Source: Rhizobiaceae bacterium (GTDB lineage Bacteria; Pseudomonadota; Alphaproteobacteria; Rhizobiales; Rhizobiaceae). From it: 64,000 bases of DNA. Below the pieces are notes generated by a model. It saw nothing but the letters and a program-made list of their open reading frames with translations, was not told where the DNA came from and ran no database searches. Below, one piece after another: positions 1 to 64,000 of this stretch; positions within the stretch are counted from its first letter, which is position 1, and each line of letters starts with the position of its first letter. The stretch spans positions 112,577 to 176,576 of the forward strand of contig JAHBYU010000011.1 in NCBI GenBank assembly GCA_019635775.1, read 5' to 3'. A program made the position numbers and the translations under genes.

Positions 1-250
1 CGATACCTTCTTCCTCATGCTGCCTGCAATCGGGATTGATATCGATGCCCACGACGCGGGCTCCCTCGCCGAAATAGGCCTTCCACATCTGCAGCGAACC
101 ACCAGAGGCCACACCGATCTCGACCACCACCGGCTTTTTCGCCCGGAAGCGTTCAAGATGTCGCTCATAGATGTCGAAATAGTGCGTCCATTTGTGAACG
201 CCCAGATTGCCGTGGTTGAGGAAATAGCGGTGGAGAAATCCGTCAGTCAT
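1..250 (-). CDS. Class I SAM-dependent methyltransferase, C-terminus outside window
   Basis: The first 83 residues of a minus-strand gene that runs off the left edge. It starts at an ATG at 250 and reads MTDGFLHRYFLNHGN, followed by a typical SAM-binding motif I (VVVEIGVASGGSL) and an acidic motif II (VVGIDINPDC). This fits a small-molecule or sugar O-methyltransferase; the substrate cannot be judged without the missing part. It lies 67 bp downstream of hslO on the same strand and may share that transcript. The fold is clear; the specific function is unknown. Confidence 0.75.
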   Translation of the reverse strand, partial: MTDGFLHRYFLNHGNLGVHKWTHYFDIYERHLERFRAKKPVVVEIGVASGGSLQMWKAYFGEGARVVGIDINPDCRQHEEEGI

Positions 251-317
251 GATCCCTCTGGTAGCATGGAAGACGGAAATCGTCCCCCCTCCCGATCGGG
301 AAGGAGGACCATGGCAC

Positions 318-1328
318 TCAGTTCGCGGCGAGGAATTCCGACGGCTCGAATTCATAGCTTTTCGAGCAGAATTCGCAGGCTACCGATATCTTTCCGTCTT
401 CCGTCGACTCGACGATCTCCTCGGCGGAAAATCCTTCGAGAATGCCGCGAATGCGGTCATGCGAACAGGAGCATTCGTCGGCGACGGGCGCGCCTTCGAA
501 GACACGGACGCCATGCTCGTGGAACAGGCGGTATAGCAGCCGCTCCGGCTCGATCGTCGGATCGATCAGTTCGCCGGGCTCGATGGTGCCGGCCAGCGCC
601 TGCACCTCGCGCCAGGCATCATCCGCAAGGACCTCGACTTCAGGCGCGCCGTCGCCACCGGGAAGATCGCCCGAACGCATGCGCTCCGGCGATTCCGGCA
701 GGAACTGCGCGATGAGGCCGCCCGCACGCCACACCTCGCCCTCGCCCGGACGCACCAGCTTGGCCACCTGCAGCCTGATCTCGGTCGGGATCTGCTCGGA
801 CTGGCGGAAGTAGGTGTGCGCGGCCTCCTGCAAGGTCGTGCCGTTCAGCTCGACGATGCCCTGATAGCGCTGGGTATAGGCGCCCTGGTCGATGGTGAGC
901 GCCAGCACGCCATTGCCCAGAAGCGTCTCGCTCGACGTCTCGCCCGCGGCGACAAGCGCCTCCAGACGATCGGCGTCGAAGCGCGCATAGGCACGCAGCG
1001 ATCCCGGCGTGGTGAAGTCGGCGACAAGCATGTCCACCGGCCCGTCGGTGCGGGTCTGGAGGATGAATTTGCCCTCGAACTTCAGCGACGAACCGAGCAG
1101 CACGGCGACCAGCGCGGCCTCGGCCAGAAGGCGCGCGACCGGTTCCGGATAGTCGTGCCGGCCAAGGATGGCATCCAGCAGCGGGCCAAGCACAACGATG
1201 CGGCCGCGCGCATCGAGCGGGCCGACCTCGTAGGGGATGACATGGTCCTCGCCGGCAAAGCCGAAATCGCCAAGTTTCCTGGTGTCGTCGTTCTGGTTGT
1301 TACTGGGCACGCTTGTGGTTTCCAACAT
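318..1328 (-). CDS. hslO: Hsp33 redox-regulated molecular chaperone
   Basis: 336 aa, slightly longer than the usual ~290 aa. Hsp33 is a cytoplasmic holdase switched on by oxidation of a C-terminal zinc centre. The four zinc ligands are visible as ECSCSH and, about 27 residues on, CEFCSKSY. The N-terminal part contains the family signature around FILQTRTDGPVDMLVADF. Gene order argD-argF-hslO on one strand is common in alphaproteobacteria and suggests one transcript; the gap to argF is 116 bp. The N-terminus (MLETTSVPSNNQNDD) looks unstructured, so the true start could be a little further in. Confidence 0.93.
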   Translation of the reverse strand: MLETTSVPSNNQNDDTRKLGDFGFAGEDHVIPYEVGPLDARGRIVVLGPLLDAILGRHDYPEPVARLLAEAALVAVLLGSSLKFEGKFILQTRTDGPVDMLVADFTTPGSLRAYARFDADRLEALVAAGETSSETLLGNGVLALTIDQGAYTQRYQGIVELNGTTLQEAAHTYFRQSEQIPTEIRLQVAKLVRPGEGEVWRAGGLIAQFLPESPERMRSGDLPGGDGAPEVEVLADDAWREVQALAGTIEPGELIDPTIEPERLLYRLFHEHGVRVFEGAPVADECSCSHDRIRGILEGFSAEEIVESTEDGKISVACEFCSKSYEFEPSEFLAAN

Positions 1329-1444
1329 GACACATCTCCAGCGCCGGCGAATGCCGCCGTCGTGGAAGCATGCGCACTACGCCCTTATTTTCCGGGATGC
1401 GGGTGAGATAGGCATCGCAGACCGCATCTTCAAGCCGCGCGCCA

Positions 1445-2359
1445 TCAGGCCCCAAGGCACCAGGCGAGCACGGCCTTCTGCGCGTGCAGGCGGTTCTCGG
1501 CCTCGTCGAAGACGACCGAATTGGGCCCGTCGATCACCCCGTCGGTGACCTCCTCGCCACGGTGTGCCGGCAGGCAGTGCATGAACAGCGCGTCGGGCTT
1601 CGCCTTCGCCATCAGAGCCTCGTTGACCTGATACGCCCCGAAGACGTTGTGGCCGCGCGCGCGATGCTCCTGGTTCATCGAAACCCAGCAATCGGTGACC
1701 ACGCAGTCGGCGCCGCTGACCGCCTCCTCCGCGGAATGGGTCATGTGCACCGAACCGCCATTGGCGCGTGCCCAGTCGACATACCGAGCCTGCGGTTCGC
1801 TGCCCTCTGGCGTGGCGATCCGCAGGTTGAAGGAGAAGCGCGCCGACGCCTCGAGCAGCGAATGCAGCACATTGTTGCCGTCGCCGCTCCACGCGATCGT
1901 CCTGCCGGCGACCGGGCCGCGATGCTCCTCGAAGGTAAGGATGTCGGCCATGAGCTGGCAGGGATGGGTGTCGTCGGTGAGGCCGTTGATGACAGGGACG
2001 CTGGCATGCTCGGTGAGTTCGAGCAGGCGGGCATGATCGGTCGTGCGGATCATGATGGCATCGACATAGCGCGACAGGACCTTCGCCGTATCCGCGATGG
2101 TCTCGGAACGGCCGAGCTGCATTTCCGTGCCGGTCAGCATGATGGTCTCGCCGCCGAGCTGGCGCATGCCGACATCGAAGGAAACGCGCGTGCGCGTCGA
2201 GGGCTTGTCGAAGATCATGGCAAGCACCTTGCCTTCCAGCGGCTTCGAACGCTCGCCGGCCTTCAGGCGCGCCTTGCGGGCGGCTGCGTCGTCCAGCATG
2301 CCGCGCAGCGTGGCGGCGGGAATAGCGGAAAGATCGGTGAAATGGCGAAGTTCTGACAT
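1445..2359 (-). CDS. argF: Ornithine carbamoyltransferase
   Basis: 304 aa. It transfers the carbamoyl group to ornithine to make citrulline in arginine biosynthesis. Visible motifs are the carbamoyl-phosphate loop STRTRVSF, the HPCQLMAD segment with catalytic His and Gln, and the ornithine-side motif [12 protein letters not shown]. The ATG at 2359 ([12 protein letters not shown]) is chosen because the preceding in-frame sequence is only read-through of argD. It begins 14 bp after the argD stop, which argues for a shared transcript. Full length for the family. Confidence 0.95.
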
Positions 2360-2373
2360 GAATACGTTCCGGA

Positions 2374-3561
2374 TCAATTCGACGCGGCGGCGGACAGCGC
2401 TTTCGCTGCGCCGCGAATGCGCTGCAGCCCCTCGCGGATGTCCTCGTCGGTCACGTTGAGCGCAGGGATGAGGCGCACGACATTGCCGCCTGCCGGGACC
2501 GCAAGAAGCTTCTGCTCGCGCAGCGCGGCATTGAAGCCTGCATTGGGAACCTTGCACTTCACGCCGAGCATCAGGCCGGTCCCGCGGATTTCCTCGATCA
2601 CATCGGGAAACTCGTCGGCCACCGCTGCCAGCCCCTGCTTCAGAAGGAGCGACTTGCGGACCACCTCGTCGAGGAAACCGTCGGCGAGGATGACGTCGAG
2701 AACGGCGTTGCCGACCGCCATCGCGAGCGGATTGCCGCCGAAGGTGGTTCCGTGCACGCCGGGCACCATGCCCTTCGCCGCCTCCTCGGTGGCGAGGACC
2801 GCGGCCATTGGAAAACCGCCGCCAATACCCTTGGCGACCGCCATGATATCGGGCGTGACGCCGGCCCATTCATGCGCGAAGAACCGGCCGGTACGGCCGA
2901 CGCCGCACTGTATCTCGTCGAAGATCAGCAGCAGGCCGCGCGCGTCGCACAATTCGCGCAGACGGCGTAGCGATTGCGCCGGGAACGGGCGAATGCCGCC
3001 CTCGCCCTGCACGGGCTCCAGCATGATGGCGGCCGTTTCCGGACCGATCGCCTTTTCCGCCGCGTCGATGTCGTCGAAGGGAACCTGGTCGAATCCGTCC
3101 GCCTTGGGGCCAAAGCCCTCCAGATATTTCGCCTGGCCGCCGGCGGCGATGGTGGCGAGCGTGCGACCGTGGAACGCACCCTCGAAAGTGATCGTGCGGA
3201 AGCGCTCGGGCTGGCCGTTGGCATAATGATAACGACGCGCGGTCTTGATGGCGCCCTCGATCGCCTCGGCACCGGAATTTGTGAAGAACACCTTGTCGGC
3301 GAAGGTGGCGGCTGCAAGTCGCTCGCCCAGCCGCTCCTGGCCGGGTATCCGGTAGAGGTTGGAAAGATGCCAGAGCTTGCCGGCCTGCTCGACCAGTGCG
3401 GAGACAAGATGCGGGTGCGTGTAGCCGAGCGAATTCACGGCAATGCCCGCACCGAAATCGAGATATCGCTCGCCACTTTCCGCAACCAGCCAGCTGCCCT
3501 CGCCCTTCTCAAAGGACAATGGCGAGCGTGCGTAGGTATCGAAAAGCGCCGAACCGCTCAT
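2374..3561 (-). CDS. argD: Acetylornithine aminotransferase
   Basis: 395 aa PLP-dependent class III aminotransferase of arginine biosynthesis. The PLP region shows the [12 protein letters not shown] and FEGAFHGRT motifs, the [14 protein letters not shown] segment with the PLP-contacting Asp, and the Schiff-base lysine in [12 protein letters not shown]. It is the first gene of an argD-argF-hslO run. A good sigma70-type promoter and a terminator-like hairpin lie in its leader (separate entries). It may also act on succinyl-diaminopimelate or succinylornithine, as some members of the family do. Confidence 0.93.
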
Positions 3562-3629
3562 TATATGTCACTCCGGGGCCGAGCCTTGGCCTCGCCGGCA
3601 ACCGGCTTTGTCGCCCAGGCACACGGCCA

Positions 3630-3658
3630 AAAATCAAAAAAGCCGCCCAAGCGGCGGC
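3630..3658 (-). terminator. Terminator-like hairpin in the argD leader
   Basis: Read on the minus strand, a GGCGGC/GCCGCC stem of 6 bp (3653-3658 with 3642-3647) with a 5-nt loop is followed by a T-rich run TTTTTTGATTTTT (3629-3641). It has the shape of an intrinsic terminator but sits about 70 nt upstream of argD and almost at the predicted start of its transcript. It may stop antisense transcripts entering from the gcrA side, or act in the argD leader. Confidence 0.55.
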
Positions 3659-3668
3659 CGACCGGGGC

Positions 3669-3697
3669 CATATTGTGGGTTTCGGCGGTGAAGTCAA
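3669..3697 (-). promoter_or_regulatory. Predicted sigma70-type promoter of argD
   Basis: On the minus strand TTGACT (3697-3692) and AATATG (3674-3669) are separated by 17 nt, close to the vegetative consensus. Transcription would start near 3662, leaving a ~100-nt leader before the argD ATG. No known regulator motif was recognised. Confidence 0.5.
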
Positions 3698-3784
3698 GAA
3701 AACGCGCGTGCAAGGACGCGCCACAACCTTATCCCCGCTGGCCCGCATGTCAGGTCAGGCAAGTTGGGGAAAACCGAAAAAACC

Positions 3785-3937
3785 GATTCGTGTTGCATCC
3801 GGGACTCTTGTCACCGAGTCAGCCGATGGGCTAGTTTGGGAACAACAAACGACTACATCTCGTGCGGCAAAACTAATCCTCAGCGTATATGTGGTGTCGA
3901 GCCAGGCAAGCCCTGGGTGCCGATGGATTCCGGATTC
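3785..3937. promoter_or_regulatory. Cluster of five GANTC (CcrM) methylation sites upstream of gcrA
   Basis: GANTC occurs at 3785-3789, 3803-3807, 3816-3820, 3926-3930 and 3933-3937. Chance would give fewer than one in this ~150 bp. CcrM methylates GANTC in alphaproteobacteria and GcrA acts at methylated GANTC promoters, so autoregulation or cell-cycle control of gcrA is a natural reading. The remainder of the 405-bp argD-gcrA gap holds only the argD leader elements. Confidence 0.55.
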
Positions 3938-3967
3938 CGCAAGAAGGACGACATGGAGCAAACAGCC

Positions 3968-4486
3968 ATGAACTGGACGGACGAACGAGTAGAGCTTCTG
4001 CGTAAATTGTGGTCAGAGGGCCTTAGCGCCAGCCAGATCGCCGCGCAGCTCGGCTCGGTCACGCGCAACGCCGTCATCGGCAAGGTGCATCGCCTGAAGC
4101 TGTCGAGCCGCGGCCGAACGACGGCTGCGCCGACGCGACAGAAAAAGACCCCTTCGGCTGGCGGCAGCGTCACGAAAAGCGTGACCCGCAGTACGACGGT
4201 GACCCGTTCGGTCACGACGATCGGTGCAACCGCACTCCAGGCGCAGTTCGACGCCGAGCCGGTCGCTCGCTACCATGTCCGGCCGGTGGAGGATGTCGTG
4301 GTTCCGATCTCCCGGCGCCTGCAACTCGTGCAGCTCTCCGAGCGCACCTGCAAATGGCCCAACGGCGACCCGCTCAGCGAAGATTTTTCGTTTTGCGGCA
4401 ACGACGCAGGCGACAACGGCCCATACTGCACCTATCACTCCCGCATTGCCTTCCAGCCGGCGGCGGAGAGGCGGCGCAGCCGCTGA
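3968..4486 (+). CDS. gcrA: GcrA cell cycle regulator
   Basis: 172 aa. GcrA binds sigma70-RNA polymerase and activates promoters carrying CcrM-methylated GANTC sites. The N-terminus MNWTDERVELLRKLW, then GLSASQIAAQLG and TRNAVIGKVHRL, forms the family's DNA-binding helix-turn-helix. The C-terminal part has the conserved CKWPNGDP and the FCG...YCTYH cysteine/histidine region that contacts sigma. The ATG at 3968 is chosen to match the usual family start, with GGAG 9 nt upstream; an ATG at 3953 would add five residues. The middle (Thr/Ser/Arg-rich) is variable in the family. Confidence 0.93.
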   Translation: MNWTDERVELLRKLWSEGLSASQIAAQLGSVTRNAVIGKVHRLKLSSRGRTTAAPTRQKKTPSAGGSVTKSVTRSTTVTRSVTTIGATALQAQFDAEPVARYHVRPVEDVVVPISRRLQLVQLSERTCKWPNGDPLSEDFSFCGNDAGDNGPYCTYHSRIAFQPAAERRRSR

Positions 4487-5032
4487 CATCCGCCAGCGGA
4501 CATCATACTCCCTAGCCTCGCCACGCTAAAATGCGGGGCTTCGCGACATAGAAGCTCCTTGGCGTGGTGCAGGCGCCCTTTGGCTGCCTAGCGCCGCCCT
4601 CCCCGCACGCTCCCGTTCATCAGTCGATGACTAATCCAGTGCCCGCGCCCGGAGGGATTTGTCCTTTTGCGGGCGAGCGCAAGCAGGCGGACGCGTGCCT
4701 GTAGGCTCGACCATCGGAACGGACAGTCACATGTCCACTTTTCCAATCCCGCGTCACACCTCGCCAAGGCCCCTCACTTTTTCCACAATTCCGGCGCGCC
4801 CGGCCGGGCCGATACGCCCGCCCCAAAGACTTTTCCTAAAATAGTATTGATTCGCCAGTTCGCGATTAAAGATGATTTAAAACATAATTTTGTGTTTGTA
4901 AAATTTGATTTAAATACCGAAATATACTTACTTTCATAAGTGAAATTAACTACGTCAATAGTAAACAATTGATAAACTGTGGATAACAATGGCAAGAAAA
5001 GGAGGGTTAATAACGGGTAAAGGGGAGTATCA
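4487..5032. other. 546-bp intergenic region, AT-rich in its right part
   Basis: No gene is supported here. The left ~340 bp are GC-rich like the genome. From about 4840 to 5010 the composition turns strongly AT-rich, unusual for this window, and contains a small dyad TTTCA-TAAG-TGAAA (4932-4945). It probably holds the promoter of the repeat protein that starts at 5033, which has a clear ribosome binding site (AGGGGAG, 5019-5025). Confidence 0.5.
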
Positions 5033-6068
5033 ATGTCTTACTTATCCAAACGACTTGCCCTGGCCGCAGCAGCGGCTTCAGGGTTTCTTCTTTTGACAGG
5101 AATGGCTCAGGCAAACGTCAGGCTACCCACGACGTACACCTGCGAGGATACCGGCGAGATCGTCAAAGCAAACCCGCCCAGCATCGACGAGGCGCGGCGC
5201 GCTTGCGCTACCGACCCGGACCGGGAAAACAAGCCGGTAGCCCAGACAAAAAACAGCCGAGAAGAAGAAAGACAAACACAAGCACAAGCACAAGCATAAG
5301 CACAAGCACGGCAAGAAAGACTGGAAAGACAAGAAGCACGACAAGCATTGGGGCAAGAAAGGCCACAAGAAGGATAAGCACGGCTGGGGCAAGAAGGGTC
5401 ACAAGAGCGACAAGCACGGCTGGGGCAAGAAGGGTCACAAGAGCGACAAACACGGCTGGGGCAAGAACGGTCACAAGAGCGACAAGCACGGCTGGGGCAA
5501 GAACGGTCACAAGAGCGACAAGCACGGCTGGGGCAAGAAGGGCCACGGCAAGGACTTCGGCAAGAAGGGTTCGCGCCACGGCAAGGACTTCGGCAAGAAC
5601 GGCTCGCGCCACGGCAAGGACTTCGGCAAGAACGGCTCGCGCCACGGCAAGGACTTCGGCAAGAACGGCTCGCGCCACGGCAAGGACTTCGGCAATACCA
5701 ACCGTCACAGCGGCTATCAGAATGGCCAGCACAGCAGGAACGGCCAGCAGACCGGTGGTCGCGAAGGTGGCCAGCAGTCCGGCGGCCGCGAAGGTGGCCA
5801 GCAGTCCGGCGGCCGCGAAGGTGGCCAGCAGTCCGGCGGTCGCGAAGGTGGCCAGCAGTCCGGCGGTCGCGAAGGTGGCCAGCAGTCCGGCGGTCGCGAA
5901 GGTGGCCAGCAGTCCGGCGGTGGCGAAGGTGGCCAGCAGTCCGGCGGTCGCGAAGGTGGCCAGCAGTCCGGTGGCCGCGAAGGTGGCCAGCAGTCCGGTG
6001 GCCAGCAGTCCGGTGGCCAGACGCAGCAGACCGGCGGTCAGCAGGGTGGCCGTCCGCGCGGCAACTGA
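5033..6068 (+). CDS. Secreted Lys/His/Gly-rich tandem-repeat protein, apparent frameshift
   Basis: The ATG at 5033 opens a frame with a signal peptide (basic start, Ala/Leu core, ending near MAQANV) and a short domain with two cysteines (TYTCEDTG and RRACATD), but this frame stops at 5297-5299. From 5241 to the TGA at 6066-6068 another frame (+1) encodes a highly regular protein: KHKHKHKH, five 12-residue units like HGWGKKGHKSDK, about four 11-residue units like GSRHGKDFGKN, and nine 9-residue units like GQQSGGREG. Codons ending in G or C support this downstream frame. The two frames overlap at 5241-5296, and removing one A from the A6 run at 5248-5253 would join them into a 344-aa exported protein. 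It could be a sequencing error, a real mutation or recoding. No known family was recognised; His/Lys richness suggests metal, nucleic-acid or surface-polymer binding. Confidence 0.6.
5361..5540 (+). repeat. Five 36-bp tandem repeats
   Basis: Units start at 5361, 5397, 5433, 5469 and 5505. Each encodes 12 residues (GHKSDKHGWGKK or close variants). The first unit differs most. They are in frame with the Lys/His-rich part of the secreted protein. Confidence 0.9.
5541..5699 (+). repeat. 33-bp tandem repeats
   Basis: One shortened unit at 5541 is followed by units at 5568, 5601, 5634 and 5667, each encoding an 11-residue block like GSRHGKDFGKN. The last unit ends differently (GNTNRH). Sequence unlike the 36-bp family before it. 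Confidence 0.9.
5742..5984 (+). repeat. Nine 27-bp tandem repeats
   Basis: Units start every 27 bp from 5742 to 5958 and encode GQQSGGREG with small changes (one GQQTGGREG, one GQQSGGGEG). Shorter 15-bp units (GGCCAGCAGTCCGGT) continue to 6014. Such repeats are prone to length change by slippage. Confidence 0.92.
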
Positions 6069-6095
6069 TCCGACCGTCTCGGCAACAAGACGAAA

Positions 6096-6131
6096 AAATC
6101 CGGCGCAGCTCGTAAGCTGCGCCGGATTTTT
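6096..6131. terminator. Bidirectional intrinsic terminator
   Basis: A perfect 15-bp inverted repeat (6096-6110 with 6115-6129, loop CGTA) is flanked by an A run on the left and a T run on the right. It can end both the repeat-protein gene (plus) and phoU (minus). Confidence 0.92.
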
Positions 6132-6169
6132 ATTGTGTCAACCCGGTTGCAATGAAGTCCATGCCTGCG

Positions 6170-6880
6170 TCATTCTTTCGACAAGACAACTCCGTGGCTC
6201 TTGTCTTCCTTGGGACGCTCGATCGGCATCTGCTCGCCCTTGACCACGTAGTAGACAGTTTCGGCGATGTTGGTTGCGTGATCTCCGATGCGCTCGATGT
6301 TCTTCGCGCAAAAAAGCAGATGCGTGCAGGGCGTGATGTTTCGCGGATCCTCCATCATGTAAGTCAGGAGCTCGCGGAACAGCGACGTATACATCGCATC
6401 AATCTGATCGTCCCGATCGCGCATGAAGGCGAGACGATCGACAGAGCGAGACGCATAGACGTCGAGCACATCCTTGAGCTGCGTGAGTGCCAGCTCGGCC
6501 AGCGCCTGCAACCCGCGAAACAGGCTGAGCGGCTGGCGGCCCTCCGTCACAGCCACAACGCGCTTGGCAATGTTCTTGCCCAGGTCCCCTACCCGTTCCA
6601 GGTCCGCCGAAATGCGGATCGCACCGACAACTTCGCGCAGGTCGTCGGCCATAGGCTGCCGCCTCGCGATCAAGAGTATCGCCTTGTCGTCAACCTCACG
6701 CTGCGTCTCGTCGAGGAAGACGTCGTCCTCGATGACCTTGCGCGCCAGTCCGGCATCCGCGTTCACCAGTGCCAGGACGGACTGATCCACCATGCGCTCG
6801 GCATGTCCTCCCATCGCCGCGAGGCGATTGCGCAGATATTTAAGTTCCTCGTCATATGAGCGTACTATGTGCGTGTTCAT
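6170..6880 (-). CDS. phoU: PhoU phosphate signalling protein
   Basis: 236 aa from the ATG at 6880 (MNTHIVRSYDEELKYL); a GTG at 6898 would add six residues. PhoU connects the Pst transporter with the PhoR kinase and keeps the Pho regulon off when phosphate is plentiful. The two three-helix repeats each show the metal-binding pattern: SADLERVGDLGKNI and KNIERIGDHATNI. It follows phoR after about 160 bp, but the pstSCAB genes that normally separate phoR and phoU in rhizobia, and phoB after phoU, are absent from this locus. Confidence 0.93.
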   Translation of the reverse strand: MNTHIVRSYDEELKYLRNRLAAMGGHAERMVDQSVLALVNADAGLARKVIEDDVFLDETQREVDDKAILLIARRQPMADDLREVVGAIRISADLERVGDLGKNIAKRVVAVTEGRQPLSLFRGLQALAELALTQLKDVLDVYASRSVDRLAFMRDRDDQIDAMYTSLFRELLTYMMEDPRNITPCTHLLFCAKNIERIGDHATNIAETVYYVVKGEQMPIERPKEDKSHGVVLSKE

Positions 6881-7038
6881 TGCGATCCGGCGACTCACGT
6901 AGGGGCAACATGCATGGCTGTTGACCTTCCGTCATAGGGTAATCCGGTGACAGAAAAAAGAAACATAACCAGCAAGACCTCGCGCGCGCGGATTTCCGCC
7001 GGCGGCACACCTGCACTCGGCAAAGAGCGGTAACCGGT

Positions 7039-8310
7039 TTACCTGGCCGGCAGATGCACCGTGAAGGACGCTCCCTCGCCGACCTTCGACTTGATCGTCA
7101 GCCTTGCGTTGTGCCGCGTCAGTATGTGCTTGACAATGGACAGTCCGAGCCCCGTGCCCTTCTGGGCACGACTGTTGTCGACATCGACACGATAGAAGCG
7201 TTCGGTGACACGCGGAATGTGCTCCTCCGCTATGCCGGGCCCGAAGTCGCGAATGGTGACGGCCACCTCGGGCTCCGGCACTTCTGTCCGTTCTATCGAC
7301 ACCACGACGCGGCCGCCCGACTGACCATATTTGCAGGCGTTTTCCAGCAGGTTCTCAAAGACCTGAAACAATTCGTCCCGGTCCCCCCTCGCCACGATCG
7401 GCTCGTCGCCGAAGGTTCGCTCGATCACAACGCCCGACTCGGCAGCAAGCGGTGACAGTGAATCGATGACATTCTGGACGATCAGGCGCACGTCCACCGA
7501 AGCGCCGGGCGGGAGGTAGGGCTTCATCTCCAGTCGCGACAGCGACAACAGATCATCGATGAGGCGGGCCATGCGCTGCGTCTGGTTCTGCATGATCTGG
7601 AGGAACTGCTCGCGCGCCGCCGGGTCGTTCCTGGCCGGCCCACGCAGCGTTTCGACGAAGCCCGAAATCGATGCGAGCGGCGTACGCATCTCGTGGCTGG
7701 CATTGGCGATGAAATCCGCGCGCATGCGATCGATTCGGCGCGCTTCACTCTGGTCCCTGAAGGCCATGACGAACAGGCCGCTTCCCTGCCCGATTGCGGA
7801 GAGAGTGACCCTGTACACGCGCTCGATCGGCACGCGCTCGGCATAATCGACCGTTTCCGCCTGAGAAGCGCCCGAGCGTATGTGCTCGATGGCCGCCTGC
7901 ATCTCGGGCGCACGAAACTTCATCAGGATCGACAGACCAGGCGCCACGGCCCCGAACGCCACGCGGGCTGCGTCGTTCACCAGAACAGCCGTGCCGGCGG
8001 CATCGAAGACGACAAGCGGATCCACGACGGCCGCCGCGAGGCTCCGGGCGGACAGACCTTCCAGGCTGGCGCCATCCGCCGCAGCGGAACGGACCGCCCG
8101 CTCGCGCTGCGCGGGGCTGCGCGGCGACAGCGCGGCGACGAGGATCAGGAGAAGGCTGGCGGCCACAACGAGTACGGGATCGACGGAACCAAACCAGCCC
8201 ACGGCGACAAGAAGCGTCATTGCGACAGCCAGCAGCCACCGGTTCAGGGCAAGCCGCCCTGCAACGGCGCCGAGCAGGCGGCGCGCATGTTCTTCCCGTG
8301 ATTCCGACAT
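7039..8310 (-). CDS. phoR: Phosphate regulon sensor histidine kinase PhoR
   Basis: 423 aa from the ATG at 8310 ([12 protein letters not shown]). Two N-terminal membrane segments ([15 protein letters not shown] and [16 protein letters not shown]) are followed by a PAS-like region ([19 protein letters not shown]), the HisKA motif with the phospho-accepting His ([18 protein letters not shown]) and an ATPase domain with N, G1 and G2 boxes ([34 protein letters not shown]). Like other PhoR proteins it lacks a large periplasmic sensor. The PhoB partner is not in the window. It is divergent from ppk2, with 98 bp between the starts. Confidence 0.88.
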
Positions 8311-8408
8311 CGCCACGACAAGCACCAATCGACGGCCATTTTTCACTCTGGACCGTTCTACAGGCACCCAATAGCATGCCTTTCATGACAGGAAAGGGGT
8401 CCGCCGCA

Positions 8409-9311
8409 ATGGCAACTGCGAAAACCGAAGAACCCGTGAAGGCCACTGGCCCGCTCAAGATCAAGGTGGCAGGCGTGGAGCGCGTGTTCGACATAGACAA
8501 TCCGCAACTGCCGGACTGGGTCGAGGACAACGACCTGAGCGCAGGCGGATACCCCTACGACAAGCGGATGAACAAGGACGAATACGCAGAGACGCTGGAA
8601 CAACTGCAGGCCGAACTGGTGAAACTGCAGGCATGGCAGCAGACAACCGGCGAACGCGTGCTTATCCTCTTTGAGGGGCGCGACGCGGCGGGAAAAGGCG
8701 GCACGATCGGCCAGATGCGCTATTACATGAACCCGCGAACGGCCCGAAACGTGGCGCTGACGAAACCAACCGAAACAGAGCGCGGACAATGGTACTTCCA
8801 GCGCTACATCTACCACTTTCCGACGGCCGGCGAGTTCGTCACCTTCGACCGCTCCTGGTACAACAGGGGTGTCGTCGAGCCCGTCATGGGGTTCTGCACG
8901 CCCGAGCAGCACAAGAAGTTCCTGAAGGAGGCGCCGCGCTTCGAGAAGATGATCGTCAGCGAGGGCATCCGCTTCTTCAAGGTCTGGCTCAACCTCGGTC
9001 AGGAAACGCAGCTGAAACGCTTCCATGAAAGGCGGCACAGCCCGCTGACGAACTGGAAGTTTTCGCCGATGGACGTCGCCGGCATCACGCGCTGGGACGA
9101 CTACACCAAGGCGCGCGACCTGATGATCAAGGAAACGCACACCGACTACGCGCCGTGGACCGTGGTACGCTCCAACGACAAGCGGCGCGCGAGGATCGAG
9201 ACGATCCGCCATGTGCTGCTGGCGCTCGACTACACGGGGCGCGACCTCGACCTGATAGGCAAGCCCGACCCCAAAATCATCGGCACCGGGCCGAAGCAGC
9301 TTCTGGACTGA
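8409..9311 (+). CDS. ppk2: Polyphosphate kinase 2
   Basis: 300 aa, single-domain PPK2, which transfers phosphate between polyphosphate and nucleotides. The P-loop GRDAAGKGG, the lid region [20 protein letters not shown] and the Walker B motif [16 protein letters not shown] are present. The ATG at 8409 is preceded by AAAGGGG at a suitable distance; two upstream ATGs (8376, 8385) are less likely. Its position divergent from phoR suggests phosphate-dependent control, which is an inference. Class assignment (I, II or III) would need a phylogeny. Confidence 0.93.
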
Positions 9312-9318
9312 GCTAGCA

Positions 9319-11268
9319 TCAGCCGCCTTTCAACTGGCGGGGGAGCGTCGCCCGCAACGGACGGTGCGGCGTCTTCTCCCACACATGCGGCGTGCGCCAT
9401 AGCTGCCAGATCGCCCTCCACGCGGCCCATGACAGCATCATCCAGTACACCGGCGTGAACAGGACGATCTTCCAGAAGGCGAACTTCTCGCGCAGGTTGA
9501 GAACCTGCCAGCCAAGCAGCAGGAAGGACAAGTAGCCGCCGGCTACGCTCAAGAAGTCGATCGTCAGCAGCGCCGACTTCCATGTGGCGGTGGGCCGCTG
9601 GAGCGCGAAGTCGATCGCCAGCACCAGACCGGTGACAAGCAGGAACGGGTGGGCGAGCGCCGACAGGACCATGCCGGCAAACAGGATCTGGGCAACGAGA
9701 AACGGCCAGAAGCCAAGTTCGCGCAAAAGGACGCGCGGCGATCGCATGTGGACGAGCCAGGTCTTGGTCCACCCCTTGAACCACCGCGTACGCTGGGGCA
9801 ACCAGTCGGACAGTTTCTCGGGCGCCGTCTCCCATGTCGGGCAGCGTGTGGTCTCGGTGCGATAGCCGAAGCGGGCAAGACGCATCCCGAGATCGGCATC
9901 TTCGGTGACGTTGTAGGGATCCCAGCCACCCACCTCATCAATCGCGGAACGGCGAAAATGATTGGACGTGCCGCCAAGCGGAACGGGAAAGCGCTTGCCC
10001 GACAGCCACGGAAGCATACCCCGGAAAAGCGCAGCGTATTCGAAGGCGAACATGCGCGCGAGCAGGCCCGCGCTCCTGTTGGCGATCTCCAGCGGCGCCT
10101 GCACGCAAGCCACATCAGGCGAAGAATCGCGCAGGACCTGCCAGGCATGCAGGAGCTGCCTGGGATGGGGATGGTCCTCCGCGTCATAAAGCGCGACGAT
10201 TTCGCCGCCGGCCAGCGGCAGGGCATAGGAAAGCGCCTTGGGCTTGGTGCGCGGGCCTCCCTCCGGAACCTCGATCACCTCGAAATGCCGGGGCAGAGAG
10301 AGGGAACGCAGAGCATCCAGGGTTTCGCGGTCGTCCGCCTCGCAGACCAGCTTGATCTCAAGCTTGCTGCGTGGCCACTCCAGCCGCTCCAGCGCCACAA
10401 CCAGTTCCGGCACCATATGCGCCTCCCTGTAGAGCGCGACCAGCAGGGAGTAGACGGGCATGTCGGCCGAAAAGGATGGCGGGGCCTTTTCACGCTTGCC
10501 GCCGATGGCCAAAAGGGCGGCGAAGCGAAGCCCGATACAGGCGAGAAAGAAGAAGGAAAACAGGATATGCAGCGCAAGCCATGAGCTACTCGGCACAAGC
10601 CACAAAAGCACGGGAAGGGCGACAAGCAGCGCGCCGACAATCGTGCCCTGCCAGGCATTCATGACGAAGCGGGCGGAAAGATACGGATAGCGGTCGAAAA
10701 GACCCGAAACCGCGCCGGCCAGAAGGTGGATGCGAAAGCGATCGAGGAGCGCGGCGCGAAGCGTCTTAGACGGAACGAGTTTCAGCCGGCGACCGATCGG
10801 CGCATTGTCGTCGATCCAGCGGCGCAGGCCGGCAATCCCCGATTCCGCGAATGGAACGAGGTAACCGATCGTGCCGTCTTCAGCGGCGAACCTGACAGGC
10901 CTCAAATCGGCCGCACCCTTCAGATGCAGCATCGCGAGTTCGTCCTGAATGATGAGCCTGGAAGGATCGACCCGCTCCATGGAGTCGAGATCCATTGAGG
11001 TCGCTACGGCGCGGCAGACCTGTTCCTCGCTGACTGTTCCCGAAGCCACAAGCTCGGCGATGAGGCCCGTCCCGTGGCGCTCGGAAAGCCGGGCACAATT
11101 CGCAACATCATCAGCCGCCAGCTTCAGCCGTGTCAGCACCGGCAACCAGGGCCGAAGCTTCGGGTACACAGCCGCGAGATGCGACAAGCCGTCAGCTTCA
11201 CCCGATAACGGGGATGCTCCTTCAAACGGTCTTTCATGCGCTACGCCGTAGTCGCTCAGCAGCGGCAT
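9319..11268 (-). CDS. Membrane glycosyltransferase family 2 with GspE-N-like domain
   Basis: 649 aa from the ATG at 11268 (AGGG 7 nt upstream; a GTG at 11283 adds five residues). The first ~150 residues resemble the N-terminal domain of type II secretion ATPases (GLIAELVASGTVSEEQV). Two membrane segments follow (near VGALLVALPVLLWLV and LHILFSFFFLACIGL), then a GT2 catalytic domain with the acidic motif YDAEDHP, the TEDADLGMRLARFGY motif and the QRTRWFKGW box of processive enzymes. Three or four more membrane helices close the protein. It probably makes and exports a polysaccharide; the product is unknown. It converges on ppk2 with 7 bp between the stop codons. Confidence 0.8.
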   Translation of the reverse strand: MPLLSDYGVAHERPFEGASPLSGEADGLSHLAAVYPKLRPWLPVLTRLKLAADDVANCARLSERHGTGLIAELVASGTVSEEQVCRAVATSMDLDSMERVDPSRLIIQDELAMLHLKGAADLRPVRFAAEDGTIGYLVPFAESGIAGLRRWIDDNAPIGRRLKLVPSKTLRAALLDRFRIHLLAGAVSGLFDRYPYLSARFVMNAWQGTIVGALLVALPVLLWLVPSSSWLALHILFSFFFLACIGLRFAALLAIGGKREKAPPSFSADMPVYSLLVALYREAHMVPELVVALERLEWPRSKLEIKLVCEADDRETLDALRSLSLPRHFEVIEVPEGGPRTKPKALSYALPLAGGEIVALYDAEDHPHPRQLLHAWQVLRDSSPDVACVQAPLEIANRSAGLLARMFAFEYAALFRGMLPWLSGKRFPVPLGGTSNHFRRSAIDEVGGWDPYNVTEDADLGMRLARFGYRTETTRCPTWETAPEKLSDWLPQRTRWFKGWTKTWLVHMRSPRVLLRELGFWPFLVAQILFAGMVLSALAHPFLLVTGLVLAIDFALQRPTATWKSALLTIDFLSVAGGYLSFLLLGWQVLNLREKFAFWKIVLFTPVYWMMLSWAAWRAIWQLWRTPHVWEKTPHRPLRATLPRQLKGG

Positions 11269-11575
11269 GCTGCCCTGAAGCACAAATTCACGCCGCCCGC
11301 CCCCAGATCAGCTTTCTGCGTGGTCGAATTTCCATCCACCCTGCAACGGAATACAACCTACAGTAAACAAAGATCAAGGCAAACGTTGCTGAAAGAGCTT
11401 CGACCTCAAGAAGGCCAAACATGCGCACCGGTCGGCCTGCCGCAACGTGGCTCTAGCCGCAGGATGACACGAACCGAGAAGAAAAAGGCGTGACGGATGG
11501 CGTTGCGCGTGAAGGCCGGACTATGCGGGATTGACAGGCCCTGTACGCAAGTGACGGGCCCGAGCCGGCCGCAGG

Positions 11576-12361
11576 CTATGCGACCAGCCGGGCGATCCTT
11601 GCAAGACGACGCAGTGTCGTCTCATCCTGAAGGGCCCTATGGAACAGCGAGATCTCCTCGTCGATCCTTTCGCAAAGCTGGCTGCCATCTCTCCGCAGAA
11701 GGCCACGTGTCTGGCGAAGCGCCTCGACCGGCTTGCGTGCGAGCTGGCGGGCTCGCTCGAACGTACGCCCTTCGGCACTGCCCTCAGCAAGCTCGGCAAC
11801 CAGGCCGAGTTGCCTTGCCTCGGAAGCGGTGAACGTATCGCCGAGACAGAAAAAGCGGAACGCGGCGGGATGGCCCATGCGCTGGGGCGCAAGGATGCTG
11901 GTGGCAGCGTCCGGCACAAGACCGAGGTCGACGAATGGGACGCGGAACGTGCTGCGATCGGATGCTATGACCATGTCGCAATGGAAAAGGATGGTGCAGC
12001 CAACCCCCACCGCGTCGCCATCCACGCATGCAATGATAGGCTTGGGGAAAGTCGCCAGCCTGCGAAACATGCCTGTGACCGCATCGATCAAGCCGGCATG
12101 CTTGGTGGCGTCGAGAAATTCGGAGAGGTCGCCGCCGAGACAGAAACAACCGGCAAGGCCACGCAAGACGACCACGCGCACCTGATCGTCGTCGGCTGCC
12201 TCGCCCAGCGTGGCTGCCAGCCGATCGTAGGCCTTGCGGTCGAGCAACGGCCGGCCGTCATCGGCTGCAACCGTTATCGTCATTATGTGGTTGCGAAATT
12301 CGCTGTGCGCCCGGAAGCCGCCCAACGCAGTTCCGTCGGAAATGCCCTGCCCAATCGTCAT
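11576..12361 (-). CDS. Crotonase-family (enoyl-CoA hydratase-like) enzyme coupled to luxI
   Basis: 261 aa. The ATG at 12361 overlaps the luxI stop (ATGA), so it is very likely translated together with the AHL synthase. Crotonase features include the CoA/oxyanion-hole segments GCFCLGGDLSEF and CVDGDAVGVGCTILFHCDM and the DLGLVPDAATSILAP region. One glutamate typical of hydratases is replaced around VPFVDLGLV, so hydration, isomerisation or thioester chemistry cannot be told apart. Its place suggests it prepares or tailors the acyl group for the AHL signal. As far as I recall, a Mesorhizobium circuit with a linked gene of this kind and an unsaturated AHL has been reported; this was not checked. 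Confidence 0.8.
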   Translation of the reverse strand: MTIGQGISDGTALGGFRAHSEFRNHIMTITVAADDGRPLLDRKAYDRLAATLGEAADDDQVRVVVLRGLAGCFCLGGDLSEFLDATKHAGLIDAVTGMFRRLATFPKPIIACVDGDAVGVGCTILFHCDMVIASDRSTFRVPFVDLGLVPDAATSILAPQRMGHPAAFRFFCLGDTFTASEARQLGLVAELAEGSAEGRTFERARQLARKPVEALRQTRGLLRRDGSQLCERIDEEISLFHRALQDETTLRRLARIARLVA

Positions 12362-12996
12362 GATGCCTGCCGCTGGCCCAGAAGTTCGGGATAGCCTCGC
12401 GAGAGAACAGGCGCATGATGGGCACGCCTTTCGCGCACCACCTCCAGCGTCTTTTCGTTGAAGGTCAGCAACGTGGCCACGACCTGCTGGCGGCCATAGG
12501 TGCGCTGATAGCCAAGCGGACGCGCCAGGAAGTGGAGTTGCAACGCACGCAGAACCCACATCGGCTCGAATTCGATGATGACCTGGTTGACCCCGCGCGG
12601 CAGGCCCCATTCTACGAAACCCGCTATCAGTTCCGTGCCCACGGTCGATACACCACGACGACCATCCCTGTAGTTGGCGGCGACGGCATAGCGCGTCAGT
12701 TCCCATACATTCGGACCTGAAGGCGGATCGCCTACGAACAGGTCGGTCAGGACCTCGGTCAGCAGATGCGGGCGCGTGGTCGGCAGCATCCGCTGGTAGC
12801 CCGCCAGTTCGCCATTGCGAATGACGATATGATGCACTGCCTCGTCGTGATCGAACTGATCTATCTCCAGACCATCATCGCGATAAAGATCCGACCAGCC
12901 CATCTCCTGCACGAAGATGCTGTGGCGCAGCCGGTGAACTGCCTCCCAGAGATCCGGCCTGTCCATCAGTTCTTCTGTAGTAAGCGCGTAAAGCAC
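12358..12996 (-). CDS. LuxI-family acyl-homoserine lactone synthase
   Basis: 212 aa with a GTG start. LuxI enzymes join S-adenosylmethionine with an acyl carrier to make the AHL signal. The conserved residues are all visible: RLRHSIFVQEMGW, EIDQFDHDEA, GYQRMLPTTRP and VWELTRYAV. Gene order on the minus strand is luxR, luxI, crotonase-like gene. An inverted repeat in the upstream gap may be the LuxR target. The acyl chain cannot be predicted from the sequence. Confidence 0.95.
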   Translation of the reverse strand: MLYALTTEELMDRPDLWEAVHRLRHSIFVQEMGWSDLYRDDGLEIDQFDHDEAVHHIVIRNGELAGYQRMLPTTRPHLLTEVLTDLFVGDPPSGPNVWELTRYAVAANYRDGRRGVSTVGTELIAGFVEWGLPRGVNQVIIEFEPMWVLRALQLHFLARPLGYQRTYGRQQVVATLLTFNEKTLEVVRERRAHHAPVLSRGYPELLGQRQAS

Positions 12997-13058
12997 GAAA
13001 GTCTCCTTGATGTCTCAAGGCAGACTAGGAAATCCTTCCCTTAAAGAGGCTTACATGA

Positions 13059-13072
13059 ACATTTAGGAATGT
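13059..13072. promoter_or_regulatory. Candidate lux-box-like dyad upstream of luxI
   Basis: ACATT-TAGG-AATGT is a perfect 5-bp dyad, with a wider TTACAT/ATGTAA pairing around it (13051 to about 13074). It lies about 65 bp upstream of the luxI start, in the only gap between luxR and luxI. It is shorter than the classical 20-bp lux box, so it remains a candidate. Confidence 0.4.
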
Positions 13073-13112
13073 AACGATCTCTACTATTTCTTTCAAATCC
13101 GGGAGTTCCGGG

Positions 13113-13841
13113 TCAGATATATCCGCGCCTGATCGCCTCCGCGACCGCCTGAACACGGTTCACCGCGCCAAGCTTCGTCTTGGCGTTCAGGAGGTGCTTC
13201 TCGGAGGTGTGTTCCGATATGCCCAGTATCTGGGAAATCTCCCATTCCGATTTGCCGGCCGCTGCCCATTTCAGGCACTCGCGCTCACGCGGCGTCAACT
13301 CGACATGATCGATCGTCTTGACTGCGCCGGTATGCAACTGCATGGCTCGACCGATCGCAAAGGTCGAGACCAGCGATATCATGCCGAACTCGAGGCCGGA
13401 CATCTCGACCTGCTCGCCGCCAAGCGAAACCATCACGATGCGGCCGTCAACGGTGACGAGCGGAAAGGCGAGACCATCCTTGAGCTTGAATTCACCGGCG
13501 TCGCCCATCACGATTTCACCGTCGCGATCAGGCTTGATCTCCTGTGCTGCCTCACGCCACTGAAAGGGCGCCTGCAACTGCTTCATGCGGCTGACGACAG
13601 GATCGTGGTCGACGTAGTTGCGCGCGACATACCGCTCCAGCCACTCTCCCGGCCAGTCGCAGAGCAGCACGTGATCCTTCTGCTTTCCGCCGGGCGTCCC
13701 GGGCTGAGGAACCGTGCCCGCCATAAGGGCCGTCAAGCCAAAGGCTGACGTGACTTCCAGCAACTTCTGACACACGGCGTCGGGCGTATCCGCATCCTGC
13801 AGAGCCTTTATATATGCCAACGTCCTGTCGAAGTGTCCCAT
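13113..13841 (-). CDS. LuxR-family quorum-sensing transcription factor
   Basis: 242 aa from the ATG at 13841 (MGHFDRTLAYIKALQ), preceded by GGTGG. The N-terminal autoinducer-binding domain shows the W/Y/D/P/W pattern in WLERYVARNYVDHDPV and APFQWREA. The C-terminal LuxR helix-turn-helix reads LTPRERECLKWAAAGKSEWE and ISQILGISEHTSEKHL. It is the likely receptor for the signal made by the adjacent synthase. It ends 116 bp before the luxI start. The 271-bp gap to the divergent binding protein at 14113 probably holds its promoter. Confidence 0.93.
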   Translation of the reverse strand: MGHFDRTLAYIKALQDADTPDAVCQKLLEVTSAFGLTALMAGTVPQPGTPGGKQKDHVLLCDWPGEWLERYVARNYVDHDPVVSRMKQLQAPFQWREAAQEIKPDRDGEIVMGDAGEFKLKDGLAFPLVTVDGRIVMVSLGGEQVEMSGLEFGMISLVSTFAIGRAMQLHTGAVKTIDHVELTPRERECLKWAAAGKSEWEISQILGISEHTSEKHLLNAKTKLGAVNRVQAVAEAIRRGYI

Positions 13842-14112
13842 CGCAACATCCACCCATGTTGCCGCAATCAGCAAAACGCATCGTAACGGTTCGGACCCCG
13901 CACTACCATGAACCTTTGATTGCAATATAGCACATTCGGCTGCTGCGCGGTAGAAACCTTCCCCGTTGGTCCAGCGGGACATGGTCACGCGGGGGCCTGA
14001 TCACCGCAGAAAGAGCTCCCGCCGGGGGATCGGTGCCGGAAAGCCTTTTGCCGGAAGCCAGTTTGGGAGTAAAGGCGTCAAGACGTTTCGATCCGGAGAG
14101 AAACCGTACCGC

Positions 14113-14952
14113 ATGACCCTTCGCGCGCTGATTTTTGCCCTTGCGGCAGTCATGTCGCTTTCCGGCGTCTCGCAGGCCGTCGAGTCGCCCGCGCCGATGT
14201 TCTGGGATGTCAAGGAAAGGCTTCCAAAGCCAGACCTCAGCGCCGTGCCGCGCATCCGCTTCCTGACGACAACGGATTTTCCGCCCTTCAACTATCTCGA
14301 CCGCGAGGAGCGCCTGTCGGGTTTCCACATCGATCTGGTGAGAGCGATTTGCGATGAGCTCGGCGTCAGCGAGAAATGCGAGATACAGGCGGTACCGTGG
14401 GAACAGATAGGGGATGCGCTGCAAAGGGGACGCGGCGAAGCGATTATCGCGGGCGTTGCCATCACGCAGGAAGCGCGCGAGCAATACGCCTTCTCGCGCT
14501 CATATCTCCAGTTCCCCGCCCGCTTCATGATGCCCAAGACCAGCGCCAAGACGGAGCCGATCTACGCGAAAATTGCCGGTGAGCGCATAGGCGTGATCGC
14601 CGATTCCGGACATGAGAAGATGCTGCGCGCCTATTTCCCCGACGTGAAGGTGGTGACCTACTCGCGACAGGAGTGGATGTACGCGGACCTGAAGGCAGGC
14701 AAGATCGCCGGAGCGTTCGGAGACGGCATGCGGTTCGCCTTCTGGCTGGCAGGCTCGGATGCAAGCGGCTGCTGCAGATTTGCCGGTGGCCCCTATCTCG
14801 CGCCGGAATATCTCGGCTACGGCCTTGCGATCGCTGCCAATGCGGACAACGCTGCCCTTGCATCGGCCTTCGACTACGCGCTGCAGCAAATCTCCCTCAA
14901 GGGCCGGTTTGCCGAACTCTACCTCCGTTACTTTCCGGTCAGTTTTTACTGA
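14113..14952 (+). CDS. Periplasmic solute-binding protein, family 3
   Basis: 279 aa. A signal peptide (MTLRALIFALAAVMSLSGVS, cut near QAVES) precedes a type 3 solute-binding domain with the classical pattern TTDFPPFNYLDRE, LSGFHIDLVRAICDELG and IIAGVAITQEAREQYAFSRS. Such proteins bind amino acids or similar compounds for ABC importers or sensor kinases. No permease or ATPase gene is adjacent, so it is an orphan here and its partner is unknown. The ATG at 14113 is chosen because the signal peptide begins exactly there. Confidence 0.85.
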   Translation: MTLRALIFALAAVMSLSGVSQAVESPAPMFWDVKERLPKPDLSAVPRIRFLTTTDFPPFNYLDREERLSGFHIDLVRAICDELGVSEKCEIQAVPWEQIGDALQRGRGEAIIAGVAITQEAREQYAFSRSYLQFPARFMMPKTSAKTEPIYAKIAGERIGVIADSGHEKMLRAYFPDVKVVTYSRQEWMYADLKAGKIAGAFGDGMRFAFWLAGSDASGCCRFAGGPYLAPEYLGYGLAIAANADNAALASAFDYALQQISLKGRFAELYLRYFPVSFY

Positions 14953-14955
14953 GAT

Positions 14956-15375
14956 TCAGGTAAGGCTGCGGTGACGCGCCTTGCTGGCTCTCTCGATCGC
15001 AGCGACCGTCAGCGGATCGACCGCCAGTTCCTGCCGCAGCAACTGCAGGATACGAAGTTCCTCCATGCGCATTTCAAGATCGACCGCCGCGACCTCGAAG
15101 GCAGCGGCATAGGCTGTCTCGTGGAGATGCAGCGGGATGGCCGCCTGCGAAAGCCGGATCACCTTGACCAGTCCGCCATCCTCGTGGAGCAGCTCCTGGC
15201 ACTTCTGTGCGACCTTGACGAGCTTTTCCTCGTCGAAATCCTCGAAGATTGGCCAGGTGCGAACGACTTCGCCTATCCGCGCAAGCTCAACATTGGTCAT
15301 GTCACGATCAGCAGCCGACGTGACGACCATCAGGTAAATGAGCGCCTCGTGCGCGGTGGGCTTCCTCTTCGTCAT
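14956..15375 (-). CDS. TerB-like helical protein
   Basis: 139 aa, all-helical. It contains the pattern of the TerB family (ALIYLMVVTSAADRDMTNVE, then LVKVIRLSQAAIP and AAVDLEMRMEELRILQLLRQ). TerB-like proteins are cytoplasmic, metal-binding and named for tellurite resistance, but most single-copy chromosomal members have no tested role. It is transcribed away from lysK and converges on the solute-binding protein gene with 3 bp between the stop codons. Confidence 0.75.
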   Translation of the reverse strand: MTKRKPTAHEALIYLMVVTSAADRDMTNVELARIGEVVRTWPIFEDFDEEKLVKVAQKCQELLHEDGGLVKVIRLSQAAIPLHLHETAYAAAFEVAAVDLEMRMEELRILQLLRQELAVDPLTVAAIERASKARHRSLT

Positions 15376-15534
15376 GCGTTTTCCCTCGTTGAGGACACGA
15401 ATCTAGGAAGCCTGCTTTCCCGCCGCAATCAAAAAGACCGGAATCGTTGACGTAATCACTGAGGTTCCATAGAGCATGCCGGCTAGCCGGTTGCGACCGG
15501 CAAAGCATCGGGACAACAGCATCGGACGTCACAC

Positions 15535-17187
15535 ATGGCCGCCACAGCCAGCATCGACCTCAACCCGGAAATGCTAGCGGCAGCGGCCGAGAGCAAGGCG
15601 TGGCCGTTCGAGGAAGCCAGGAAAATCGTCGATCGCTACAAGGGGCGCGACTTTCCCGAAACGGTGCTGTTCGAGACCGGCTACGGGCCATCCGGCCTGC
15701 CGCATATCGGCACGTTCGGCGAAGTGGCGCGGACGACCATGGTTCGTCACGCCTTCCGCGTGCTGACACGAGACAAGGTTGCGACGCGCCTGCTTTGCTT
15801 CTCCGACGATATGGACGGGATGCGAAAGATCCCCGACAACGTGCCGGACCCCGAATTCCTGAAGCCCTACCTCCATATGCCGCTGACCTCGGTACCAAAC
15901 CCGTTCGGCGGCGACTACGAAAGCTTCGGGCATCACAACAACGCGATGCTCCGGCGCTTTCTGGACACGTTCGGCTTCGACTACGAGTTCGCCAGCGCGA
16001 CGGACTACTACAAGTCCGGCCGGTTCGACGCGATGCTGCTGAAGGCGGCGGAAAAGTACGACGCGATCATGAAGGTGATGCTGCCGACGCTGGGTGAGGA
16101 GCGGCAGGCGACGTACAGCCCTTTCCTGCCGATCTCACCCAAGACCGGCCGCGTGCTCTACGTGCCGATGAAGAAGGTGGACGCCGCTGCCGGCACGATC
16201 ACCTTCGACGACGAGGACGGCGAGGAGACGACGCTCGAGGTCACCGGCGGGCGGGTCAAGCTGCAGTGGAAGCCGGACTTCGGAATGCGCTGGGCCGCGC
16301 TGGACGTCGATTTCGAGATGTTCGGAAAGGACCACCAGACCAATTCCGTCATCTACGACAAGATCTGCGCGATCCTCGGGGGCAAGCCGCCCGAACACTT
16401 CGTCTACGAGCTGTTCCTCGACGAGGTGGGCCAGAAGATATCCAAGTCAAAGGGCAACGGCCTGACCATCGACGAGTGGCTGACCTATGCGCCGACCGAG
16501 AGCCTCGGGCTCTACATGTTCCAGCGGCCAAGGCAGGCCAAGAAGCTGTATTTCGACGTCATTCCCAAGGCGGTGGACGAGTATTATTCCTTCCTGTCAG
16601 CCTATCCGCGGCAGGACTGGAAGGAACGGCTGGGCAACCCTGTCTGGCACATGCATGACGGCAATCCGCCAGCAATCCACCTGCCGGTGACGTTCGCGCT
16701 TCTGCTCAACCTCGTCAGCGCCTCAAACGCGCATGACAAGAGCGTGCTGTGGGGCTTCATCTCGCGCCATGTCGAGGGCGTTACGCCTCAGACACATCCG
16801 GAACTCGATCGCCTGACGGACTACGCCATTCGGTACTTCGACGACTTCGTGAAGCCTACCAAGGTTTTCCGCGCGCCCGACGAGGTGGAAAAGCAGGCGC
16901 TGGCAGGGCTCTCGCAGGCGCTGGGCGAATTGCCGGAAAACGCCGACGGAGAGGCGATCCAGAACGCCGCCCTGAATGTGGCGCGCCGCATCGAACGCTA
17001 TCAGGATCACGCCAAGAAGAGCCCGGAAGGCGGACCGGGCGTCTCGGTCGTATTCTTCCAGATGATCTACCAGGTGCTGATCGGCCAGGAGCGCGGCCCG
17101 CGTTTCGGCTCGTTCGCCGCGCTCTATGGCATTGCGGAGACACGCACGCTAATCGAAAAGGCGTTGACCGGCCAACTGGCCGCGTAA
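15535..17187 (+). CDS. lysK: Class I lysyl-tRNA synthetase
   Basis: 550 aa. It charges tRNA-Lys using the Rossmann-fold class I enzyme, the form usual in alphaproteobacteria in place of the class II enzyme of most bacteria. The HIGH-like motif is in [17 protein letters not shown] and the KMSKS-like motif is [16 protein letters not shown]. The anticodon-binding alpha-helical C-terminus is complete. It starts about 160 bp from the divergent TerB-like gene. Confidence 0.96.
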
Positions 17188-17189
17188 AC

Positions 17190-18179
17190 TCAGGGCGGAG
17201 GCGGCGCTGGGGGGAATGCTCCGCCAACGGTCGCCGAGGGCTGGGGGTCGATACCTTCCTCTGTCATGACGGGCTGCATCTCGATGCCCGTGCTCGTCGG
17301 CGCATCGGGAACATCCGGTACGGCGGACGTGTCGGGAGGACCGGCGAAAATACCCATCTTCGCCTCGCGCGCCTTTTCCTCGGCCTGCACATAAGGGCCG
17401 TCAGGGTCGGCGAACGCCCAGCCATGCGAGACCAGCCATGCGCCTACGTCCTGTTTGGCAAGGCGGCAGCGGGCACGGGTGACATCCCTTTCCTCATCGG
17501 GCATCCGGCACACCAGCGCGCGACCCCGCAACCATGCCCTGAAAGCGGAACGGGCCCTGACGCCGCAGGGCCACGTCGCGCCCTCATAGGTGCAGCTTTC
17601 CTCGGCGGGAATGCTCCTGACGCCAGAAATGGCGATGACATGATCGCCCGACTGGAAAACCGCCGACTCCAAAGCGACCGGCCTGAACAGCGGCTTGCCG
17701 GCCCATGTGTTGATGGTCTCCGGCGGCGCAGGCGGCAAGGCCAGCCCTAGCTCGCTCAGCGGCTCGCGCGGCGCCTCGCGCTGCAGTTCCTCGCCTGCGA
17801 GTTCAGGGGGCGCAACGACACTCGGTTCCACCATGCGGGAGGCGGCGGTCTGCCCCGGCTCCATCGAACGTGGAAGGGTTGCCACCGCTTCTTCCGCGGC
17901 ATTCGCGACCGGACTATCGATCGATGGCGCATCCGGAACCTCTGGAAGCAGCGGGGTGTCCTGCGGCGCGACGACAGCCTCGGACTGCTGCCCGTCCTGC
18001 GGATCGAAGAAGTCCGGCGGCAGGTCCTCGGCGGCGAAGTCGTAGCTCGACGGCTGATCGACCGGCTGCTTTCCGGACAGCATGTGGCCGCCGGCCAGCA
18101 CCAGAAATGCGGATAGCGCCAGCGCGAGCGCCGGCGCAAGAACCTTTTGAAGCACCTGCCGGCCTACTGGCTCGCCCAT
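17190..18179 (-). CDS. Membrane-anchored staphylococcal-nuclease-like protein
   Basis: 329 aa from the ATG at 18179, overlapping the upstream regulator gene by 16 bp. One N-terminal membrane anchor (VLAPALALALSAFLVLAGG) is followed by a long Pro/Glu-rich linker (about residues 45-160) and then a thermonuclease-fold domain (GDHVIAISGVRSIP, GVRARSAFRAWLRG, RCRLAKQDVGAWLVSHGWAF). The C-terminus is a low-complexity Pro tail. Some catalytic residues of true thermonuclease are not obvious, so nuclease activity is uncertain. It is probably co-transcribed with the S24-type regulator. Confidence 0.7.
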   Translation of the reverse strand: MGEPVGRQVLQKVLAPALALALSAFLVLAGGHMLSGKQPVDQPSSYDFAAEDLPPDFFDPQDGQQSEAVVAPQDTPLLPEVPDAPSIDSPVANAAEEAVATLPRSMEPGQTAASRMVEPSVVAPPELAGEELQREAPREPLSELGLALPPAPPETINTWAGKPLFRPVALESAVFQSGDHVIAISGVRSIPAEESCTYEGATWPCGVRARSAFRAWLRGRALVCRMPDEERDVTRARCRLAKQDVGAWLVSHGWAFADPDGPYVQAEEKAREAKMGIFAGPPDTSAVPDVPDAPTSTGIEMQPVMTEEGIDPQPSATVGGAFPPAPPPP

Positions 18180-18814
18180 ACGATGCGCGCCAGCCACTCG
18201 ATCTCGCTGGCGGCGAGACTGCGATGGGGGTGATCCGGATTGAGCGACAGAAGTTCGACTACGGTCGCAGTGCGTCTGTCGAGCACCTTGGCCATGACCT
18301 CGCCAGAAGTGGTCTTGACCACAACGCGGTCGCCCTTGCGCAAAGGCGCGCTGGGCTGCACGACCAGCATGTCACCGTGACGGTAGAGCGGCAACATGGA
18401 ATCGCCCTGCACCTGAAGTGCATAAGAGCCTTCACCGGCCGCGGCCGGCAACTCGATGAGATCCCAGCCATGCCCCGATGGAAAGCCTGCGTCGTCGAAA
18501 AACCCGCCCGCGCCCGCCTGCGCGAAACCAATGAACGGTACAGTGGAGGTCCCCTGCGGGCGAGAAGAGCTTGCCGGAAGCTTGCGGTCATCCAGAAGCG
18601 CGAAGAACTCGTCCACGGACGAATTCGTCGCCTCGATGATCTTGGCGAGTGACTCGGTCGAAGGCCAGCGCGGCCTGCCATCGGCCGACTGCCGCTTGGA
18701 CCTGTTGAAGGCGGTTGAGTCCAGACCCGCGCGCTTGGCCAGGCCCGATGCGGAGAGAGAGTAACGTGCGGCAAGAGCGTCTATCGCCGCCCAGACGCGC
18801 TCATGCGAGAGCAT
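18164..18814 (-). CDS. XRE-type regulator with S24 (LexA/CI-like) peptidase domain
   Basis: 216 aa. The start at 18814 has an excellent ribosome binding site (AAAGGAGG). An N-terminal helix-turn-helix (LAARYSLSASGLAKRAGLDS, TESLAKIIEATNSSV) is joined to an S24 peptidase fold with the Ser/Lys pair in GDSMLPLYRHGDMLVV and RKGDRVVVKTTSGEVMAKVL. Such proteins are chromosomal relatives of phage CI and LexA and may react to DNA damage. No clear self-cleavage Ala-Gly site was assigned (AQAGAGG is possible). Confidence 0.85.
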   Translation of the reverse strand: MLSHERVWAAIDALAARYSLSASGLAKRAGLDSTAFNRSKRQSADGRPRWPSTESLAKIIEATNSSVDEFFALLDDRKLPASSSRPQGTSTVPFIGFAQAGAGGFFDDAGFPSGHGWDLIELPAAAGEGSYALQVQGDSMLPLYRHGDMLVVQPSAPLRKGDRVVVKTTSGEVMAKVLDRRTATVVELLSLNPDHPHRSLAASEIEWLARIVWASQ

Positions 18815-18882
18815 GGCCCGCCTCCTTTGAGAAGGAAAAAATACCTTTTTGTTGTAGGACCAACAGGTGCGCTTGTCCAGCA

Positions 18883-19464
18883 TCAAAGAGATTTGGAAGC
18901 ATTCATGACGCCTGATTGGCCAATGTATTGTCGCGCAAGCGAACGAAGGCCGGCGTGAGAGGTCATGAATTTCTTTTCCGCTTCGCTCGGAGCGCGCGCG
19001 ACCGCATCGTAGCCAAGTTCGCGCAGCACATCGCCCATCGGAACGAAACGACGGCCGGCACGGTCGTAGACGCCTGCCGTCGTCAGCACCAGCGCCGCGA
19101 CCTCGCCGTTTTCGTGGACAAAGCGATGCTGGCCGAGCACCTGCGTGCCGTCCCACGTCTCGATGGTGGAGACGACCTCAAAGCGCTGCCAGAGCCTGAC
19201 CTCGCGCACGAAAGCCGTTTGTACGCCGCCCAGCATCGGCGCCCAGTTGTTCCTTCGCATCAGCGCGAAGAGGCCCGAGCGGAAGAACAGATCGATGCGG
19301 CCGACATCGGCCAGCATCAGATAGCGCGCATTGTTCAGATGCCAGTTGAAATCGATGTCGGTCGGCAAGCAGCGGAAGGACAGACTGCTTTCCTCGCCCG
19401 GTGTATAGGAACCGCGGCTTTTCGTCGTCGCGGCCATGCGGGCAAAGCGCAGCCAAACATACAT
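18883..19464 (-). CDS. Hotdog-fold thioesterase
   Basis: 193 aa. It has the acyl-CoA thioesterase pattern TDIDFNWHLNNARYLMLADV, a typical active-site segment of 4HBT/THEM6-like enzymes. It lies 53 bp after the fadB-like gene on the same strand, so it is probably the last gene of the beta-oxidation operon and may release excess acyl-CoA. The specific substrate is unknown. Confidence 0.82.
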   Translation of the reverse strand: MYVWLRFARMAATTKSRGSYTPGEESSLSFRCLPTDIDFNWHLNNARYLMLADVGRIDLFFRSGLFALMRRNNWAPMLGGVQTAFVREVRLWQRFEVVSTIETWDGTQVLGQHRFVHENGEVAALVLTTAGVYDRAGRRFVPMGDVLRELGYDAVARAPSEAEKKFMTSHAGLRSLARQYIGQSGVMNASKSL

Positions 19465-19517
19465 GCCTTCAGTTCCCCGCGTCCGACGCCTGCCGCACTG
19501 TCCTCAACAAACGCCTG

Positions 19518-21734
19518 CTATGCCGCTTCGCGCGCTTCCCGGTCGTAAGGGTCGAAGCGCTGGTAGAAGGTTTCGCCGTTGGCTGCCATGTCGAGCAGAA
19601 GCTTCGGCGGCTTGAACCCAACGCCATACTTTTTCTGCAAAGCCTTGGCTTGTGCGACGAACTCCTTCGCGCCGATGCCGTCGATATAGGACAGCGCGCC
19701 GCCGGTGAAGGGCGCAAAGCCGAACGCCAGGATGGAGCCGACATCGGCCTCGCGCGGGTCGGTGACGATGCCCTCTTCCATCACGCGCGCGGCCTCAAGC
19801 GCGATGATGTAGAGAAAGCGCTTCTGCAATTCGTCGTAGTCGACATCCTCGGCCCGCTTCTGCGGGTAAAGGTCGGCAAGGCCCGGCCAGAGCTTCTTCT
19901 TCGCCGGCTTGGCCGGATAATCGTAGAACCCCTTGCCGTTCTTGCGTCCGAAACGGCCGTGCTTGTCGACCAGCGTATCAATCAGCTTCATCTGCTCCGG
20001 ATCGACGGCCTTCTCGCCGAGGTCGCGGATGGTCTGCTTCATGATCTTCTGCGCGAGATCGATGGCCACCTCGTCGGCAAGTGCGAGCGGGCCGACCGGC
20101 ATCCCGGCCTGACGGGCGGCATTCTCGATCATCGGCGCAGGCACCCCGTCGATCAGCATCCGGTAGGCTTCGGACATGTAGCGCAGAACGCAGCGGTTGA
20201 CGTAGAAGCCACGCGTGTCGTTGACCACGACCGGCGTCTTCCTGATGGCGCGGACATAATCCATCGCCACCGCCAGCGCCTTCTCTCCGGTCTTCTTGCC
20301 CTTGATCACCTCGACCAGCATCATGCGGTCGACCGGCGAGAAGAAATGAATGCCGATGAAGTTCTTCGGCCGCACCGAATTCTTCGCCAGCGCGGTGATC
20401 GGGATCGTGGACGTGTTCGAGGCAAAGATGGCGGAAGACTTGAGGGTGGCCTCCGCCCTTTCAGTCGCAGTCTTCTTCACTGCGGAATCCTCGAACACCG
20501 CCTCGATCACGAGGTCGGCACCTTCAAGATCGGCGTAGTCGACCGACGGCGTGATGAGCGAGAGAAGCCTTTCCTTGTCCTCCGGCTTCGCCCTGCCCTT
20601 CTTGACCGCGTCCGAAATCAGATTGTCGGAATGCGCCTTGCCCTTCTCGGCGGACTCCATGTCGCGGTCGATCAGCACGACCGGGATGCCGGCCTTGGCG
20701 GTGACATAGGCGATGCCGGCACCCATGAAGCCGGCGCCGATGACGCCGATCTTCCTGAACTTCGTTTCCGGCATGTCGGCCGGACGGCGCGCGCCCTTGT
20801 TCAGTTCCTGCAAGGAGACGAAGAGCGAGCGGATCATCGCCGCTGCTTCCCTGGTCTGCATGATCTCGGTGAAGTAGCGCTGCTCTATGCGAAGCGCGGT
20901 GTCGAAGGGCACCAGCAAGCCCTCGTAGACGCATTTCAGGATGGCTGTCGCGGCAGGATAGTTGCCATATGTCTCGCGGCGCAGGATGGCGATGGCCGGC
21001 GGCCAGAGATTGGCGCCCGCCGCAGAATAGATCGGACCGCCCGGTAACTTGAAGCCCTTCTCATCCCACGGCTGAACCGGCTTGAGGCCGTTCCTGATCA
21101 TCGCCCTGGCGGTGTCGATCAGCTTTTCCGGTTCGGCGATCTCGTGGATCAGGCCCATTGCCTTGGCCTTCTTCGGCGTCAGGTTCTGCCCGGAGGTCAG
21201 CATCTGCAGGGCCTGCTGCTGGTCGGTCAGCCGAGGCACTCGCTGGGTGCCGCCGGCACCGGGGAATATGCCTACCTTCACCTCCGGCAGCGCCATCTTC
21301 ACATGGTCCGCGTCGGCCGCAACGCGGCCGTGACAGGCAAGCGACAGTTCGAATGCTCCACCCATACAGGTGCCGTTGATCGCCGAGACCCAAGGCTTGC
21401 CGCAGGTCTCGAGCTTGCGCCAAAGCCAGCTCATGCGGCCGGCCCCCTCGAACAGGAGTTTCGTCGCGCGGTCCGGATCCTTCGCCTTCTCGGCGTGGAA
21501 TATGCCGAGCATCTTCTGGAGCATGCCGAGATCCGCGCCGCCGGAGAATGTCTCCTTGCCGGAGGTGAAGACAGCGCCCTTGACGGAAGCATCCGCCACG
21601 ACCGCGTCGATGATCGCGTCGATCTCGTTCATCACCTCCTCGGTGAAGACATTCATCGACCGGTCGGGCATGTCCCATGTGACGAGTGCGATGCCATCGG
21701 CGTCGGTTTCGACGGTGAAGTTCTTGTAGGTCAT
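19518..21734 (-). CDS. fadB: Bifunctional enoyl-CoA hydratase / 3-hydroxyacyl-CoA dehydrogenase
   Basis: 738 aa from the ATG at 21734. The first ~190 residues form a crotonase domain (oxyanion-hole segment [20 protein letters not shown], catalytic region [17 protein letters not shown]). An NAD-binding 3-hydroxyacyl-CoA dehydrogenase domain follows ([15 protein letters not shown] near residue 325, then [11 protein letters not shown] and [17 protein letters not shown] with the catalytic His). Together they carry out steps two and three of fatty-acid beta-oxidation. It follows the thiolase gene by 20 bp and belongs to the MerR-controlled operon. Confidence 0.93.
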
Positions 21735-21754
21735 GTCGCTTTCCTCCGTCGAAA

Positions 21755-22963
21755 TCAAACGCGCTCGATGATGGTCGCGGTGCCCATGCCCGCGCCGATG
21801 CAAAGCGTCACAAGAGCGGTGTTGAGGTCGCGCCGCTCAAGCTCATCCAGCACGGTTCCAAAAATCATCGCGCCTGTCGCGCCCAATGGATGGCCCATGG
21901 CGATCGCGCCGCCGTTGACGTTGATGCGATCCTGCGGAATGTCGAAGGCCTGGATGTAGCGCAGAACGACGGAAGCGAACGCCTCGTTCAGTTCGAACAG
22001 ATCGATGTCGGAAAGCCTCATCCTGGCGCGCTTCAACAGCTTTTCCGTTACGTCGACCGGACCGGTCAGCATCAGCACGGGCTCGGAGCCGATGTTGGCA
22101 AAGGCGCGGATGCGCGCGCGCGGCTTCAGGCCCATCATCTTGCCGCCCTTCTTCGAGCCAAGCAGGACACCTGCAGCGCCATCCACTATGCCGGAAGAAT
22201 TGCCGGCGTGATGGACGTGAATGACCTCCTCGATCTCGGGATGCTTCTGCACCGCCACCGCATCGAAACCACCCATTTCGCCGGGCATGACGAAGGAGGG
22301 GTTGAGCTGGCCAAGCGCCTGCATGTCGGTGCCCGGCCGCATGTGCTCGTCCCGGTCGAGGATGGTCAGCCCGTTCTGGTCCCTGATCGGGATCACCGAG
22401 TTCTTGAAGTAACCCTTGTCCCACGCGTTCGCCGCGCGCTTCTGACTCTCGACGGCATAGGCGTCCACGTCATCGCGCGAGAAACCGTATTTCGTCGCGA
22501 TGAGGTCGGCGGAGATGCCCTGGGGAACGAACCAGCCAGGCAGGCCGACCGAGGGGTCCATGAACCATGCCCCGCCCGACATGCCCATGCCGACGCGGCT
22601 CATCGATTCCACACCGCCGGCTATGACGATGTCGTCCGCTCCTTGCGCGATCTTGGCCGCCCCGAAATTGATGGCATCGAGGCCGGATGCGCAGAAGCGC
22701 GAAATCTGCATCCCCGGCGCCCTGTCGTCATACCCCGCCTCGAAGGCAGCCGAACGGGGGATGACCGCGCCCGCCTCGCCGACCGGATCGACGCAACCAA
22801 AGATGATGTCGTCGACAGTCGCGGTATCGAGCCCGTTGCGATCGCGCAGCGCTTCCAGCACCTTAGCGCCAAGCCGCACCGCCGGCACCTCGTGCAGGGC
22901 GCCATCCTTCTTGCCGCGGCCGCGCGGCGTGCGCACGGCATCATAGACATAGGCTTCGGCCAT
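21755..22963 (-). CDS. fadA: Acetyl-CoA C-acyltransferase (thiolase)
   Basis: 402 aa thiolase for the last step of beta-oxidation. The acylated cysteine is Cys91 in [12 protein letters not shown]. The [15 protein letters not shown] and CIGAGMGTA motifs supply the catalytic His and second Cys near the C-terminus. It lies between the acyl-CoA dehydrogenase (29-bp gap) and the fadB-like gene (20-bp gap). Full length for the family. Confidence 0.94.
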
Positions 22964-22992
22964 CTTCGTCTCCTAGCTTTCTCCGACGCGGC

Positions 22993-24162
22993 TCAAAGCG
23001 TGCGCGCGATCAGGAGTTTCATGATCTCGTTCGTACCGCCATAGATGCGCTGCACGCGCGCGTCTCGGAACATGCGCGCGATCGGATACTCCGTCATATA
23101 GCCGTAACCACCGAAAAGTTGCAGGCACTGGTCCACAACCTTTCCCTGCAGGTCGGACAGCCAGTATTTCGCCATCGAGGCCGTGGCGGGATCAAGGCCG
23201 CCGGCGACATGGCGCGCCACGCAATCGTCGTGAAAGACGCGGCCGATGGTGGCCTCCGTCTTCAACTCGGCCAGCGTGAACTGGGTGTTCTGGAATTCGA
23301 TGAGCTTCTGGCCGAACGCCTTGCGATCCTTGACGTATTCGATGGTGGCGGCAAGCGCCCGCTCGATCATTGCGATCGACTGCGTGCCGATCAGCAGACG
23401 CTCCTGCGGAAGCTGCTGCATGAGCTGGACGAATCCCTGCCCTTCCTCGGGTCCGAGGAGGGCAGAAGCCGGCACGCTGACGTCGTTGAAGAACAGCTCC
23501 GACGTGTCGTTGGCCTTCATGCCGATCTTTTCGAGATTGCGACCGCGCTGGAACCCCTCGACCTCATCCGTCTCGACGACGAACAGGGACGTTCCCTTAG
23601 CGCCCCTGTCGGGATCGGTCTTGGTGACGACGATGACCAGATTGGCCAGCTGGCCGTTCGTTATGAAGGTCTTTGAGCCGTTGATACGGTAGCGGTTGCC
23701 GTCCTTTTCGGCGCGCGTGCGGATGCCCTGCAGGTCTGATCCCGCGCCTGGCTCAGTCATGGCGATCGCGCCGATCAGTTCGCCGGTCGCGAGTTTCGGC
23801 AGCCATTTGCGCTTCTGCTCCTCCGAGCCGTAGTGAAGGATGTAGGGCGCCACGATGGCGTTGTGGAGCGCGATGCCGAAACCATCCATGCCGACATGCC
23901 CGATCGCCTCGATGATCGCCGCCTCATGCGCGTAGGAGCCGCCGGCGCCTCCATATTCCTCCGGCATGGAAGCACACAGAAGGCCGGCCGCGCCTGCCTT
24001 TTCCCAGCATGAGCGATCAACAACACCGTTCTTCTCGAACCCTTCGTATCCGGGCAGGATCTCATCCGACATGAAATGGTTCGCCATGTCGTAGAGCATG
24101 ACGACATCCTCGCCACGCCATGCGGGCGTGGGGACATCGAGAATCGAAGCAGGGGCTGTCAA
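22993..24162 (-). CDS. Acyl-CoA dehydrogenase, short form
   Basis: 389 aa if read from the TTG at 24162, which overlaps the upstream stop (TTGA) and has GGAGG at a good distance; an ATG at 24099 would give 368 aa. It oxidises acyl-CoA with FAD. Visible are the FAD/substrate signature [20 protein letters not shown], the region [20 protein letters not shown] and the C-terminal signature [20 protein letters not shown] with [12 protein letters not shown]. Second gene of the operon. Confidence 0.92.
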
Positions 24163-25955
24163 AACGCCTCCGCAGGCAACGCCATCATCGTGCCAGCGCC
24201 CGTCGAGATGCGGGCAAGGTGCACAGCCGTCTCGGGCATCACACGCTCCATAAAGAAACGGCCGGTGACGATCTTGGTCTCGTAGAACGACGCGCCTTGA
24301 CCGGCGTCCGCAGCCAGCCTGTCCTGCGCGGCCTTCACCATCTGGCCCCACATGTAGCCCATCGCCACGAGGCCAAAGAGATGAAGGTAGTCGGTAGAGG
24401 CGGCACCTGCATTGTCGGGTTTCGCCATCGCGTTCTGCACCAGCCACATCGTCGCGGCCTGAAGGTCGTTCAGCCCTTTCTTCAGCGCCTTGGTGAAGGG
24501 CGCCATTTTCTCGTCGGAACGGTTCGCCTCGCAGAAATCACCGACATCCTTGAAGAAGGCCTGCACGGCACGTCCGCCATGAGCAGGCAGCTTGCGTCCG
24601 ACAAGGTCGAGCGCCTGGATGCCGTTTGCGCCTTCATAGATCATGGCGATGCGCGCATCGCGCACATACTGGCTCATCCCGTTCTCTTCGATATAGCCAT
24701 GCCCGCCGAAGACCTGCTGCGCCATGACGGCATGCTCGAACCCCATGTCTGTTAGCATGCCCTTGACCACAGGCGTCATCAGCCCGAGCAGGTCGTCGGC
24801 CGCCTGGCGGTCCTTCTCATCGGGCGAGCGATGGGCAATGTCCGATTTCAATGCAGTCCAGAGCGCAAGCGCACGGCCGGCCTCGTTGACTGACTTCATC
24901 GTCATCAGGATGCGTCGTATATCGGGATGGACGATGATCGGGTCGGCCTTCTTCTCCGGTTCCTTAGGCCCCGAAAGCGAGCGTCCCTGGAGGCGCTCTT
25001 TGGCGTAGGCGACAGCACCCTGATAGGCCGCCTCGCCCATCGCCAACCCCTGGAGACCGACACCGAGACGCGCCTCGTTCATCATCGTGAACATCGCCTT
25101 CAGGCCGCCATTTGCCTCACCGAGCAGCCAGCCGGTCGCGCCATCATAGTTCATGACGCAGGTCGCGTTGCCGTGGATGCCCATCTTCTCCTCCAGCGAA
25201 CCGCAGGAGACCGCATTGCGCTCGCCCGGATTGCCCGAGCCGTCGAGCAGGAATTTCGGCACGATGAAGAGCGAGATGCCCTTGGTGCCTTCCGGCGCGC
25301 CCTCTATGCGGGCGAGAACCAGATGAACGATGTTCTCCGCCATGTCGTGTTCGCCGGCGGAAATGAAAATCTTCTGACCTGAAATCCGGTGGGACCCGTC
25401 CTCGGCGGGCACTGCCTTGGTGCGCAGCAGGCCAAGGTCGGTTCCTGCATGCGGCTCGGTCAGGTTCATGGTGCCCGTCCACGTGCCGTCCACCATCTTC
25501 GGCAGCCACATGGCTTTCTGCTCGTCGCTGCCGTGGGCGACGATCGCGGCGATCGCACCTTGCGTAAGGCCAGCATACATCAGCAGGGCCATATTGCCGG
25601 ATATCATGTACTCCGACACTGCCGTGTGAACTGCATAGGGCAGGCCCTGCCCGCCAAACTCGACCGGCGCCGCCAGCCCGAGCCAGCCCCCCTGCCGATA
25701 TTCGTCGAAGGCCTCACGAAAACCTTTCGGCGTCGTCACCGAACTGTCTTCGTGACGTGTGCACCCTTCCAGATCGCCGGCGCGGTTGGTCGGCTGGATC
25801 ACGTTTTCGGTGAGTTTCGCGCTCTCGCCCAAGATGGCTTCCAGGATGTCGGGGGAGGCATCGGAAAAACCCGGGAGGTTGGAGTAGCGCTCGTAGCCCA
25901 GGACTTCGTTGAGCACGAAAAGCGTGTCGCGCACGGGGGCCGTATAGGTCGGCAT
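24159..25955 (-). CDS. Acyl-CoA dehydrogenase, long form
   Basis: 598 aa. The fold is that of acyl-CoA dehydrogenases with an added C-terminal helical domain, as in the ~590-aa FadE-like enzymes of alphaproteobacteria. Motifs: [58 protein letters not shown] and [20 protein letters not shown]. It is the first gene of the five-gene beta-oxidation operon, with GGAGA before its ATG and the MerR-type operator about 77 bp upstream. Confidence 0.93.
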
Positions 25956-26031
25956 TCATTTTCTCCAGGCGTCGTTGCGGCAGCGGACGACAGGAGAACC
26001 CTAGCCCGCCGCGCCGGGTACGTCATCCTAA

Positions 26032-26061
26032 AATATTGACGTTTACGCAAACGTCAATATT
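26032..26061. promoter_or_regulatory. Perfect 13-bp inverted repeat, MerR-type operator of the beta-oxidation operon
   Basis: AATATTGACGTTT (26032-26044) and its exact reverse complement (26049-26061) are separated by 4 bp. On the minus strand it contains TTGACG and, 16 bp later, TATTTT, so the dyad sits within the promoter spacer as MerR-family activators prefer. It lies between the first acyl-CoA dehydrogenase gene and the MerR gene and is the obvious site for that regulator. Confidence 0.8.
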
Positions 26062-26093
26062 GCGCCGGCTGCGTGCTTGCGTCGCACGACAAC

Positions 26094-26127
26094 AAAAAAG
26101 CCGGTGACGCGAGCCACCGGCTTTTTT
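26094..26127. terminator. Intrinsic terminator downstream of the MerR gene
   Basis: GCCGGTG (26100-26106) pairs with CACCGGC (26115-26121), flanked by a six-A run and a six-T run, so it can work in both directions. It ends the MerR gene and insulates it from the beta-oxidation operon. Confidence 0.9.
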
Positions 26128-26166
26128 GTTGGAACTCAAGAGCGACCAGGGTCGCTCGGGCTGGAG

Positions 26167-26625
26167 TCAGCTGGCCACCGCTGTGGGCAACCTCTCCGCA
26201 AGCTGGGCGCGAACGGCCGTCATCAGGTCGGAAAGCTCCGAAATCGCCTCGTCGATAGCGACGCGCTGCTTCTGGAGACGGGTCAGCTGACGCTCGGACT
26301 TCTCCATGGTCAGGCGCAACTGCTTGGTGTTGCTGCCATTCGGATCGTAGAGATCGATCATCTGCTTCACGTCGCGCAGCGAGAAACCAACCTTGCGGCC
26401 AAGCAAGATGAGCTTGAGCCGGGCCTTGTCGCGTCGCGTGTAGAGGCGGGTCGAGCCGTCGCGCTTGGGGCTTATCAGCCCCTTGTCCTCGTAAAAGCGC
26501 AATGTACGGAGCGTCACGCCAAAGGTTTTGGCCATGTCGCCGATGCGGGTGTACTCTTCCTGGCCATCGGAAACAACATCGTCATTCACCGGCGCGGCGG
26601 CGCCGGCCTGATTGAAAGTCATCAT
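26167..26625 (-). CDS. MerR-family regulator of the beta-oxidation operon
   Basis: 152 aa from the ATG at 26625. It has the N-terminal MerR winged helix (YTRIGDMAKTFGVTLRTLRF, YEDKGLISPKRDGSTRLYTR) followed by a long dimerisation coiled coil. It has no effector cysteines of the metal-sensing type. It resembles LiuR-like regulators of acyl-CoA catabolism, which respond to CoA intermediates; this role is inferred from the neighbouring genes and operator. It is terminated separately from the operon it is thought to control. Confidence 0.87.
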   Translation of the reverse strand: MMTFNQAGAAAPVNDDVVSDGQEEYTRIGDMAKTFGVTLRTLRFYEDKGLISPKRDGSTRLYTRRDKARLKLILLGRKVGFSLRDVKQMIDLYDPNGSNTKQLRLTMEKSERQLTRLQKQRVAIDEAISELSDLMTAVRAQLAERLPTAVAS

Positions 26626-27083
26626 CACTGAACATCCCTTTGCGGCGCTGGGAGAGCGCCTGACCGGAGCGGCGGGGGGAGCGGCTTCCGGTCGTGGTTT
26701 CGACAAATGCTTCGCAGGCTGCGCCAAAGCGCCAGCTTACGTTAAGGGCAGCCCTATAGTCCCGATGACTCGCATATGCAAGCACGCGAACGCAACCCTC
26801 CCATGCGTCAGTTTGAACCATGAAAATACCCCAGCCTGCCGGGGCCGGCATGAATTTTTTACGAAGTTTGCCAATTCGTAAACGTGGTTAACGCCTTGTT
26901 TACCACGTTTGGGGAATGGTGAGCGCGTCGGTCCACCGTGTCCATCCAGTAACTGATTTTTCACGGTTTCCCGGGGCGACGGCATGATGCCGTCAGCCGC
27001 GCTTGAAGCGGCCAGTTCCAACGGCCCGACAAGGGAGAATCACGGCGGCTGGCCTGAAAACCAGCAAGCAAACGGGCGTTTCG
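26626..27083. other. 458-bp intergenic region upstream of podJ
   Basis: No gene is supported. The right half holds the inverted repeat and CtrA-like site listed next. The left part is the promoter region of the MerR gene. Confidence 0.5.
26880..26910. promoter_or_regulatory. Inverted repeat with CtrA-like motif upstream of podJ
   Basis: AAACGTGGT (26880-26888) and ACCACGTTT (26902-26910) form a 9-bp dyad with a 13-bp centre. The centre holds TTAA-N7-TTTA (26888-26902), one mismatch from the CtrA consensus TTAA-N7-TTAA. It is about 175 bp upstream of the podJ start. Cell-cycle control of podJ is known in Caulobacter; binding here is an inference. Confidence 0.4.
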
Positions 27084-30000
27084 ATGAACAGCAAGCGGTC
27101 CTATCTCGACGCAGTGAACGCGGGGCGGCAGCGCAGATCCTATGCGTCGCTGGAACAGCTGAACAGATCTCTCGAATCACTGGAAAGGCGCCTGGATCGC
27201 AACCGCGACGAGGCGGCCCCCGAGGCCGCACCCATGGAGGGCGAAGCATCGAGCGCCGTGGCCGAGCCAGCCTCCTTCCAGTTGCCCCGGACGCCGGCCG
27301 AACTGATGGCGACCGAGCAGGGCAGCCATTTCGACGCATCCTACCAGTCCATAGCACGCGACCTCGAACGCGTGCGCAGGGACTCCATCAACGTGCAGGC
27401 GTTCGGCAAGATTGCCAGCGAGATCCAGGGCCTGCGCGAGGAACTGCGCCACCAGATGGCATCGAGCATGAGCCGGGAGTTCGACGCGCCGCGCAGGGAT
27501 TTCCGCCAGACAAACCAGCAGGACCAAAGAACGCCAGACTCGATCACCGGCGACATCGAACGCCTTTCGAAAGCCGTGCAGGCGCTTGCCGAACGCGGCA
27601 TCGACCAGAATGACGACCAAGTGCGCCGGGAGTTCGAACACCTGAAGGCCGCGCTCGACGTCGTCGCGCGCGAAGAAACGGTACGTTCCGTCGACCGTCG
27701 TTTCGACGCACTCGAGAGCAGGATGGCCACGGGCGATGCCCCGCAGTCCTACGCCGCAGATCTTGCGGCACTCACGGAACGCCTGGAGCAGATCAACGGC
27801 GCGGTCGGCAAGCTGCCGGGATCGCTGCCGATCGGAAACCTCGAGGAAAAGGTCCGCACGCTCGCAAGCGCTCTCGACACCTTCATCGAAAGACAGGACG
27901 GACAGACCAGCCAGGTCTTCTCTCACATCGAGGAACGGCTGGACGAGATATCGAGGGCAATCGTCAGCGCGACAATGGCATCCCAGCAGATGCAGATGGA
28001 CCCTGCCCCGTTCGAGCGGATCGAGGCGCGCATATCCGCGCTGGCCAAGCAGATCGAGGAGGTCACCGAAGACCGGACCGCACCGGGCGTCGTGGAGCAT
28101 CTACAGACCCTGGCCAAGCGCATCGATGCCCTTGCCAGCCAGGCAACGATGCCGGACGAAGCGATCGCAAGGCTTGCAAGCCAGCTCGCAGTCATCGCCG
28201 ACAAGATCGACCGCGTTCCCGCAATGCCCGACGCCAACGAGATCTTCACCGGCATCGAGCAGCGCCTCGATGCGCTTTCAAGCCTCTTCGACAGGCGTCA
28301 GGACGATGCCCTCGAACAGGGTGTGAAACTGTTCCGCGATCTGGAGCGCAGGCTAAACGACGTCGCGCAACGCATTGACCAGCGCCCCGGCGCCGCTCCG
28401 GTAGACAACGACACCATCATTCAGGCGATAGATCAGCGCCTCACGGCCTTCGCAGAGAAGATGGAAAACGCTCCGCGCGAACCGCTCGCCGGGGAGGCGA
28501 TCCGGGCGCTGGAGGAGAGGCTGGAGAATATCTCCAGGCGCCTCGACCAGTCGGCCAGCCAGTTCGCCAGCATCGATCCGGAACTCGTGCGCAATCTGGA
28601 GGCGCAGGTTTCGGGCCTTGCCCAGCATCTTGCCACGCCTGGCGCCGCCTTGCCGGAATTCGTCGACATCTCGCCTCGGCTGAACGAAATCGAGAGATCC
28701 ATTTCCGAGAGCCGCGACACCATCCTCGAGGCGGCACGCACCGCGGCGGAGAATGCCGCCCGCTCCTTCGCAGCCAGCCAGCCGGGTTCTACCCTGGTCA
28801 GCGGCTTTTCGGACGAATTGAAGGCTCTGGAGGCGCTTGCCCGTCGCTCGGACGAGCGCAACTCCAAGACGTTCGAGGCGATCCACGACACGCTGCTCAA
28901 GATCGTCGACCGGATGGCAACACTCGAACGCGAAGCAACCAGCCAGCCCACGAAACCCGAGGCGGAAACCGCCCTGCCCGACGTGGTTGCCGCTGCGCCC
29001 GACCCGAAGATCGCGATCGCCGACGCTCCTTCCATACAGGCAGAAGACATTTTCGAGCATTCCGAGCAGGAAGCTGCCGAGGCAGGTCCGCTCACTGAAA
29101 CGATCGTAGAACGCACGCCCGCGCAGGCGGCAGCCGCAGCAGCGCAGGCAGCCGTAGGTGCCGACAAGACCGAGGAGAGTGCCGAGAAGCCGGCTTCGCG
29201 CTCGCTGTTCGTCAGCCTGACGCGCGCCCTGACAAAGAACCTAAAGAAGAAGCCGAAGGAAACCAGCAAGCAGCGGGAGCCCGAGCTTGCCGGCACTTCA
29301 CTCCCGGCAATCTCCGCGGAGGCAGCACCCGAGGTCGATCTCGACAAGCCGCTCGACGCGAAAGCTCTCAATCGTCCGCTGGAGCCCGGCTCCGGCGCTC
29401 CCGACCTCAACGCGATCATGAAGCGCGTGCGCGACGAGCGCAGCCCGATCGTGCGACACAGCGAAACAGAGGCCGGAAAGTCCGACTTCATCGCAGCGGC
29501 ACGCAGGGCCGCGCAGGCCGCCGCAGCCGAGGCTGATGTCAAACGGCGCAAGTCGGATGTGGGGAGCCCGGTAAAGGCTCTGCGCATCGGGGATATCCTG
29601 AAGACGCGCCGCAAGCACCTGCTGCTTGGCGCTACAGCACTGGTGACCGCACTTGCCGGCCTTCAGCTTGGCAAGACCCTGCTGAGCGACAACGAGCAGG
29701 TCGCAACCGTCAAGGCGAGCCCGGTTTCATCCGCCAGCGCGCCTGCCGCCAAGACAGCAGCACCAAGCATCCAGCCGGTGACTGAAGAAGCCGCCAAAGT
29801 CGGCAAGCCTGTCCACACCGTCGATTCACCGGAAAGACACGACGTGGACGCGAGCCTGGAAACCGGCGCCACCACAACGGATTTCGAGGCCTCGGCGACA
29901 CCTCCGGAGGCCCCTATGCCACAGGCCGCCATGCAGGACGCGATGGCCGATCGGTTCGGCGAGCTTAATGCCATGCCGGAAGAGGGCGTGCCCATGGACG

Positions 30001-30926
30001 GCGTGAAGGTGGCGTCGGTAACGCCTGCCGAACTGACTGGAGCCGCGACGGAGAGCATCGCCACGCCAGTATCGGTCGACGTGCCTGCCGATGCCGGCCC
30101 CGCAGCGCTACGCGAAGCGGCCTCAATCGGCGATGCAAAGGCATTCTACGAGATCGCCACGCGCTATGCCGAAGGCAAGGGCGCAAAAGCCGACATGGCC
30201 AAGGCAGCCGTCTGGTACGAAAAGGCGGCTGAATCCGGCCTCGCGCCTGCGCAGTACCGCATCGGCAACATGTACGAGAAGGGGATCGGCGTCGAACGCG
30301 ACCTCACGCTGTCCCGCGACTGGTACCTCAAGGCCGCCGAGCAGGGCAACGCGAGCGCGATGCACAACCTCGCCGTACTCTATGCCATGGGCGCAGCCGG
30401 CCAGGCCGACAACGACGCGGCAGCCAAGTGGTTCATCAAAGCGGCTGAATACGGCGTGAAGGACAGCCAGTTCAACCTCGGCATTCTGGCGGCCAAGGGC
30501 GCAGGCATGAAACAGAGCCTCGAGGAATCCTACAAGTGGTTCGCCCTCGTGGCCAAGACCGGCGACAAGGACGCCGCCAGCAAGCGCGACGAGATCGGCA
30601 AGGTATTGCGTCCCGAACAACTGGAGCGCGCCCGCGCGGCTACCGAACTTTGGCGGCCGAAGGCGCTGGTCGCCGATGCCAATACCGTAGATGTTCCCGC
30701 GGCCTGGAGAGAGTCAGTCGAAACCGCAGCCACGATCGACGTGACCAAGGCCCTCAAGAGCGTCCAGCAGATGCTCAACAAGAGCGGCTACGACGCCGGA
30801 TCGGCCGACGGCGTGATGGGCGGCAAGACCCGAGCCGCGATCACTCAGTTCCAGAAGGACAACGGCCTGGCCCCCACGGGCAAGGTCGATGAGACACTCG
30901 TGCGCGCCCTTATGGCGCGGGGTTGA
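27084..30926 (+). CDS. podJ: PodJ-like polarity factor with coiled coils, Sel1 repeats and peptidoglycan-binding domain
   Basis: 1280 aa. The N-terminus MNSKRSYLDAVNAGRQRR is the usual start of rhizobial PodJ proteins, so the ATG at 27084 is used. Residues ~15-720 are long coiled coils with repeated ERLE/DRRFD-like heptads. A disordered, Lys/Ala-rich region leads to one membrane helix at about 844-866 (LLLGATALVTALAGLQLG). The periplasmic part has four or five Sel1-type repeats at about 1015-1190 (AVWYEKAAESGLAPAQYRIG, SRDWYLKAAEQGNASAMHNL) and a peptidoglycan-binding domain at 1219-1278 (VQQMLNKSGYDAGSADGVMG). PodJ marks a cell pole and recruits division and envelope factors. Confidence 0.85.
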   Translation: MNSKRSYLDAVNAGRQRRSYASLEQLNRSLESLERRLDRNRDEAAPEAAPMEGEASSAVAEPASFQLPRTPAELMATEQGSHFDASYQSIARDLERVRRDSINVQAFGKIASEIQGLREELRHQMASSMSREFDAPRRDFRQTNQQDQRTPDSITGDIERLSKAVQALAERGIDQNDDQVRREFEHLKAALDVVAREETVRSVDRRFDALESRMATGDAPQSYAADLAALTERLEQINGAVGKLPGSLPIGNLEEKVRTLASALDTFIERQDGQTSQVFSHIEERLDEISRAIVSATMASQQMQMDPAPFERIEARISALAKQIEEVTEDRTAPGVVEHLQTLAKRIDALASQATMPDEAIARLASQLAVIADKIDRVPAMPDANEIFTGIEQRLDALSSLFDRRQDDALEQGVKLFRDLERRLNDVAQRIDQRPGAAPVDNDTIIQAIDQRLTAFAEKMENAPREPLAGEAIRALEERLENISRRLDQSASQFASIDPELVRNLEAQVSGLAQHLATPGAALPEFVDISPRLNEIERSISESRDTILEAARTAAENAARSFAASQPGSTLVSGFSDELKALEALARRSDERNSKTFEAIHDTLLKIVDRMATLEREATSQPTKPEAETALPDVVAAAPDPKIAIADAPSIQAEDIFEHSEQEAAEAGPLTETIVERTPAQAAAAAAQAAVGADKTEESAEKPASRSLFVSLTRALTKNLKKKPKETSKQREPELAGTSLPAISAEAAPEVDLDKPLDAKALNRPLEPGSGAPDLNAIMKRVRDERSPIVRHSETEAGKSDFIAAARRAAQAAAAEADVKRRKSDVGSPVKALRIGDILKTRRKHLLLGATALVTALAGLQLGKTLLSDNEQVATVKASPVSSASAPAAKTAAPSIQPVTEEAAKVGKPVHTVDSPERHDVDASLETGATTTDFEASATPPEAPMPQAAMQDAMADRFGELNAMPEEGVPMDGVKVASVTPAELTGAATESIATPVSVDVPADAGPAALREAASIGDAKAFYEIATRYAEGKGAKADMAKAAVWYEKAAESGLAPAQYRIGNMYEKGIGVERDLTLSRDWYLKAAEQGNASAMHNLAVLYAMGAAGQADNDAAAKWFIKAAEYGVKDSQFNLGILAAKGAGMKQSLEESYKWFALVAKTGDKDAASKRDEIGKVLRPEQLERARAATELWRPKALVADANTVDVPAAWRESVETAATIDVTKALKSVQQMLNKSGYDAGSADGVMGGKTRAAITQFQKDNGLAPTGKVDETLVRALMARG

Positions 30927-31116
30927 CGACAGAAGCCGTCGCAAGCTGGCCCGCAGCGAGCAGCTATTCCTGCTTAACTGCTTGAGATCGCGCTTATTTC
31001 TACAAAACCGGTGAAGTTTGACTTCGCCGTATTGTCGGCGCAAGTACGGGCTAACTCGCCCGTGCCTTCCCGCAACGGATGGCCGGGCGCAACTTTTCTG
31101 TCGGGACTGGTTCCAG

Positions 31117-32037
31117 GTGGGCATCTATCTGCCGATCGCTGAAATGTCGGTCAATCTGTTCGTGCTGCTTGCGATGGGCGCCACGGTCGGGTTCCTGTCC
31201 GGCATGTTTGGAGTCGGCGGCGGCTTCCTCATCACCCCGCTTCTGATCTTCTACAACATCCCGCCCGCCATCGCGGTTGCGACCGGTGCCAACCAGGTGG
31301 TGGCCTCATCCTTCTCCGGTGCCCTTTCGCACATGAAGAAGGGCACGCTCGATTTCAAGCTCGGCACGATCCTTCTGGCGGGAGGCGTGGTCGGGTCCAC
31401 AGTCGGCATCTATGTTTTCACGCTGTTGCGGGCCGTCGGCCAGCTCGATCTCTTCATCTCGCTGCTCTACGTCGTGCTTCTCGGGATCGTCGGCGGACTG
31501 ATGCTGGTGGAAAGCGTACGCGCGATGCGGCGCGCGCGCGACGGCGCGGTTCCCACCCTCAAGAAATCCGGCCAGCACAACTGGATCCACCGCCTTCCAC
31601 TGAAGATGCGCTTCCGCACCTCCAAGCTTTTCGTCAGCGTCATTCCGGTCATCGCGATCGGCGCAGGCATCGGCTTCCTGTCGTCGATCATGGGTGTCGG
31701 CGGCGGCTTCATCATGGTGCCAGCGCTGATCTACCTGCTCAAGGTGCCGACCAATGTCGTTATCGGGACTTCGCTCTTCCAGATCATCTTCGTCTCCGCC
31801 TACACGACGATCGTGCACGCCACGACGAACTTCACCGTCGACATCGTGCTTGCCTTTGCGCTGATGCTGGGCGGCGTTGCCGGTGCGCAATATGGCGCAA
31901 AGGCCGGCCAGCGTCTGCGCGGCGAACAGTTGCGGGCACTGCTTGCCTTGCTCGTTCTGGCGGTGGCCATCCGGCTGGGCTTCGACCTGTTCGTACGCCC
32001 GCAATCGATATACTCGCTCGCGACGCCGGGTTACTGA
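31117..32037 (+). CDS. TSUP-family sulfite/anion permease (TauE/SafE)
   Basis: 306 aa with about eight membrane helices. It has two internal repeats, each starting with the family signature: GFLSGMFGVGGGFLITPLLI and GFLSSIMGVGGGFIMVPALI. The GTG at 31117 is preferred because related proteins start with a similar YLPIAEMSVN segment; an ATG at 31144 is possible. TSUP proteins export sulfite, sulfoacetate or other organosulfur anions. The ATG of the next gene follows the stop by one base, so the two are co-expressed. Confidence 0.87.
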   Translation: MGIYLPIAEMSVNLFVLLAMGATVGFLSGMFGVGGGFLITPLLIFYNIPPAIAVATGANQVVASSFSGALSHMKKGTLDFKLGTILLAGGVVGSTVGIYVFTLLRAVGQLDLFISLLYVVLLGIVGGLMLVESVRAMRRARDGAVPTLKKSGQHNWIHRLPLKMRFRTSKLFVSVIPVIAIGAGIGFLSSIMGVGGGFIMVPALIYLLKVPTNVVIGTSLFQIIFVSAYTTIVHATTNFTVDIVLAFALMLGGVAGAQYGAKAGQRLRGEQLRALLALLVLAVAIRLGFDLFVRPQSIYSLATPGY

Positions 32038-32038
32038 G

Positions 32039-32884
32039 ATGACGCGCGCCTCAACAGCAGCCTTGTTCCTGATGCTGATCATCATGGCGATGCCGGTTGC
32101 CGCGCAGGAAGCGCCGGAGAACCTGCCAGCGCTGGCGCCCGCCAGCGAGCAACAACCGCTGCAACAGAACGTCAATCCGGAACTGATCCAGATCGGCCTG
32201 TCGACCAACCGCGTCGAGATCACCGCCGATTTTGACGGAGCCGACCTGACGATCTTCGGTTCGGTCGAGAACCTCGATCCGCTGGTCTCCAGGCAGGGTC
32301 GCTATGACGTGGTCGTGGTGCTGGAGGGGCCGCCGCGCGAAGTCGTCGTGCGCCGCAAGGATCGCGTGCTCGGCATGTGGATCAACATGGCGTCGGAAAC
32401 CTTCGTCAACGTGCCGACGTCATACTCGGTGGCGACCACGCGCATGCCGCAGGACATCACCGACGCCAACAGCTACAAGCGGCTTTCGCTTGGCGCGGAC
32501 AACCTGCACATCGAACCGATCGACCGCGAAGGCAATCCCGTCACGATCGAGGAATTCCGGCAGGCGCTGCGCGATCGCAAGGCTGCAGCAGGGCTCTTCA
32601 ACATGCGCGTCGGCGGCGTGGAATTCCTGTCGCAGAGCCTGTTTCGCGCCTCGCTTCCGCTCTCGCCAAGCGTTCCGGTCGGCACGCACAAGGCGCGCGC
32701 CTTCCTCTTCAAGAACGGCGTCTTCATCAGCGAAAGCTCGGACTATCTGACCATCGTGAAAGCCGGCTTCGAGCAGACCATCTATCGCTTCTCGAACAAT
32801 CACGGCTTCGCCTACGGACTTCTCGCGACCCTGCTGGCGGTACTGACCGGCTGGCTTGGACGGCTTGTGTTCCGGAGGGATTGA
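32039..32884 (+). CDS. TIGR02186-type exported membrane protein
   Basis: 281 aa. A signal peptide (FLMLIIMAMPVAAQ), a beta-rich periplasmic domain and one C-terminal membrane helix (YGLLATLLAVLTGWLGRLVF) match a conserved alphaproteobacterial family that regularly accompanies TSUP permeases. Typical segments are GLSTNRVEITADFDGADLTI and VVVLEGPPREVVVRRKDRVL. Function is unknown; it may be an accessory subunit for the permease just upstream. Confidence 0.83.
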   Translation: MTRASTAALFLMLIIMAMPVAAQEAPENLPALAPASEQQPLQQNVNPELIQIGLSTNRVEITADFDGADLTIFGSVENLDPLVSRQGRYDVVVVLEGPPREVVVRRKDRVLGMWINMASETFVNVPTSYSVATTRMPQDITDANSYKRLSLGADNLHIEPIDREGNPVTIEEFRQALRDRKAAAGLFNMRVGGVEFLSQSLFRASLPLSPSVPVGTHKARAFLFKNGVFISESSDYLTIVKAGFEQTIYRFSNNHGFAYGLLATLLAVLTGWLGRLVFRRD

Positions 32885-32888
32885 GGAT

Positions 32889-33608
32889 TCAGCCCGGCCT
32901 GAGCATCGCGCCGGATATCGCGAACACCTTGGTCGCGCCGATCATGTAGGCGAACAGCCCGTCGGCGTTGAACAGACCGGCATAGGCCCGGTCCAGAACG
33001 TTCAGTGAGCCCGTATAGGCGCCGAAAGCAGGCATCACGACACGCCCGCCATCGCTCGCGAAGCAGCGCCGTCGCACCGAGCGCCCACGCTGAACGATGC
33101 GCGCGCACGGGTGGAGGTGGCCCGCAATCTCGCCGGGTGGCGCCTCTCTCGATGGCTCATGCCGGAAGGTGAGCGCACCGACAGCGAGCGCCTCCACCGT
33201 ATCGCCCGGCAGGCCGGCGGGCGGCTGAGGATCGTGATTGCCCGAAACCCAGAACCAGTCGCGACCAGCCATCATCGCCGTCAGATCGAGGCGCATCTTC
33301 TCGGGAAGGCGCGCGGAACCTTCGACGTCGTGGAAACTGTCGCCAAGGCTGACGACCATCTTCGGTCGGTAGTGGTCGATGACTGCCTGCAGGCGCAACA
33401 ACGTCGCGACCGTGTCGTAGGGCGGCACCAGCAGGCCGCGCCGCGCCAGCGACGAACCCTTCTCCAGATGCAGGTCCGAGACGCAGAGCAGAGCAAGATC
33501 GGGGAAATAGAGCGCGCCGCGCCGGTCACACAACGCGGCCTCGCCAGCCACCGAAATCTCGGCGACATGTGGCTCCCCCGGTAGAAAGATCGGCTCGGCC
33601 CCTCTCAA
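32889..33608 (-). CDS. pdeM: Ligase-associated DNA damage response endonuclease PdeM
   Basis: 239 aa calcineurin-like metallophosphoesterase. The metal ligands are visible in CVSDLHLEKG, VSLGDSFHD, VSGNHD and AGHLHPC. PdeM is one of four proteins of a conserved ligase-associated repair cluster. The only suitable start is a TTG at 33608, 4 bp after the helicase stop, so it is co-translated with the helicase. It converges on the TIGR02186-type gene. Confidence 0.9.
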   Translation of the reverse strand: MRGAEPIFLPGEPHVAEISVAGEAALCDRRGALYFPDLALLCVSDLHLEKGSSLARRGLLVPPYDTVATLLRLQAVIDHYRPKMVVSLGDSFHDVEGSARLPEKMRLDLTAMMAGRDWFWVSGNHDPQPPAGLPGDTVEALAVGALTFRHEPSREAPPGEIAGHLHPCARIVQRGRSVRRRCFASDGGRVVMPAFGAYTGSLNVLDRAYAGLFNADGLFAYMIGATKVFAISGAMLRPG

Positions 33609-33611
33609 TTC

Positions 33612-36146
33612 CTATTCTTCCTTCGAACTTCCCATTGCCTCGGCGATCAGTTCCTCCGCCTCGGAAAGAAGCGAGTCGCCAGCCTCACCGTCGACCCGCT
33701 CGCGCCCGACCTCCAGCATGATCGGAACAGCCAGCGGCGAGATGCGGTCGAGGTCCTTATGCACGATATGGCCCCTGATTCGCGACAGCATGTCGGCTAG
33801 CCTGCTGACATCGAGCAACCCGGCGGCAGCATCCGCCCGCGTCGCCTGCAGCAGGATGTGGTCCGGCTCATGCGTGCGCAAGACGTCGTAGATGAGGTCG
33901 GCCGAAACCGTGACCTGCCGGCCGCTCTTCTCCTGTCCGGGAAAACGCTTTTCGATCAGCCCCGAAATCTGGGCGCAGGCGCGGAAGGTGCGCTTCAGCA
34001 TCCATGAGTCTGCCAGCCATGCGTCAAGGTCGTCGCCCAGCATGTCCTCGTCGAACAGCCGCCCGAGGGACGGCTTGCCCTTCTTGAACAGGGTTCCCAT
34101 GTCGCCCAGAGCCCACACGCCGAGCACATAGTCGGTCGCGACGAAACCGAGCGGGCGCGCGCCGGCCCGCTCCAACCGGCGCGTCAGAAGCATGCCAAGC
34201 GTCTGGTGCGCCAGCCTGCCCTCGAAGGGATAGGCGACCATGTAGAAGCGGTCGCCATAGGGAAAGGTTTCGACGAGAAGCTCGCCACGTTTCGGCAACA
34301 CGGACAATTCGGCCTGCAGCCGCAGCCAGTCCGCCACCTGTTCGGGCAACGCCTTCCAGCGCTTCGGGTCGGCCAGCATGCCGCGCACCTGGTCTGCCAG
34401 ATAGGTCGAAAGCGGAAACTTGCCGCCGCCATAGTAGGGCACCTTGGCATCCTTGCCGGGAGCATTCGATACGTAGCACTCGTTTTCGCGAATGCCCTCG
34501 AAGCGCAGGACCTTGCCGGCGAACAGGAAGGTGTCGCCATAGACAAGCGTTTCCAGAAACGCTTCCTCGATCTTGCCAAGCGTTGGCCCGCCCCGCGCGA
34601 CCGGCCCCTTGCCGTGACGGACATAGCGAACGTTCAGCGCCGGCACTTCGATGATGGTACCGACATTCAGCCGGTATTGCTGGGCGATGCGTGGGTGGCC
34701 GACGCGCCAGAGCCCCTCCTTGGTCTTGCGGATGCGGGCATAGCGCTCATAGCTTTTCAGCGCATAGCCACCGGTCGCGACAAAATCGACGACGCGGCCG
34801 AAGGTGTGGCGATCAAGGGAGGCGTAGGGCGCGGCGGTCAGCACTTCGCGATAGAGATCCTCGGCGTCGAAGGGTGCGCCGCAGGCGACGCCCAGCACAT
34901 GCTGGGCCAGCACGTCGAGCGCACCCTGCAGCAAGGGCGGCGTGTCCTGCGCGCCGACCGTGGACGCCTCAAGGGCCGCGCGGCATTCGAGCACCTCGAA
35001 ACGGTTGGCCGGCACGAGGATTGCCTTGGAGGGTTCGTCCATCCGGTGGTTCGAACGCCCGATACGCTGGGCGAGACGGGAGGCCCCCTTGGGCGCGCCG
35101 ACATGGATGACCAGATCGACATCGCCCCAGTCGATGCCAAGGTCGAGCGTGGAGGTGGCGACGATGGCGCGCAGGGAATTGGTTTCCATCGCCTTCTCGA
35201 CGCGCCGGCGCTGGCTGACATCGAGCGAGCCGTGATGGAGCGCAATCGGCAGGGAGTCCTCGTTGATGCGCCATAGCTCGGCAAACAGCAGCTCGGCCTG
35301 GCTGCGCGTGTTGACGAAAAGCAGCGTCGTCTTGTGGCGCTTCACCAGCTCATAGACTTCCGGGATCGCGTAGCGCGAGGAATGCCCCTGCCAAGGCACA
35401 CGCTCCTTCGAGTCCAGCACGGTGACATCAGGCTTTGCGCCGCCGGCGACAGTGATCAGCCCGGCCATGGCACCCGGTGGCTCCTGCGGCACCAGCCAGC
35501 GGCGCAGCTCGTCGGGATCGGCGACCGTTGCCGACAGGCCTATCGCCTGCAGGCCCGGCACGATGGCGCGAAGCCGTGCGAGACCGAGCGCCAGAAGATG
35601 GCCGCGCTTGGAGGTGACCAGCGAATGCAATTCGTCGAAGACGACGTAGCGCAGATCCGAAAAGAAGCGTTTGGCATCCGAGGTCGCGATGAGCAGCGCC
35701 AGTTGCTCCGGTGTGGTCAGAAGAATGTCGGGCGGGACGAGTTTCTGGCGCTGACGCTTGTGTGCCGGCGTGTCGCCGGTGCGCGTCTCAAGCGTGAGCG
35801 GCAAGCCCATCTCGCTCACCGGCCTCGTCAGATTGCGCTCGATGTCGACGGCAAGCGCCTTGAGCGGCGAGATGTAGAGCGTGTGGATGCCGCGACGGGC
35901 TTCTCCAGGTTTGCGTTTCGGGCGATTGGCGAGGTCGGTCAGCGTCGGCATGAAGCCCGCAAGCGTCTTGCCCGCGCCCGTAGGCGCGATGAGCAGTACG
36001 GACTTGCCGGCTTGGGCGTTGGCCAGGAGCTCGATCTGGTGCGCGCGCGGCGACCAGCCGCGCTCGGCGAACCATCGTATGAACTGGTCCGGCAAGATGG
36101 CGGCGGTGGCTTCCGGTAAGGCTTTGGGCTTCTGCTGTCGCGTCAC
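33612..36146 (-). CDS. Ligase-associated Lhr-like DEXH helicase
   Basis: 844 aa SF2 helicase. Walker A is APTGAGKTLAGF, the DEXH box is VVFDELHS, motif III is GLSATVAD and motif VI is QRIGRSNHRMD. A long Lhr-type C-terminal region follows. It belongs to the cluster of helicase, PdeM, exonuclease and ATP-dependent ligase that is thought to repair DNA breaks or lesions. It is transcribed with pdeM, away from the exonuclease/ligase pair. Confidence 0.92.
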   Translation of the reverse strand: MTRQQKPKALPEATAAILPDQFIRWFAERGWSPRAHQIELLANAQAGKSVLLIAPTGAGKTLAGFMPTLTDLANRPKRKPGEARRGIHTLYISPLKALAVDIERNLTRPVSEMGLPLTLETRTGDTPAHKRQRQKLVPPDILLTTPEQLALLIATSDAKRFFSDLRYVVFDELHSLVTSKRGHLLALGLARLRAIVPGLQAIGLSATVADPDELRRWLVPQEPPGAMAGLITVAGGAKPDVTVLDSKERVPWQGHSSRYAIPEVYELVKRHKTTLLFVNTRSQAELLFAELWRINEDSLPIALHHGSLDVSQRRRVEKAMETNSLRAIVATSTLDLGIDWGDVDLVIHVGAPKGASRLAQRIGRSNHRMDEPSKAILVPANRFEVLECRAALEASTVGAQDTPPLLQGALDVLAQHVLGVACGAPFDAEDLYREVLTAAPYASLDRHTFGRVVDFVATGGYALKSYERYARIRKTKEGLWRVGHPRIAQQYRLNVGTIIEVPALNVRYVRHGKGPVARGGPTLGKIEEAFLETLVYGDTFLFAGKVLRFEGIRENECYVSNAPGKDAKVPYYGGGKFPLSTYLADQVRGMLADPKRWKALPEQVADWLRLQAELSVLPKRGELLVETFPYGDRFYMVAYPFEGRLAHQTLGMLLTRRLERAGARPLGFVATDYVLGVWALGDMGTLFKKGKPSLGRLFDEDMLGDDLDAWLADSWMLKRTFRACAQISGLIEKRFPGQEKSGRQVTVSADLIYDVLRTHEPDHILLQATRADAAAGLLDVSRLADMLSRIRGHIVHKDLDRISPLAVPIMLEVGRERVDGEAGDSLLSEAEELIAEAMGSSKEE

Positions 36147-36204
36147 GCAGCAGAGGTAGCGCGCAGCTCAGTCCGCGCCAAGCGAAATCTGGAACAAAAA
36201 GGGA

Positions 36205-37116
36205 TCAGGCAAGTGAGGCGGCGACAATAAGGCCGCTGACGGGCGTCTTGCGGTCGTCACGGATCGGCTCCGTCCTGATCGACAAGGGCGCAAATCCGTT
36301 TTCCGACAGGAGCCTGCGCACATAGGCCTCGGAATGCGCGTAGCGACGCGATGCCTGCAGCGCAAAACCGTCCTCGGCGTCCAGTTTTTCGACCGAGAAG
36401 ACGAAAAGTCCGTCGCGCGCCATGATCCTCGCGGCAGTGGCGAAGACTCCATCCAGGGCGCCGACATACATGAACACATCTGCGGCCGTGACCAGATCGG
36501 CCCGCGGCCCGTCATAAGCGAAGTCATGCAGGTCGGCCTTTTCCAGGCGGTCGTAGAGGCCCTTGGCACGCGCCTTGCGCAGCATTCCCGACGATATGTC
36601 GAAACCTTCCAGCCGGTCGCAAATGGTGCGCAACCTCTCGCCCATCAGGCCCGTGCCGCAGCCAAGATCGAGAGCGAGGCCAAAATGGTCGCGGCCGGGC
36701 GAGCGGATGGCCGCCTCCAGCAGGACCGGTGCTCGATAGCCTAGCTGGTCCACCAGCGCCTGGTCGAATTTCGGCGCATACTGGTCGAACAGCATCTCGA
36801 CAAAGGCGCTTGGTGGGGTCGGCGCATCGCCATGCGCCTCGGCCAGCGCAAGCTTGAGGCTTGAGCCAGTGTGATCCGCCGGATCGAGGGCAAGCGCTGT
36901 TCGCCATGCTGTCCGGGCAGCTTCCATGTTGCCGGCGGCCTCATGAAACTCTCCAAGCTGGAACCAGCCCAGCGCCCAACCAGGAACCAGCTCAAGCGCC
37001 GAAAGCAGCGTTTCGGCAGCCGCGGCGTGGTCTCCGTCGGCAAAAAGCAAAAGCGCGAAATCCACCCGGCGGTCTGCCGCTGGATCACCGGAAGACAGGC
37101 TGAACGTGACGCTCAT
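36205..37116 (-). CDS. TPR-containing class I methyltransferase
   Basis: 303 aa. Two TPR-like helices at about residues 20-90 (FADGDHAAAAETLLSALELV, GWFQLGEFHEAAGNMEAART) precede a SAM-dependent methyltransferase domain (ALDLGCGTGLMGERL, LEGFDISSGMLRKARAKGLY, LVTAADVFMYVGAL). The substrate is unknown; the TPR part could bind a protein. It stands between the two halves of the ligase-associated repair cluster. Confidence 0.8.
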   Translation of the reverse strand: MSVTFSLSSGDPAADRRVDFALLLFADGDHAAAAETLLSALELVPGWALGWFQLGEFHEAAGNMEAARTAWRTALALDPADHTGSSLKLALAEAHGDAPTPPSAFVEMLFDQYAPKFDQALVDQLGYRAPVLLEAAIRSPGRDHFGLALDLGCGTGLMGERLRTICDRLEGFDISSGMLRKARAKGLYDRLEKADLHDFAYDGPRADLVTAADVFMYVGALDGVFATAARIMARDGLFVFSVEKLDAEDGFALQASRRYAHSEAYVRRLLSENGFAPLSIRTEPIRDDRKTPVSGLIVAASLA

Positions 37117-37241
37117 ATGGGGCCGCTCGGGAAGGACGCGCGTCTATGCTGCTTCCAGCCGAAAAGCGCAAGCGGCTTTTTGCGGCAGGACTGCTGACAA
37201 ACCGGGCTTCTCCGCGCGTGCAAAAGACCTATCTTTGGCCA

Positions 37242-38252
37242 ATGCGTCCACGCGACCTGCTCTGTCCCAAACCGGCCGGCCTCTATTGCGCGCCCGGCGA
37301 TTTCTACATCGACCCCGTGCGGCCCGTGGCGCGCGCGCTGATCACGCACGGACATTCGGACCATGCCCGTGCCGGCCACGGCTCGGTGCTTGCGACACGG
37401 CAGACGCTCGACATCATGGCGCTGCGCTATGGCGAGAATTTCGCCGGTTCGACACAGGAGGCCGCGTTCGGGGAGACGACCACTTTAAACGGGGTTGCCG
37501 TCACCTTCCATCCGGCCGGACACGTTCTGGGTTCGGCGCAGATCTGCGTCGAGCATGGGGGAACCCGCATCGTGGCGTCCGGCGACTACAAGCGCCGACC
37601 CGACGCAACCAGCCAGCCTTTCGAGCCAATCCGCTGCGATGTGTTCATCACCGAGGCCACGTTCGGCCTGCCGGTGTTCAGGCACCCACCCGATGTGGAC
37701 GAAATCGGCAAGCTCATACGCTCGACGCAACAGTTTCCCGACCGCGCCCATCTCGTCGGCGCCTACGCGCTCGGCAAGGCGCAGCGCGTCATCCGGCTGA
37801 TCCGCGACGCAGGCTATGCAAAGCCAATCTTCATCCACGGCGCACTTGCCAAGCTCTGCGACTATTACCAGTCGGAAGGAATCGATCTCGGTGAACTGAG
37901 ACCCGCGACAGTCGACAGCGGCTCCAAGGGAGATTTCGCGGGAGCGATCGTCGTTGGCCCGCCATCGGCCTTCGCCGACCGCTGGGCCAGGCGTTTCCCC
38001 GACCCGATCTCCTGCTTTGCGTCCGGCTGGATGCGGATCCGCCAGCGCGCCAAACAGGGCGGCGTAGAACTGCCGCTGATCATCTCGGATCATTCCGACT
38101 GGGACGAGCTTCTGGAGACCATCGTTGAAACGGGAGCCGGCGAAATCTGGGTGACGCATGGCCGCGAGGAAGCGCTGGTGCGCTGGTGCGAGTTGCAGGG
38201 CATCGCGGCCAAGGCGCTGCATCTGGTCGGCTACGAGGACGAGGGGGACTGA
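37242..38252 (+). CDS. Ligase-associated DNA exonuclease, metallo-beta-lactamase fold
   Basis: 336 aa from the ATG at 37242 (MRPRDLLCPKPAGLYC). The metal-binding motif THGHSDHARAG and the later beta-CASP features (FHPAGHVLGSAQI, VASGDYKRRPDA, IISDHSDWDEL) place it in the SNM1/CPSF-like exonuclease group of the ligase-associated cluster. Its stop overlaps the ligase start by one base (TGATG), so the two are coupled. Confidence 0.9.
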   Translation: MRPRDLLCPKPAGLYCAPGDFYIDPVRPVARALITHGHSDHARAGHGSVLATRQTLDIMALRYGENFAGSTQEAAFGETTTLNGVAVTFHPAGHVLGSAQICVEHGGTRIVASGDYKRRPDATSQPFEPIRCDVFITEATFGLPVFRHPPDVDEIGKLIRSTQQFPDRAHLVGAYALGKAQRVIRLIRDAGYAKPIFIHGALAKLCDYYQSEGIDLGELRPATVDSGSKGDFAGAIVVGPPSAFADRWARRFPDPISCFASGWMRIRQRAKQGGVELPLIISDHSDWDELLETIVETGAGEIWVTHGREEALVRWCELQGIAAKALHLVGYEDEGD

Positions 38253-39853
38253 TGAACCGCTTCGCCGAACTGCTCGACCGCCTTGTGCTGACGCCTGCCC
38301 GCAATGGCAAGCTGACCCTTCTGGCCGATTATTTCCGCACGGTTGAAGACCCGGATCGCGGTTATGCGCTGGCGGCGATCACAGGGGATCTCTCGATCCC
38401 GGCGATCAAGCCGGCGATGCTGCGTATGCTCGTCACAGAGCGCATGGACCCGGTGCTGTTCGGCTACTCCTACGACTATGTCGGCGACCTTGCCGAAACC
38501 GTGTCGCTGGTCTGGCCCGATCCGCCGCCCGGGCAGACGCCAAACCATCGCCCGACGCTCGGCGGGGTGGTCGACGCGCTGCAATCCGCCAGCCGCTCGG
38601 ACGGGCCTAACGTGCTTGCGCGGCTGCTCGACAGCGCCAGCATCGAAGCGCGCTTCGCCATCATAAAGCTGGTGACCGGCGGCCTGCGCATCGGCGTCTC
38701 CGCACGGCTTGCCAAACAGTCGCTTGCCGATTTCGGCAAGGTGGACGTTACCGAGATCGAGGAGTTGTGGCACGGCCTGAAACCACCCTACATCGAGCTT
38801 TTCGCCTGGCTGGAAGGGAGCACGCCGAAGCCGCAGACCGCAGTAAAGGCGCTCTTCAGGCCGGTCATGCTGTCCAACCCCGTCGAGGATCGCGACCTCG
38901 AAAAGCTCGATCCGGCAGACTACGCAGCCGAATGGAAATGGGACGGCATCCGCGTACAGGCGGTTTCCCAGGACGACGTGCGCAGGCTTTATTCGCGCAC
39001 CGGCGACGATGTGTCCGGCGCCTTTCCTGACCTCGTAGATGCGATGGATTTCTCCGCGGCGCTCGACGGCGAGCTTCTGGTCGGGAACCCGCGCGACGCA
39101 ACCGGCACGTTCTCGGACCTCCAGCAGCGCCTGAACCGCAAGACGGTGTCGCCGAAGATGCGGGAACGCTTTCCGGCCTTCATGCGCTGCTACGACCTGT
39201 TGCAACTGGGAGACGACGATTTGCGCGCCCTGCCCTTTATAGAGCGCCGCAAGCGTCTGGAGGCGTTCGTCGCCACGCTCGACCCGACACGCTTCGACCT
39301 CTCGCCGCTGGCACCCTTCGCCGACTGGGAGCAACTCAACGGGATGCGCACCAACCCGCCGCACCCGGTGATCGAGGGCGTGATGATGAAGCGGCTGGAT
39401 TCGTCCTACGTCGCTGGCCGGCCTAAGGGCCCATGGTTCAAGTGGAAACGAGACCCGCACACCGTCGACGCCGTGCTCATGTATGCCCAGCGCGGCCACG
39501 GCAAGCGATCGAGCTTCTATTCCGACTACACGTTCGGTGTCTGGCAAGGACCGGAAGGCGAGGAAGAACTTGTGCCTGTCGGAAAGGCCTATTTCGGCTT
39601 CACCGACGAAGAGCTGAAGCAGATCGACAAATTTGTTCGTGACAATACGATCGAACGTTTCGGACCAGTGCGTTCGGTGCGAGCGGACAGAACAAACGGC
39701 CTCGTGCTGGAAGTGGCGTTCGAGGGACTGAACCGGTCGACCCGGCACAAGTCCGGTGTTGCGATGCGCTTTCCCCGCATTTCGAGGCTGCGCTGGGACA
39801 AGCCGACCATCGAGGCCGACCGCATCGAGACACTCAAGGCGCTGCTGGACTGA
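38252..39853 (+). CDS. Ligase-associated ATP-dependent DNA ligase
   Basis: 533 aa. An N-terminal DNA-binding domain is followed by the adenylation domain with the lysine nucleotidyl motif EWKWDGIRVQ, then LDGELLVG, and the OB-fold motifs GVMMKRLDSSYVAGRPKGPW and FKWKRDPHTVDAVLMYAQRG. It seals nicks with ATP and forms a repair module with the exonuclease, helicase and PdeM. It lacks Ku-pathway primase domains, so it is not LigD. Confidence 0.93.
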   Translation: MNRFAELLDRLVLTPARNGKLTLLADYFRTVEDPDRGYALAAITGDLSIPAIKPAMLRMLVTERMDPVLFGYSYDYVGDLAETVSLVWPDPPPGQTPNHRPTLGGVVDALQSASRSDGPNVLARLLDSASIEARFAIIKLVTGGLRIGVSARLAKQSLADFGKVDVTEIEELWHGLKPPYIELFAWLEGSTPKPQTAVKALFRPVMLSNPVEDRDLEKLDPADYAAEWKWDGIRVQAVSQDDVRRLYSRTGDDVSGAFPDLVDAMDFSAALDGELLVGNPRDATGTFSDLQQRLNRKTVSPKMRERFPAFMRCYDLLQLGDDDLRALPFIERRKRLEAFVATLDPTRFDLSPLAPFADWEQLNGMRTNPPHPVIEGVMMKRLDSSYVAGRPKGPWFKWKRDPHTVDAVLMYAQRGHGKRSSFYSDYTFGVWQGPEGEEELVPVGKAYFGFTDEELKQIDKFVRDNTIERFGPVRSVRADRTNGLVLEVAFEGLNRSTRHKSGVAMRFPRISRLRWDKPTIEADRIETLKALLD

Positions 39854-39863
39854 GCCGGTGCCG

Positions 39864-41075
39864 CTACTCGAGCACCGAAACCTTTATCTCATAGATGTCG
39901 ACCGCCCTGCCCTCGTTGGCAAAGTCGGAATTGATGGCAATCGAACCGCCGGCGCCCGGCCTGTTTGAAGGCAGCGACACGTCGAACAGGAACTCCCCGC
40001 GCTCATAGCCCACCGCGTATCGTTTCCTGCCGCAGTCACCCATCTCGCCGAAATCGCAGCTGACAGAGATCTGCGTCTGTGTGCCGTCCTCGGCACGAGC
40101 GGATATGTCGAATACCGCCTTCTTGCCGGCGATCTGCTCGAGAACGCCCTGGCCGACGTCGAATATCACGTCCGCGCCGCCCGAACCGGAGCGTATCCTG
40201 ATGAACTGACCGGACTCGTCCTCGCTTATATCGGCTGACGCTCCGGTCGGAGCGTTCACGCCGGAGGGATCGCGCGGTGAAAAGACGGTGATCCACTGGC
40301 GCAGTTCCTGCGAACCGCCAAGGTCGCCCGGCTGCGCCGGCCCCTGTTCGCCTGGATCGAAATCCTCCTCCTCGACAAGCTGCGGCGGAGTGACCGGACC
40401 CGAACCCGTGTACCCGTCCAGCAACCCTGTCTTATAGGCCCACCAGCCACCGATGGCGACCACGCACAGGAACGTCAGGATCATGAACATGGCGGCGAAC
40501 GGCCTGCGACGGCGCGGCCGTCGCGCGTTCGGGTCTGTCGCAACGAGGTCTGGGGCAACGAGATCTGGGGCAACGAGGTCTGGCCCAGACCTCTCCTGGG
40601 GTCGTCGGTCGTGCGCGACCTCGATGGCGGGAGCGCCCGCCAGAACAGGCTCGTCGCGACCCGGCATACCCAAATCCACCGACGGAGCCGTCTCTGGTGG
40701 ACCTGCCTGGTTGATCGGGCTCACCTCGGGCGCGACTTCGCCCTGCCCAGGGTCGTCAACGGATGGGGCCTCGATAGACGGGGCAGCGCCAGCGTCACGC
40801 TCGATCCTGACGGTCTCGACAAGTTCGTCGGCAACGCCTTCAGGGGTAATGGGCGTGTCGGGCGGGGCAGGCAGATATTCCGCCTCGATCGCGGTGATCC
40901 TGGCCTGCAGGTTCTGCCTGCGCCGAATCGCCTGCTCGACCGTCAGTTGCGGCTGCGACTTCGTCGCACGCTCAAGCGCGGCGAAAGCCGAGCGGTAAAC
41001 CTTCTCGCGGAAGGCCCGGTCTCCTGCATTTCCCTTCTCAAGCGCGTTGCGGATCGCTTTTTCTACCGGATCCAA
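39864..41075 (-). CDS. Conserved membrane protein with short internal repeats
   Basis: 403 aa. The N-terminal ~65 residues are helical and basic (DPVEKAIRNALEKGNAGDRA, FREKVYRSAFAALERA). A Pro/Ala/Glu-rich linker follows, with a tandem LVAPD repeat (three 15-bp units at 40541-40585). One membrane helix (FAAMFMILTFLCVVAIGGWW) leads to a C-terminal beta-rich domain with two cysteines (VSCDFGEMGDCGRKRYAVGY). The architecture suggests a cytoplasmic head with an extracytoplasmic sensor or envelope domain. No known family was recognised. Confidence 0.75.
   Translation of the reverse strand: MDPVEKAIRNALEKGNAGDRAFREKVYRSAFAALERATKSQPQLTVEQAIRRRQNLQARITAIEAEYLPAPPDTPITPEGVADELVETVRIERDAGAAPSIEAPSVDDPGQGEVAPEVSPINQAGPPETAPSVDLGMPGRDEPVLAGAPAIEVAHDRRPQERSGPDLVAPDLVAPDLVATDPNARRPRRRRPFAAMFMILTFLCVVAIGGWWAYKTGLLDGYTGSGPVTPPQLVEEEDFDPGEQGPAQPGDLGGSQELRQWITVFSPRDPSGVNAPTGASADISEDESGQFIRIRSGSGGADVIFDVGQGVLEQIAGKKAVFDISARAEDGTQTQISVSCDFGEMGDCGRKRYAVGYERGEFLFDVSLPSNRPGAGGSIAINSDFANEGRAVDIYEIKVSVLE
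40541..40585 (-). repeat. Three 15-bp tandem repeats inside a gene
   Basis: Units at 40541, 40556 and 40571 (plus strand CAACGAGGTCTGGGG with single changes) encode LVAPD/LVATD in the linker of the membrane protein. They are probably free to vary in number. Confidence 0.9.
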
Positions 41076-41186
41076 TTACCGCTCTTCCCCATCGCGACCA
41101 TTCGCGTGGTCGATGGTTAACCGCCCGAACGCGATCAGGCAACGTCTGGTGACGGCAAAGCCCCGAGAATCTGCCGGGCGGAGAGC

Positions 41187-42239
41187 CTAGCTGACGGTAG
41201 CCCTGCGGTCGGAGGACGCGCTTTCGATTGCCGCGTCGATCACTTTCTGGATTTCTGCGGCCCTGCGGAAGGACGGATCGCCGTTCTGGCCGGAAAGCAG
41301 CGCATCGGCGAAGCGCCTTGCATTGCGCCTGACCTGCGGTGTCTCGACTGTGCGCCAGACGGCGTCGTCGACATCGCTGCCCAGGCATGCCGACAGGCTG
41401 GATTTGACGCCGTCCGTCTCGACCCGGAGCGCGCCCCTGGTGCCATGCAGGGAAAGGGAAAGTTCGTTGAGATAGCCCGTGGCGAAGCGCGTGGCGACGA
41501 CCGTTGCGAGCGCACCCGAGGCCAGACGCGCTGTCATCGCAACGGAATCGTTCGCGTCGAGCAGGTAGTCGCCGACCCTGCCCCCTTCGACCTTGGGAAA
41601 GGTGACCAGTTCGGCCTTCACGCTCACAAACGCGTCGTCAGCACCAAAGCTTGCAAAATCGAGGATATGGACGCCGACATCGCCCAGAACGCCTGTCGAA
41701 CCATGCGCGCTGGACTGCCGCCACAGCCACTTGGGCTCGGTCAACGCATCGCCCCAAGCCTTCGACACCAGCCAGCTCTGCCGGTAGGCGGCCTCGACGT
41801 GGCGCAGCGCGCCGATCTCGCCGGCCCGCACCAATTCGCGCGCACGCTGGATGGCGGGGGAATTGCGATAGGTAAGGTTGACCATGTTGACGAGCCCGGC
41901 GCGTTCGGCTGCCTCCGTCATCTGCAAGGCGTCCGCATAGCGCGGCGCGAGGGGCTTTTCGCAGAAGACGTGCTTGCCGGCGGCCAGCAGCGCAAGGGTC
42001 GTTTCCTTGTGGACGCCATCCGGCGTACAGTTTATGGCTGCATCGAAGCCGCCCCATCCAATCGCCTCGTCCAGACCGTCGAAGGCGCGACCTATGCCGT
42101 TTTCCGCCGCGAATACGGCCGACCGCCCAGCAATCGCGTCAGCGCAGGCGACGATCTCGCACTCTGAAATCGCCGCAAATTCCTCGACATGATGGGCAGC
42201 GATGCCGCCCGTGCCCAGAAGCAGCAGTCTCTTGGTCAT
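41187..42239 (-). CDS. Gfo/Idh/MocA-family oxidoreductase, ThuB-like
   Basis: 350 aa NAD(P)-dependent sugar dehydrogenase-type protein. The Rossmann motif GTGGIAAHHVEEFA, the catalytic-region motif HVFCEKPLAPRYADAL and the C-terminal alpha/beta domain fit the family. It lies 12 bp after the ThuA-like gene, an arrangement like thuA-thuB of rhizobial trehalose/sucrose use, where 3-keto sugars are made and processed. The sugar is an inference; no ABC transporter is adjacent. Confidence 0.83.
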   Translation of the reverse strand: MTKRLLLLGTGGIAAHHVEEFAAISECEIVACADAIAGRSAVFAAENGIGRAFDGLDEAIGWGGFDAAINCTPDGVHKETTLALLAAGKHVFCEKPLAPRYADALQMTEAAERAGLVNMVNLTYRNSPAIQRARELVRAGEIGALRHVEAAYRQSWLVSKAWGDALTEPKWLWRQSSAHGSTGVLGDVGVHILDFASFGADDAFVSVKAELVTFPKVEGGRVGDYLLDANDSVAMTARLASGALATVVATRFATGYLNELSLSLHGTRGALRVETDGVKSSLSACLGSDVDDAVWRTVETPQVRRNARRFADALLSGQNGDPSFRRAAEIQKVIDAAIESASSDRRATVS

Positions 42240-42251
42240 CGGACGTGCACC

Positions 42252-43037
42252 TCAACTCAGTCCCTTGTCGCCGTCGGCGTGCAGGCGCGCACCCTTCTGG
42301 ACGATCGGTTCCTTGGCCTGATCGACAGGTACGTTCGGCGCTTCGGTGATGGCCGCCCAGGCCGGCGCAGGATTGCATGCCCAGTGCACGGCGTTTCTCA
42401 GAACCCTGCGCACGCCCTCATTGTGATAGATCGGATAGGTCTCGTGACCCGGCGAAAAATAGAAGATGCGCCCGGCTCCGCGCTGCCATGTCATGCCGGA
42501 GCGGAACACCTCGCCACCCTCGTACCAGGACACGAAGACCGTCTCCATCGGCTCCGGCACAGCAAATGGCTCGCCATACATCTCGGTTTCCGCGATCTCG
42601 ATGCACTCGGCCACCCCCTTCGCTATGGGGTGGCCGCGATTGATCGCCCAGGCGCGTTCGCGCTCACCGGCCTCGCGCCATTTCAGCGAGCAAGGCGTGC
42701 CCATCAGGCGCTTGAAGATCTTCGAATAATGCCCCGAATGCAGCACGATCAGTCCCATGCCCTCCCAGACTCGCCGCGCGATCCGCTCGACCACCTCGTC
42801 GGCGACCTCGCCATGCGCCGCATGTCCCCACCAGAGAAGCACGTCAGTTGCGGCAAGCCGCTCCACTGTCAGCCCATGCTCGGGCTGCTGCAAGGTGGCG
42901 GTCGATACATCGATCTTGCCGTCTTGGCGAAGCGCGGACGCTATAGTCTCGTGCATGCCGTGAGGATAGATCGCGCGAACTGCCTCGCTTGTCTGCTCGT
43001 GAACATTTTCCCCCCACACGACAGCACGTATAGACAT
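42252..43037 (-). CDS. ThuA-like protein
   Basis: 261 aa from the ATG at 43037 (GGAGG 9 nt upstream). The ThuA glutamine-amidotransferase-like fold is seen in [39 protein letters not shown] and [19 protein letters not shown]. ThuA works with the Gfo/Idh/MocA protein encoded next to it in keto-sugar metabolism. Which disaccharide is used cannot be seen. Confidence 0.87.
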
Positions 43038-43206
43038 CCGATCCTCCAAAGCGCTTTGGAAGCTTCATAGCGCCTGCAGGCGATAAAGTTAAGCGTCGGC
43101 ATCCGGCGGAAGACTGAATTTTCGAATGGAACAGCACGCGTCTTGAAATCCCGACGCATTGCGGCTATCACGCGCCCAATCCGCTGGCCTTGCGCCGGAA
43201 GCGGAA

Positions 43207-43282
43207 GCCGCTTTAGCTCAGTTGGTAGAGCACATCATTCGTAATGATGGGGTCGCGTGTTCGAGTCACGCAAGCGGCACCA
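43207..43282 (+). tRNA. tRNA-Thr (anticodon CGT)
   Basis: 76 nt with encoded CCA. Acceptor arms GCCGCTT/AAGCGGC pair fully; the anticodon loop TTCGTAA reads CGT; the T arm is GCGTG-TTCGAGT-CACGC (43255-43271). The 3' half is the integration target of the prophage to its right. Confidence 0.97.
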
Positions 43283-43283
43283 G
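43238..43283 (+). repeat. attL: 46-bp core in the tRNA 3' half
   Basis: The sequence from the anticodon loop to one base past CCA is repeated exactly at 63950-63995 and, with four changes, at 62949-62993. Integration into the tRNA 3' end keeps the tRNA intact. Confidence 0.93.
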
Positions 43284-43330
43284 TAAATTCAAGGCCTTAG
43301 CGCGTTCGTATCGACCCGGCGCAAATCCCT

Positions 43331-43347
43331 ACTCACCAAATACTCAC
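43331..43347 (+). repeat. Left copy of a 17-bp arm-type repeat
   Basis: ACTCACCAAATACTCAC, itself two ACTCAC boxes 5 bp apart. An identical copy lies in the same orientation at 62800-62816 beside the integrase gene. Likely integrase arm-binding site. Confidence 0.7.
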
Positions 43348-43499
43348 ATTCTCTCCCGCTTGACCTGATCGAGCACGCGGCTCCCGGCTTCGCCCAGGAC
43401 ATTGCCGGCCCTCAGCAGATACCGGGCAAGGTAGAGCCTTCCGAGGCGCGTACGCAGCGCCCCGGCAAGCAGCAGGAGGATGACGGCGGTGAAGGTCAT
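43344..43499 (-). CDS. 51-aa membrane-associated phage peptide
   Basis: The ATG at 43499 overlaps the stop of the gene before it (ATGA), which continues the pattern of the operon. It has one hydrophobic N-terminal helix (MTFTAVILLLLAGALRTRLG) and a basic C-terminus ending VKRERM. It is the last gene before the left prophage end, and its stop codon lies in the arm-type repeat. No family recognised. Confidence 0.6.
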   Translation of the reverse strand: MTFTAVILLLLAGALRTRLGRLYLARYLLRAGNVLGEAGSRVLDQVKRERM

Positions 43500-43768
43500 G
43501 ACTTCGCTTCGGCAAAATACGAGAGGACCGCCGACAGGACGTTTTCCGTGAGTTCCGGTTGCCAGCCGCAGTCGCGGTCTTCATCGCGGACCAGCTGGAT
43601 ACCCGCGACAGCGCCGGCCAACGTGGTCGGGATCGGCGGAGCTTCGCAAAGCTGTTTGTACGCATCCCAGAAAGGCTTCTCGCTAGGATCACCCTCCGGC
43701 ACGGCGTTCATCACTACGCGAGCCGCATTGTATTCCTGGATCAGGGTCAGGAGAGGATCGGCCGTCAT
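43496..43768 (-). CDS. 90-aa phage protein of the tiny-gene operon
   Basis: Fourth gene of five overlapping small genes. It is acidic and helical (PLLTLIQEYNAARVVMNAVP, with GWQPELTENVLSAVLSYFAE at the end). It overlaps its neighbours by 4 bp at both ends. No family recognised; probably an early accessory or host-takeover protein. Confidence 0.65.
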   Translation of the reverse strand: MTADPLLTLIQEYNAARVVMNAVPEGDPSEKPFWDAYKQLCEAPPIPTTLAGAVAGIQLVRDEDRDCGWQPELTENVLSAVLSYFAEAKS

Positions 43769-43998
43769 TTTGATCCTCCCTTGAGCGACTTGTAGTTTCG
43801 GTCGATGAGGCCCACCAAGCGAAGGGCAAGCTCATCCGCGATGCGATTGAGCGCTGCCACCTGATCAAGTTCGTGGTTTCGAGTTTCACCGGAGCCATAG
43901 TCCATATCGCTCAGGATGGCACGGACAACGCCGAGCAGTTGCTGTAGGTCGCCAAGGTCCGCATGCAAATCGTCGAGAGTGTACCGGTGAGCGCTCAT
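43765..43998 (-). CDS. 77-aa helical phage protein of the tiny-gene operon
   Basis: Third gene of the operon. Two or three amphipathic helices (DLHADLGDLQQLLGVVRAIL, AALNRIADELALRLVGLIDR) separated by an acidic loop. The helix pattern resembles the 78-aa and 104-aa products upstream, so the three may be distant paralogues. No family recognised. Confidence 0.65.
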   Translation of the reverse strand: MSAHRYTLDDLHADLGDLQQLLGVVRAILSDMDYGSGETRNHELDQVAALNRIADELALRLVGLIDRNYKSLKGGSK

Positions 43999-44309
43999 AG
44001 CTTGCCTCCCTGCGTGGCGTAGCTGACCTCGTCGCGCGTTGTCGCCAAACGGCTGCGATTGTTCGCATGCGTCATATGAAATAGCTGGCCGCGTAGTTCT
44101 TCGGCTTCGTTAGCGCTGTCACGGATCATCCACGCCACCCGCTGGATCGCGCCGGACACGGAAGCCTCGTCAATAGCCTCGGAGACAAGCGCCAAAGCGC
44201 TCGCAAGGTCGACGATTGTTGCCAGCGAGTTTTCCATATTGCAGACGGTCTGCCACGCCTTCGGCAGGATGTTCGGATCGACGACGTCATTGATGCGGGG
44301 ACTGGTCAT
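43995..44309 (-). CDS. 104-aa helical phage protein of the tiny-gene operon
   Basis: Second gene of the operon, overlapping both neighbours by 4 bp. Helical throughout (NMENSLATIVDLASALALVS, GAIQRVAWMIRDSANEAEEL) with a His/Asn-rich tail. No catalytic motif seen. Possibly related to the 77-aa and 78-aa products beside it. Confidence 0.65.
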   Translation of the reverse strand: MTSPRINDVVDPNILPKAWQTVCNMENSLATIVDLASALALVSEAIDEASVSGAIQRVAWMIRDSANEAEELRGQLFHMTHANNRSRLATTRDEVSYATQGGKL

Positions 44310-44542
44310 TTGCTTGCTCCTTCCAGATCCCGCTGCACCTCTTCAATCATGTCAAAGAGGTCATAGCTGGCGCGGGCGATAGCGTTCATCTGCCTGCGGT
44401 CGCCTATGCTGTGCGCGGCCATTGCAATGATCGTCGCGTATTCCTTGGCGGTCTGAAGCCGGTCGCACAGGTCGAGCCTGTCGGTCGTCGATAGGTTCTT
44501 AGGCATGCCTTCGGCGGCTGCCCGAACAGACTTGTTCGGCAT
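44306..44542 (-). CDS. 78-aa helical phage protein, first gene of the tiny-gene operon
   Basis: Starts at 44542 with GGAGAA upstream and reads MPNKSVRAAAEGMPKNLSTT, then two helices (RLDLCDRLQTAKEYATIIAM and AIARASYDLFDMIEEVQRDL). It is the first product from the operator-rich region shared with the divergent XRE gene. No family recognised. Confidence 0.65.
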   Translation of the reverse strand: MPNKSVRAAAEGMPKNLSTTDRLDLCDRLQTAKEYATIIAMAAHSIGDRRQMNAIARASYDLFDMIEEVQRDLEGASK

Positions 44543-44558
44543 GGGGGTTTCTCCGTAT

Positions 44559-44644
44559 CTAGTTATCAGAATGCGTTTACTATGTTCGATAACGTAAATA
44601 CCGGTTTAGGTATTGTCAACGCCTTTTCTAGGTGCGATAACTAG
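44559..44644. promoter_or_regulatory. Divergent promoter/operator region between the tiny-gene operon and the XRE gene
   Basis: CTAGTTATC (44559-44567) and its exact complement GATAACTAG (44636-44644) enclose a third half-site GATAACG (44588-44594) and the dyad AATACC-N6-GGTATT (44597-44614). Opposing -35 boxes overlap at 44613-44619: TTGTCA with GATAAC 17 bp later for the plus strand, TTGACA with TACGTT 17 bp later for the minus strand. This is the layout of a phage switch controlled by the XRE protein. Confidence 0.7.
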
Positions 44645-44667
44645 AAAATACATTTTGAGGGTTTTGC

Positions 44668-44907
44668 ATGCTCACCACGGGAAATCAGTTGAAGGCGGCA
44701 CGCGCTCTGGTCGGCATCGAGCAAAAGGAGCTGGCGGATATTGTTGGCGTGAACGTCAACACGATCCGCAGCATGGAGGCGGCGGCCGGCGGACCCATAG
44801 CGGGGCGCGCACAGAACGTGCAGGCGGTCCAGCGGGCTCTGGAAGGTCGCGGTGTGGAATTCCTCAACCACGGGCGGCCAGGTGTTCGGCTGTTAGGTGA
44901 GCCATGA
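44668..44907 (+). CDS. XRE-family helix-turn-helix regulator
   Basis: 79 aa with a single Cro/CI-type helix-turn-helix (LKAARALVGIEQKELADIVG, VNVNTIRSMEAAAGG) and a short C-terminal strand-like tail (GVEFLNHGRPGVRLLGEP). Divergent from the tiny-gene operon and probably represses both promoters at the dyads between them. Its stop overlaps the HNH gene start (ATGA). Confidence 0.85.
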   Translation: MLTTGNQLKAARALVGIEQKELADIVGVNVNTIRSMEAAAGGPIAGRAQNVQAVQRALEGRGVEFLNHGRPGVRLLGEP

Positions 44908-45281
44908 CTTCCCCTACCCCGCGCGGACGCATGTCCCAGAAGCGCCGGCAGCACATTTTCTCCGAGCACTGCACCGGGCACCATGTCGCGCCGTGCTGCA
45001 TATGCGGCCAGCCGATCCACCGCCACGATGACGAATGGATCATCGAGCACAAGCGCGCCCTCGGGCTTCTCGGCAAGGACAGCAACACGAACTGCGGCCC
45101 GGCACACAAGGCATGCGCCGACGTGAAAACCGCCCAACAGGATATCCCGGCCATCGCCAGAGCGAAGCGTATGGCTCAGGCAGGAGCAAAGAAAAAGCCG
45201 GCGCGGGGTTTTCAGGTCCCGGCCGGCGTCGTGTTCGATTGGAAGAAGCGGCGATATGTGCGAAACATCGCATTGCCATGA
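44904..45281 (+). CDS. HNH endonuclease
   Basis: 125 aa. It has the zinc/catalytic arrangement CCICGQPI, then EWIIEHKRALGLLGKD and NCGPAHKACADVKTAQQD. Phage HNH enzymes often assist packaging beside the terminase; here the terminase is 10 kb away, so it may instead be a homing or accessory nuclease. It overlaps the XRE gene before it and the 91-aa gene after it by 4 bp each. Confidence 0.85.
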   Translation: MTSPTPRGRMSQKRRQHIFSEHCTGHHVAPCCICGQPIHRHDDEWIIEHKRALGLLGKDSNTNCGPAHKACADVKTAQQDIPAIARAKRMAQAGAKKKPARGFQVPAGVVFDWKKRRYVRNIALP

Positions 45282-45553
45282 AAAAGTTCGCCGACAAGCT
45301 CCTTGCTGCATCGGAAGATGAAGACATCTCCCGCGAGGAATTGCAGGAGCTTCTAAGACAGGCTTCTGAAAAGATTCGAGGCAATGACGCGTTCGAAGCG
45401 CTGGAGCGACTTGACGCTCTGAATACCTTGCGCGCTCAGCGGGGAGAACCCTTGCTCGGGCTCGAATCTATCCTGGACGACTGGTCGATCAGCCAAGGCG
45501 ACCTACCTTGGACCGACCTGGACGAGGATACCGAGACGAAGGGAAGCGCATAA
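45278..45553 (+). CDS. 91-aa acidic phage protein
   Basis: Starts at the ATG at 45278, overlapping the HNH stop. It is helical and acidic (KFADKLLAASEDEDISREEL, LLGLESILDDWSISQGDLPW). Last gene of the XRE-HNH cassette. A 20-bp tandem duplication crosses its stop codon. No family recognised. Confidence 0.65.
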   Translation: MKKFADKLLAASEDEDISREELQELLRQASEKIRGNDAFEALERLDALNTLRAQRGEPLLGLESILDDWSISQGDLPWTDLDEDTETKGSA

Positions 45554-45574
45554 GGACGAAGGGAAGCGCATAAG
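45535..45574 (+). repeat. Perfect 20-bp tandem duplication across a stop codon
   Basis: GACGAAGGGAAGCGCATAAG occurs at 45535-45554 and again at 45555-45574. It duplicates the C-terminal codons and TAA of the 91-aa gene. Looks like a recent slippage event. Confidence 0.95.
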
Positions 45575-45579
45575 AGAGT

Positions 45580-45882
45580 TCACTCGTCGGTTTTCTCCGG
45601 CAGCGATTCCCGTCCTTTGCGCTCAATCTCAGCAAACATCGTACTCTCGCTAGGCGACATATGCCCGTTGTGGCGGAAATAGTCCGCAGGCCGGTTGCCG
45701 AGTACGTTGACGGCTTTCCGCAGATCCTTTCGGAGCTGCATCATTGCCTCCCCGTGCGGGGTGTAATGGTTCATGCCGATACTGGCGTGGATGATCGCTA
45801 TTTCCAGCAGATCGGCTTGGCGTTCGATCTTGTCGAAGTCGGTGCGGTAGATTTCAGTCCTCAGTTTCTTGCGGCCCGGCAT
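45580..45882 (-). CDS. 100-aa phage protein of unknown function
   Basis: The ATG at 45882 has GAGGAAAG upstream and is preferred to an ATG at 45972. Helical (DFDKIERQADLLEIAIIHAS, AMMQLRKDLRKAVNVLGNRP). A CCTCAG/CTGAGG dyad lies at 45889-45905 just upstream, and further CCTCAGT copies occur at about 45859 and 45936. No family recognised. Confidence 0.6.
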   Translation of the reverse strand: MPGRKKLRTEIYRTDFDKIERQADLLEIAIIHASIGMNHYTPHGEAMMQLRKDLRKAVNVLGNRPADYFRHNGHMSPSESTMFAEIERKGRESLPEKTDE

Positions 45883-46031
45883 GGCTTTCCTCAGTGCCCC
45901 TGAGGTTGCGGTTAATCCCCTAAGAGGAATATCTTCCTCAGTATCGGTGGCGTCAAGCTGCCTTGCCAGCATCCCGAAACTCCGGCATGCTCTCTCTGGT
46001 TGTGGGAATACAACTTGAGAGGGAGTCGCCT

Positions 46032-46166
46032 ATGAAATCCACCAAGCGTCCTTGTGCGAAGCCTACCTTGAAGAAGTCACTGATTTTGCAGTCAGTGACC
46101 GCCCAGACAGCGGGCACGGCTCCTCCGGATGATGACACTATCGTCGATATCGGCGGCCAGACTTGA
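46032..46166 (+). CDS. 44-aa peptide with leader/core-like layout
   Basis: The ATG at 46032 has AGGGAG 8 nt upstream and a strong terminator 9 bp after the stop, so it is an independent unit on the strand opposite to its neighbours. The peptide has a basic N-terminal half (KSTKRPCAKPTLKKSLILQS) followed by VTAQTAGTAPP and an acidic, Gly-rich end (DDDTIVDIGGQT). The KPTL...L..VTA pattern recalls short precursors annotated as putative RiPPs in rhizobia, but no peptide-modifying enzymes are adjacent. It could equally be a small regulatory or toxic phage peptide. Confidence 0.5.
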   Translation: MKSTKRPCAKPTLKKSLILQSVTAQTAGTAPPDDDTIVDIGGQT

Positions 46167-46174
46167 TTTTCCAC

Positions 46175-46199
46175 AGCCCGGCCATTGCGCCGGGCTTTT
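46175..46199. terminator. Intrinsic terminator after the 44-aa gene
   Basis: AGCCCGGC (46175-46182) pairs with GCCGGGCT (46189-46196) over a 6-nt loop, followed by TTTT. Confidence 0.85.
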
Positions 46200-46203
46200 G
46201 ATT

Positions 46204-46485
46204 TCACGACGGCGTCTTGCCTACGAAGGCATGCACACCAAGATAGATCAGCCAGAGCAAGCCTGACACCAAAGCCATGATGATGGCGCCGCCGATTTTC
46301 GATGACGCACCGTCCAGACATCGCCTGATCTTCCGCAGCAGCCGGAAGTCCTCCCTCGCCTCATCCTGATCCTCTTGATCGTCGAGACGAAGCCCAACGG
46401 TCGAGAACAGTTCCTTGCGCAGCGAGGTCCGAACAAGGTCCTCGAACTCGTCTTCCGTCAGGTCTGCGATCCGTCGCGCGCTCAT
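46204..46485 (-). CDS. Phage small membrane protein (DUF6127-like)
   Basis: 93 aa from the ATG at 46485. A basic/acidic cytoplasmic part (RRIADLTEDEFEDLVRTSLR) precedes one C-terminal membrane helix (IIMALVSGLLWLIYLGVHAF). Proteins of this form often lie next to lysis genes of rhizobial phages. It is the last gene of the lysis cassette, coupled by a 4-bp overlap to the o-spanin-like gene. Confidence 0.7.
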   Translation of the reverse strand: MSARRIADLTEDEFEDLVRTSLRKELFSTVGLRLDDQEDQDEAREDFRLLRKIRRCLDGASSKIGGAIIMALVSGLLWLIYLGVHAFVGKTPS

Positions 46486-46676
46486 GGCTGCCACCCGCAT
46501 TTCGCTTCGCCGTATTCGTTATGAGAAACGATCCAGCGCTTGTTTCGGTCCCCATAGACTTCCCCCTTCTCGGGACGGTACGCACTCGACACATCGCAGA
46601 AGTTACCGCTTGTCGTGCATCCAGCGATCGAAGCGGTCGTCAAGCTCAGCAGGATCAAGGTTCGCAACCTCATCAT
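46482..46676 (-). CDS. o-spanin-like lipoprotein (Rz1-type)
   Basis: 64 aa. The signal peptide MMRLRTLILLSLTTASIAGC ends in a lipobox with the lipidated Cys. Its first part overlaps the i-spanin gene in another frame over 74 bp, the classical Rz/Rz1 arrangement. Spanins join inner and outer membranes in the last step of lysis. Another reading, a DUF-type lipoprotein, is less likely given the position. Confidence 0.75.
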   Translation of the reverse strand: MMRLRTLILLSLTTASIAGCTTSGNFCDVSSAYRPEKGEVYGDRNKRWIVSHNEYGEAKCGWQP

Positions 46677-46821
46677 CCTTTTCCTTCTTGTCGGAGATTG
46701 CTTCCGCACGGTCCTCTGCCTCCTTCGCCCGGACGTCGCTGGCCTTGGTTTGGCGACCAGCGACGAACACGGCAAGGAAGGCCAGCCCGAGCACGATGAT
46801 GAGCGCGAGCCAGATTTCCAT
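46603..46821 (-). CDS. i-spanin-like protein (Rz-type)
   Basis: 72 aa with one N-terminal membrane helix (WLALIIVLGLAFLAVFVAG) and a charged coiled-coil tail (KEAEDRAEAISDKKEKDDEV). Its start overlaps the stop of the holin-like gene, and its 3' part overlaps the lipoprotein gene in a different frame. This matches the inner-membrane spanin subunit. Confidence 0.75.
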   Translation of the reverse strand: MEIWLALIIVLGLAFLAVFVAGRQTKASDVRAKEAEDRAEAISDKKEKDDEVANLDPAELDDRFDRWMHDKR

Positions 46822-47039
46822 CAGCTCTGGACCGGAGGCTGCACCTTGAACAGGCCGCCGATTCCGTCGCGGACGATGTTCATGGCGAGCTTGATGACCT
46901 TGTCGGCAATCAGCACCCAGCCCGCGACAAGCGCGGCAGTCGTAGGCGACAGACCGAGGCCTGCCCAGTCGAACGTGACGAGCGCTCCGATGATGAGGCC
47001 AATCAGGTTCAGGATGTTGTGGATGGCATTGGCGTTCAT
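46821..47039 (-). CDS. Holin-like protein
   Basis: 72 aa from the ATG at 47039. Two hydrophobic segments (ILNLIGLIIGALVTFDWAGL, AALVAGWVLIADKVIKLAMN) joined by a short loop, as in small phage holins. It sits between the endolysin and the spanin genes. Holins open the inner membrane at lysis. Confidence 0.8.
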   Translation of the reverse strand: MNANAIHNILNLIGLIIGALVTFDWAGLGLSPTTAALVAGWVLIADKVIKLAMNIVRDGIGGLFKVQPPVQS

Positions 47040-47059
47040 GATTTCAGTTCCTTCTGGTT

Positions 47060-47734
47060 TCAGAGACGGGCGGCGACTTCCGCGCGCATGCGGTCGCCGA
47101 TGGCACGAGCGCCCTTCACGGAGCGGTCGAACGGGAGGACAGCCACGTCCCATTTGCCCCTCTGCTTGATGCCGAGGGTTTCCTGGACTTCAGCGTGGCT
47201 GAGCAGCGTCTTGCGCGAGACGTTGATGGTGTAGCGACGGCAGAGCGCCACATGGACGCTCACCAGCCTGTTCCATTGCTCTTCGGTCATCGGAGCCGGG
47301 CCGGCCTTGAACGGGCTTTCCTGAGCCCCTGCCATGCCGCACATGGACGTGCCGATGGCGTCACCGTTGGCATTGAGGGTATGAGCCGCATATCCGGGTT
47401 TCACCGGAGCGTCGTTGAGGTCGATCGACGGGATGCCCCGGATCAGCTTGCCGTCGCCCTCGACGAGGATGTGATAGTGCTTCCGGTCGCCCGCGCTGGC
47501 TTTGTGCTGCCCGGCCGTCCAGTGGAAGATGATGCGGGTCATGACTGCCCACGGCATCCAGTCCAACGGCACGACGCCCGCAGGAGGAAGGTCAACCTTC
47601 CAGACTGGAGCTCCGGGGATGCGGTCCAATGCCTCGTTGATGGCCGCCAGCGTATTCGGGCCGATAGCGCCGTCGATACCGCCAGGGTCAAAGCCAAGCG
47701 CCGTCAGGCGCCGCTGCAAAGCGAGCACGGACAT
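47060..47734 (-). CDS. Endolysin, N-acetylmuramoyl-L-alanine amidase
   Basis: 224 aa. An N-terminal peptidoglycan-binding segment (LALQRRLTALGFDPGGIDGA) is followed by an amidase_2 domain with zinc ligands in IFHWTAGQHKAS, LLSHAEVQ and KWDVAV and the YHILVEGDGKLIRGIP strand. It cuts the cell wall amide bond at lysis. No signal peptide, so it depends on the holin. Confidence 0.88.
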   Translation of the reverse strand: MSVLALQRRLTALGFDPGGIDGAIGPNTLAAINEALDRIPGAPVWKVDLPPAGVVPLDWMPWAVMTRIIFHWTAGQHKASAGDRKHYHILVEGDGKLIRGIPSIDLNDAPVKPGYAAHTLNANGDAIGTSMCGMAGAQESPFKAGPAPMTEEQWNRLVSVHVALCRRYTINVSRKTLLSHAEVQETLGIKQRGKWDVAVLPFDRSVKGARAIGDRMRAEVAARL

Positions 47735-47886
47735 GATGGTCCCTTCAGATTTTCAGGAGGTCAGGCAGGCGCGCCGACGCATGGCGCATGGGGAGCTTTC
47801 GGGGTTAGACCGAGAGGTCAGCGTTGCGCAATCACGGGTTGCGGTTTATTTTCGTGTAAATGCTGTAGTTGCCGGGGGAATGCTGG

Positions 47887-49329
47887 ATGAGACTGTCCAC
47901 TGGGTTCGACAGACTCCGCTCTTACTTCAGCCCCGTCGATCCCGAGCAACTTTGCTTTCTCAACCAATTCCCGGGCGCGCATCTAGCGACAGCATCTGCG
48001 TCTTCTCCGAGGAACCAGATCGGCTTTATTGGCCGTGACCCGGCGAAGTCGCTACCGGCCAGGAATGTGCTGGGAACCACATGGCCCGATGACAGGGCGA
48101 AGCCATACAAAGTCGTGAGCTTCTATACGGAAGACAACGAGTACAAAGACCACGCAGCGAGACTACAAACATCTCTAGAGCGCTTCGGACTTCCGTACTC
48201 CCTATCGTCAAAAAAGAGCAAAGGGACGTGGGAGTTTAATTGCGCCTACAAGGCTCAGTTCATGCGCGAGCAGTGGGAACAGAGTGATGTTCCGATAGTC
48301 TGGCTCGATGCAGACGCGACAGTCGTAGCCGACCCTGTTCTCTTCCGCTCGATCGACGCCGATTTCGGCATCCACAAATGGGAAGGTATGGAGTTCGCCT
48401 CCGGCACGCTCTACTTTGGCAAGTCACCATTGGCCAAGCGCCTGATCGATCAGTGGGCTATCCGATGCGAGGCAGACCCGGCAACCTACGATCAGGTCCA
48501 CCTCCACTCTGCTTGGTGCGACATCAACAGCATCGCACCGCTGAAGACTATCTGGCTTCCTAGGACCTATCTCGACATTTTCGACAAGCCCGTCGAATCC
48601 GGGGCTGTCATTCGACATTGGCAAGCTTCGCGTTCGTCCAAAAAGGACGGTCGTACGACTGCCAGGGAGCGCCCCAGCCTAAACAAGTCTGGTCACCGCG
48701 CTCGACATGCCAACAATCTGTGGCGCACATCCGAAGTCGGCTTCTGGATCACCGAAGGAACCGACCACATCAAACCAGAGACGGGGACCGAATTTCCTGA
48801 AGGTTTCGACGTCGGCGCTGCGCTGCGCGCGCATCTCGGCGATGACCGTCCTTTCCTTGAGGTCGGGTGCGGCGTTGGCCGGATAGCATCACTCTTTGCA
48901 CCTGAGGAGTATGTCGGAATCGACGTGAACCCCAGAGCGCTGAAGCTCGCCCGCGAACGTCTGCCCAACCACGACCTCAGGCTGCACGACGAAGGGTATG
49001 AATACCCTGCCGCTGCCACCGCCCTTTTCTACACCGTGCTCCTCCATGTGTCGGATGCCGATTTAGGAGACGTTCTCAAGCTGGCGGCGAGAAGTCAGCG
49101 GATCGTGATTGCAGAACTGATGAGTCGAAAATGGCGACGCAAGACCGGCCGAGTGCCAGTATTTAACCGGGATGCCTCTGACTATATTCAGGCGCTTTCG
49201 CGCTTAGGCTTCACGCTCGCAAGCGAAACCAAGCATGTCTATGAGCGTTACAATTCGCCCGAGTATGAGGGATATGACCCGCACCTTACGATCCTGAGCT
49301 TCCGGGCCAGCAGGACTAAGGCGCCATGA
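47887..49329 (+). CDS. Glycosyltransferase-methyltransferase fusion, phage cargo
   Basis: 480 aa from the ATG at 47887 (GGGGGAA upstream). The N-terminal ~265 residues look like a GT-A glycosyltransferase of the nucleotide-sugar type, with the metal motif VWLDADATVVADP and FASGTLYFGKSPLAKRLIDQ. The C-terminal ~200 residues are a class I methyltransferase (RPFLEVGCGVGRIASLFAPE, YVGIDVNPRALKLARERL). It is transcribed opposite to the lysis and tail genes around it and is probably a cargo gene that alters a host or virion glycan. Substrates unknown. Confidence 0.75.
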   Translation: MRLSTGFDRLRSYFSPVDPEQLCFLNQFPGAHLATASASSPRNQIGFIGRDPAKSLPARNVLGTTWPDDRAKPYKVVSFYTEDNEYKDHAARLQTSLERFGLPYSLSSKKSKGTWEFNCAYKAQFMREQWEQSDVPIVWLDADATVVADPVLFRSIDADFGIHKWEGMEFASGTLYFGKSPLAKRLIDQWAIRCEADPATYDQVHLHSAWCDINSIAPLKTIWLPRTYLDIFDKPVESGAVIRHWQASRSSKKDGRTTARERPSLNKSGHRARHANNLWRTSEVGFWITEGTDHIKPETGTEFPEGFDVGAALRAHLGDDRPFLEVGCGVGRIASLFAPEEYVGIDVNPRALKLARERLPNHDLRLHDEGYEYPAAATALFYTVLLHVSDADLGDVLKLAARSQRIVIAELMSRKWRRKTGRVPVFNRDASDYIQALSRLGFTLASETKHVYERYNSPEYEGYDPHLTILSFRASRTKAP

Positions 49330-49558
49330 TCGCTTCGGCGTCGGCCCCGATCGCTGCCAGCAGCGCAAGCGATTCCGGATCATCAGCATAGACTTCTGGC
49401 TTGCCCGGTGCGAACCAGCGGGCAAATGCAGAGGGCGATGCGGTGAGTATCGCGTAGGCCGCATCCATCTTGCCGGCGTCGATAAGCCGCTGCTGCACGA
49501 GGCTCTTGGCGATCAGCCGCCGAACAGCCGGCGCGGGCCGTATCGTGATGACGTTCAT
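49316..49558 (-). CDS. 80-aa phage tail-region protein
   Basis: Helical (RRLIAKSLVQQRLIDAGKMD, AAYAILTASPSAFARWFAPG) with an acidic end. It follows the 68-aa gene by a 4-bp overlap and converges on the fusion gene, overlapping it by 14 bp at the 3' ends. Probably a tail-fibre accessory protein; no family recognised. Confidence 0.65.
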   Translation of the reverse strand: MNVITIRPAPAVRRLIAKSLVQQRLIDAGKMDAAYAILTASPSAFARWFAPGKPEVYADDPESLALLAAIGADAEAIMAP

Positions 49559-49761
49559 TGGCCGTATCCATCAGGCTTGGAGAAATCGGCGGTCCACAGG
49601 TCGCGTTCTGTTCGATCCGCAGGAATGTCCTCGTCTTCGACAATGCGGTAGGGAACGCCAGCTGGGACGTCCTTCGCTGCGAGTTCTTCCATGGTGCCTT
49701 CCCAGCGCGGAGAAGGAATGATGACCGATACGCCATCACCGTTTGGGTAGATAATTCTCAT
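49555..49761 (-). CDS. 68-aa tail-fibre-associated protein
   Basis: Starts at 49761 with GGAGA upstream, directly after the tail-fibre gene. The sequence MRIIYPNGDGVSVIIPSPRW, then DVPAGVPYRIVEDEDIPADR, resembles small XkdW-like or fibre-assembly proteins that follow fibre genes in many phages. Exact role unknown. Confidence 0.65.
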   Translation of the reverse strand: MRIIYPNGDGVSVIIPSPRWEGTMEELAAKDVPAGVPYRIVEDEDIPADRTERDLWTADFSKPDGYGQ

Positions 49762-49763
49762 GC

Positions 49764-51353
49764 TCAGTCTCCATAAATGATGACAAAGACACCGGGCGCA
49801 TCCGCTTCTGCTGTGTTTGCAGTGGTTGCGGATATTGCAACGGAACCAGTGGCCCGGCCGGCATTTCTGACGTTCATCCACCGCCGGCCACCACCGGAAA
49901 CAGCTTCGGATGTACCCGCCACTGCGTAGTTCGCATTCGCCATCGCGTTGTCGAAATTGACGGTGTAGAGGCCAGTTCCGTTGTCTGTGATCGAGGACAC
50001 GTTGTAACTGTCCTGGATGGCTACGGTGCCCTCACCATTGAAGGCGACCCACGCCTTCGCCATGCCTTGGTGAGCGCCTATGCTGGCAACCGAGGGCACC
50101 CGCCCTGTGTCCGTGCCAGTGGCTACCTCTGCGTTGGTCGCAAGCTCCACGATGCCGGCTGCGGAGGTTGTCGCTGCGCTACCACCGCCATTCGCTAGGA
50201 CGAAGGCCGTAGTCGCAATCTGTGTGGTGTTTGTTCCGCCCGAAGCGGTTGGTGCGGTCGGTGTTCCTGTCAGCGCAGGACTATTCAGTGGGGCCTTCAG
50301 CCCCAACTCGGTAGCGATTTCCGCAAGAGTGTCGAACGCACTGGAGACACCGTTCAGGACCGCATTGATGGCTGTGGTGACGAATGCCGTGGTCGCTATG
50401 CGGGTCGTATTGTTGCCGGCCGTCTGCGTCGGAGCGGTTGGGTTACCTGTCAACGCCGGGCTGTTCAGGGGTGCCTTCAGGCCAAGTTCTGTCGCTATCT
50501 CGGCGAGAGTGTCGAAGGCGGAAGAGACGCCGTTGCGAAGTCCAGCTACGGCAGCGGCAACGAATGTGACGACGGCAGCTTGCGATGGAACCACGGCGTT
50601 GCTGTTCGCCGCCATCGTGCCGTCGCTGTCTTTGGTGAAGCCGATCGAAGCTGCGGAAGCAGCGGCAGCAATAGCCGAGTTCGCCGCGTTCGTCTCGGAA
50701 GTCGCAGCGTTACCGGCAGACGTGGAAGCAGCCCCGGCTGCGGCCGTTGCCGTGCCCGCGGCGGCCGTAGCCGTCCCGGCAGAGGAAGATGCATTGCTCT
50801 CCGACGTCGCAGCATTGCCGGCAGAGCTAGATGCAGCGCCAGCGGCAGACGTCGCGGTTCCAGCCGCACTGACAGCCGCATCCTTCGCGACGACTGCATC
50901 GTCACGAGCAGCCTCAGCCGCCGCAGCGCTTGAGCCCGCATTGCTCGACAGCGTTTCCGCAAACGTGATGTCATCCGTCCCGAGCGCAATCGGGTTGGAC
51001 GTCGTGATCTGGTATTCCTTGCCGGCGAGCGTCGAGCCTTCAATGACGGTGACGCGCGTGCCCTTGGTGATGTCCCGGTTCTGGTCGAAATCCCGAGCGC
51101 GGAACCAGGAGCCGGCCTGTGCTATCCAGATACCGTTATGCGTCTCGTCGGTCTGGGCCTTCACCAGCACGCGGTCGTTTGCGACCGTGGTTTCCCCGTC
51201 GACCGTCTGCAAACCGCTCAGGGTGATGTTCCCCGTGGTCGCTAGACGGCAGGGAGCCTTGTAGGCTACTGTTTCGCCCGCACCTGTAACCGGATCGACC
51301 GGCACCGGGGGCGACCCCGAGCCGCTGATCTGATCGACATAAGTGGTTGCCAT
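49764..51353 (-). CDS. Tail fibre protein
   Basis: 529 aa from the ATG at 51353. An N-terminal virion-attachment part (LATTGNITLSGLQTVDGETT, DRVLVKAQTDETHNGIWIAQ) is followed by an Ala/Ser-rich coiled stalk (AATSAAGAASSSAGNAATSE) and two copies of a ~56-residue block beginning NGVSSAFDTLAEIATELGLK and ending ATTAFV. The C-terminal domain (WVAFNGEGTVAIQDSYNVSS) is a typical receptor-binding tip. It fixes host range, which makes the tip the least conserved part. Confidence 0.88.
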   Translation of the reverse strand: MATTYVDQISGSGSPPVPVDPVTGAGETVAYKAPCRLATTGNITLSGLQTVDGETTVANDRVLVKAQTDETHNGIWIAQAGSWFRARDFDQNRDITKGTRVTVIEGSTLAGKEYQITTSNPIALGTDDITFAETLSSNAGSSAAAAEAARDDAVVAKDAAVSAAGTATSAAGAASSSAGNAATSESNASSSAGTATAAAGTATAAAGAASTSAGNAATSETNAANSAIAAAASAASIGFTKDSDGTMAANSNAVVPSQAAVVTFVAAAVAGLRNGVSSAFDTLAEIATELGLKAPLNSPALTGNPTAPTQTAGNNTTRIATTAFVTTAINAVLNGVSSAFDTLAEIATELGLKAPLNSPALTGTPTAPTASGGTNTTQIATTAFVLANGGGSAATTSAAGIVELATNAEVATGTDTGRVPSVASIGAHQGMAKAWVAFNGEGTVAIQDSYNVSSITDNGTGLYTVNFDNAMANANYAVAGTSEAVSGGGRRWMNVRNAGRATGSVAISATTANTAEADAPGVFVIIYGD

Positions 51354-51594
51354 GAAGAACCGCCCCCTCTTGAGAGCACAGCCCACGCCATTCCAGCGCA
51401 GGCTCAGCTTGTTTTGGTCAGATGTTCAGTATTGTGAATGGTGGCCGACGATCGGCGTCACCTGGGTGGCTTGCGTCTTCCTTGCGGCCATCGCATGCGC
51501 AGTCGGGATCATCGACTACAAGGGACGCCCGGACACCGCCGAGGAAAAGTGCTGGAGCTACGGCGGCCGATCCGACAACACCTGGAATTGCTGA
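51352..51594 (+). CDS. 80-aa single-helix membrane protein, phage cargo
   Basis: Reads MKNRPLLRAQPTPFQRRLSL, then one membrane helix (IGVTWVACVFLAAIACAVGI) and a tail with two cysteines. Codons end mostly in G or C, as in genuine genes here, and it fills the gap between two minus-strand genes exactly. No clear ribosome binding site. It may be a superinfection-exclusion or moron protein; that is a guess from size, topology and orientation. Confidence 0.6.
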   Translation: MKNRPLLRAQPTPFQRRLSLFWSDVQYCEWWPTIGVTWVACVFLAAIACAVGIIDYKGRPDTAEEKCWSYGGRSDNTWNC

Positions 51595-53880
51595 CTATTC
51601 GACCGCCTGTTTCAGAGCCGGCTCGACACCTTGGAAGCCGCCCTCATTCCATTGCAACCCGAACCCGCCTTCCATGAACCAGCGCCAGTACGGCAGCGTG
51701 TAGAACGGCACCATGCTTGTCGCGCGGTTGATGTCGGCAGGCTTCAGGTCGACGTCGCCTTGCGTGGCGCGCGCCGGGATACCGAGTAGCTGAGCCGCGT
51801 CCGTGCCAAGCTGGAATGACGGCCCGAGCAGCGCACCGAACGCATCCCGGTTCGCATAGCGGGAAGCCGGCTGTTTCATGTCCGCTTCCGGGTTGGCCGT
51901 CTTGCCGGCGAGCGATGCCAGCGTGAAAAAACCCGGCCCGCCCAGCTTCTCCCAGGTATTGTTGATTTCGAAGGCGATCGAGAAGATGCCCGACCGTTCC
52001 AGTCCTTCGGCTACCCATGTGCCCGGATTGCTGGTGAACTCTCTGCCGGATTCGAACTGCTTGAACGCGTAGGCAGCCATTCCGAAGGCCATCATGCCGA
52101 CAATGCCGGTGAAGAACCGCGACTGGCTTTCCTGCATGCCGCGCATCAGCACCCTTTGGTGAGACGCCAGTGCGAAGGTCCGGAACTGCAGAAGCGCACG
52201 CCCGCCAGGCGTATGGGCAAAGGTCGGCACATCCGCGACACCCTTGGTGACGATGACACCGTCGACATCCTTGTTCACCGCCGCTGCAAAGGCACGCCTT
52301 GCACCGTCGTCGGTCCAGCGTTCAATCCCCGGTACATGGACGTTGCCGGTCACGTCACCGAACTCGTCGAACTGCCTGGCGATCCGTTCGGCCATGTGCG
52401 CGTCGATGCCGACGAAGCCCATGTATTTCTTTTCGCCGGAATCAAGCTTGTCATAGTCGAGCATCGCGTTTTTCAGGACGCGGTTCTGCACCAGCACAGA
52501 GGCAATCGACTTGTGCATGTCGTTCCAGAACGGCAGCAGCGTGGCCTTGGAGAAGGTGTTCGCCATGTTGGCGACAAACCGCTCAAAGGGCGAGTTCTGC
52601 GCATAGGGATCGTTCAGTTCCGCCATCGTCGCGAGGCGCGATTGCAGCACCCGCTCTGTCACGGCGCCCATGAGCTTTGCATCGGCCACAGCCAGCTTCA
52701 CGCCCTTCAGGTTCGTGACCAGAGGTGCAATCCCCTCACCCATGTAGCGAAGCATGCCGTGGGTCATTGGCGGACGAACAGCATCGGCCAGCGATGAGGC
52801 GAGCACGCCGCCGAGAGAGCGCATGAAGTTGAAGGATTGCGCCAGGTTCATCACACGTGCGAAATTCGTGTGCTGGCTGTCCATCTTGTATTGGCCCCTC
52901 AGAATGTCCCGAACGCTGCCCAGGTCTTCGAGGTCGCGCGCTTCCATCTTCTTCAGTTCAAGCCGGGCCCTGGCTTTTGCCGGCTCATCCAGATCGGAGG
53001 CGTTCAGGTTGTCGCGCAACTGGGCATAGTCAGCCCTGACACGATCCACCTGCCCCACAAGGTCCGGCTTGCCCGGCCCACCCAGGCGCTTGTCCATGCG
53101 GGTCATCTCGACGTCCGCAGCCATGACACGCGCATAGCGGCGGGCGATCAGCTCGATATCCTGTTCGAGGAAGTCTTCAATCAGTTCGTCGGGGATGTTG
53201 AAGGTACGCTCTTTCAGCGGCCCGCGAGCGGTCATGACCATATCGTAGGACGGCATGCCCTGCCTTGCGCGGCCAGTGAGCTGGTTGAAGATGTCATCGA
53301 CGATCTGATTGACGTAGTCGGCGCGGTCCTGCGGCGACAGGAATTCGGGGATCTCCGATTTCACCTTGGGCTGCATCGGCTCAAGCCGGTCAGCCTTGGT
53401 CTTCAGACCCTCAATGTCCGCGCGCACCTGTCCGAGCTCAATTTCCTTTGCCGCAAGTTCAGCCAGGATTTCGTCGTTTGCCCCACCTTCGGCATCCAGC
53501 CGCTTTATGGCGTCTACCCGCTTCACGAGCGCGTTTGCCTTCAGCTTCTGCTTGAACAAGTTCCGCTTCGTGGTGGCGAGGTCGACGATCAGCGACACGC
53601 GCGGCGATACGTTGGCGATGTCACCCACCTGCTCCAGTTCAGCGTCCAGCGAATCCATTGCCTCGCGAGCGGTATTCGCTTCTGCCTTGGTGATATCGCG
53701 TTCGTTGATGAGCTTGTCCGTTGTCTCGTCGAACCTCTCCAGTTCGTATTCGAGCCGTGCAATGCGGCTGTCCATGCCTTCGGTGTTGCGCTCAGCCGCC
53801 ATGACACGATCGATGAAGGCGCGAACGTCCTTCACCGTGGCATTGTCGGCTAGCCAAGCTTCACTTGTGGGGCCCGCCCG
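51595..53880 (-). pseudogene. Truncated internal virion (LPD-type) protein
   Basis: About 760 aa of a normally much larger podovirus protein that is ejected with the DNA. Coiled coil at the start (MDSRIARLEYELERFDETTD), then the C-terminal region typical of large polyvalent phage proteins (FMRSLGGVLASSLADAVRPP, WNDMHKSIASVLVQNRVLKN, FESGREFTSNPGTWVAEGLE). No own start is visible: the frame enters directly from the terminase gene, where it is only a chance open frame. The gene seems to have lost its 5' part along with the portal, capsid and tail genes. Residual translation from an internal ATG (53802) is possible. Confidence 0.75.
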
Positions 53881-55400
53881 CCCATGCCCGGCGATGTCAG
53901 CTTTCGGATTGCGAGGCGTTGGCCGTCCGCCCACGACATCACCACCGCATCAGCACGATCAGGCGAACGGCCAAGGCGAGCCTTCACGTCTTCCTTGGCT
54001 TCGATCTGGATTTCACCCTTGCCGACCGGCTTCCACTTCGGAGCGATCAGGTCAGCCAGGAGCAGCGGATCAGGAGGCAGAGCGACCGGTGAACCGCCTT
54101 CCTGCGATGGATCGAGCGCTTCCCGGAACCGCCACCATGCCTCTGCCCGCTTGTTCTTGAAGCCGAAGCTCTTGTCTGCCGTCCGGCTCGACACCGCGTT
54201 GCTGGCGTTGAAGGAGCCAACCGCTATGCCATTGTCCTTCAGGAAGGTGACAGCACCGCCGCCATATCCCCCGCCAACATCGATAACGACCCCTGCCCCG
54301 TCTCTCCGGGCTGAAAACACCATTGCGCCTATGCTTGGCCCGTCTGGCGTCTCAGCACCGGGCTTTACCACCAGCGGCGCCCACCATGTTCCATACCGAG
54401 TAGCAACAATCGACTGGTCAGCACCGCCTTGAGCGACATCGACGCCCAGCGCCGTCATCTTCAGGCCTTTGAACCCGTCCGGCTTCCAGCGTGCTTGCGC
54501 CTGCTTTACCCAGTCCTGCGGGATCACCTGCCATTCGTCATCCGTCCGGCCGGCGAGGAAGTCGCCATAGAGCAGTTGCGAGCGAAGCGGCTCAGGAAGC
54601 GATTGCAGCTTGGCCCGGTAGCCCGTGTCTCTCAGATATGGATTGTCATCGAGCGAGGCCGGGATGAACGTCCGCGACAGAGCGTCGTAGCTTTCCCCGT
54701 TCCGCTCGTATGTGCCAGGCCCATCCACCCATTGCGTGACGCCCTCGACCACAATGGCCCAACGCAGTTCACCGGGCTTTGCAGGATTCGGGAAGTAAGG
54801 ATCGAGCCACGGCGCGAACTCTTCGATCATCCATGCGCCAGCACCGCCACGAGGCGGGTTTGATCCGAGGATGACCCTTGTCCGCTGCCCTTCCTTCGTA
54901 GTGCGCAGCCAGCCAATCAGGCTGAAGATTTGTTCCTTCAGGAACTCGCCGGCTTCGTCGAACGCCATGAAGTCGCGAGGCGTTCCGGCATGCTTGCGCC
55001 AGTCGTCGGGCTGCTTCAGGCCTGCAAACTTCAGTTGCCCGCCATTGTTCAGCTTCCAGCGGTTTTCGTTGCCGCCGACGAACTCACCATGACCGGCGAG
55101 GATTTCCTTCGAGAACTCTATCAGGCCGTCAAGCTGCGTCGCCTCGCGACGAAAGATGATGCCCGAGTGATGATTGTTCGCCGCACACCCGACTTCCAGA
55201 GCCGACTTGCCCCCGCCTGCCTGCCCACCGTAGAGCAGGAGATCGGCCAGGCTCTCCAAAGCCATCGTCTGCGGCCCGGGATTAGGCCGGAAGGGCTTTG
55301 CCAGTTCACCAGCAGCCAGATCGACCAGTTGCGCCCGGTCTTCAACCGAGAGCGTGGCAATCATGGCTTCCAGCGACTTCAGATCAAGCGCCGCTTCCAC
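53850..55400 (-). CDS. terL: Terminase large subunit
   Basis: 516 aa. ATPase part: Walker A GGQAGGGKS (residues 58-66), Walker B FMAFDEAGEF, and the coupling motif ILGSNPP. Nuclease part: ALGVDVAQGGAD, VVIDVGGGYGGG and GRSPDRADAVVMSW with the metal-binding Asp residues. It cuts and packages phage DNA. The C-terminus is complete, but its last codons run directly into the truncated virion gene, marking a deletion joint. Confidence 0.92.
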   Translation of the reverse strand: MEAALDLKSLEAMIATLSVEDRAQLVDLAAGELAKPFRPNPGPQTMALESLADLLLYGGQAGGGKSALEVGCAANNHHSGIIFRREATQLDGLIEFSKEILAGHGEFVGGNENRWKLNNGGQLKFAGLKQPDDWRKHAGTPRDFMAFDEAGEFLKEQIFSLIGWLRTTKEGQRTRVILGSNPPRGGAGAWMIEEFAPWLDPYFPNPAKPGELRWAIVVEGVTQWVDGPGTYERNGESYDALSRTFIPASLDDNPYLRDTGYRAKLQSLPEPLRSQLLYGDFLAGRTDDEWQVIPQDWVKQAQARWKPDGFKGLKMTALGVDVAQGGADQSIVATRYGTWWAPLVVKPGAETPDGPSIGAMVFSARRDGAGVVIDVGGGYGGGAVTFLKDNGIAVGSFNASNAVSSRTADKSFGFKNKRAEAWWRFREALDPSQEGGSPVALPPDPLLLADLIAPKWKPVGKGEIQIEAKEDVKARLGRSPDRADAVVMSWADGQRLAIRKLTSPGMGGRAPQVKLG

Positions 55401-55842
55401 CAGCTTCCTTCATGCCCTTTTGCAGGAGTAGGGCGACAGCCTTGGCAAGCTCACGGTTGGAGGCGTCCGGGATGTCCTTCCCGCTTGTGTCGGTCTGCGC
55501 AACCTTGTCGACCAGGAGGCCGTGAAGCTTCGCCTTGCCCATCGTGGCAGAGACGGCAGCAGATGCACCCTTGGCCTCAGCCATCGCCTTCTGACGGGCT
55601 TCGTCGAGTTCCTGCGTCAGTGTGCCGACGGTCACCAGAGACAGCGCGCGCGCTTCTTTCTGAAGCTCCTTCACCCTTTGCGACACCTTAGCGTCAGCAA
55701 GGAGCTTGGAAGCGTTCACCCAGATCGATTCCGGCTTGGTGTCCGGGCTCACGTCATAGGAGCGCCGGTATGCTTCAGAGGCATTCCCCGTCTCGACATA
55801 CGCGAGGGCGAACGCCTCCTGTTTCGGAGTAAGTTCCGACAT
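55384..55842 (-). CDS. terS: Terminase small subunit
   Basis: 152 aa. The N-terminal helix-turn-helix (LTPKQEAFALAYVETGNASE, then SIWVNASKLLADAKVSQRVK) is that of the Terminase_2 family, followed by an oligomerisation helix. It recognises phage DNA for packaging. It overlaps the large-subunit gene by 17 bp. Confidence 0.88.
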   Translation of the reverse strand: MSELTPKQEAFALAYVETGNASEAYRRSYDVSPDTKPESIWVNASKLLADAKVSQRVKELQKEARALSLVTVGTLTQELDEARQKAMAEAKGASAAVSATMGKAKLHGLLVDKVAQTDTSGKDIPDASNRELAKAVALLLQKGMKEAGGSGA

Positions 55843-55873
55843 CGTGTACGACGATTCCTTTAGGGAGACGGTG

Positions 55874-56413
55874 ATGACCGCAGCAATCGACCATCAATTG
55901 AAGATGTTCATTTCGAGGGCTGAGAAGCTATTCGGAGCCCGTGATTCCGGCTTCGACGTTACGCCAGTTGAAGTAGGAGCCTTTGATGACGCCCCGATAA
56001 TTTGGTACCCTACCAAGCATGCAGGCAGGCAGATGACCGTGCGTCTGAAGAGAGAAGTGTTGCAGTTCCCGCATCAACTCCGATACCAACTGGCGCACGA
56101 AGCCGTACACTTCCTTTCACCAGCCCCCGTTCGCGCGCCGCTGATAGAAGAGGGGCTGGCGGTTTGGTTCAGTCTGCAGGTTTCGAAGCCTTTCTATGTG
56201 GCAGAGACGTCCAAGCAGATGCCCGTCAATTATCGCCGAGCTTTAGAATTCGCACTTCATTTCATGAAGCGGATCCCATTGCCGCGCCTGCGTGAATACC
56301 GGGTCTCCAACCCTGCTTTCCATGCTTGGACGCCTGAGATGCTAGTTGCAGACCTCGGTTTCGACACCAACTATGCTACGGAGGCATGTACAATCGTCGA
56401 CATGAGAATCTAA
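55874..56413 (+). CDS. HExxH metallopeptidase-like protein, phage cargo
   Basis: 179 aa from the ATG at 55874 (AGGGAG upstream). It shows a gluzincin-type zinc site: QLAHEAVHFLSP, with a third ligand likely in LIEEGLAVWFS. It resembles ImmA/IrrE-type or HEXXH phage proteases, but there is no adjacent XRE partner. On the strand opposite to the terminase genes it looks like a cargo gene; it could process a phage or host protein. Confidence 0.72.
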   Translation: MTAAIDHQLKMFISRAEKLFGARDSGFDVTPVEVGAFDDAPIIWYPTKHAGRQMTVRLKREVLQFPHQLRYQLAHEAVHFLSPAPVRAPLIEEGLAVWFSLQVSKPFYVAETSKQMPVNYRRALEFALHFMKRIPLPRLREYRVSNPAFHAWTPEMLVADLGFDTNYATEACTIVDMRI

Positions 56414-56547
56414 CCGGCGACCCTGCTTTCTCGGGTCAATGACACGACCCGCCGGCCGCTGCCCCCACCCAAGCTCTTCTTCGGAGACGAGCAGATATCC
56501 TTGTCCGCATAGCCGGTATCAGCGGCGGAGATCCTGGGGGCAATTGG

Positions 56548-56757
56548 TTAGCTAACAACGCGCCACGGCAAGTAGTTGCCTATGATGCCGTCGGGCCGAG
56601 GGCGGCGGATCAGTTTTCCCGCCCTCTCCAGAAGGCGGCACTCTTCATTTACAAGTTGCTGCTTTCGAACACCGTGTGTTGCGACTGACAGGTCGGCAGA
56701 AGAAATACCGGGCTGCCGTGCCACGGCTTCAAGGATTCGCTGAGCTACGCTTTTCAT
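56548..56757 (-). CDS. Small winged-helix DNA-binding protein
   Basis: 69 aa from the ATG at 56757, with AAAGGAGG upstream. The helix pattern MKSVAQRILEAVARQPGISS, then LVNEECRLLERAGKLIRRPR, is that of a small winged helix. Upstream lies a 9-bp inverted pair (56825-56872) that may be its operator. Likely a phage regulator near the start of the late genes. Confidence 0.68.
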   Translation of the reverse strand: MKSVAQRILEAVARQPGISSADLSVATHGVRKQQLVNEECRLLERAGKLIRRPRPDGIIGNYLPWRVVS

Positions 56758-56824
56758 GGAAATGCCTCCTTTGTTGAGGCCTCCCATTGAGGGCATATTT
56801 GAAGCGGGCGCAATGTTAGAAACG

Positions 56825-56872
56825 CTATCTACGCTCAGGCATTTTTTGAAATTTTAAAAGAAACGTAGATAG
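56825..56872. promoter_or_regulatory. Inverted pair CTATCTACG/CGTAGATAG in an AT-rich spacer
   Basis: CTATCTACG (56825-56833) and its exact complement (56864-56872) are 30 bp apart, with AT-rich sequence between. GAAAC flanks both arms with one base difference. It lies ~70 bp upstream of the winged-helix gene and downstream of the NusG-like gene. Confidence 0.6.
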
Positions 56873-56986
56873 TTTCAGGGCGCAACTTCCCTGTCAGCAG
56901 GAGGCGATTGTCCTGCACCGCGCCGGCTGGCGACTCTAGGGCCCCGCACAGATCACGCGTATCGCCAAATCATTTCGATACCGAAA

Positions 56987-57514
56987 CTACTCTTTTCTCT
57001 CCAGGGTTTCAAGGGGCACGGTCGCTTGTACCTCTCTGCCGAAGATTTGCACAAGGATGTTCACCGCCGTCGTGTTCTTCACGCTGGCCACGACAGACTC
57101 CAGCCCGGCCAAGGCGCCAGTGGATACCTTCACCTTCTGCCCGGGCTTCACGTACTCGTCATGGACGCGCAGAGTGTCGAAATCGCCGGCAAGTTGGCGT
57201 GAGCGGATATCCTCGACCGCGACTTCCGAAATGCCGATCGGTTCGCCGCCGATGCTGCGGAGGATCGAGGCGACTTGCTTGCAGCCGGCAAGCTTGTACC
57301 AGTTAACCGTGTCGGCCCGCAGGAAGACGTAGCCTTGGAGCAAGGGGAATTCTCGAATAATCCATTTTTTGGCCCGGTTGCGATATTCGCGCCGGTAGAT
57401 CGGGCAGTAGACGACCATGCCGGCGTCTTCCATTTCGGCGCAGGCCTGCCGTTCCATCATCGGCCTTGTGCGGACGACAATCCAGGGACGTTCGGTTTCG
57501 ACGCGAATGTTCAT
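56987..57514 (-). CDS. NusG-family transcription factor, phage-encoded
   Basis: 175 aa. NGN domain (WIVVRTRPMMERQACAEMED, REFPLLQGYVFLRADTVNWY) and KOW domain (VKPGQKVKVSTGALAGLESV). This is a specialised NusG paralogue like RfaH or LoaP and not the housekeeping gene, which normally sits beside rplK. It is the last gene of the replication transcript and lies upstream of the packaging and lysis genes, so it could work as the antitermination factor for phage late transcription. Confidence 0.85.
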   Translation of the reverse strand: MNIRVETERPWIVVRTRPMMERQACAEMEDAGMVVYCPIYRREYRNRAKKWIIREFPLLQGYVFLRADTVNWYKLAGCKQVASILRSIGGEPIGISEVAVEDIRSRQLAGDFDTLRVHDEYVKPGQKVKVSTGALAGLESVVASVKNTTAVNILVQIFGREVQATVPLETLERKE

Positions 57515-57522
57515 AGCGGGCC

Positions 57523-57822
57523 TCAGAACGGCAGGGCTTCGTCAGGTAGGATACGCTTGCACGATTCCAAATCGAACAGCTTAGGTCGATCGTCGGGAAG
57601 CGGAGCCCCGGCCCACGGTATTTGGCCTGCAATCGGGGAGTTGTCGTTCTGCGCTTTGCGCGGGTCGAGCGATAAATATTTCCAGAGCTTTTCGAGCGCG
57701 CTGTAGCTCTCTAGCGTGGCGAGGTGCGTATACAATCCGCCGTCGTTCTCCACGAGGTAGAGCGTCCAGACATGGTGTTCGCAAACAGCCTCAAGCCCGT
57801 CCCGTTCGGTCACAATGTTCAT
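57523..57822 (-). CDS. 99-aa phage protein of unknown function
   Basis: Starts at 57822, one base after the primase-helicase stop. Mixed alpha/beta sequence (CEHHVWTLYLVENDGGLYTH, ALEKLWKYLSLDPRKAQNDN). It lies between the helicase and NusG-like genes in the early/middle operon. No family recognised. Confidence 0.62.
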   Translation of the reverse strand: MNIVTERDGLEAVCEHHVWTLYLVENDGGLYTHLATLESYSALEKLWKYLSLDPRKAQNDNSPIAGQIPWAGAPLPDDRPKLFDLESCKRILPDEALPF

Positions 57823-57823
57823 T

Positions 57824-59566
57824 TTATTCGCTCCCAAGCGTTCGATAGCTATCCGGCACGGCATGAAAGCGCCGGGCGGCTCCGATGAATTCCAACTTCA
57901 CTGACCCGGGTCGCCCACACATCGGTTGACGCCTGATCTTCTTCGCGATGAGAAACGTGCAGTCCTTTTCGAAATCCCGATAGACCACCAGTCCCGCATC
58001 GGCCTTGTTGCGCCAATGAGCACTGCCCGCGAGGTCGTATAGCCCCGGTACAGGTTCCCGGCCGCCGTCGGGGGCTTTCAGCTTCGTGGGGTGAATGACC
58101 ATCCAGACAGTGCAGCCGTGATGGCTCGCGAACTTCTTGCACTTCGAGATCAGCTGCGAGACGAACTCGGTTTCGGTCAACTTGTCCGGCCGGGAGGCTT
58201 CCAGTTCGTTGTATGGATCGATGACAATGTTCGACACACCATGCCGGATGACAGCTGCTCGTGCGCGCTCCAGGAGCCAGTCGATGCTTGGCGTATGCTC
58301 GACCGCCCCGAGCATGAACACGCGCTCGTTAAGCCATGCCATCGCGTCAGACACGTCTCGGCTGGACATGCGTGGAGTTGGCCCGTCAAAGAACGGAGCG
58401 CCGACCCAGATTTCGCAGAGGTCCGCGATGTGGTTCCCATTGCCGGTTTCAGGCGAGAACAAAGCCCATTTCTCGTCCCGTAGCCGTGCCGTCTGGACGA
58501 TGATCTGGTCGATGACCCGTGATTTGCCGTGGTTTGGAATGCCTGTAACGGCAATGAATTGGCCGGGGACGTATTTGAAGGCCTTGTCGAGTTCGACGAA
58601 GCCCGTTGTCTGTGGCTGCGGCCCCTTACCGTCGTAGAGGTCCATAACCTCCAGTGCAAAGTCTTCGATTTCGTGCAGGCCATCGATAGGCCAAGGTTCG
58701 GCATGCTCGACACACTCGCGAAGGACTTCCTTGCCATGATCAAGCAGGCAGTCGTTGGCATCCTTGCACTGGACGTCGCCGTGCAACGGCATGCGGACGC
58801 GGTAGCATCGGTCACGGCCTACCCGCCGAGCGATTTCCTGCGCAAGCTGTTCGCCCGGTTCGTCCATGTCGGTCGCGATCAGGACGCGCCGGACCTTCAT
58901 CACGGAATCCCAATGCGTCCCAAATGGCTCATAGCGCTTGTCGCTTGTTTCCGGTCCTGACGGCGCACCATTCGGCAATGAGACGACATGCAGGAAGCCC
59001 GCCTCGACCATCGCCATCACGTCGAGTTCGCCTTCGCAGACGATGAGGTCTTCGCTGTCCGCGATACTGTCAGCGTTGAAGAAAACCGGCTCCGGGTCCT
59101 TCTCCTGGCGAAACTGCTTGTCCGCCGTCCGATACTTCACGTTGCGAAGTGTTCCGTCCCATTCGTAGGGGAACGCTATGCAATCCTCTTCGCGTTCGAT
59201 CTGGGGAAACCACTGTCGGGTTTTGTAGACCCCAAACTTTGCCACCGTCGCGGCCGAGATTCCGCGTTTGGCAAACCATGCCAGCAGCGTTTCGGGTCTT
59301 TGCGGTTCAACAACCCGATCAGGACGCCGATATGTCCGTCGTTCGCGGGCCGGACGATACCCTTCGCCGCCAGTCGCGCCGCTCCAGCTACAATGATGGC
59401 AGTTCCAGACTGCCCGGCCGTCATGCTCGATCGTAACCGATAGGCATGGATCGGACTTCTTACGCCGGCTGCTTGAGCAGCTCGGGCATGTCGTCTTGTG
59501 ATTGCCGGGCTTGTCGTCACGAAGCCGTATGCCATGCTCGGAGAGCGCTGAACGTGTGTCCTGCAT
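57824..59566 (-). CDS. T7-type primase-helicase
   Basis: 580 aa. An N-terminal zinc finger (CPSC...CHHCSW, within ~60 residues), a TOPRIM primase domain (VCEGELDVMAM and IATDMDEPGEQLA) and a DnaB-like helicase (Walker A GIPNHGKS, Walker B VIDPYNE, WMVIHPTK). It opens and primes phage DNA, as gp4 does in T7 and Twinkle in mitochondria. It overlaps the preceding gene by one base. Confidence 0.9.
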   Translation of the reverse strand: MQDTRSALSEHGIRLRDDKPGNHKTTCPSCSSSRRKKSDPCLSVTIEHDGRAVWNCHHCSWSGATGGEGYRPARERRTYRRPDRVVEPQRPETLLAWFAKRGISAATVAKFGVYKTRQWFPQIEREEDCIAFPYEWDGTLRNVKYRTADKQFRQEKDPEPVFFNADSIADSEDLIVCEGELDVMAMVEAGFLHVVSLPNGAPSGPETSDKRYEPFGTHWDSVMKVRRVLIATDMDEPGEQLAQEIARRVGRDRCYRVRMPLHGDVQCKDANDCLLDHGKEVLRECVEHAEPWPIDGLHEIEDFALEVMDLYDGKGPQPQTTGFVELDKAFKYVPGQFIAVTGIPNHGKSRVIDQIIVQTARLRDEKWALFSPETGNGNHIADLCEIWVGAPFFDGPTPRMSSRDVSDAMAWLNERVFMLGAVEHTPSIDWLLERARAAVIRHGVSNIVIDPYNELEASRPDKLTETEFVSQLISKCKKFASHHGCTVWMVIHPTKLKAPDGGREPVPGLYDLAGSAHWRNKADAGLVVYRDFEKDCTFLIAKKIRRQPMCGRPGSVKLEFIGAARRFHAVPDSYRTLGSE

Positions 59567-60249
59567 CAGCCCCTCGCCCAGAGGAAGTCATACTCGCTGT
59601 CCGAGGCCAGCGCCTTCGTCACCCATGCCGCCGTGTCGATAACCTGATCCGCTTCAGCCTGCCTGATTTTCGTCAGCACCTTGCGGCTGTCGTTGTCCGC
59701 CTCCTTCAACCACTTGCCGATCAGGCGCCGGGCTTGTCCCTCCGTCTTGCTCGTCTGACGGCAGATGGATGCCAAACCCTCGGCGAAGAGTTCCTGCTTG
59801 AAATCAGGCGGCGCAGAATGCGCCTTAGCTTTAGCTAAGGAATATTCCCTTTTTCTTGTTTGCGTCGCGAGTGCGTCGTTTGCTGCGTCAGATGGCGCGT
59901 CACTTGGTAAGCCGACAATCTGATAATCGTCGTAATTACAAATGGTTATCTGCGTCGCGAGCGCGTCACTTACTGCGTCGATCATTGCGTCGATTTTCAA
60001 ACGCTTCAGGAAACGTCGAACCCGAGCTTCGGGCCATTGCCATTTGGCAGCCATGAAGCGCAGCGACGTAGCGAACTGCCCTCGACCTATCGAGCAGCGC
60101 TTACGGCCGACACGAATTTTGCGCGGCTTCCAAGCCGCCTCACGGATCATCCAGATCCACGCCTCGCGTTCCGTGAACGCTTCCTGGGCGAAGAAATCAT
60201 GCTCAAATATGTCGCGCGCGACCGCGAAGACACCGCCGTTCTTGCTCAT
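59566..60249 (-). CDS. Phage replication initiation / helicase-loader-like protein
   Basis: 227 aa. The N-terminal winged-helix-like region (WIWMIREAAWKPRKIRVGRK, ARVRRFLKRLKIDAMIDAVS) resembles phage replisome organisers, and the C-terminal part (ASICRQTSKTEGQARRLIGK) is helical. It has a Ser/Asp/Ala repeat-like middle (DALATQ twice). Placed just before the primase-helicase in the operon. Function inferred from order and fold pattern. Confidence 0.65.
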   Translation of the reverse strand: MSKNGGVFAVARDIFEHDFFAQEAFTEREAWIWMIREAAWKPRKIRVGRKRCSIGRGQFATSLRFMAAKWQWPEARVRRFLKRLKIDAMIDAVSDALATQITICNYDDYQIVGLPSDAPSDAANDALATQTRKREYSLAKAKAHSAPPDFKQELFAEGLASICRQTSKTEGQARRLIGKWLKEADNDSRKVLTKIRQAEADQVIDTAAWVTKALASDSEYDFLWARG

Positions 60250-60483
60250 TCAGGCAGCGCCTCCGACATCGTGACGGCGCAGAAACGGCAGCACGTTGGC
60301 TGCGACGACAGGCATCTTCGCCAGCTTGGAATTGTCGCCTAGGTAGAGGTTCTGGAATCGGACCCATGCCTGAGCCGTATCGTGGCAGTCAGCGAATGAC
60401 AGCGACTTGTCCGACTTCGCCTTCTTGACTTTCCAGTCTTCCCACGCGTCGAACGCGGCCTGGATTTCAGCCTCTCTGGTCAA
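60250..60483 (-). CDS. 77-aa phage early protein
   Basis: Begins with a helical segment (EAEIQAAFDAWEDWKVKKAK) and continues with FADCHDTAQAWVRFQNLYLG. It overlaps the upstream gene and abuts the replication gene. No family recognised. Confidence 0.6.
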   Translation of the reverse strand: MTREAEIQAAFDAWEDWKVKKAKSDKSLSFADCHDTAQAWVRFQNLYLGDNSKLAKMPVVAANVLPFLRRHDVGGAA

Positions 60484-60710
60484 GCAGCACCCCTTTCCGC
60501 CGTGGAGTTCACCGGCTTGGAGAGTTTTTCGGCCGCGTAGACATCGAGGAATTCCGGCCGGTAGTACGGAATGCGACCGAAGTATTCCATCGGCGGGCCG
60601 CCGCCGACAGTCGCCATCTTGTTGAGGGTCGCGACGGCTATCTTGATTCCGTGCTTCCTCAACATGTAGCCAGGCACTTCCGACCGGCGCAGGCGAGGCA
60701 TGTCCATCAA
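60480..60710 (-). CDS. AlpA/excisionase-like small DNA-binding protein
   Basis: 76 aa. The pattern RRSEVPGYMLRKHGIKIAVA, then PPMEYFGRIPYYRPEFLDVY, is a small MerR-like/AlpA-type winged helix used by excisionases and phage regulators. It overlaps its neighbours by 4 bp. It could assist excision or activate early genes; no test is possible from sequence. Confidence 0.62.
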   Translation of the reverse strand: MMDMPRLRRSEVPGYMLRKHGIKIAVATLNKMATVGGGPPMEYFGRIPYYRPEFLDVYAAEKLSKPVNSTAERGAA

Positions 60711-60883
60711 CGAGCCCCCGCTTCCTGCGAAGGGGTCGAGGACAAACCCTTTGCTTTCATCGCTGCGCGGATAGCGCGCACGATTTCGCTGTTCTGTGAA
60801 CTGGCGTTTATTTTCGCTTCAGCTTCGACGAATGCCTTTGCATCAGCGGGCAGGCGGATTTTCAGTTGGCGGGATGTATCCAC
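60707..60883 (-). CDS. Ribbon-helix-helix (Arc-like) regulator, small
   Basis: 58 aa from the GTG at 60883 (GAAGG upstream). The sequence TSRQLKIRLPADAKAFVEAE, then SSQNSEIVRAIRAAMKAKGL, is an Arc/MetJ-type ribbon-helix-helix. First gene of the leftward replication operon and divergent from a second RHH gene. Two palindromes between them are likely shared operators. Confidence 0.75.
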   Translation of the reverse strand: MDTSRQLKIRLPADAKAFVEAEAKINASSQNSEIVRAIRAAMKAKGLSSTPSQEAGAR

Positions 60884-60905
60884 GCGCGAGCCTTCCTTAA
60901 CCAAT

Positions 60906-60937
60906 GTACCTGATAGGTACGGGTACCTTACAGGTAC
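60906..60937. promoter_or_regulatory. Twin 6-3-6 palindromic operators between the two RHH genes
   Basis: GTACCTGATAGGTAC (60906-60920) and GTACCTTACAGGTAC (60923-60937) are both perfect palindromes with a 3-bp centre, spaced 17 bp centre to centre. Adjacent operator pairs like this suit cooperative binding by ribbon-helix-helix dimers, as in P22 Arc/Mnt regions. Confidence 0.8.
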
Positions 60938-60999
60938 CTCTGGCGTCAAGGACCTAAATGGTTCATAACGGCCCCAATCACGGAAATGTGGGGAAAACC

Positions 61000-61530
61000 A
61001 TGGCGACGCCAAAGCAAACCGATCCGCAGTTCAAGCTGCGGCTAACCGGTGACCTGCGAGACAAAATTGAAACGGCTGCGAAAGCGAGCAATCGATCAAT
61101 GAATGCAGAGATGATCGCCCGACTCGAAGAAAGTTTCAGCGACAATGGCAAGGCTCTGCTTGAGGCTACGTTGGTAGTTGAGTCGCTACGAAAGAATCTT
61201 ACCGAGCGCATCTGGAACTACGACCAGATGGCGAAGGGACTGCAGAAGCGGGAGGCTGAACTCAATCAGTTGCTGAACGATAAAGTGGACGTGATCGAGA
61301 TGGCAATTTCCGCCCGGCGGGAGGAACTGGAAGCGGAATATCAAAGGATCATGCAATACGCTGAGGAGCAGAGGCGGAGCGCGGACGAATATGCCGGCTT
61401 CACCGTCGCGCGAGAACGTCAGTTTGTAGAAATGATAAAGCTTTTGACCGGCAAGGAGCCGCCACCCGTTCAGAAAGTTCCGCGCGGAGAGTTCCCTTCG
61501 GAGAAGAAACCAAGAAAGACACGCCGCTAG
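61000..61530 (+). CDS. Arc-family ribbon-helix-helix regulator with coiled-coil tail
   Basis: 176 aa from the ATG at 61000. N-terminal Arc-like domain (QFKLRLTGDLRDKIETAAKA, SNRSMNAEMIARLEESF) followed by a long coiled coil (residues ~65-150, e.g. GLQKREAELNQLLNDKVDVI) and a basic Lys/Arg-rich end. Probably the prophage repressor or its antagonist, acting at the adjacent twin palindromes. It converges on the integrase gene with a 4-bp overlap of stops. Confidence 0.78.
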   Translation: MATPKQTDPQFKLRLTGDLRDKIETAAKASNRSMNAEMIARLEESFSDNGKALLEATLVVESLRKNLTERIWNYDQMAKGLQKREAELNQLLNDKVDVIEMAISARREELEAEYQRIMQYAEEQRRSADEYAGFTVARERQFVEMIKLLTGKEPPPVQKVPRGEFPSEKKPRKTRR

Positions 61531-62783
61531 GCCATCTGTTTCTCGACTTCGCCGGCAATCTTGTCCGCCGCCGCGACCAACACAGCATCCAGCCGATGGG
61601 TATAGCGTGAAGTTATGCCTAACCCGCCATGCCCCAAGCACGCTCCGATCGTGCTGTCCGTAAAGCCGAGGTCGGCACCAACGCTGGCAAAGGAGTGCCG
61701 GAGAACGTGGGGAGTCACGTCGTCCAACCCGGCCGCCTTGAATAATCCGCGATACGACCGCTTGACGCCGGCATACGGCAGATCATCGAGCCGAGGAGCG
61801 GGAAACACGTAGAGGTTTTCCTCGCGCCTATACGCGTGCACGCGCGCGAGAAGAGCCTTCGCGGGAGCGCCAAGCGGTCGGACGGATTTCCCGGTCTTGG
61901 AATCACTCAGCACGAGCAGCGAGTTTTCAAGATCGACTTCTGACCATTGCAGGTTTTCCACCTCACCGATTCGGCAGCCAGTCAGAGCGGCAAGCTTGAG
62001 CATTGCCGGCCCCTGCCAGGACGGCGAGGCCATGCCCTCAGCGACAACCTTTCCGAAGGCCTTATATTCGGCAGGCGTCAGTCGGCGCTCACGCTTGTTG
62101 CCTGCGGGCTTCTTCACGCCGAATGTCGGATTGACCTCGATAATTCCCTCACCAACTGCATAGGAAAGGATCGTGCCGAGCGCCGCTGCCGAGCGCGTCG
62201 CAGAGCCGGCGCCGCCTGACACACGCACCCTGCCCCGCAGCTTTCCGGATGGTTCCTTGGCCTTTGCCGTCTTACCCGACTGGACGTCGCGAATGAATTT
62301 CACCACGTCAGCCCGCTTCAGGTCGATGACGAGCTTCTTGCCGAGCAGCGGCTTTACATGCGCCTCGACCATGCTCTTGTCGGCCGAGAGCGTGCGCGCC
62401 TTCTTCGGTAGCCCTTTGCGCCCGATGACAAGGCCCTTCCCAGCCGCCGCGAAATAGTTGTCGCAGAGTTCGGCCACGGTCAGGGACTTCCGCCTGGTCT
62501 TGCGTTCGAGTTGGGGGTCTTCGCCCTGCACGGTACTGCCGAGCGTCCTGATCGCGAGCTTGCGAGCCTCTTCCGTGGTTAGCAAGCCATGCCGGCCGAT
62601 CGTCATGCGCCGACGCGCGTTCCCGGCCCGGTAATCGACGAAGTAGGTCTTCGTACCTTTCGGGTTCTTGGCAGTGGCGGGGTTCACGAACACACCGAAT
62701 CCCTTGAGGTCAGAGCACCAGACGGTGTATTGCTTTGCGCGCGGTTCGTTCTCGTCGACCACGCTCTTGGTGAGCTTCGGCAT
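61527..62783 (-). CDS. int: Tyrosine site-specific integrase
   Basis: 418 aa. An N-terminal DUF4102-like arm-binding region (SDLKGFGVFVNPATAKNPKG, RRRMTIGRHGLLTTEEARKL) precedes a SAM-like core-binding domain and the catalytic domain, with Arg in TGCRIGEVENLQW, His-x-x-Arg in HVLRHSFASVG, His in LGHGGLG and the Tyr nucleophile in SRYTHR. It directs integration into tRNA-Thr and lies 165 bp from the right attachment core, as expected for a phage int. Confidence 0.94.
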   Translation of the reverse strand: MPKLTKSVVDENEPRAKQYTVWCSDLKGFGVFVNPATAKNPKGTKTYFVDYRAGNARRRMTIGRHGLLTTEEARKLAIRTLGSTVQGEDPQLERKTRRKSLTVAELCDNYFAAAGKGLVIGRKGLPKKARTLSADKSMVEAHVKPLLGKKLVIDLKRADVVKFIRDVQSGKTAKAKEPSGKLRGRVRVSGGAGSATRSAAALGTILSYAVGEGIIEVNPTFGVKKPAGNKRERRLTPAEYKAFGKVVAEGMASPSWQGPAMLKLAALTGCRIGEVENLQWSEVDLENSLLVLSDSKTGKSVRPLGAPAKALLARVHAYRREENLYVFPAPRLDDLPYAGVKRSYRGLFKAAGLDDVTPHVLRHSFASVGADLGFTDSTIGACLGHGGLGITSRYTHRLDAVLVAAADKIAGEVEKQMA

Positions 62784-62799
62784 AGCGGCTCCTTCGCAA

Positions 62800-62816
62800 A
62801 CTCACCAAATACTCAC
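62800..62816 (+). repeat. Right copy of the 17-bp arm-type repeat
   Basis: Identical to 43331-43347 and in the same orientation, just upstream of the integrase start. No third copy was seen in the ~1-kb segment to the right of 62994. Confidence 0.7.
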
Positions 62817-62901
62817 CACGAAAACGGAAACGTGGGAAGATGGCGGAAAACTCGGGAGAGCGTCAGAAAGCCGCAAAGCCTTGCAGGACAAGGGAAAAGA
62901 A

Positions 62902-62947
62902 AAGCCCGGAAAGGTTGTGAATATTCACGCCAACCTTATCCGGGCTT
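62902..62947. terminator. 46-bp hairpin beside the att core
   Basis: AAGCCCGG pairs with CCGGGCTT (62902-62909 with 62940-62947) and inside it AAGGTTG with CAACCTT (62911-62917 with 62931-62937). On the minus strand the stem is followed by TTTTCTTTT, so it could stop transcription entering int from the right. It may also be a recombination directionality site. Confidence 0.6.
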
Positions 62948-62948
62948 C

Positions 62949-62993
62949 TTCGTAATGATGGGGTCAGGTGTTCGAGTCACCTAAGCGGCACCA
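62949..62993 (+). repeat. Middle attachment copy with compensatory T-stem changes
   Basis: 45 bp matching the tRNA 3' half from TTCGTAA to CCA, except that the T stem is AGGTG/CACCT instead of GCGTG/CACGC. The four differences form two changed base pairs, so the fold is kept. Confidence 0.9.
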
Positions 62994-63949
62994 CTTAAAT
63001 AGCTGAAATTGCTGCGCTTTTATCGTTTCGACGCCAAAAAAGTTATTTGTGATCGATCCTCAAATAAGCGAAATCACTAGCCAATCCGGGGAAACGTCAT
63101 GTCAAATAAGGGCTTTCCGCAGCAGTGGTCGTTCTTTGGGCGCGTCCTTCCAGAGCGAGTGGGGCTTACCTTCAACCTACCGGGTCTGACTGGAAATGTG
63201 CCCGACCTCAATGTTTCGTTCAAAATGGTGGCCCATATCCACTCGTCACAAATCGTTGCCCGTATAGAACTGCTGCACGGTGAGCCTGACATCTACACCT
63301 TGCGGAATCTTGTTGAAGGCGTTGTCCGCTCCAACCTCGATTTGATCGGATTTCTGCAGGGTATCAGTCTTGATGTCGAAATCGTCTCCTGTGCCTCGCT
63401 GGATGGAGATTGGCAGATATTCGGAGCGGAGGTACCGTTTCTATATGACTACAGCGCCAATGTGCACAGCGAGATCGATCAGGCTTTTCTTAAAAAGGTT
63501 CTGTCCGACAGCACTGTAGAAATTATGCTGTCTGACTATCGAGAGGCGATGCGAGTCCCATTACAGACAGGCTTCTTTTGCTACCGCTCAGTTGAAGCCT
63601 GTATGCAATCGTTTCGTGACAACGGGACAAAGTCAAAGGAAGCTGGTTGGGAGGCGTTGCGAACCAGTCTCAATGTTGACCGGACAGCAATAAATATCAT
63701 CAAAGAACATGCCGATTGGGCCCGACATGGCGAGGTTGGTTTCATCATCTCAGACCAGCGCAAAACTGTGCTTTCGATTATCAACGAAATTATTCGGAGA
63801 TACCTTGAGTTTGTATTCCACGATCGACAACCCCTTGCCCTCTCAGACTATCCGTTGCTGAATTCTGCCCCAGTGGCAGAACAAGCGGCGCCGCTCGTTG
63901 CTCACAGCTGAGGGCGTTCTAACGTCGCCCCCTACTCAACAGCAGGATT
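62994..63949. mobile_element. ~1-kb integrase-less segment between two attachment copies
   Basis: Bounded by the middle copy and the copy identical to the tRNA. It holds one gene and short flanks. It could be the remnant of an older element, or a passenger that moves with the adjacent prophage. Confidence 0.65.
63099..63911 (+). CDS. 270-aa unknown protein, possible HEPN-like C-terminus
   Basis: Starts MSNKGFPQQWSFFGRVLPER, preceded by GGGGAAA. Visibly more AT-rich than its neighbours, which suggests transfer. The N-terminal half is beta-rich (FKMVAHIHSSQIVARIELLH), the C-terminal half is all-helical (CYRSVEACMQSFRDNGTKSK, RTAINIIKEHADWARHGEVG, RKTVLSIINEIIRRYLEFVF). The last pattern recalls HEPN-type helical domains of defence proteins, but this is only a visual resemblance. 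It is the only gene between two attachment copies. Confidence 0.6.
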   Translation: MSNKGFPQQWSFFGRVLPERVGLTFNLPGLTGNVPDLNVSFKMVAHIHSSQIVARIELLHGEPDIYTLRNLVEGVVRSNLDLIGFLQGISLDVEIVSCASLDGDWQIFGAEVPFLYDYSANVHSEIDQAFLKKVLSDSTVEIMLSDYREAMRVPLQTGFFCYRSVEACMQSFRDNGTKSKEAGWEALRTSLNVDRTAINIIKEHADWARHGEVGFIISDQRKTVLSIINEIIRRYLEFVFHDRQPLALSDYPLLNSAPVAEQAAPLVAHS

Positions 63950-63995
63950 TTCGTAATGATGGGGTCGCGTGTTCGAGTCACGCAAGCGGCACCAG
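63950..63995 (+). repeat. attR: 46-bp copy identical to the tRNA 3' half
   Basis: Exact repeat of 43238-43283, including CCA and one further base. It marks the outer right border of the whole mobile region. Confidence 0.93.
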
Positions 63996-64000
63996 CTACA

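Follow-up and report, generated by a model that had tools for sequence, protein, structure and literature searches.

A segment of 956 bp that carries a single gene lies between two copies of the 3' half of a tRNA-Thr gene, at the right end of a 64,000-nucleotide stretch of a Rhizobiaceae genome (the window), next to a prophage inserted at the same tRNA. The segment is probably a minimal integrated unit, with one cargo gene between att copies of tRNA-Thr and no recombinase of its own. Its architecture matches the known accretion of cis-mobilizable elements; the new part would be the recurrence of such units with one gene family, for which the statistical support is modest. The relevant features of the window are as follows:

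43207-43282, + strand: intact tRNA-Thr(CGT) (ARAGORN)
43238-43283, + strand: att copy 1, the tRNA-Thr 3' half (46-bp repeat)
43284-62948, no strand: prophage (PHROGs)
43331-43347, + strand: putative integrase arm-type site at the left prophage end, ACTCACCAAATACTCAC
61527-62783, - strand: tyrosine integrase, 418 aa (PF00589, E=1.3e-21; PF13356, E=6.3e-13)
62800-62816, + strand: putative integrase arm-type site at the right prophage end
62949-62993, + strand: att copy 2, T-stem allele AGGTG/CACCT (sequence comparison)
62994-63949, no strand: the small unit of 956 bp, with one gene and no visible recombinase
63038-63072, + strand: 35-nt stretch with 83% identity to sequence at the end of contig C18
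63046-63066, within the small unit: core of the 35-nt stretch, TTTGNGATCGATCCNCAAATA
63099-63911, + strand: gene for a 270-aa protein of an unnamed family
63950-63995, + strand: att copy 3, same sequence as the tRNA half, 5 bp from the contig end

Three copies of the tRNA-Thr end

ARAGORN calls a single tRNA gene in the window, tRNA-Thr(cgt). The threefold occurrence of its 3' half, pointed out in the initial annotation, was confirmed: copy 3 is identical to copy 1 at 46/46 positions, copy 2 shows 91% identity, and all three share one orientation. BLAST searches within the genome itself returned copy 3 at E = 1.1e-16 and copy 2 at E = 1.0e-10, and chance is therefore excluded as the source of the repeats. 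The four differences in copy 2 fall in the T stem, where two compensated pairs turn GCGTG/CACGC into AGGTG/CACCT. The AGGTG allele is native to the tRNA-Thr of two congeners (G001 and G002), and a third (G003) has the allele of the outer copies. Judged by sequence, a compensatorily paired allele that is native in two congeners is the footprint of site-specific integration, and the T-stem alleles of the tRNA offer a direct record of which end is host-derived and which is element-derived. Together with the att copies and the absence of the small-unit gene from the three sampled congeners (one only 87% complete), these alleles support the earlier view of a tandem in which only one of the two elements has a recombinase.

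The prophage and its integrase

The first interval had been described as a prophage with its own integrase, and the PF00589 match and the phage genes agree with this. PHROGs matches include the small and large terminase, a helicase/primase, a tail fibre, an endolysin and, in its C-terminal half only, an internal virion protein abutting the terminase. Our own map lists 27 prophage ORFs of at least 60 aa; neither portal nor major capsid genes, which mark a complete prophage, were found among the 18 scanned against PHROGs, which include every mapped ORF longer than 250 aa, and the prophage is defective and decayed. Its DNA (59.3% GC) has no match in phage records at the megablast level. The 17-bp putative arm repeat matches the window twice at up to 3 mismatches (0.03 expected), and its position suggests an arm-type role. 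It is confined to the two prophage ends and the small segment is without one, which speaks against mobilisation of the segment on its own by the prophage integrase; the proposal that this enzyme could mobilise the segment is thus unsupported.

The one-gene unit

The second interval fits its first description as about 1 kb with one gene and no recombinase. One ORF is of note (270 aa, without a Pfam match), the others (50-71 aa) overlap it, and neither the ORF list nor Pfam revealed traces of integrase or transfer genes. The label 'AT-rich' holds in a relative sense: GC content is 49.7%, against 62.9% in the left host flank and 59.3% in the prophage. Neither an ancestor nor a close relative of the unit was found among 150 relatives or in single-protein scans of genome and viral contigs. 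A homologue of the gene occurs in one of the 150 relatives (23% identity), in a stretch without a tRNA gene; the segment was not seen as ordinary chromosome at tRNA-Thr, and no genome was found that carries it there without the prophage.

The 270-aa protein has no match in Pfam, PADLOC, PHROGs or NCBIfam, and its relatives were recovered only with an alignment query, the single-protein query having found none in the genome and viral contigs. They form a family that is widespread but rare, also without a convincing match in these four collections. Two queries found members in none of 50,697 phage records and matches in 2 of 72,556 plasmid records. When 16 members were compared with PADLOC, four models were matched by one member each (best E 0.0011), and of 73 scanned proteins encoded next to family genes, no more than 7 had matches to six PADLOC families. 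The structure model is confident (pLDDT 91.3; a single-sequence fold, at 38.4, was not usable) and has two domains, a beta-rich N-terminal domain and a helical C-terminal half. Foldseek places 2hsb at rank 32 (TMt 0.53, E 0.51), behind weak matches to unrelated folds, and gives 7bxo a TMt of 0.32; the modelled helical half thus weakly resembles HEPN. The conserved residues R163, E166, R209 and H210 recall an RNase-like HEPN site, with the Rx4-6H spacing in 3 of the 30 members that have the H. Given the genomic context and the weak fold match, we propose for the cargo a phage-defence or toxin-like role that it fulfils on its own, with a HEPN-like C-terminal domain. The suggestion of a defence-type gene is no more than plausible, with no PADLOC match and a fold that is only weakly HEPN-like.

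Family members in other genomes

Three units from distant bacteria are flanked by duplicated ends of a protein gene. In a Chloroflexota MAG (L095) the unit, at an FMN reductase gene, has 934 bp between 61-bp target-end repeats that are 95% identical; in an alphaproteobacterium (L101), 1061 bp between 26-bp repeats (85%) from two miaB-like alleles; and in a betaproteobacterial MAG (L106), 2035 bp between 69-bp repeats (93%), with room for a second ORF. The proteins of L101 and L095 are 28-31% identical to the window protein. Other members lie in integron-like cassettes or directly 3' of tRNA genes: the L103 gene seems to sit in an integron-like array, and those of L049 and L122 probably do so as well. 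With the window excluded, 4 of 52 family genes lie no more than 200 bp past the 3' end of a tRNA; when placements were drawn at random in these loci, 24 of 8593 did so. The tRNAs concerned are Lys, Ser, Phe and Met, and one of the four genes (L125) is interrupted. No tRNA-end copy within 3 kb of these four relatives rose above the shuffle maximum, and the tRNA-end repeats at L091, L092, L125 and L069 did not exceed shuffles.

Flanking repeats occur at 12 of 52 family loci and at 33 of 294 control placements (p=0.04, window left out), an enrichment that is only modest; this control superseded a smaller one (4/68 placements at E<1e-3). Several of the 12 loci resemble interspersed repeats. Four of those counted were not taken as support: the repeats of L098, L107 and L091 look GC-rich or interspersed, and the 23-nt tRNA-end repeat of L070 (15.5 versus 13.5 in shuffles) lies inside apparent coding sequence. 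In a test for exact repeats, L095 (44 nt), L106 (25), L116 (20), L066 (18) and the window (17) were clearly above shuffles and most remaining loci were at shuffle level; the L116 repeats were rejected as unit ends, being part of a 5-kb tandem duplication. In a protein-level test L101 scored 83, above 99% of the null (65), where the null maximum was 382 and a GC-rich chance pair at L099 reached 96. A nearby recombinase was discarded as a rule for the family, since a motif scan gave a tyrosine recombinase at 1 of 45 loci and a serine recombinase at 1 of 45.

It is a tentative idea, and a rather doubtful one at present, that the family defines recurrent recombinase-less units of about 1 kb, which insert into and regenerate tRNA or protein gene ends, and whose protein is a selfish or defensive passenger or takes part in recombination. 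The putative hosts so far are the window host, the alphaproteobacterium (L101), the betaproteobacterial MAG (L106, with a 2-kb unit) and the Chloroflexota MAG (L095). Either selfishness or defence would make a one-gene unit worth keeping.

Origin of the tandem

Read from its anatomy, the small unit would have entered the tRNA by site-specific recombination. If the strands were exchanged within the anticodon loop, the core of the unit would have brought the AGGTG allele of the tRNA, and the same exchange would have displaced the original GCGTG end of the host to copy 3. A prophage with a GCGTG core would have integrated at the tRNA later or earlier than the unit, creating the tandem. Another element most likely provided the recombinase of the unit in trans. 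A few members of the cargo family lie in comparable units at other gene ends or in what look like integron cassettes.

The segment might instead be a CIME, formed when a larger ICE, IME or phage decayed to one gene and later joined by the prophage through accretion. We consider this possible, if somewhat unlikely. It is the standard account of such tandems in the portion of the literature consulted (PMC5704250), Dehalococcoides has 15 ssrA islands without an integration module, according to the part of the report available (PMC3146451), and the adjoining prophage is itself decayed. However, no remains of integrase or transfer genes are visible in the 956 bp, and two more units of similar size, with the same family at unrelated targets, are not expected from independent decay. 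An unlikely course of events is that prophage and segment entered jointly, as one composite assembled in a different host that carried the AGGTG allele. The identity of the outer copies across 46 bp and the nativeness of the middle allele in congeners would suit a joint entry, but the right end of the segment has no arm repeat, so that recombination between the outer copies by this integrase looks unfavourable. That the family protein is itself required for recombination, making the unit self-mobile, is very improbable: the same family supplies the only gene, or the main one, in units at several targets, in members (L101, L095) just 28-31% identical to the window protein, yet it has no Pfam recombinase match, its conserved residues recall an RNase-like site, and the L103 gene sits in an apparent integron-like array, where the integron integrase would act. 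That copy 3 is an artefact of assembly is barely credible: the contig terminates 5 bp beyond it, but both its flanks are unlike those of copies 1 and 2, it carries a different allele from neighbouring copy 2, and contig C18 provides a fitting flank.

The window ends where contig C3 (176576 bases) ends; from synteny and the shared 35-nt motif we infer that the right flank absent beyond copy 3 lies on C18. The match to C18 was given by an ABC block that lies farther out. As guides, the right flanks of G001 and G002 (5.3 kb each) had no match in the genome itself, and the near flank of G003 had four scattered matches, the best of them mid-contig on C32 and C12. The stretch 3' of tRNA-Thr is a hotspot: 5 of 15 relatives compared have this ABC operon after the tRNA, at distances of 0.76, 6.4, 8.5, 8.8 and 13.4 kb. 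A scan of 11-20 kb beyond tRNA-Thr in the 15 relatives found no second copy of the tRNA-Thr end, and no empty site, circle or excision was seen.

Relation to known systems

A limited search of open-access literature returned no description of one-gene units with a recurring gene family. As defined in the text available, a CIME has att sites on both sides, has no recombinase or transfer gene and lies beside an integrase-bearing element (PMC5704250). The small unit is likewise att-flanked, without integration or transfer genes and beside an element with an integrase, and the chimeric middle att site is also that of an accretion tandem, as far as the same account goes (PMC5704250). It differs in that it measures 956 bp with a single gene and no sign of a larger ancestor, in that its neighbour is a defective prophage rather than an ICE, and in that its gene family recurs in a few similar units elsewhere. 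The Dehalococcoides islands, in the portion of their description consulted (PMC3146451), resemble it in their tandem arrangement at one RNA gene and in the 15 that are without an integration module, whereas their target is ssrA, their recombinase a serine enzyme and their cargo rdhA and other genes.

The HEPN branch of AbiV and AF0298, in which the Rx4-6H motif is known to vary in the available part of its survey (PMC3710099), shares with the window family a helical C-terminal half and a conserved R-H pair at a helix end, with an acidic residue two helices earlier, at approximately the place of the HEPN motif (PMC3710099). In the window family, however, R and H are adjacent, the N-terminal domain is beta-rich and the Foldseek match is weak.

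In the accessible text on Islander, an integrase is required inside the island, between the tRNA and its fragment (PMC4383910). The prophage interval contains its own integrase and the small segment does not, and one-gene units would escape island finders with such a demand. Integron cassettes and CALINs, in the part of the source seen (PMC11389934), are similarly small and rely for their movement on an integrase from elsewhere, and relatives of the window gene seem to occupy such arrays (L103; probably L049 and L122). A simple scan found no attC-like site in the window at 60001-64000; its sensitivity was low, and it also overlooked the repeat of L049 and most of those of L103. The window unit differs from a cassette in having tRNA 3' halves as its borders. 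Should the pattern hold, single genes move between gene ends much as integron cassettes do between attC sites, and the undescribed protein family would offer a convenient marker for finding and testing one-gene units.

The tRNA-Thr gene and the copies of its 3' half

The repeated part of tRNA-Thr is its 3' half, beginning in the anticodon loop, and it is present three times, as the initial annotation had claimed: in the tRNA gene itself, which is the sole one that ARAGORN finds in the window, and in two further copies downstream.

43207-43282, tRNA-Thr(CGT)
43284-62948, prophage, with integrase and phage genes
53850-55400, large terminase (PHROGs), overlapping the start of the internal virion protein gene
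62949-62993, middle copy of the tRNA-Thr 3' half, 91% identity
62994-63949, small unit, 956 bp with one 270-aa gene
63950-63995, third copy of the tRNA-Thr 3' half, 46/46 identical

The intervals between the copies also bear out that annotation, the first being a prophage with its own integrase and the second a stretch of about 1 kb with a single gene, in which no recombinase was seen. Own-genome searches with the 3' half returned no extra copy of similar length and identity, just weaker matches. The contig (C3) ends together with the window, 5 bp beyond the third copy.

Two compensated T-stem pairs separate the middle copy from the outer ones. The middle form (AGGTG/CACCT) is the tRNA-Thr allele of the congeners G001 and G002, and the outer form that of G003. 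If strand exchange took place in the anticodon loop, the AGGTG allele would have arrived in the small unit's core, with the outer copies stemming from the prophage and the old host; this reading holds for either order of arrival, small unit before or after prophage. Among relatives (tRNA-Thr loci L012-L041) no fewer than five compensated forms of the tRNA-Thr(CGT) T-stem occur, two of them within a single genus (four genomes seen), possibly a record of integrase-driven exchange of the tRNA 3' half.

Prophage and small unit

The prophage encodes an integrase, an Arc-like regulator, a helicase/primase, a DnaD-like loader, an antiterminator, both terminase subunits, the C-terminal half of an internal virion protein, a tail fibre and an endolysin. 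No portal or major capsid protein was matched among the 18 prophage ORFs scanned against PHROGs, out of 27 in our own ORF map; the tail-fibre-like protein has 27 PHROGs hits, some to head-decoration and virion-structural families. The gene overlapped by the large terminase aligns with just positions 719-1397 of a family 1411 positions long. In the stretch of the overlapping terminase and virion protein genes (51595-55400), genes for the portal, the major capsid protein and the tail tube seem to have been lost, so that this is probably a defective prophage with an internal deletion. A 17-bp repeat, ACTCACCAAATACTCAC, has just two occurrences in the window, 43331-43347 and 62800-62816 (0.03 matches expected), one at either end of the prophage; by position, the two look like putative integrase arm sites. 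The window scan found none in the small unit. On its opposite strand the prophage has a 486-aa ORF (47869-49329) without a clear PHROG match, which reads as a glycosyltransferase-methyltransferase fusion and is possibly a cargo gene.

The GC content of the small unit is 49.7%, against 62.9% in the left host flank. Our preferred reading is an integrative unit of one gene adjoining a defective prophage, and we infer past integration by an integrase supplied in trans.

The gene family

The window protein has no match in Pfam, PADLOC or PHROGs, and 16 members of its family lack a convincing one in Pfam, NCBIfam, PADLOC and PHROGs (best E 0.098, 0.017, 0.0011 and 0.0004, respectively, each in one member) or any in a PDB sequence search. 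Members are rare: they occur in 1 of 150 relatives, in 6 of 384 further genomes from the class and in 4 of 397 other genomes drawn from the phylum, one of these being the same as in the search of relatives. Plasmid records yield 2 in 72,556 and phage records none in 50,697, and seven viral contigs carry one. The 38 family loci in genome_contigs, where L089 holds the closest relative (41%), have titles naming Alpha-, Beta-, Gamma- and Deltaproteobacteria, Chloroflexi, Cyanobacteria, Bacteroidetes, a Rhodococcus, a Halorubrum and others.

An AlphaFold2 model from 31 sequences (pLDDT 91.3) shows a beta-rich domain at the N-terminus and a C-terminal half that is helical. Against PDB and viral models, Foldseek gave no match at E < 0.001; one of the weak matches is the HEPN protein AF0298 (2hsb; rank 32, E 0.51, TMt 0.53). 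R163, E166, R209 and G211 never vary and 30 of 31 sequences have H210, with R209-H210 lying at the end of a helix, roughly at the HEPN motif position. HEPN proteins have an Rx4-6H motif there, according to an excerpt of PMC3710099, whereas only 3 of 30 family members have this canonical spacing, and any function drawn from the likeness would be tentative.

Family genes at other gene ends and in arrays

Gene labels here and at the right flank (ABC operon, miaB, FMN-reductase, cold-shock, BLUF, phosphoketolase, SRAP, attC) are readings of the sequence, in most cases not taken from a database. Three other gene ends have the family gene in a comparable setting. In a Dehalococcoidales MAG (L095) it lies between duplicated 3' ends of an FMN-reductase-like gene (61 bp, 95%; unit 934 bp), and in an Acidovorax MAG (L106) between duplicated starts of a cold-shock-domain gene (69 bp, 93%), in a 2035-bp unit with space for a second ORF. 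In Lutimaribacter pacificus (L101) it is flanked by a 5' fragment of one miaB-like allele on one side and by a different, intact allele on the other (unit 1061 bp; repeat 26 bp at 85%). Compared as proteins, this pair scores 83, where the 99th percentile of 250 cross-locus pairs is 65 and their maximum 382; the same test gave 96 for a GC-rich chance pair at L099. Side cases include a viral contig (L066:4617-6942) with the gene between an intact SRAP/YedK-like gene and the C-terminal fragment of a second allele (81% identical DNA), and L089, where a 140-bp stretch next to the family gene repeats, at 77%, the 3' end of an ORF 6.5 kb off (8759-8898 and 15340-15476), perhaps another att-like duplication.

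Other members lie in arrays. The Lysobacter gene (L103) is within a repeat array whose repeats, in a crude scan, look like integron attC sites. An Aliivibrio plasmid (L049) and Shewanella (L122) have in common a 72-bp repeat (94%) that follows the gene; the former, from Aliivibrio salmonicida, has its member near dfrA1 in an apparent cassette array. At L116:7346-16711, a 5-kb tandem duplication holding the gene twice, with ~600-bp modules repeated before gene groups, has the look of a cassette array of a different type.

Direct repeats (E<=0.01) flank 12 of 52 family loci, one further locus with insufficient flank being left out. For random placements within those loci the figure is 33 of 294 (p=0.04 with the window excluded), so the enrichment is modest, and the loci are in part non-independent; at E<1e-10 the counts are 5/52 against 8/588 (p=0.011 without the window, 0.048 without the window and L116). 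A tRNA 3' end lies within 200 bp upstream of 4 of 52 family genes (window excluded) and of 24 of 8593 random placements. The four tRNAs are Lys, Ser, Phe and Met, the family gene beside the last being interrupted, and no copy of the tRNA end scores above shuffles within 3 kb at any of them. In the Lys case the tRNA and upstream gene are matched in three congeners; the family gene stretch is unmatched there among the matches listed (seven candidates per genome scored). Judged by the names of the first 25 of 81 Pfam families (72 of 140 listed neighbours plus one scanned), the neighbours are for the most part ordinary chromosomal genes.

The right flank

An ABC transporter-like operon lies 3' of tRNA-Thr in 5 of 15 relatives compared, at 0.76 (G034), 6.4 (G003), 8.5 (G031), 8.8 (G002) and 13.4 kb (G001); the other ten have just weaker, paralogous matches in the stretch examined. 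Given this varying distance, the region after tRNA-Thr is an insertion hotspot. No second copy of the tRNA-Thr end (at least 27/36 nt) was found in the 15 relatives within the scanned 11-20 kb that follow tRNA-Thr.

In the genome itself the operon is on another contig, C18, 6.9 kb from the contig end. That end shares with the left end of the small unit (63038-63072) a 35-nt, near-palindromic stretch, 83% identical (score 40; at most 31 in 500 shuffles), whose core (up to one mismatch) has no other occurrence in this genome and is absent from 100 other relatives. The operon's position and the shared stretch make C18 the likely right flank of the third copy; with equal spacing, the gap would be perhaps 15-20 bases. 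The C18 segment, by reading of its ORFs, holds a BLUF gene, phosphoketolase, acetate kinase and others, and the common motif suggests that it may be a further unit of the same make.

Comparison with known architecture

Accretion of a cis-mobilizable element (CIME) is a known architecture, as set out in excerpts of PMC5704250 and PMC3146451, and the small unit and the defective prophage show it. What CIME accretion leaves unexplained, however, is that the same gene family remains in similar-sized units at unrelated targets.
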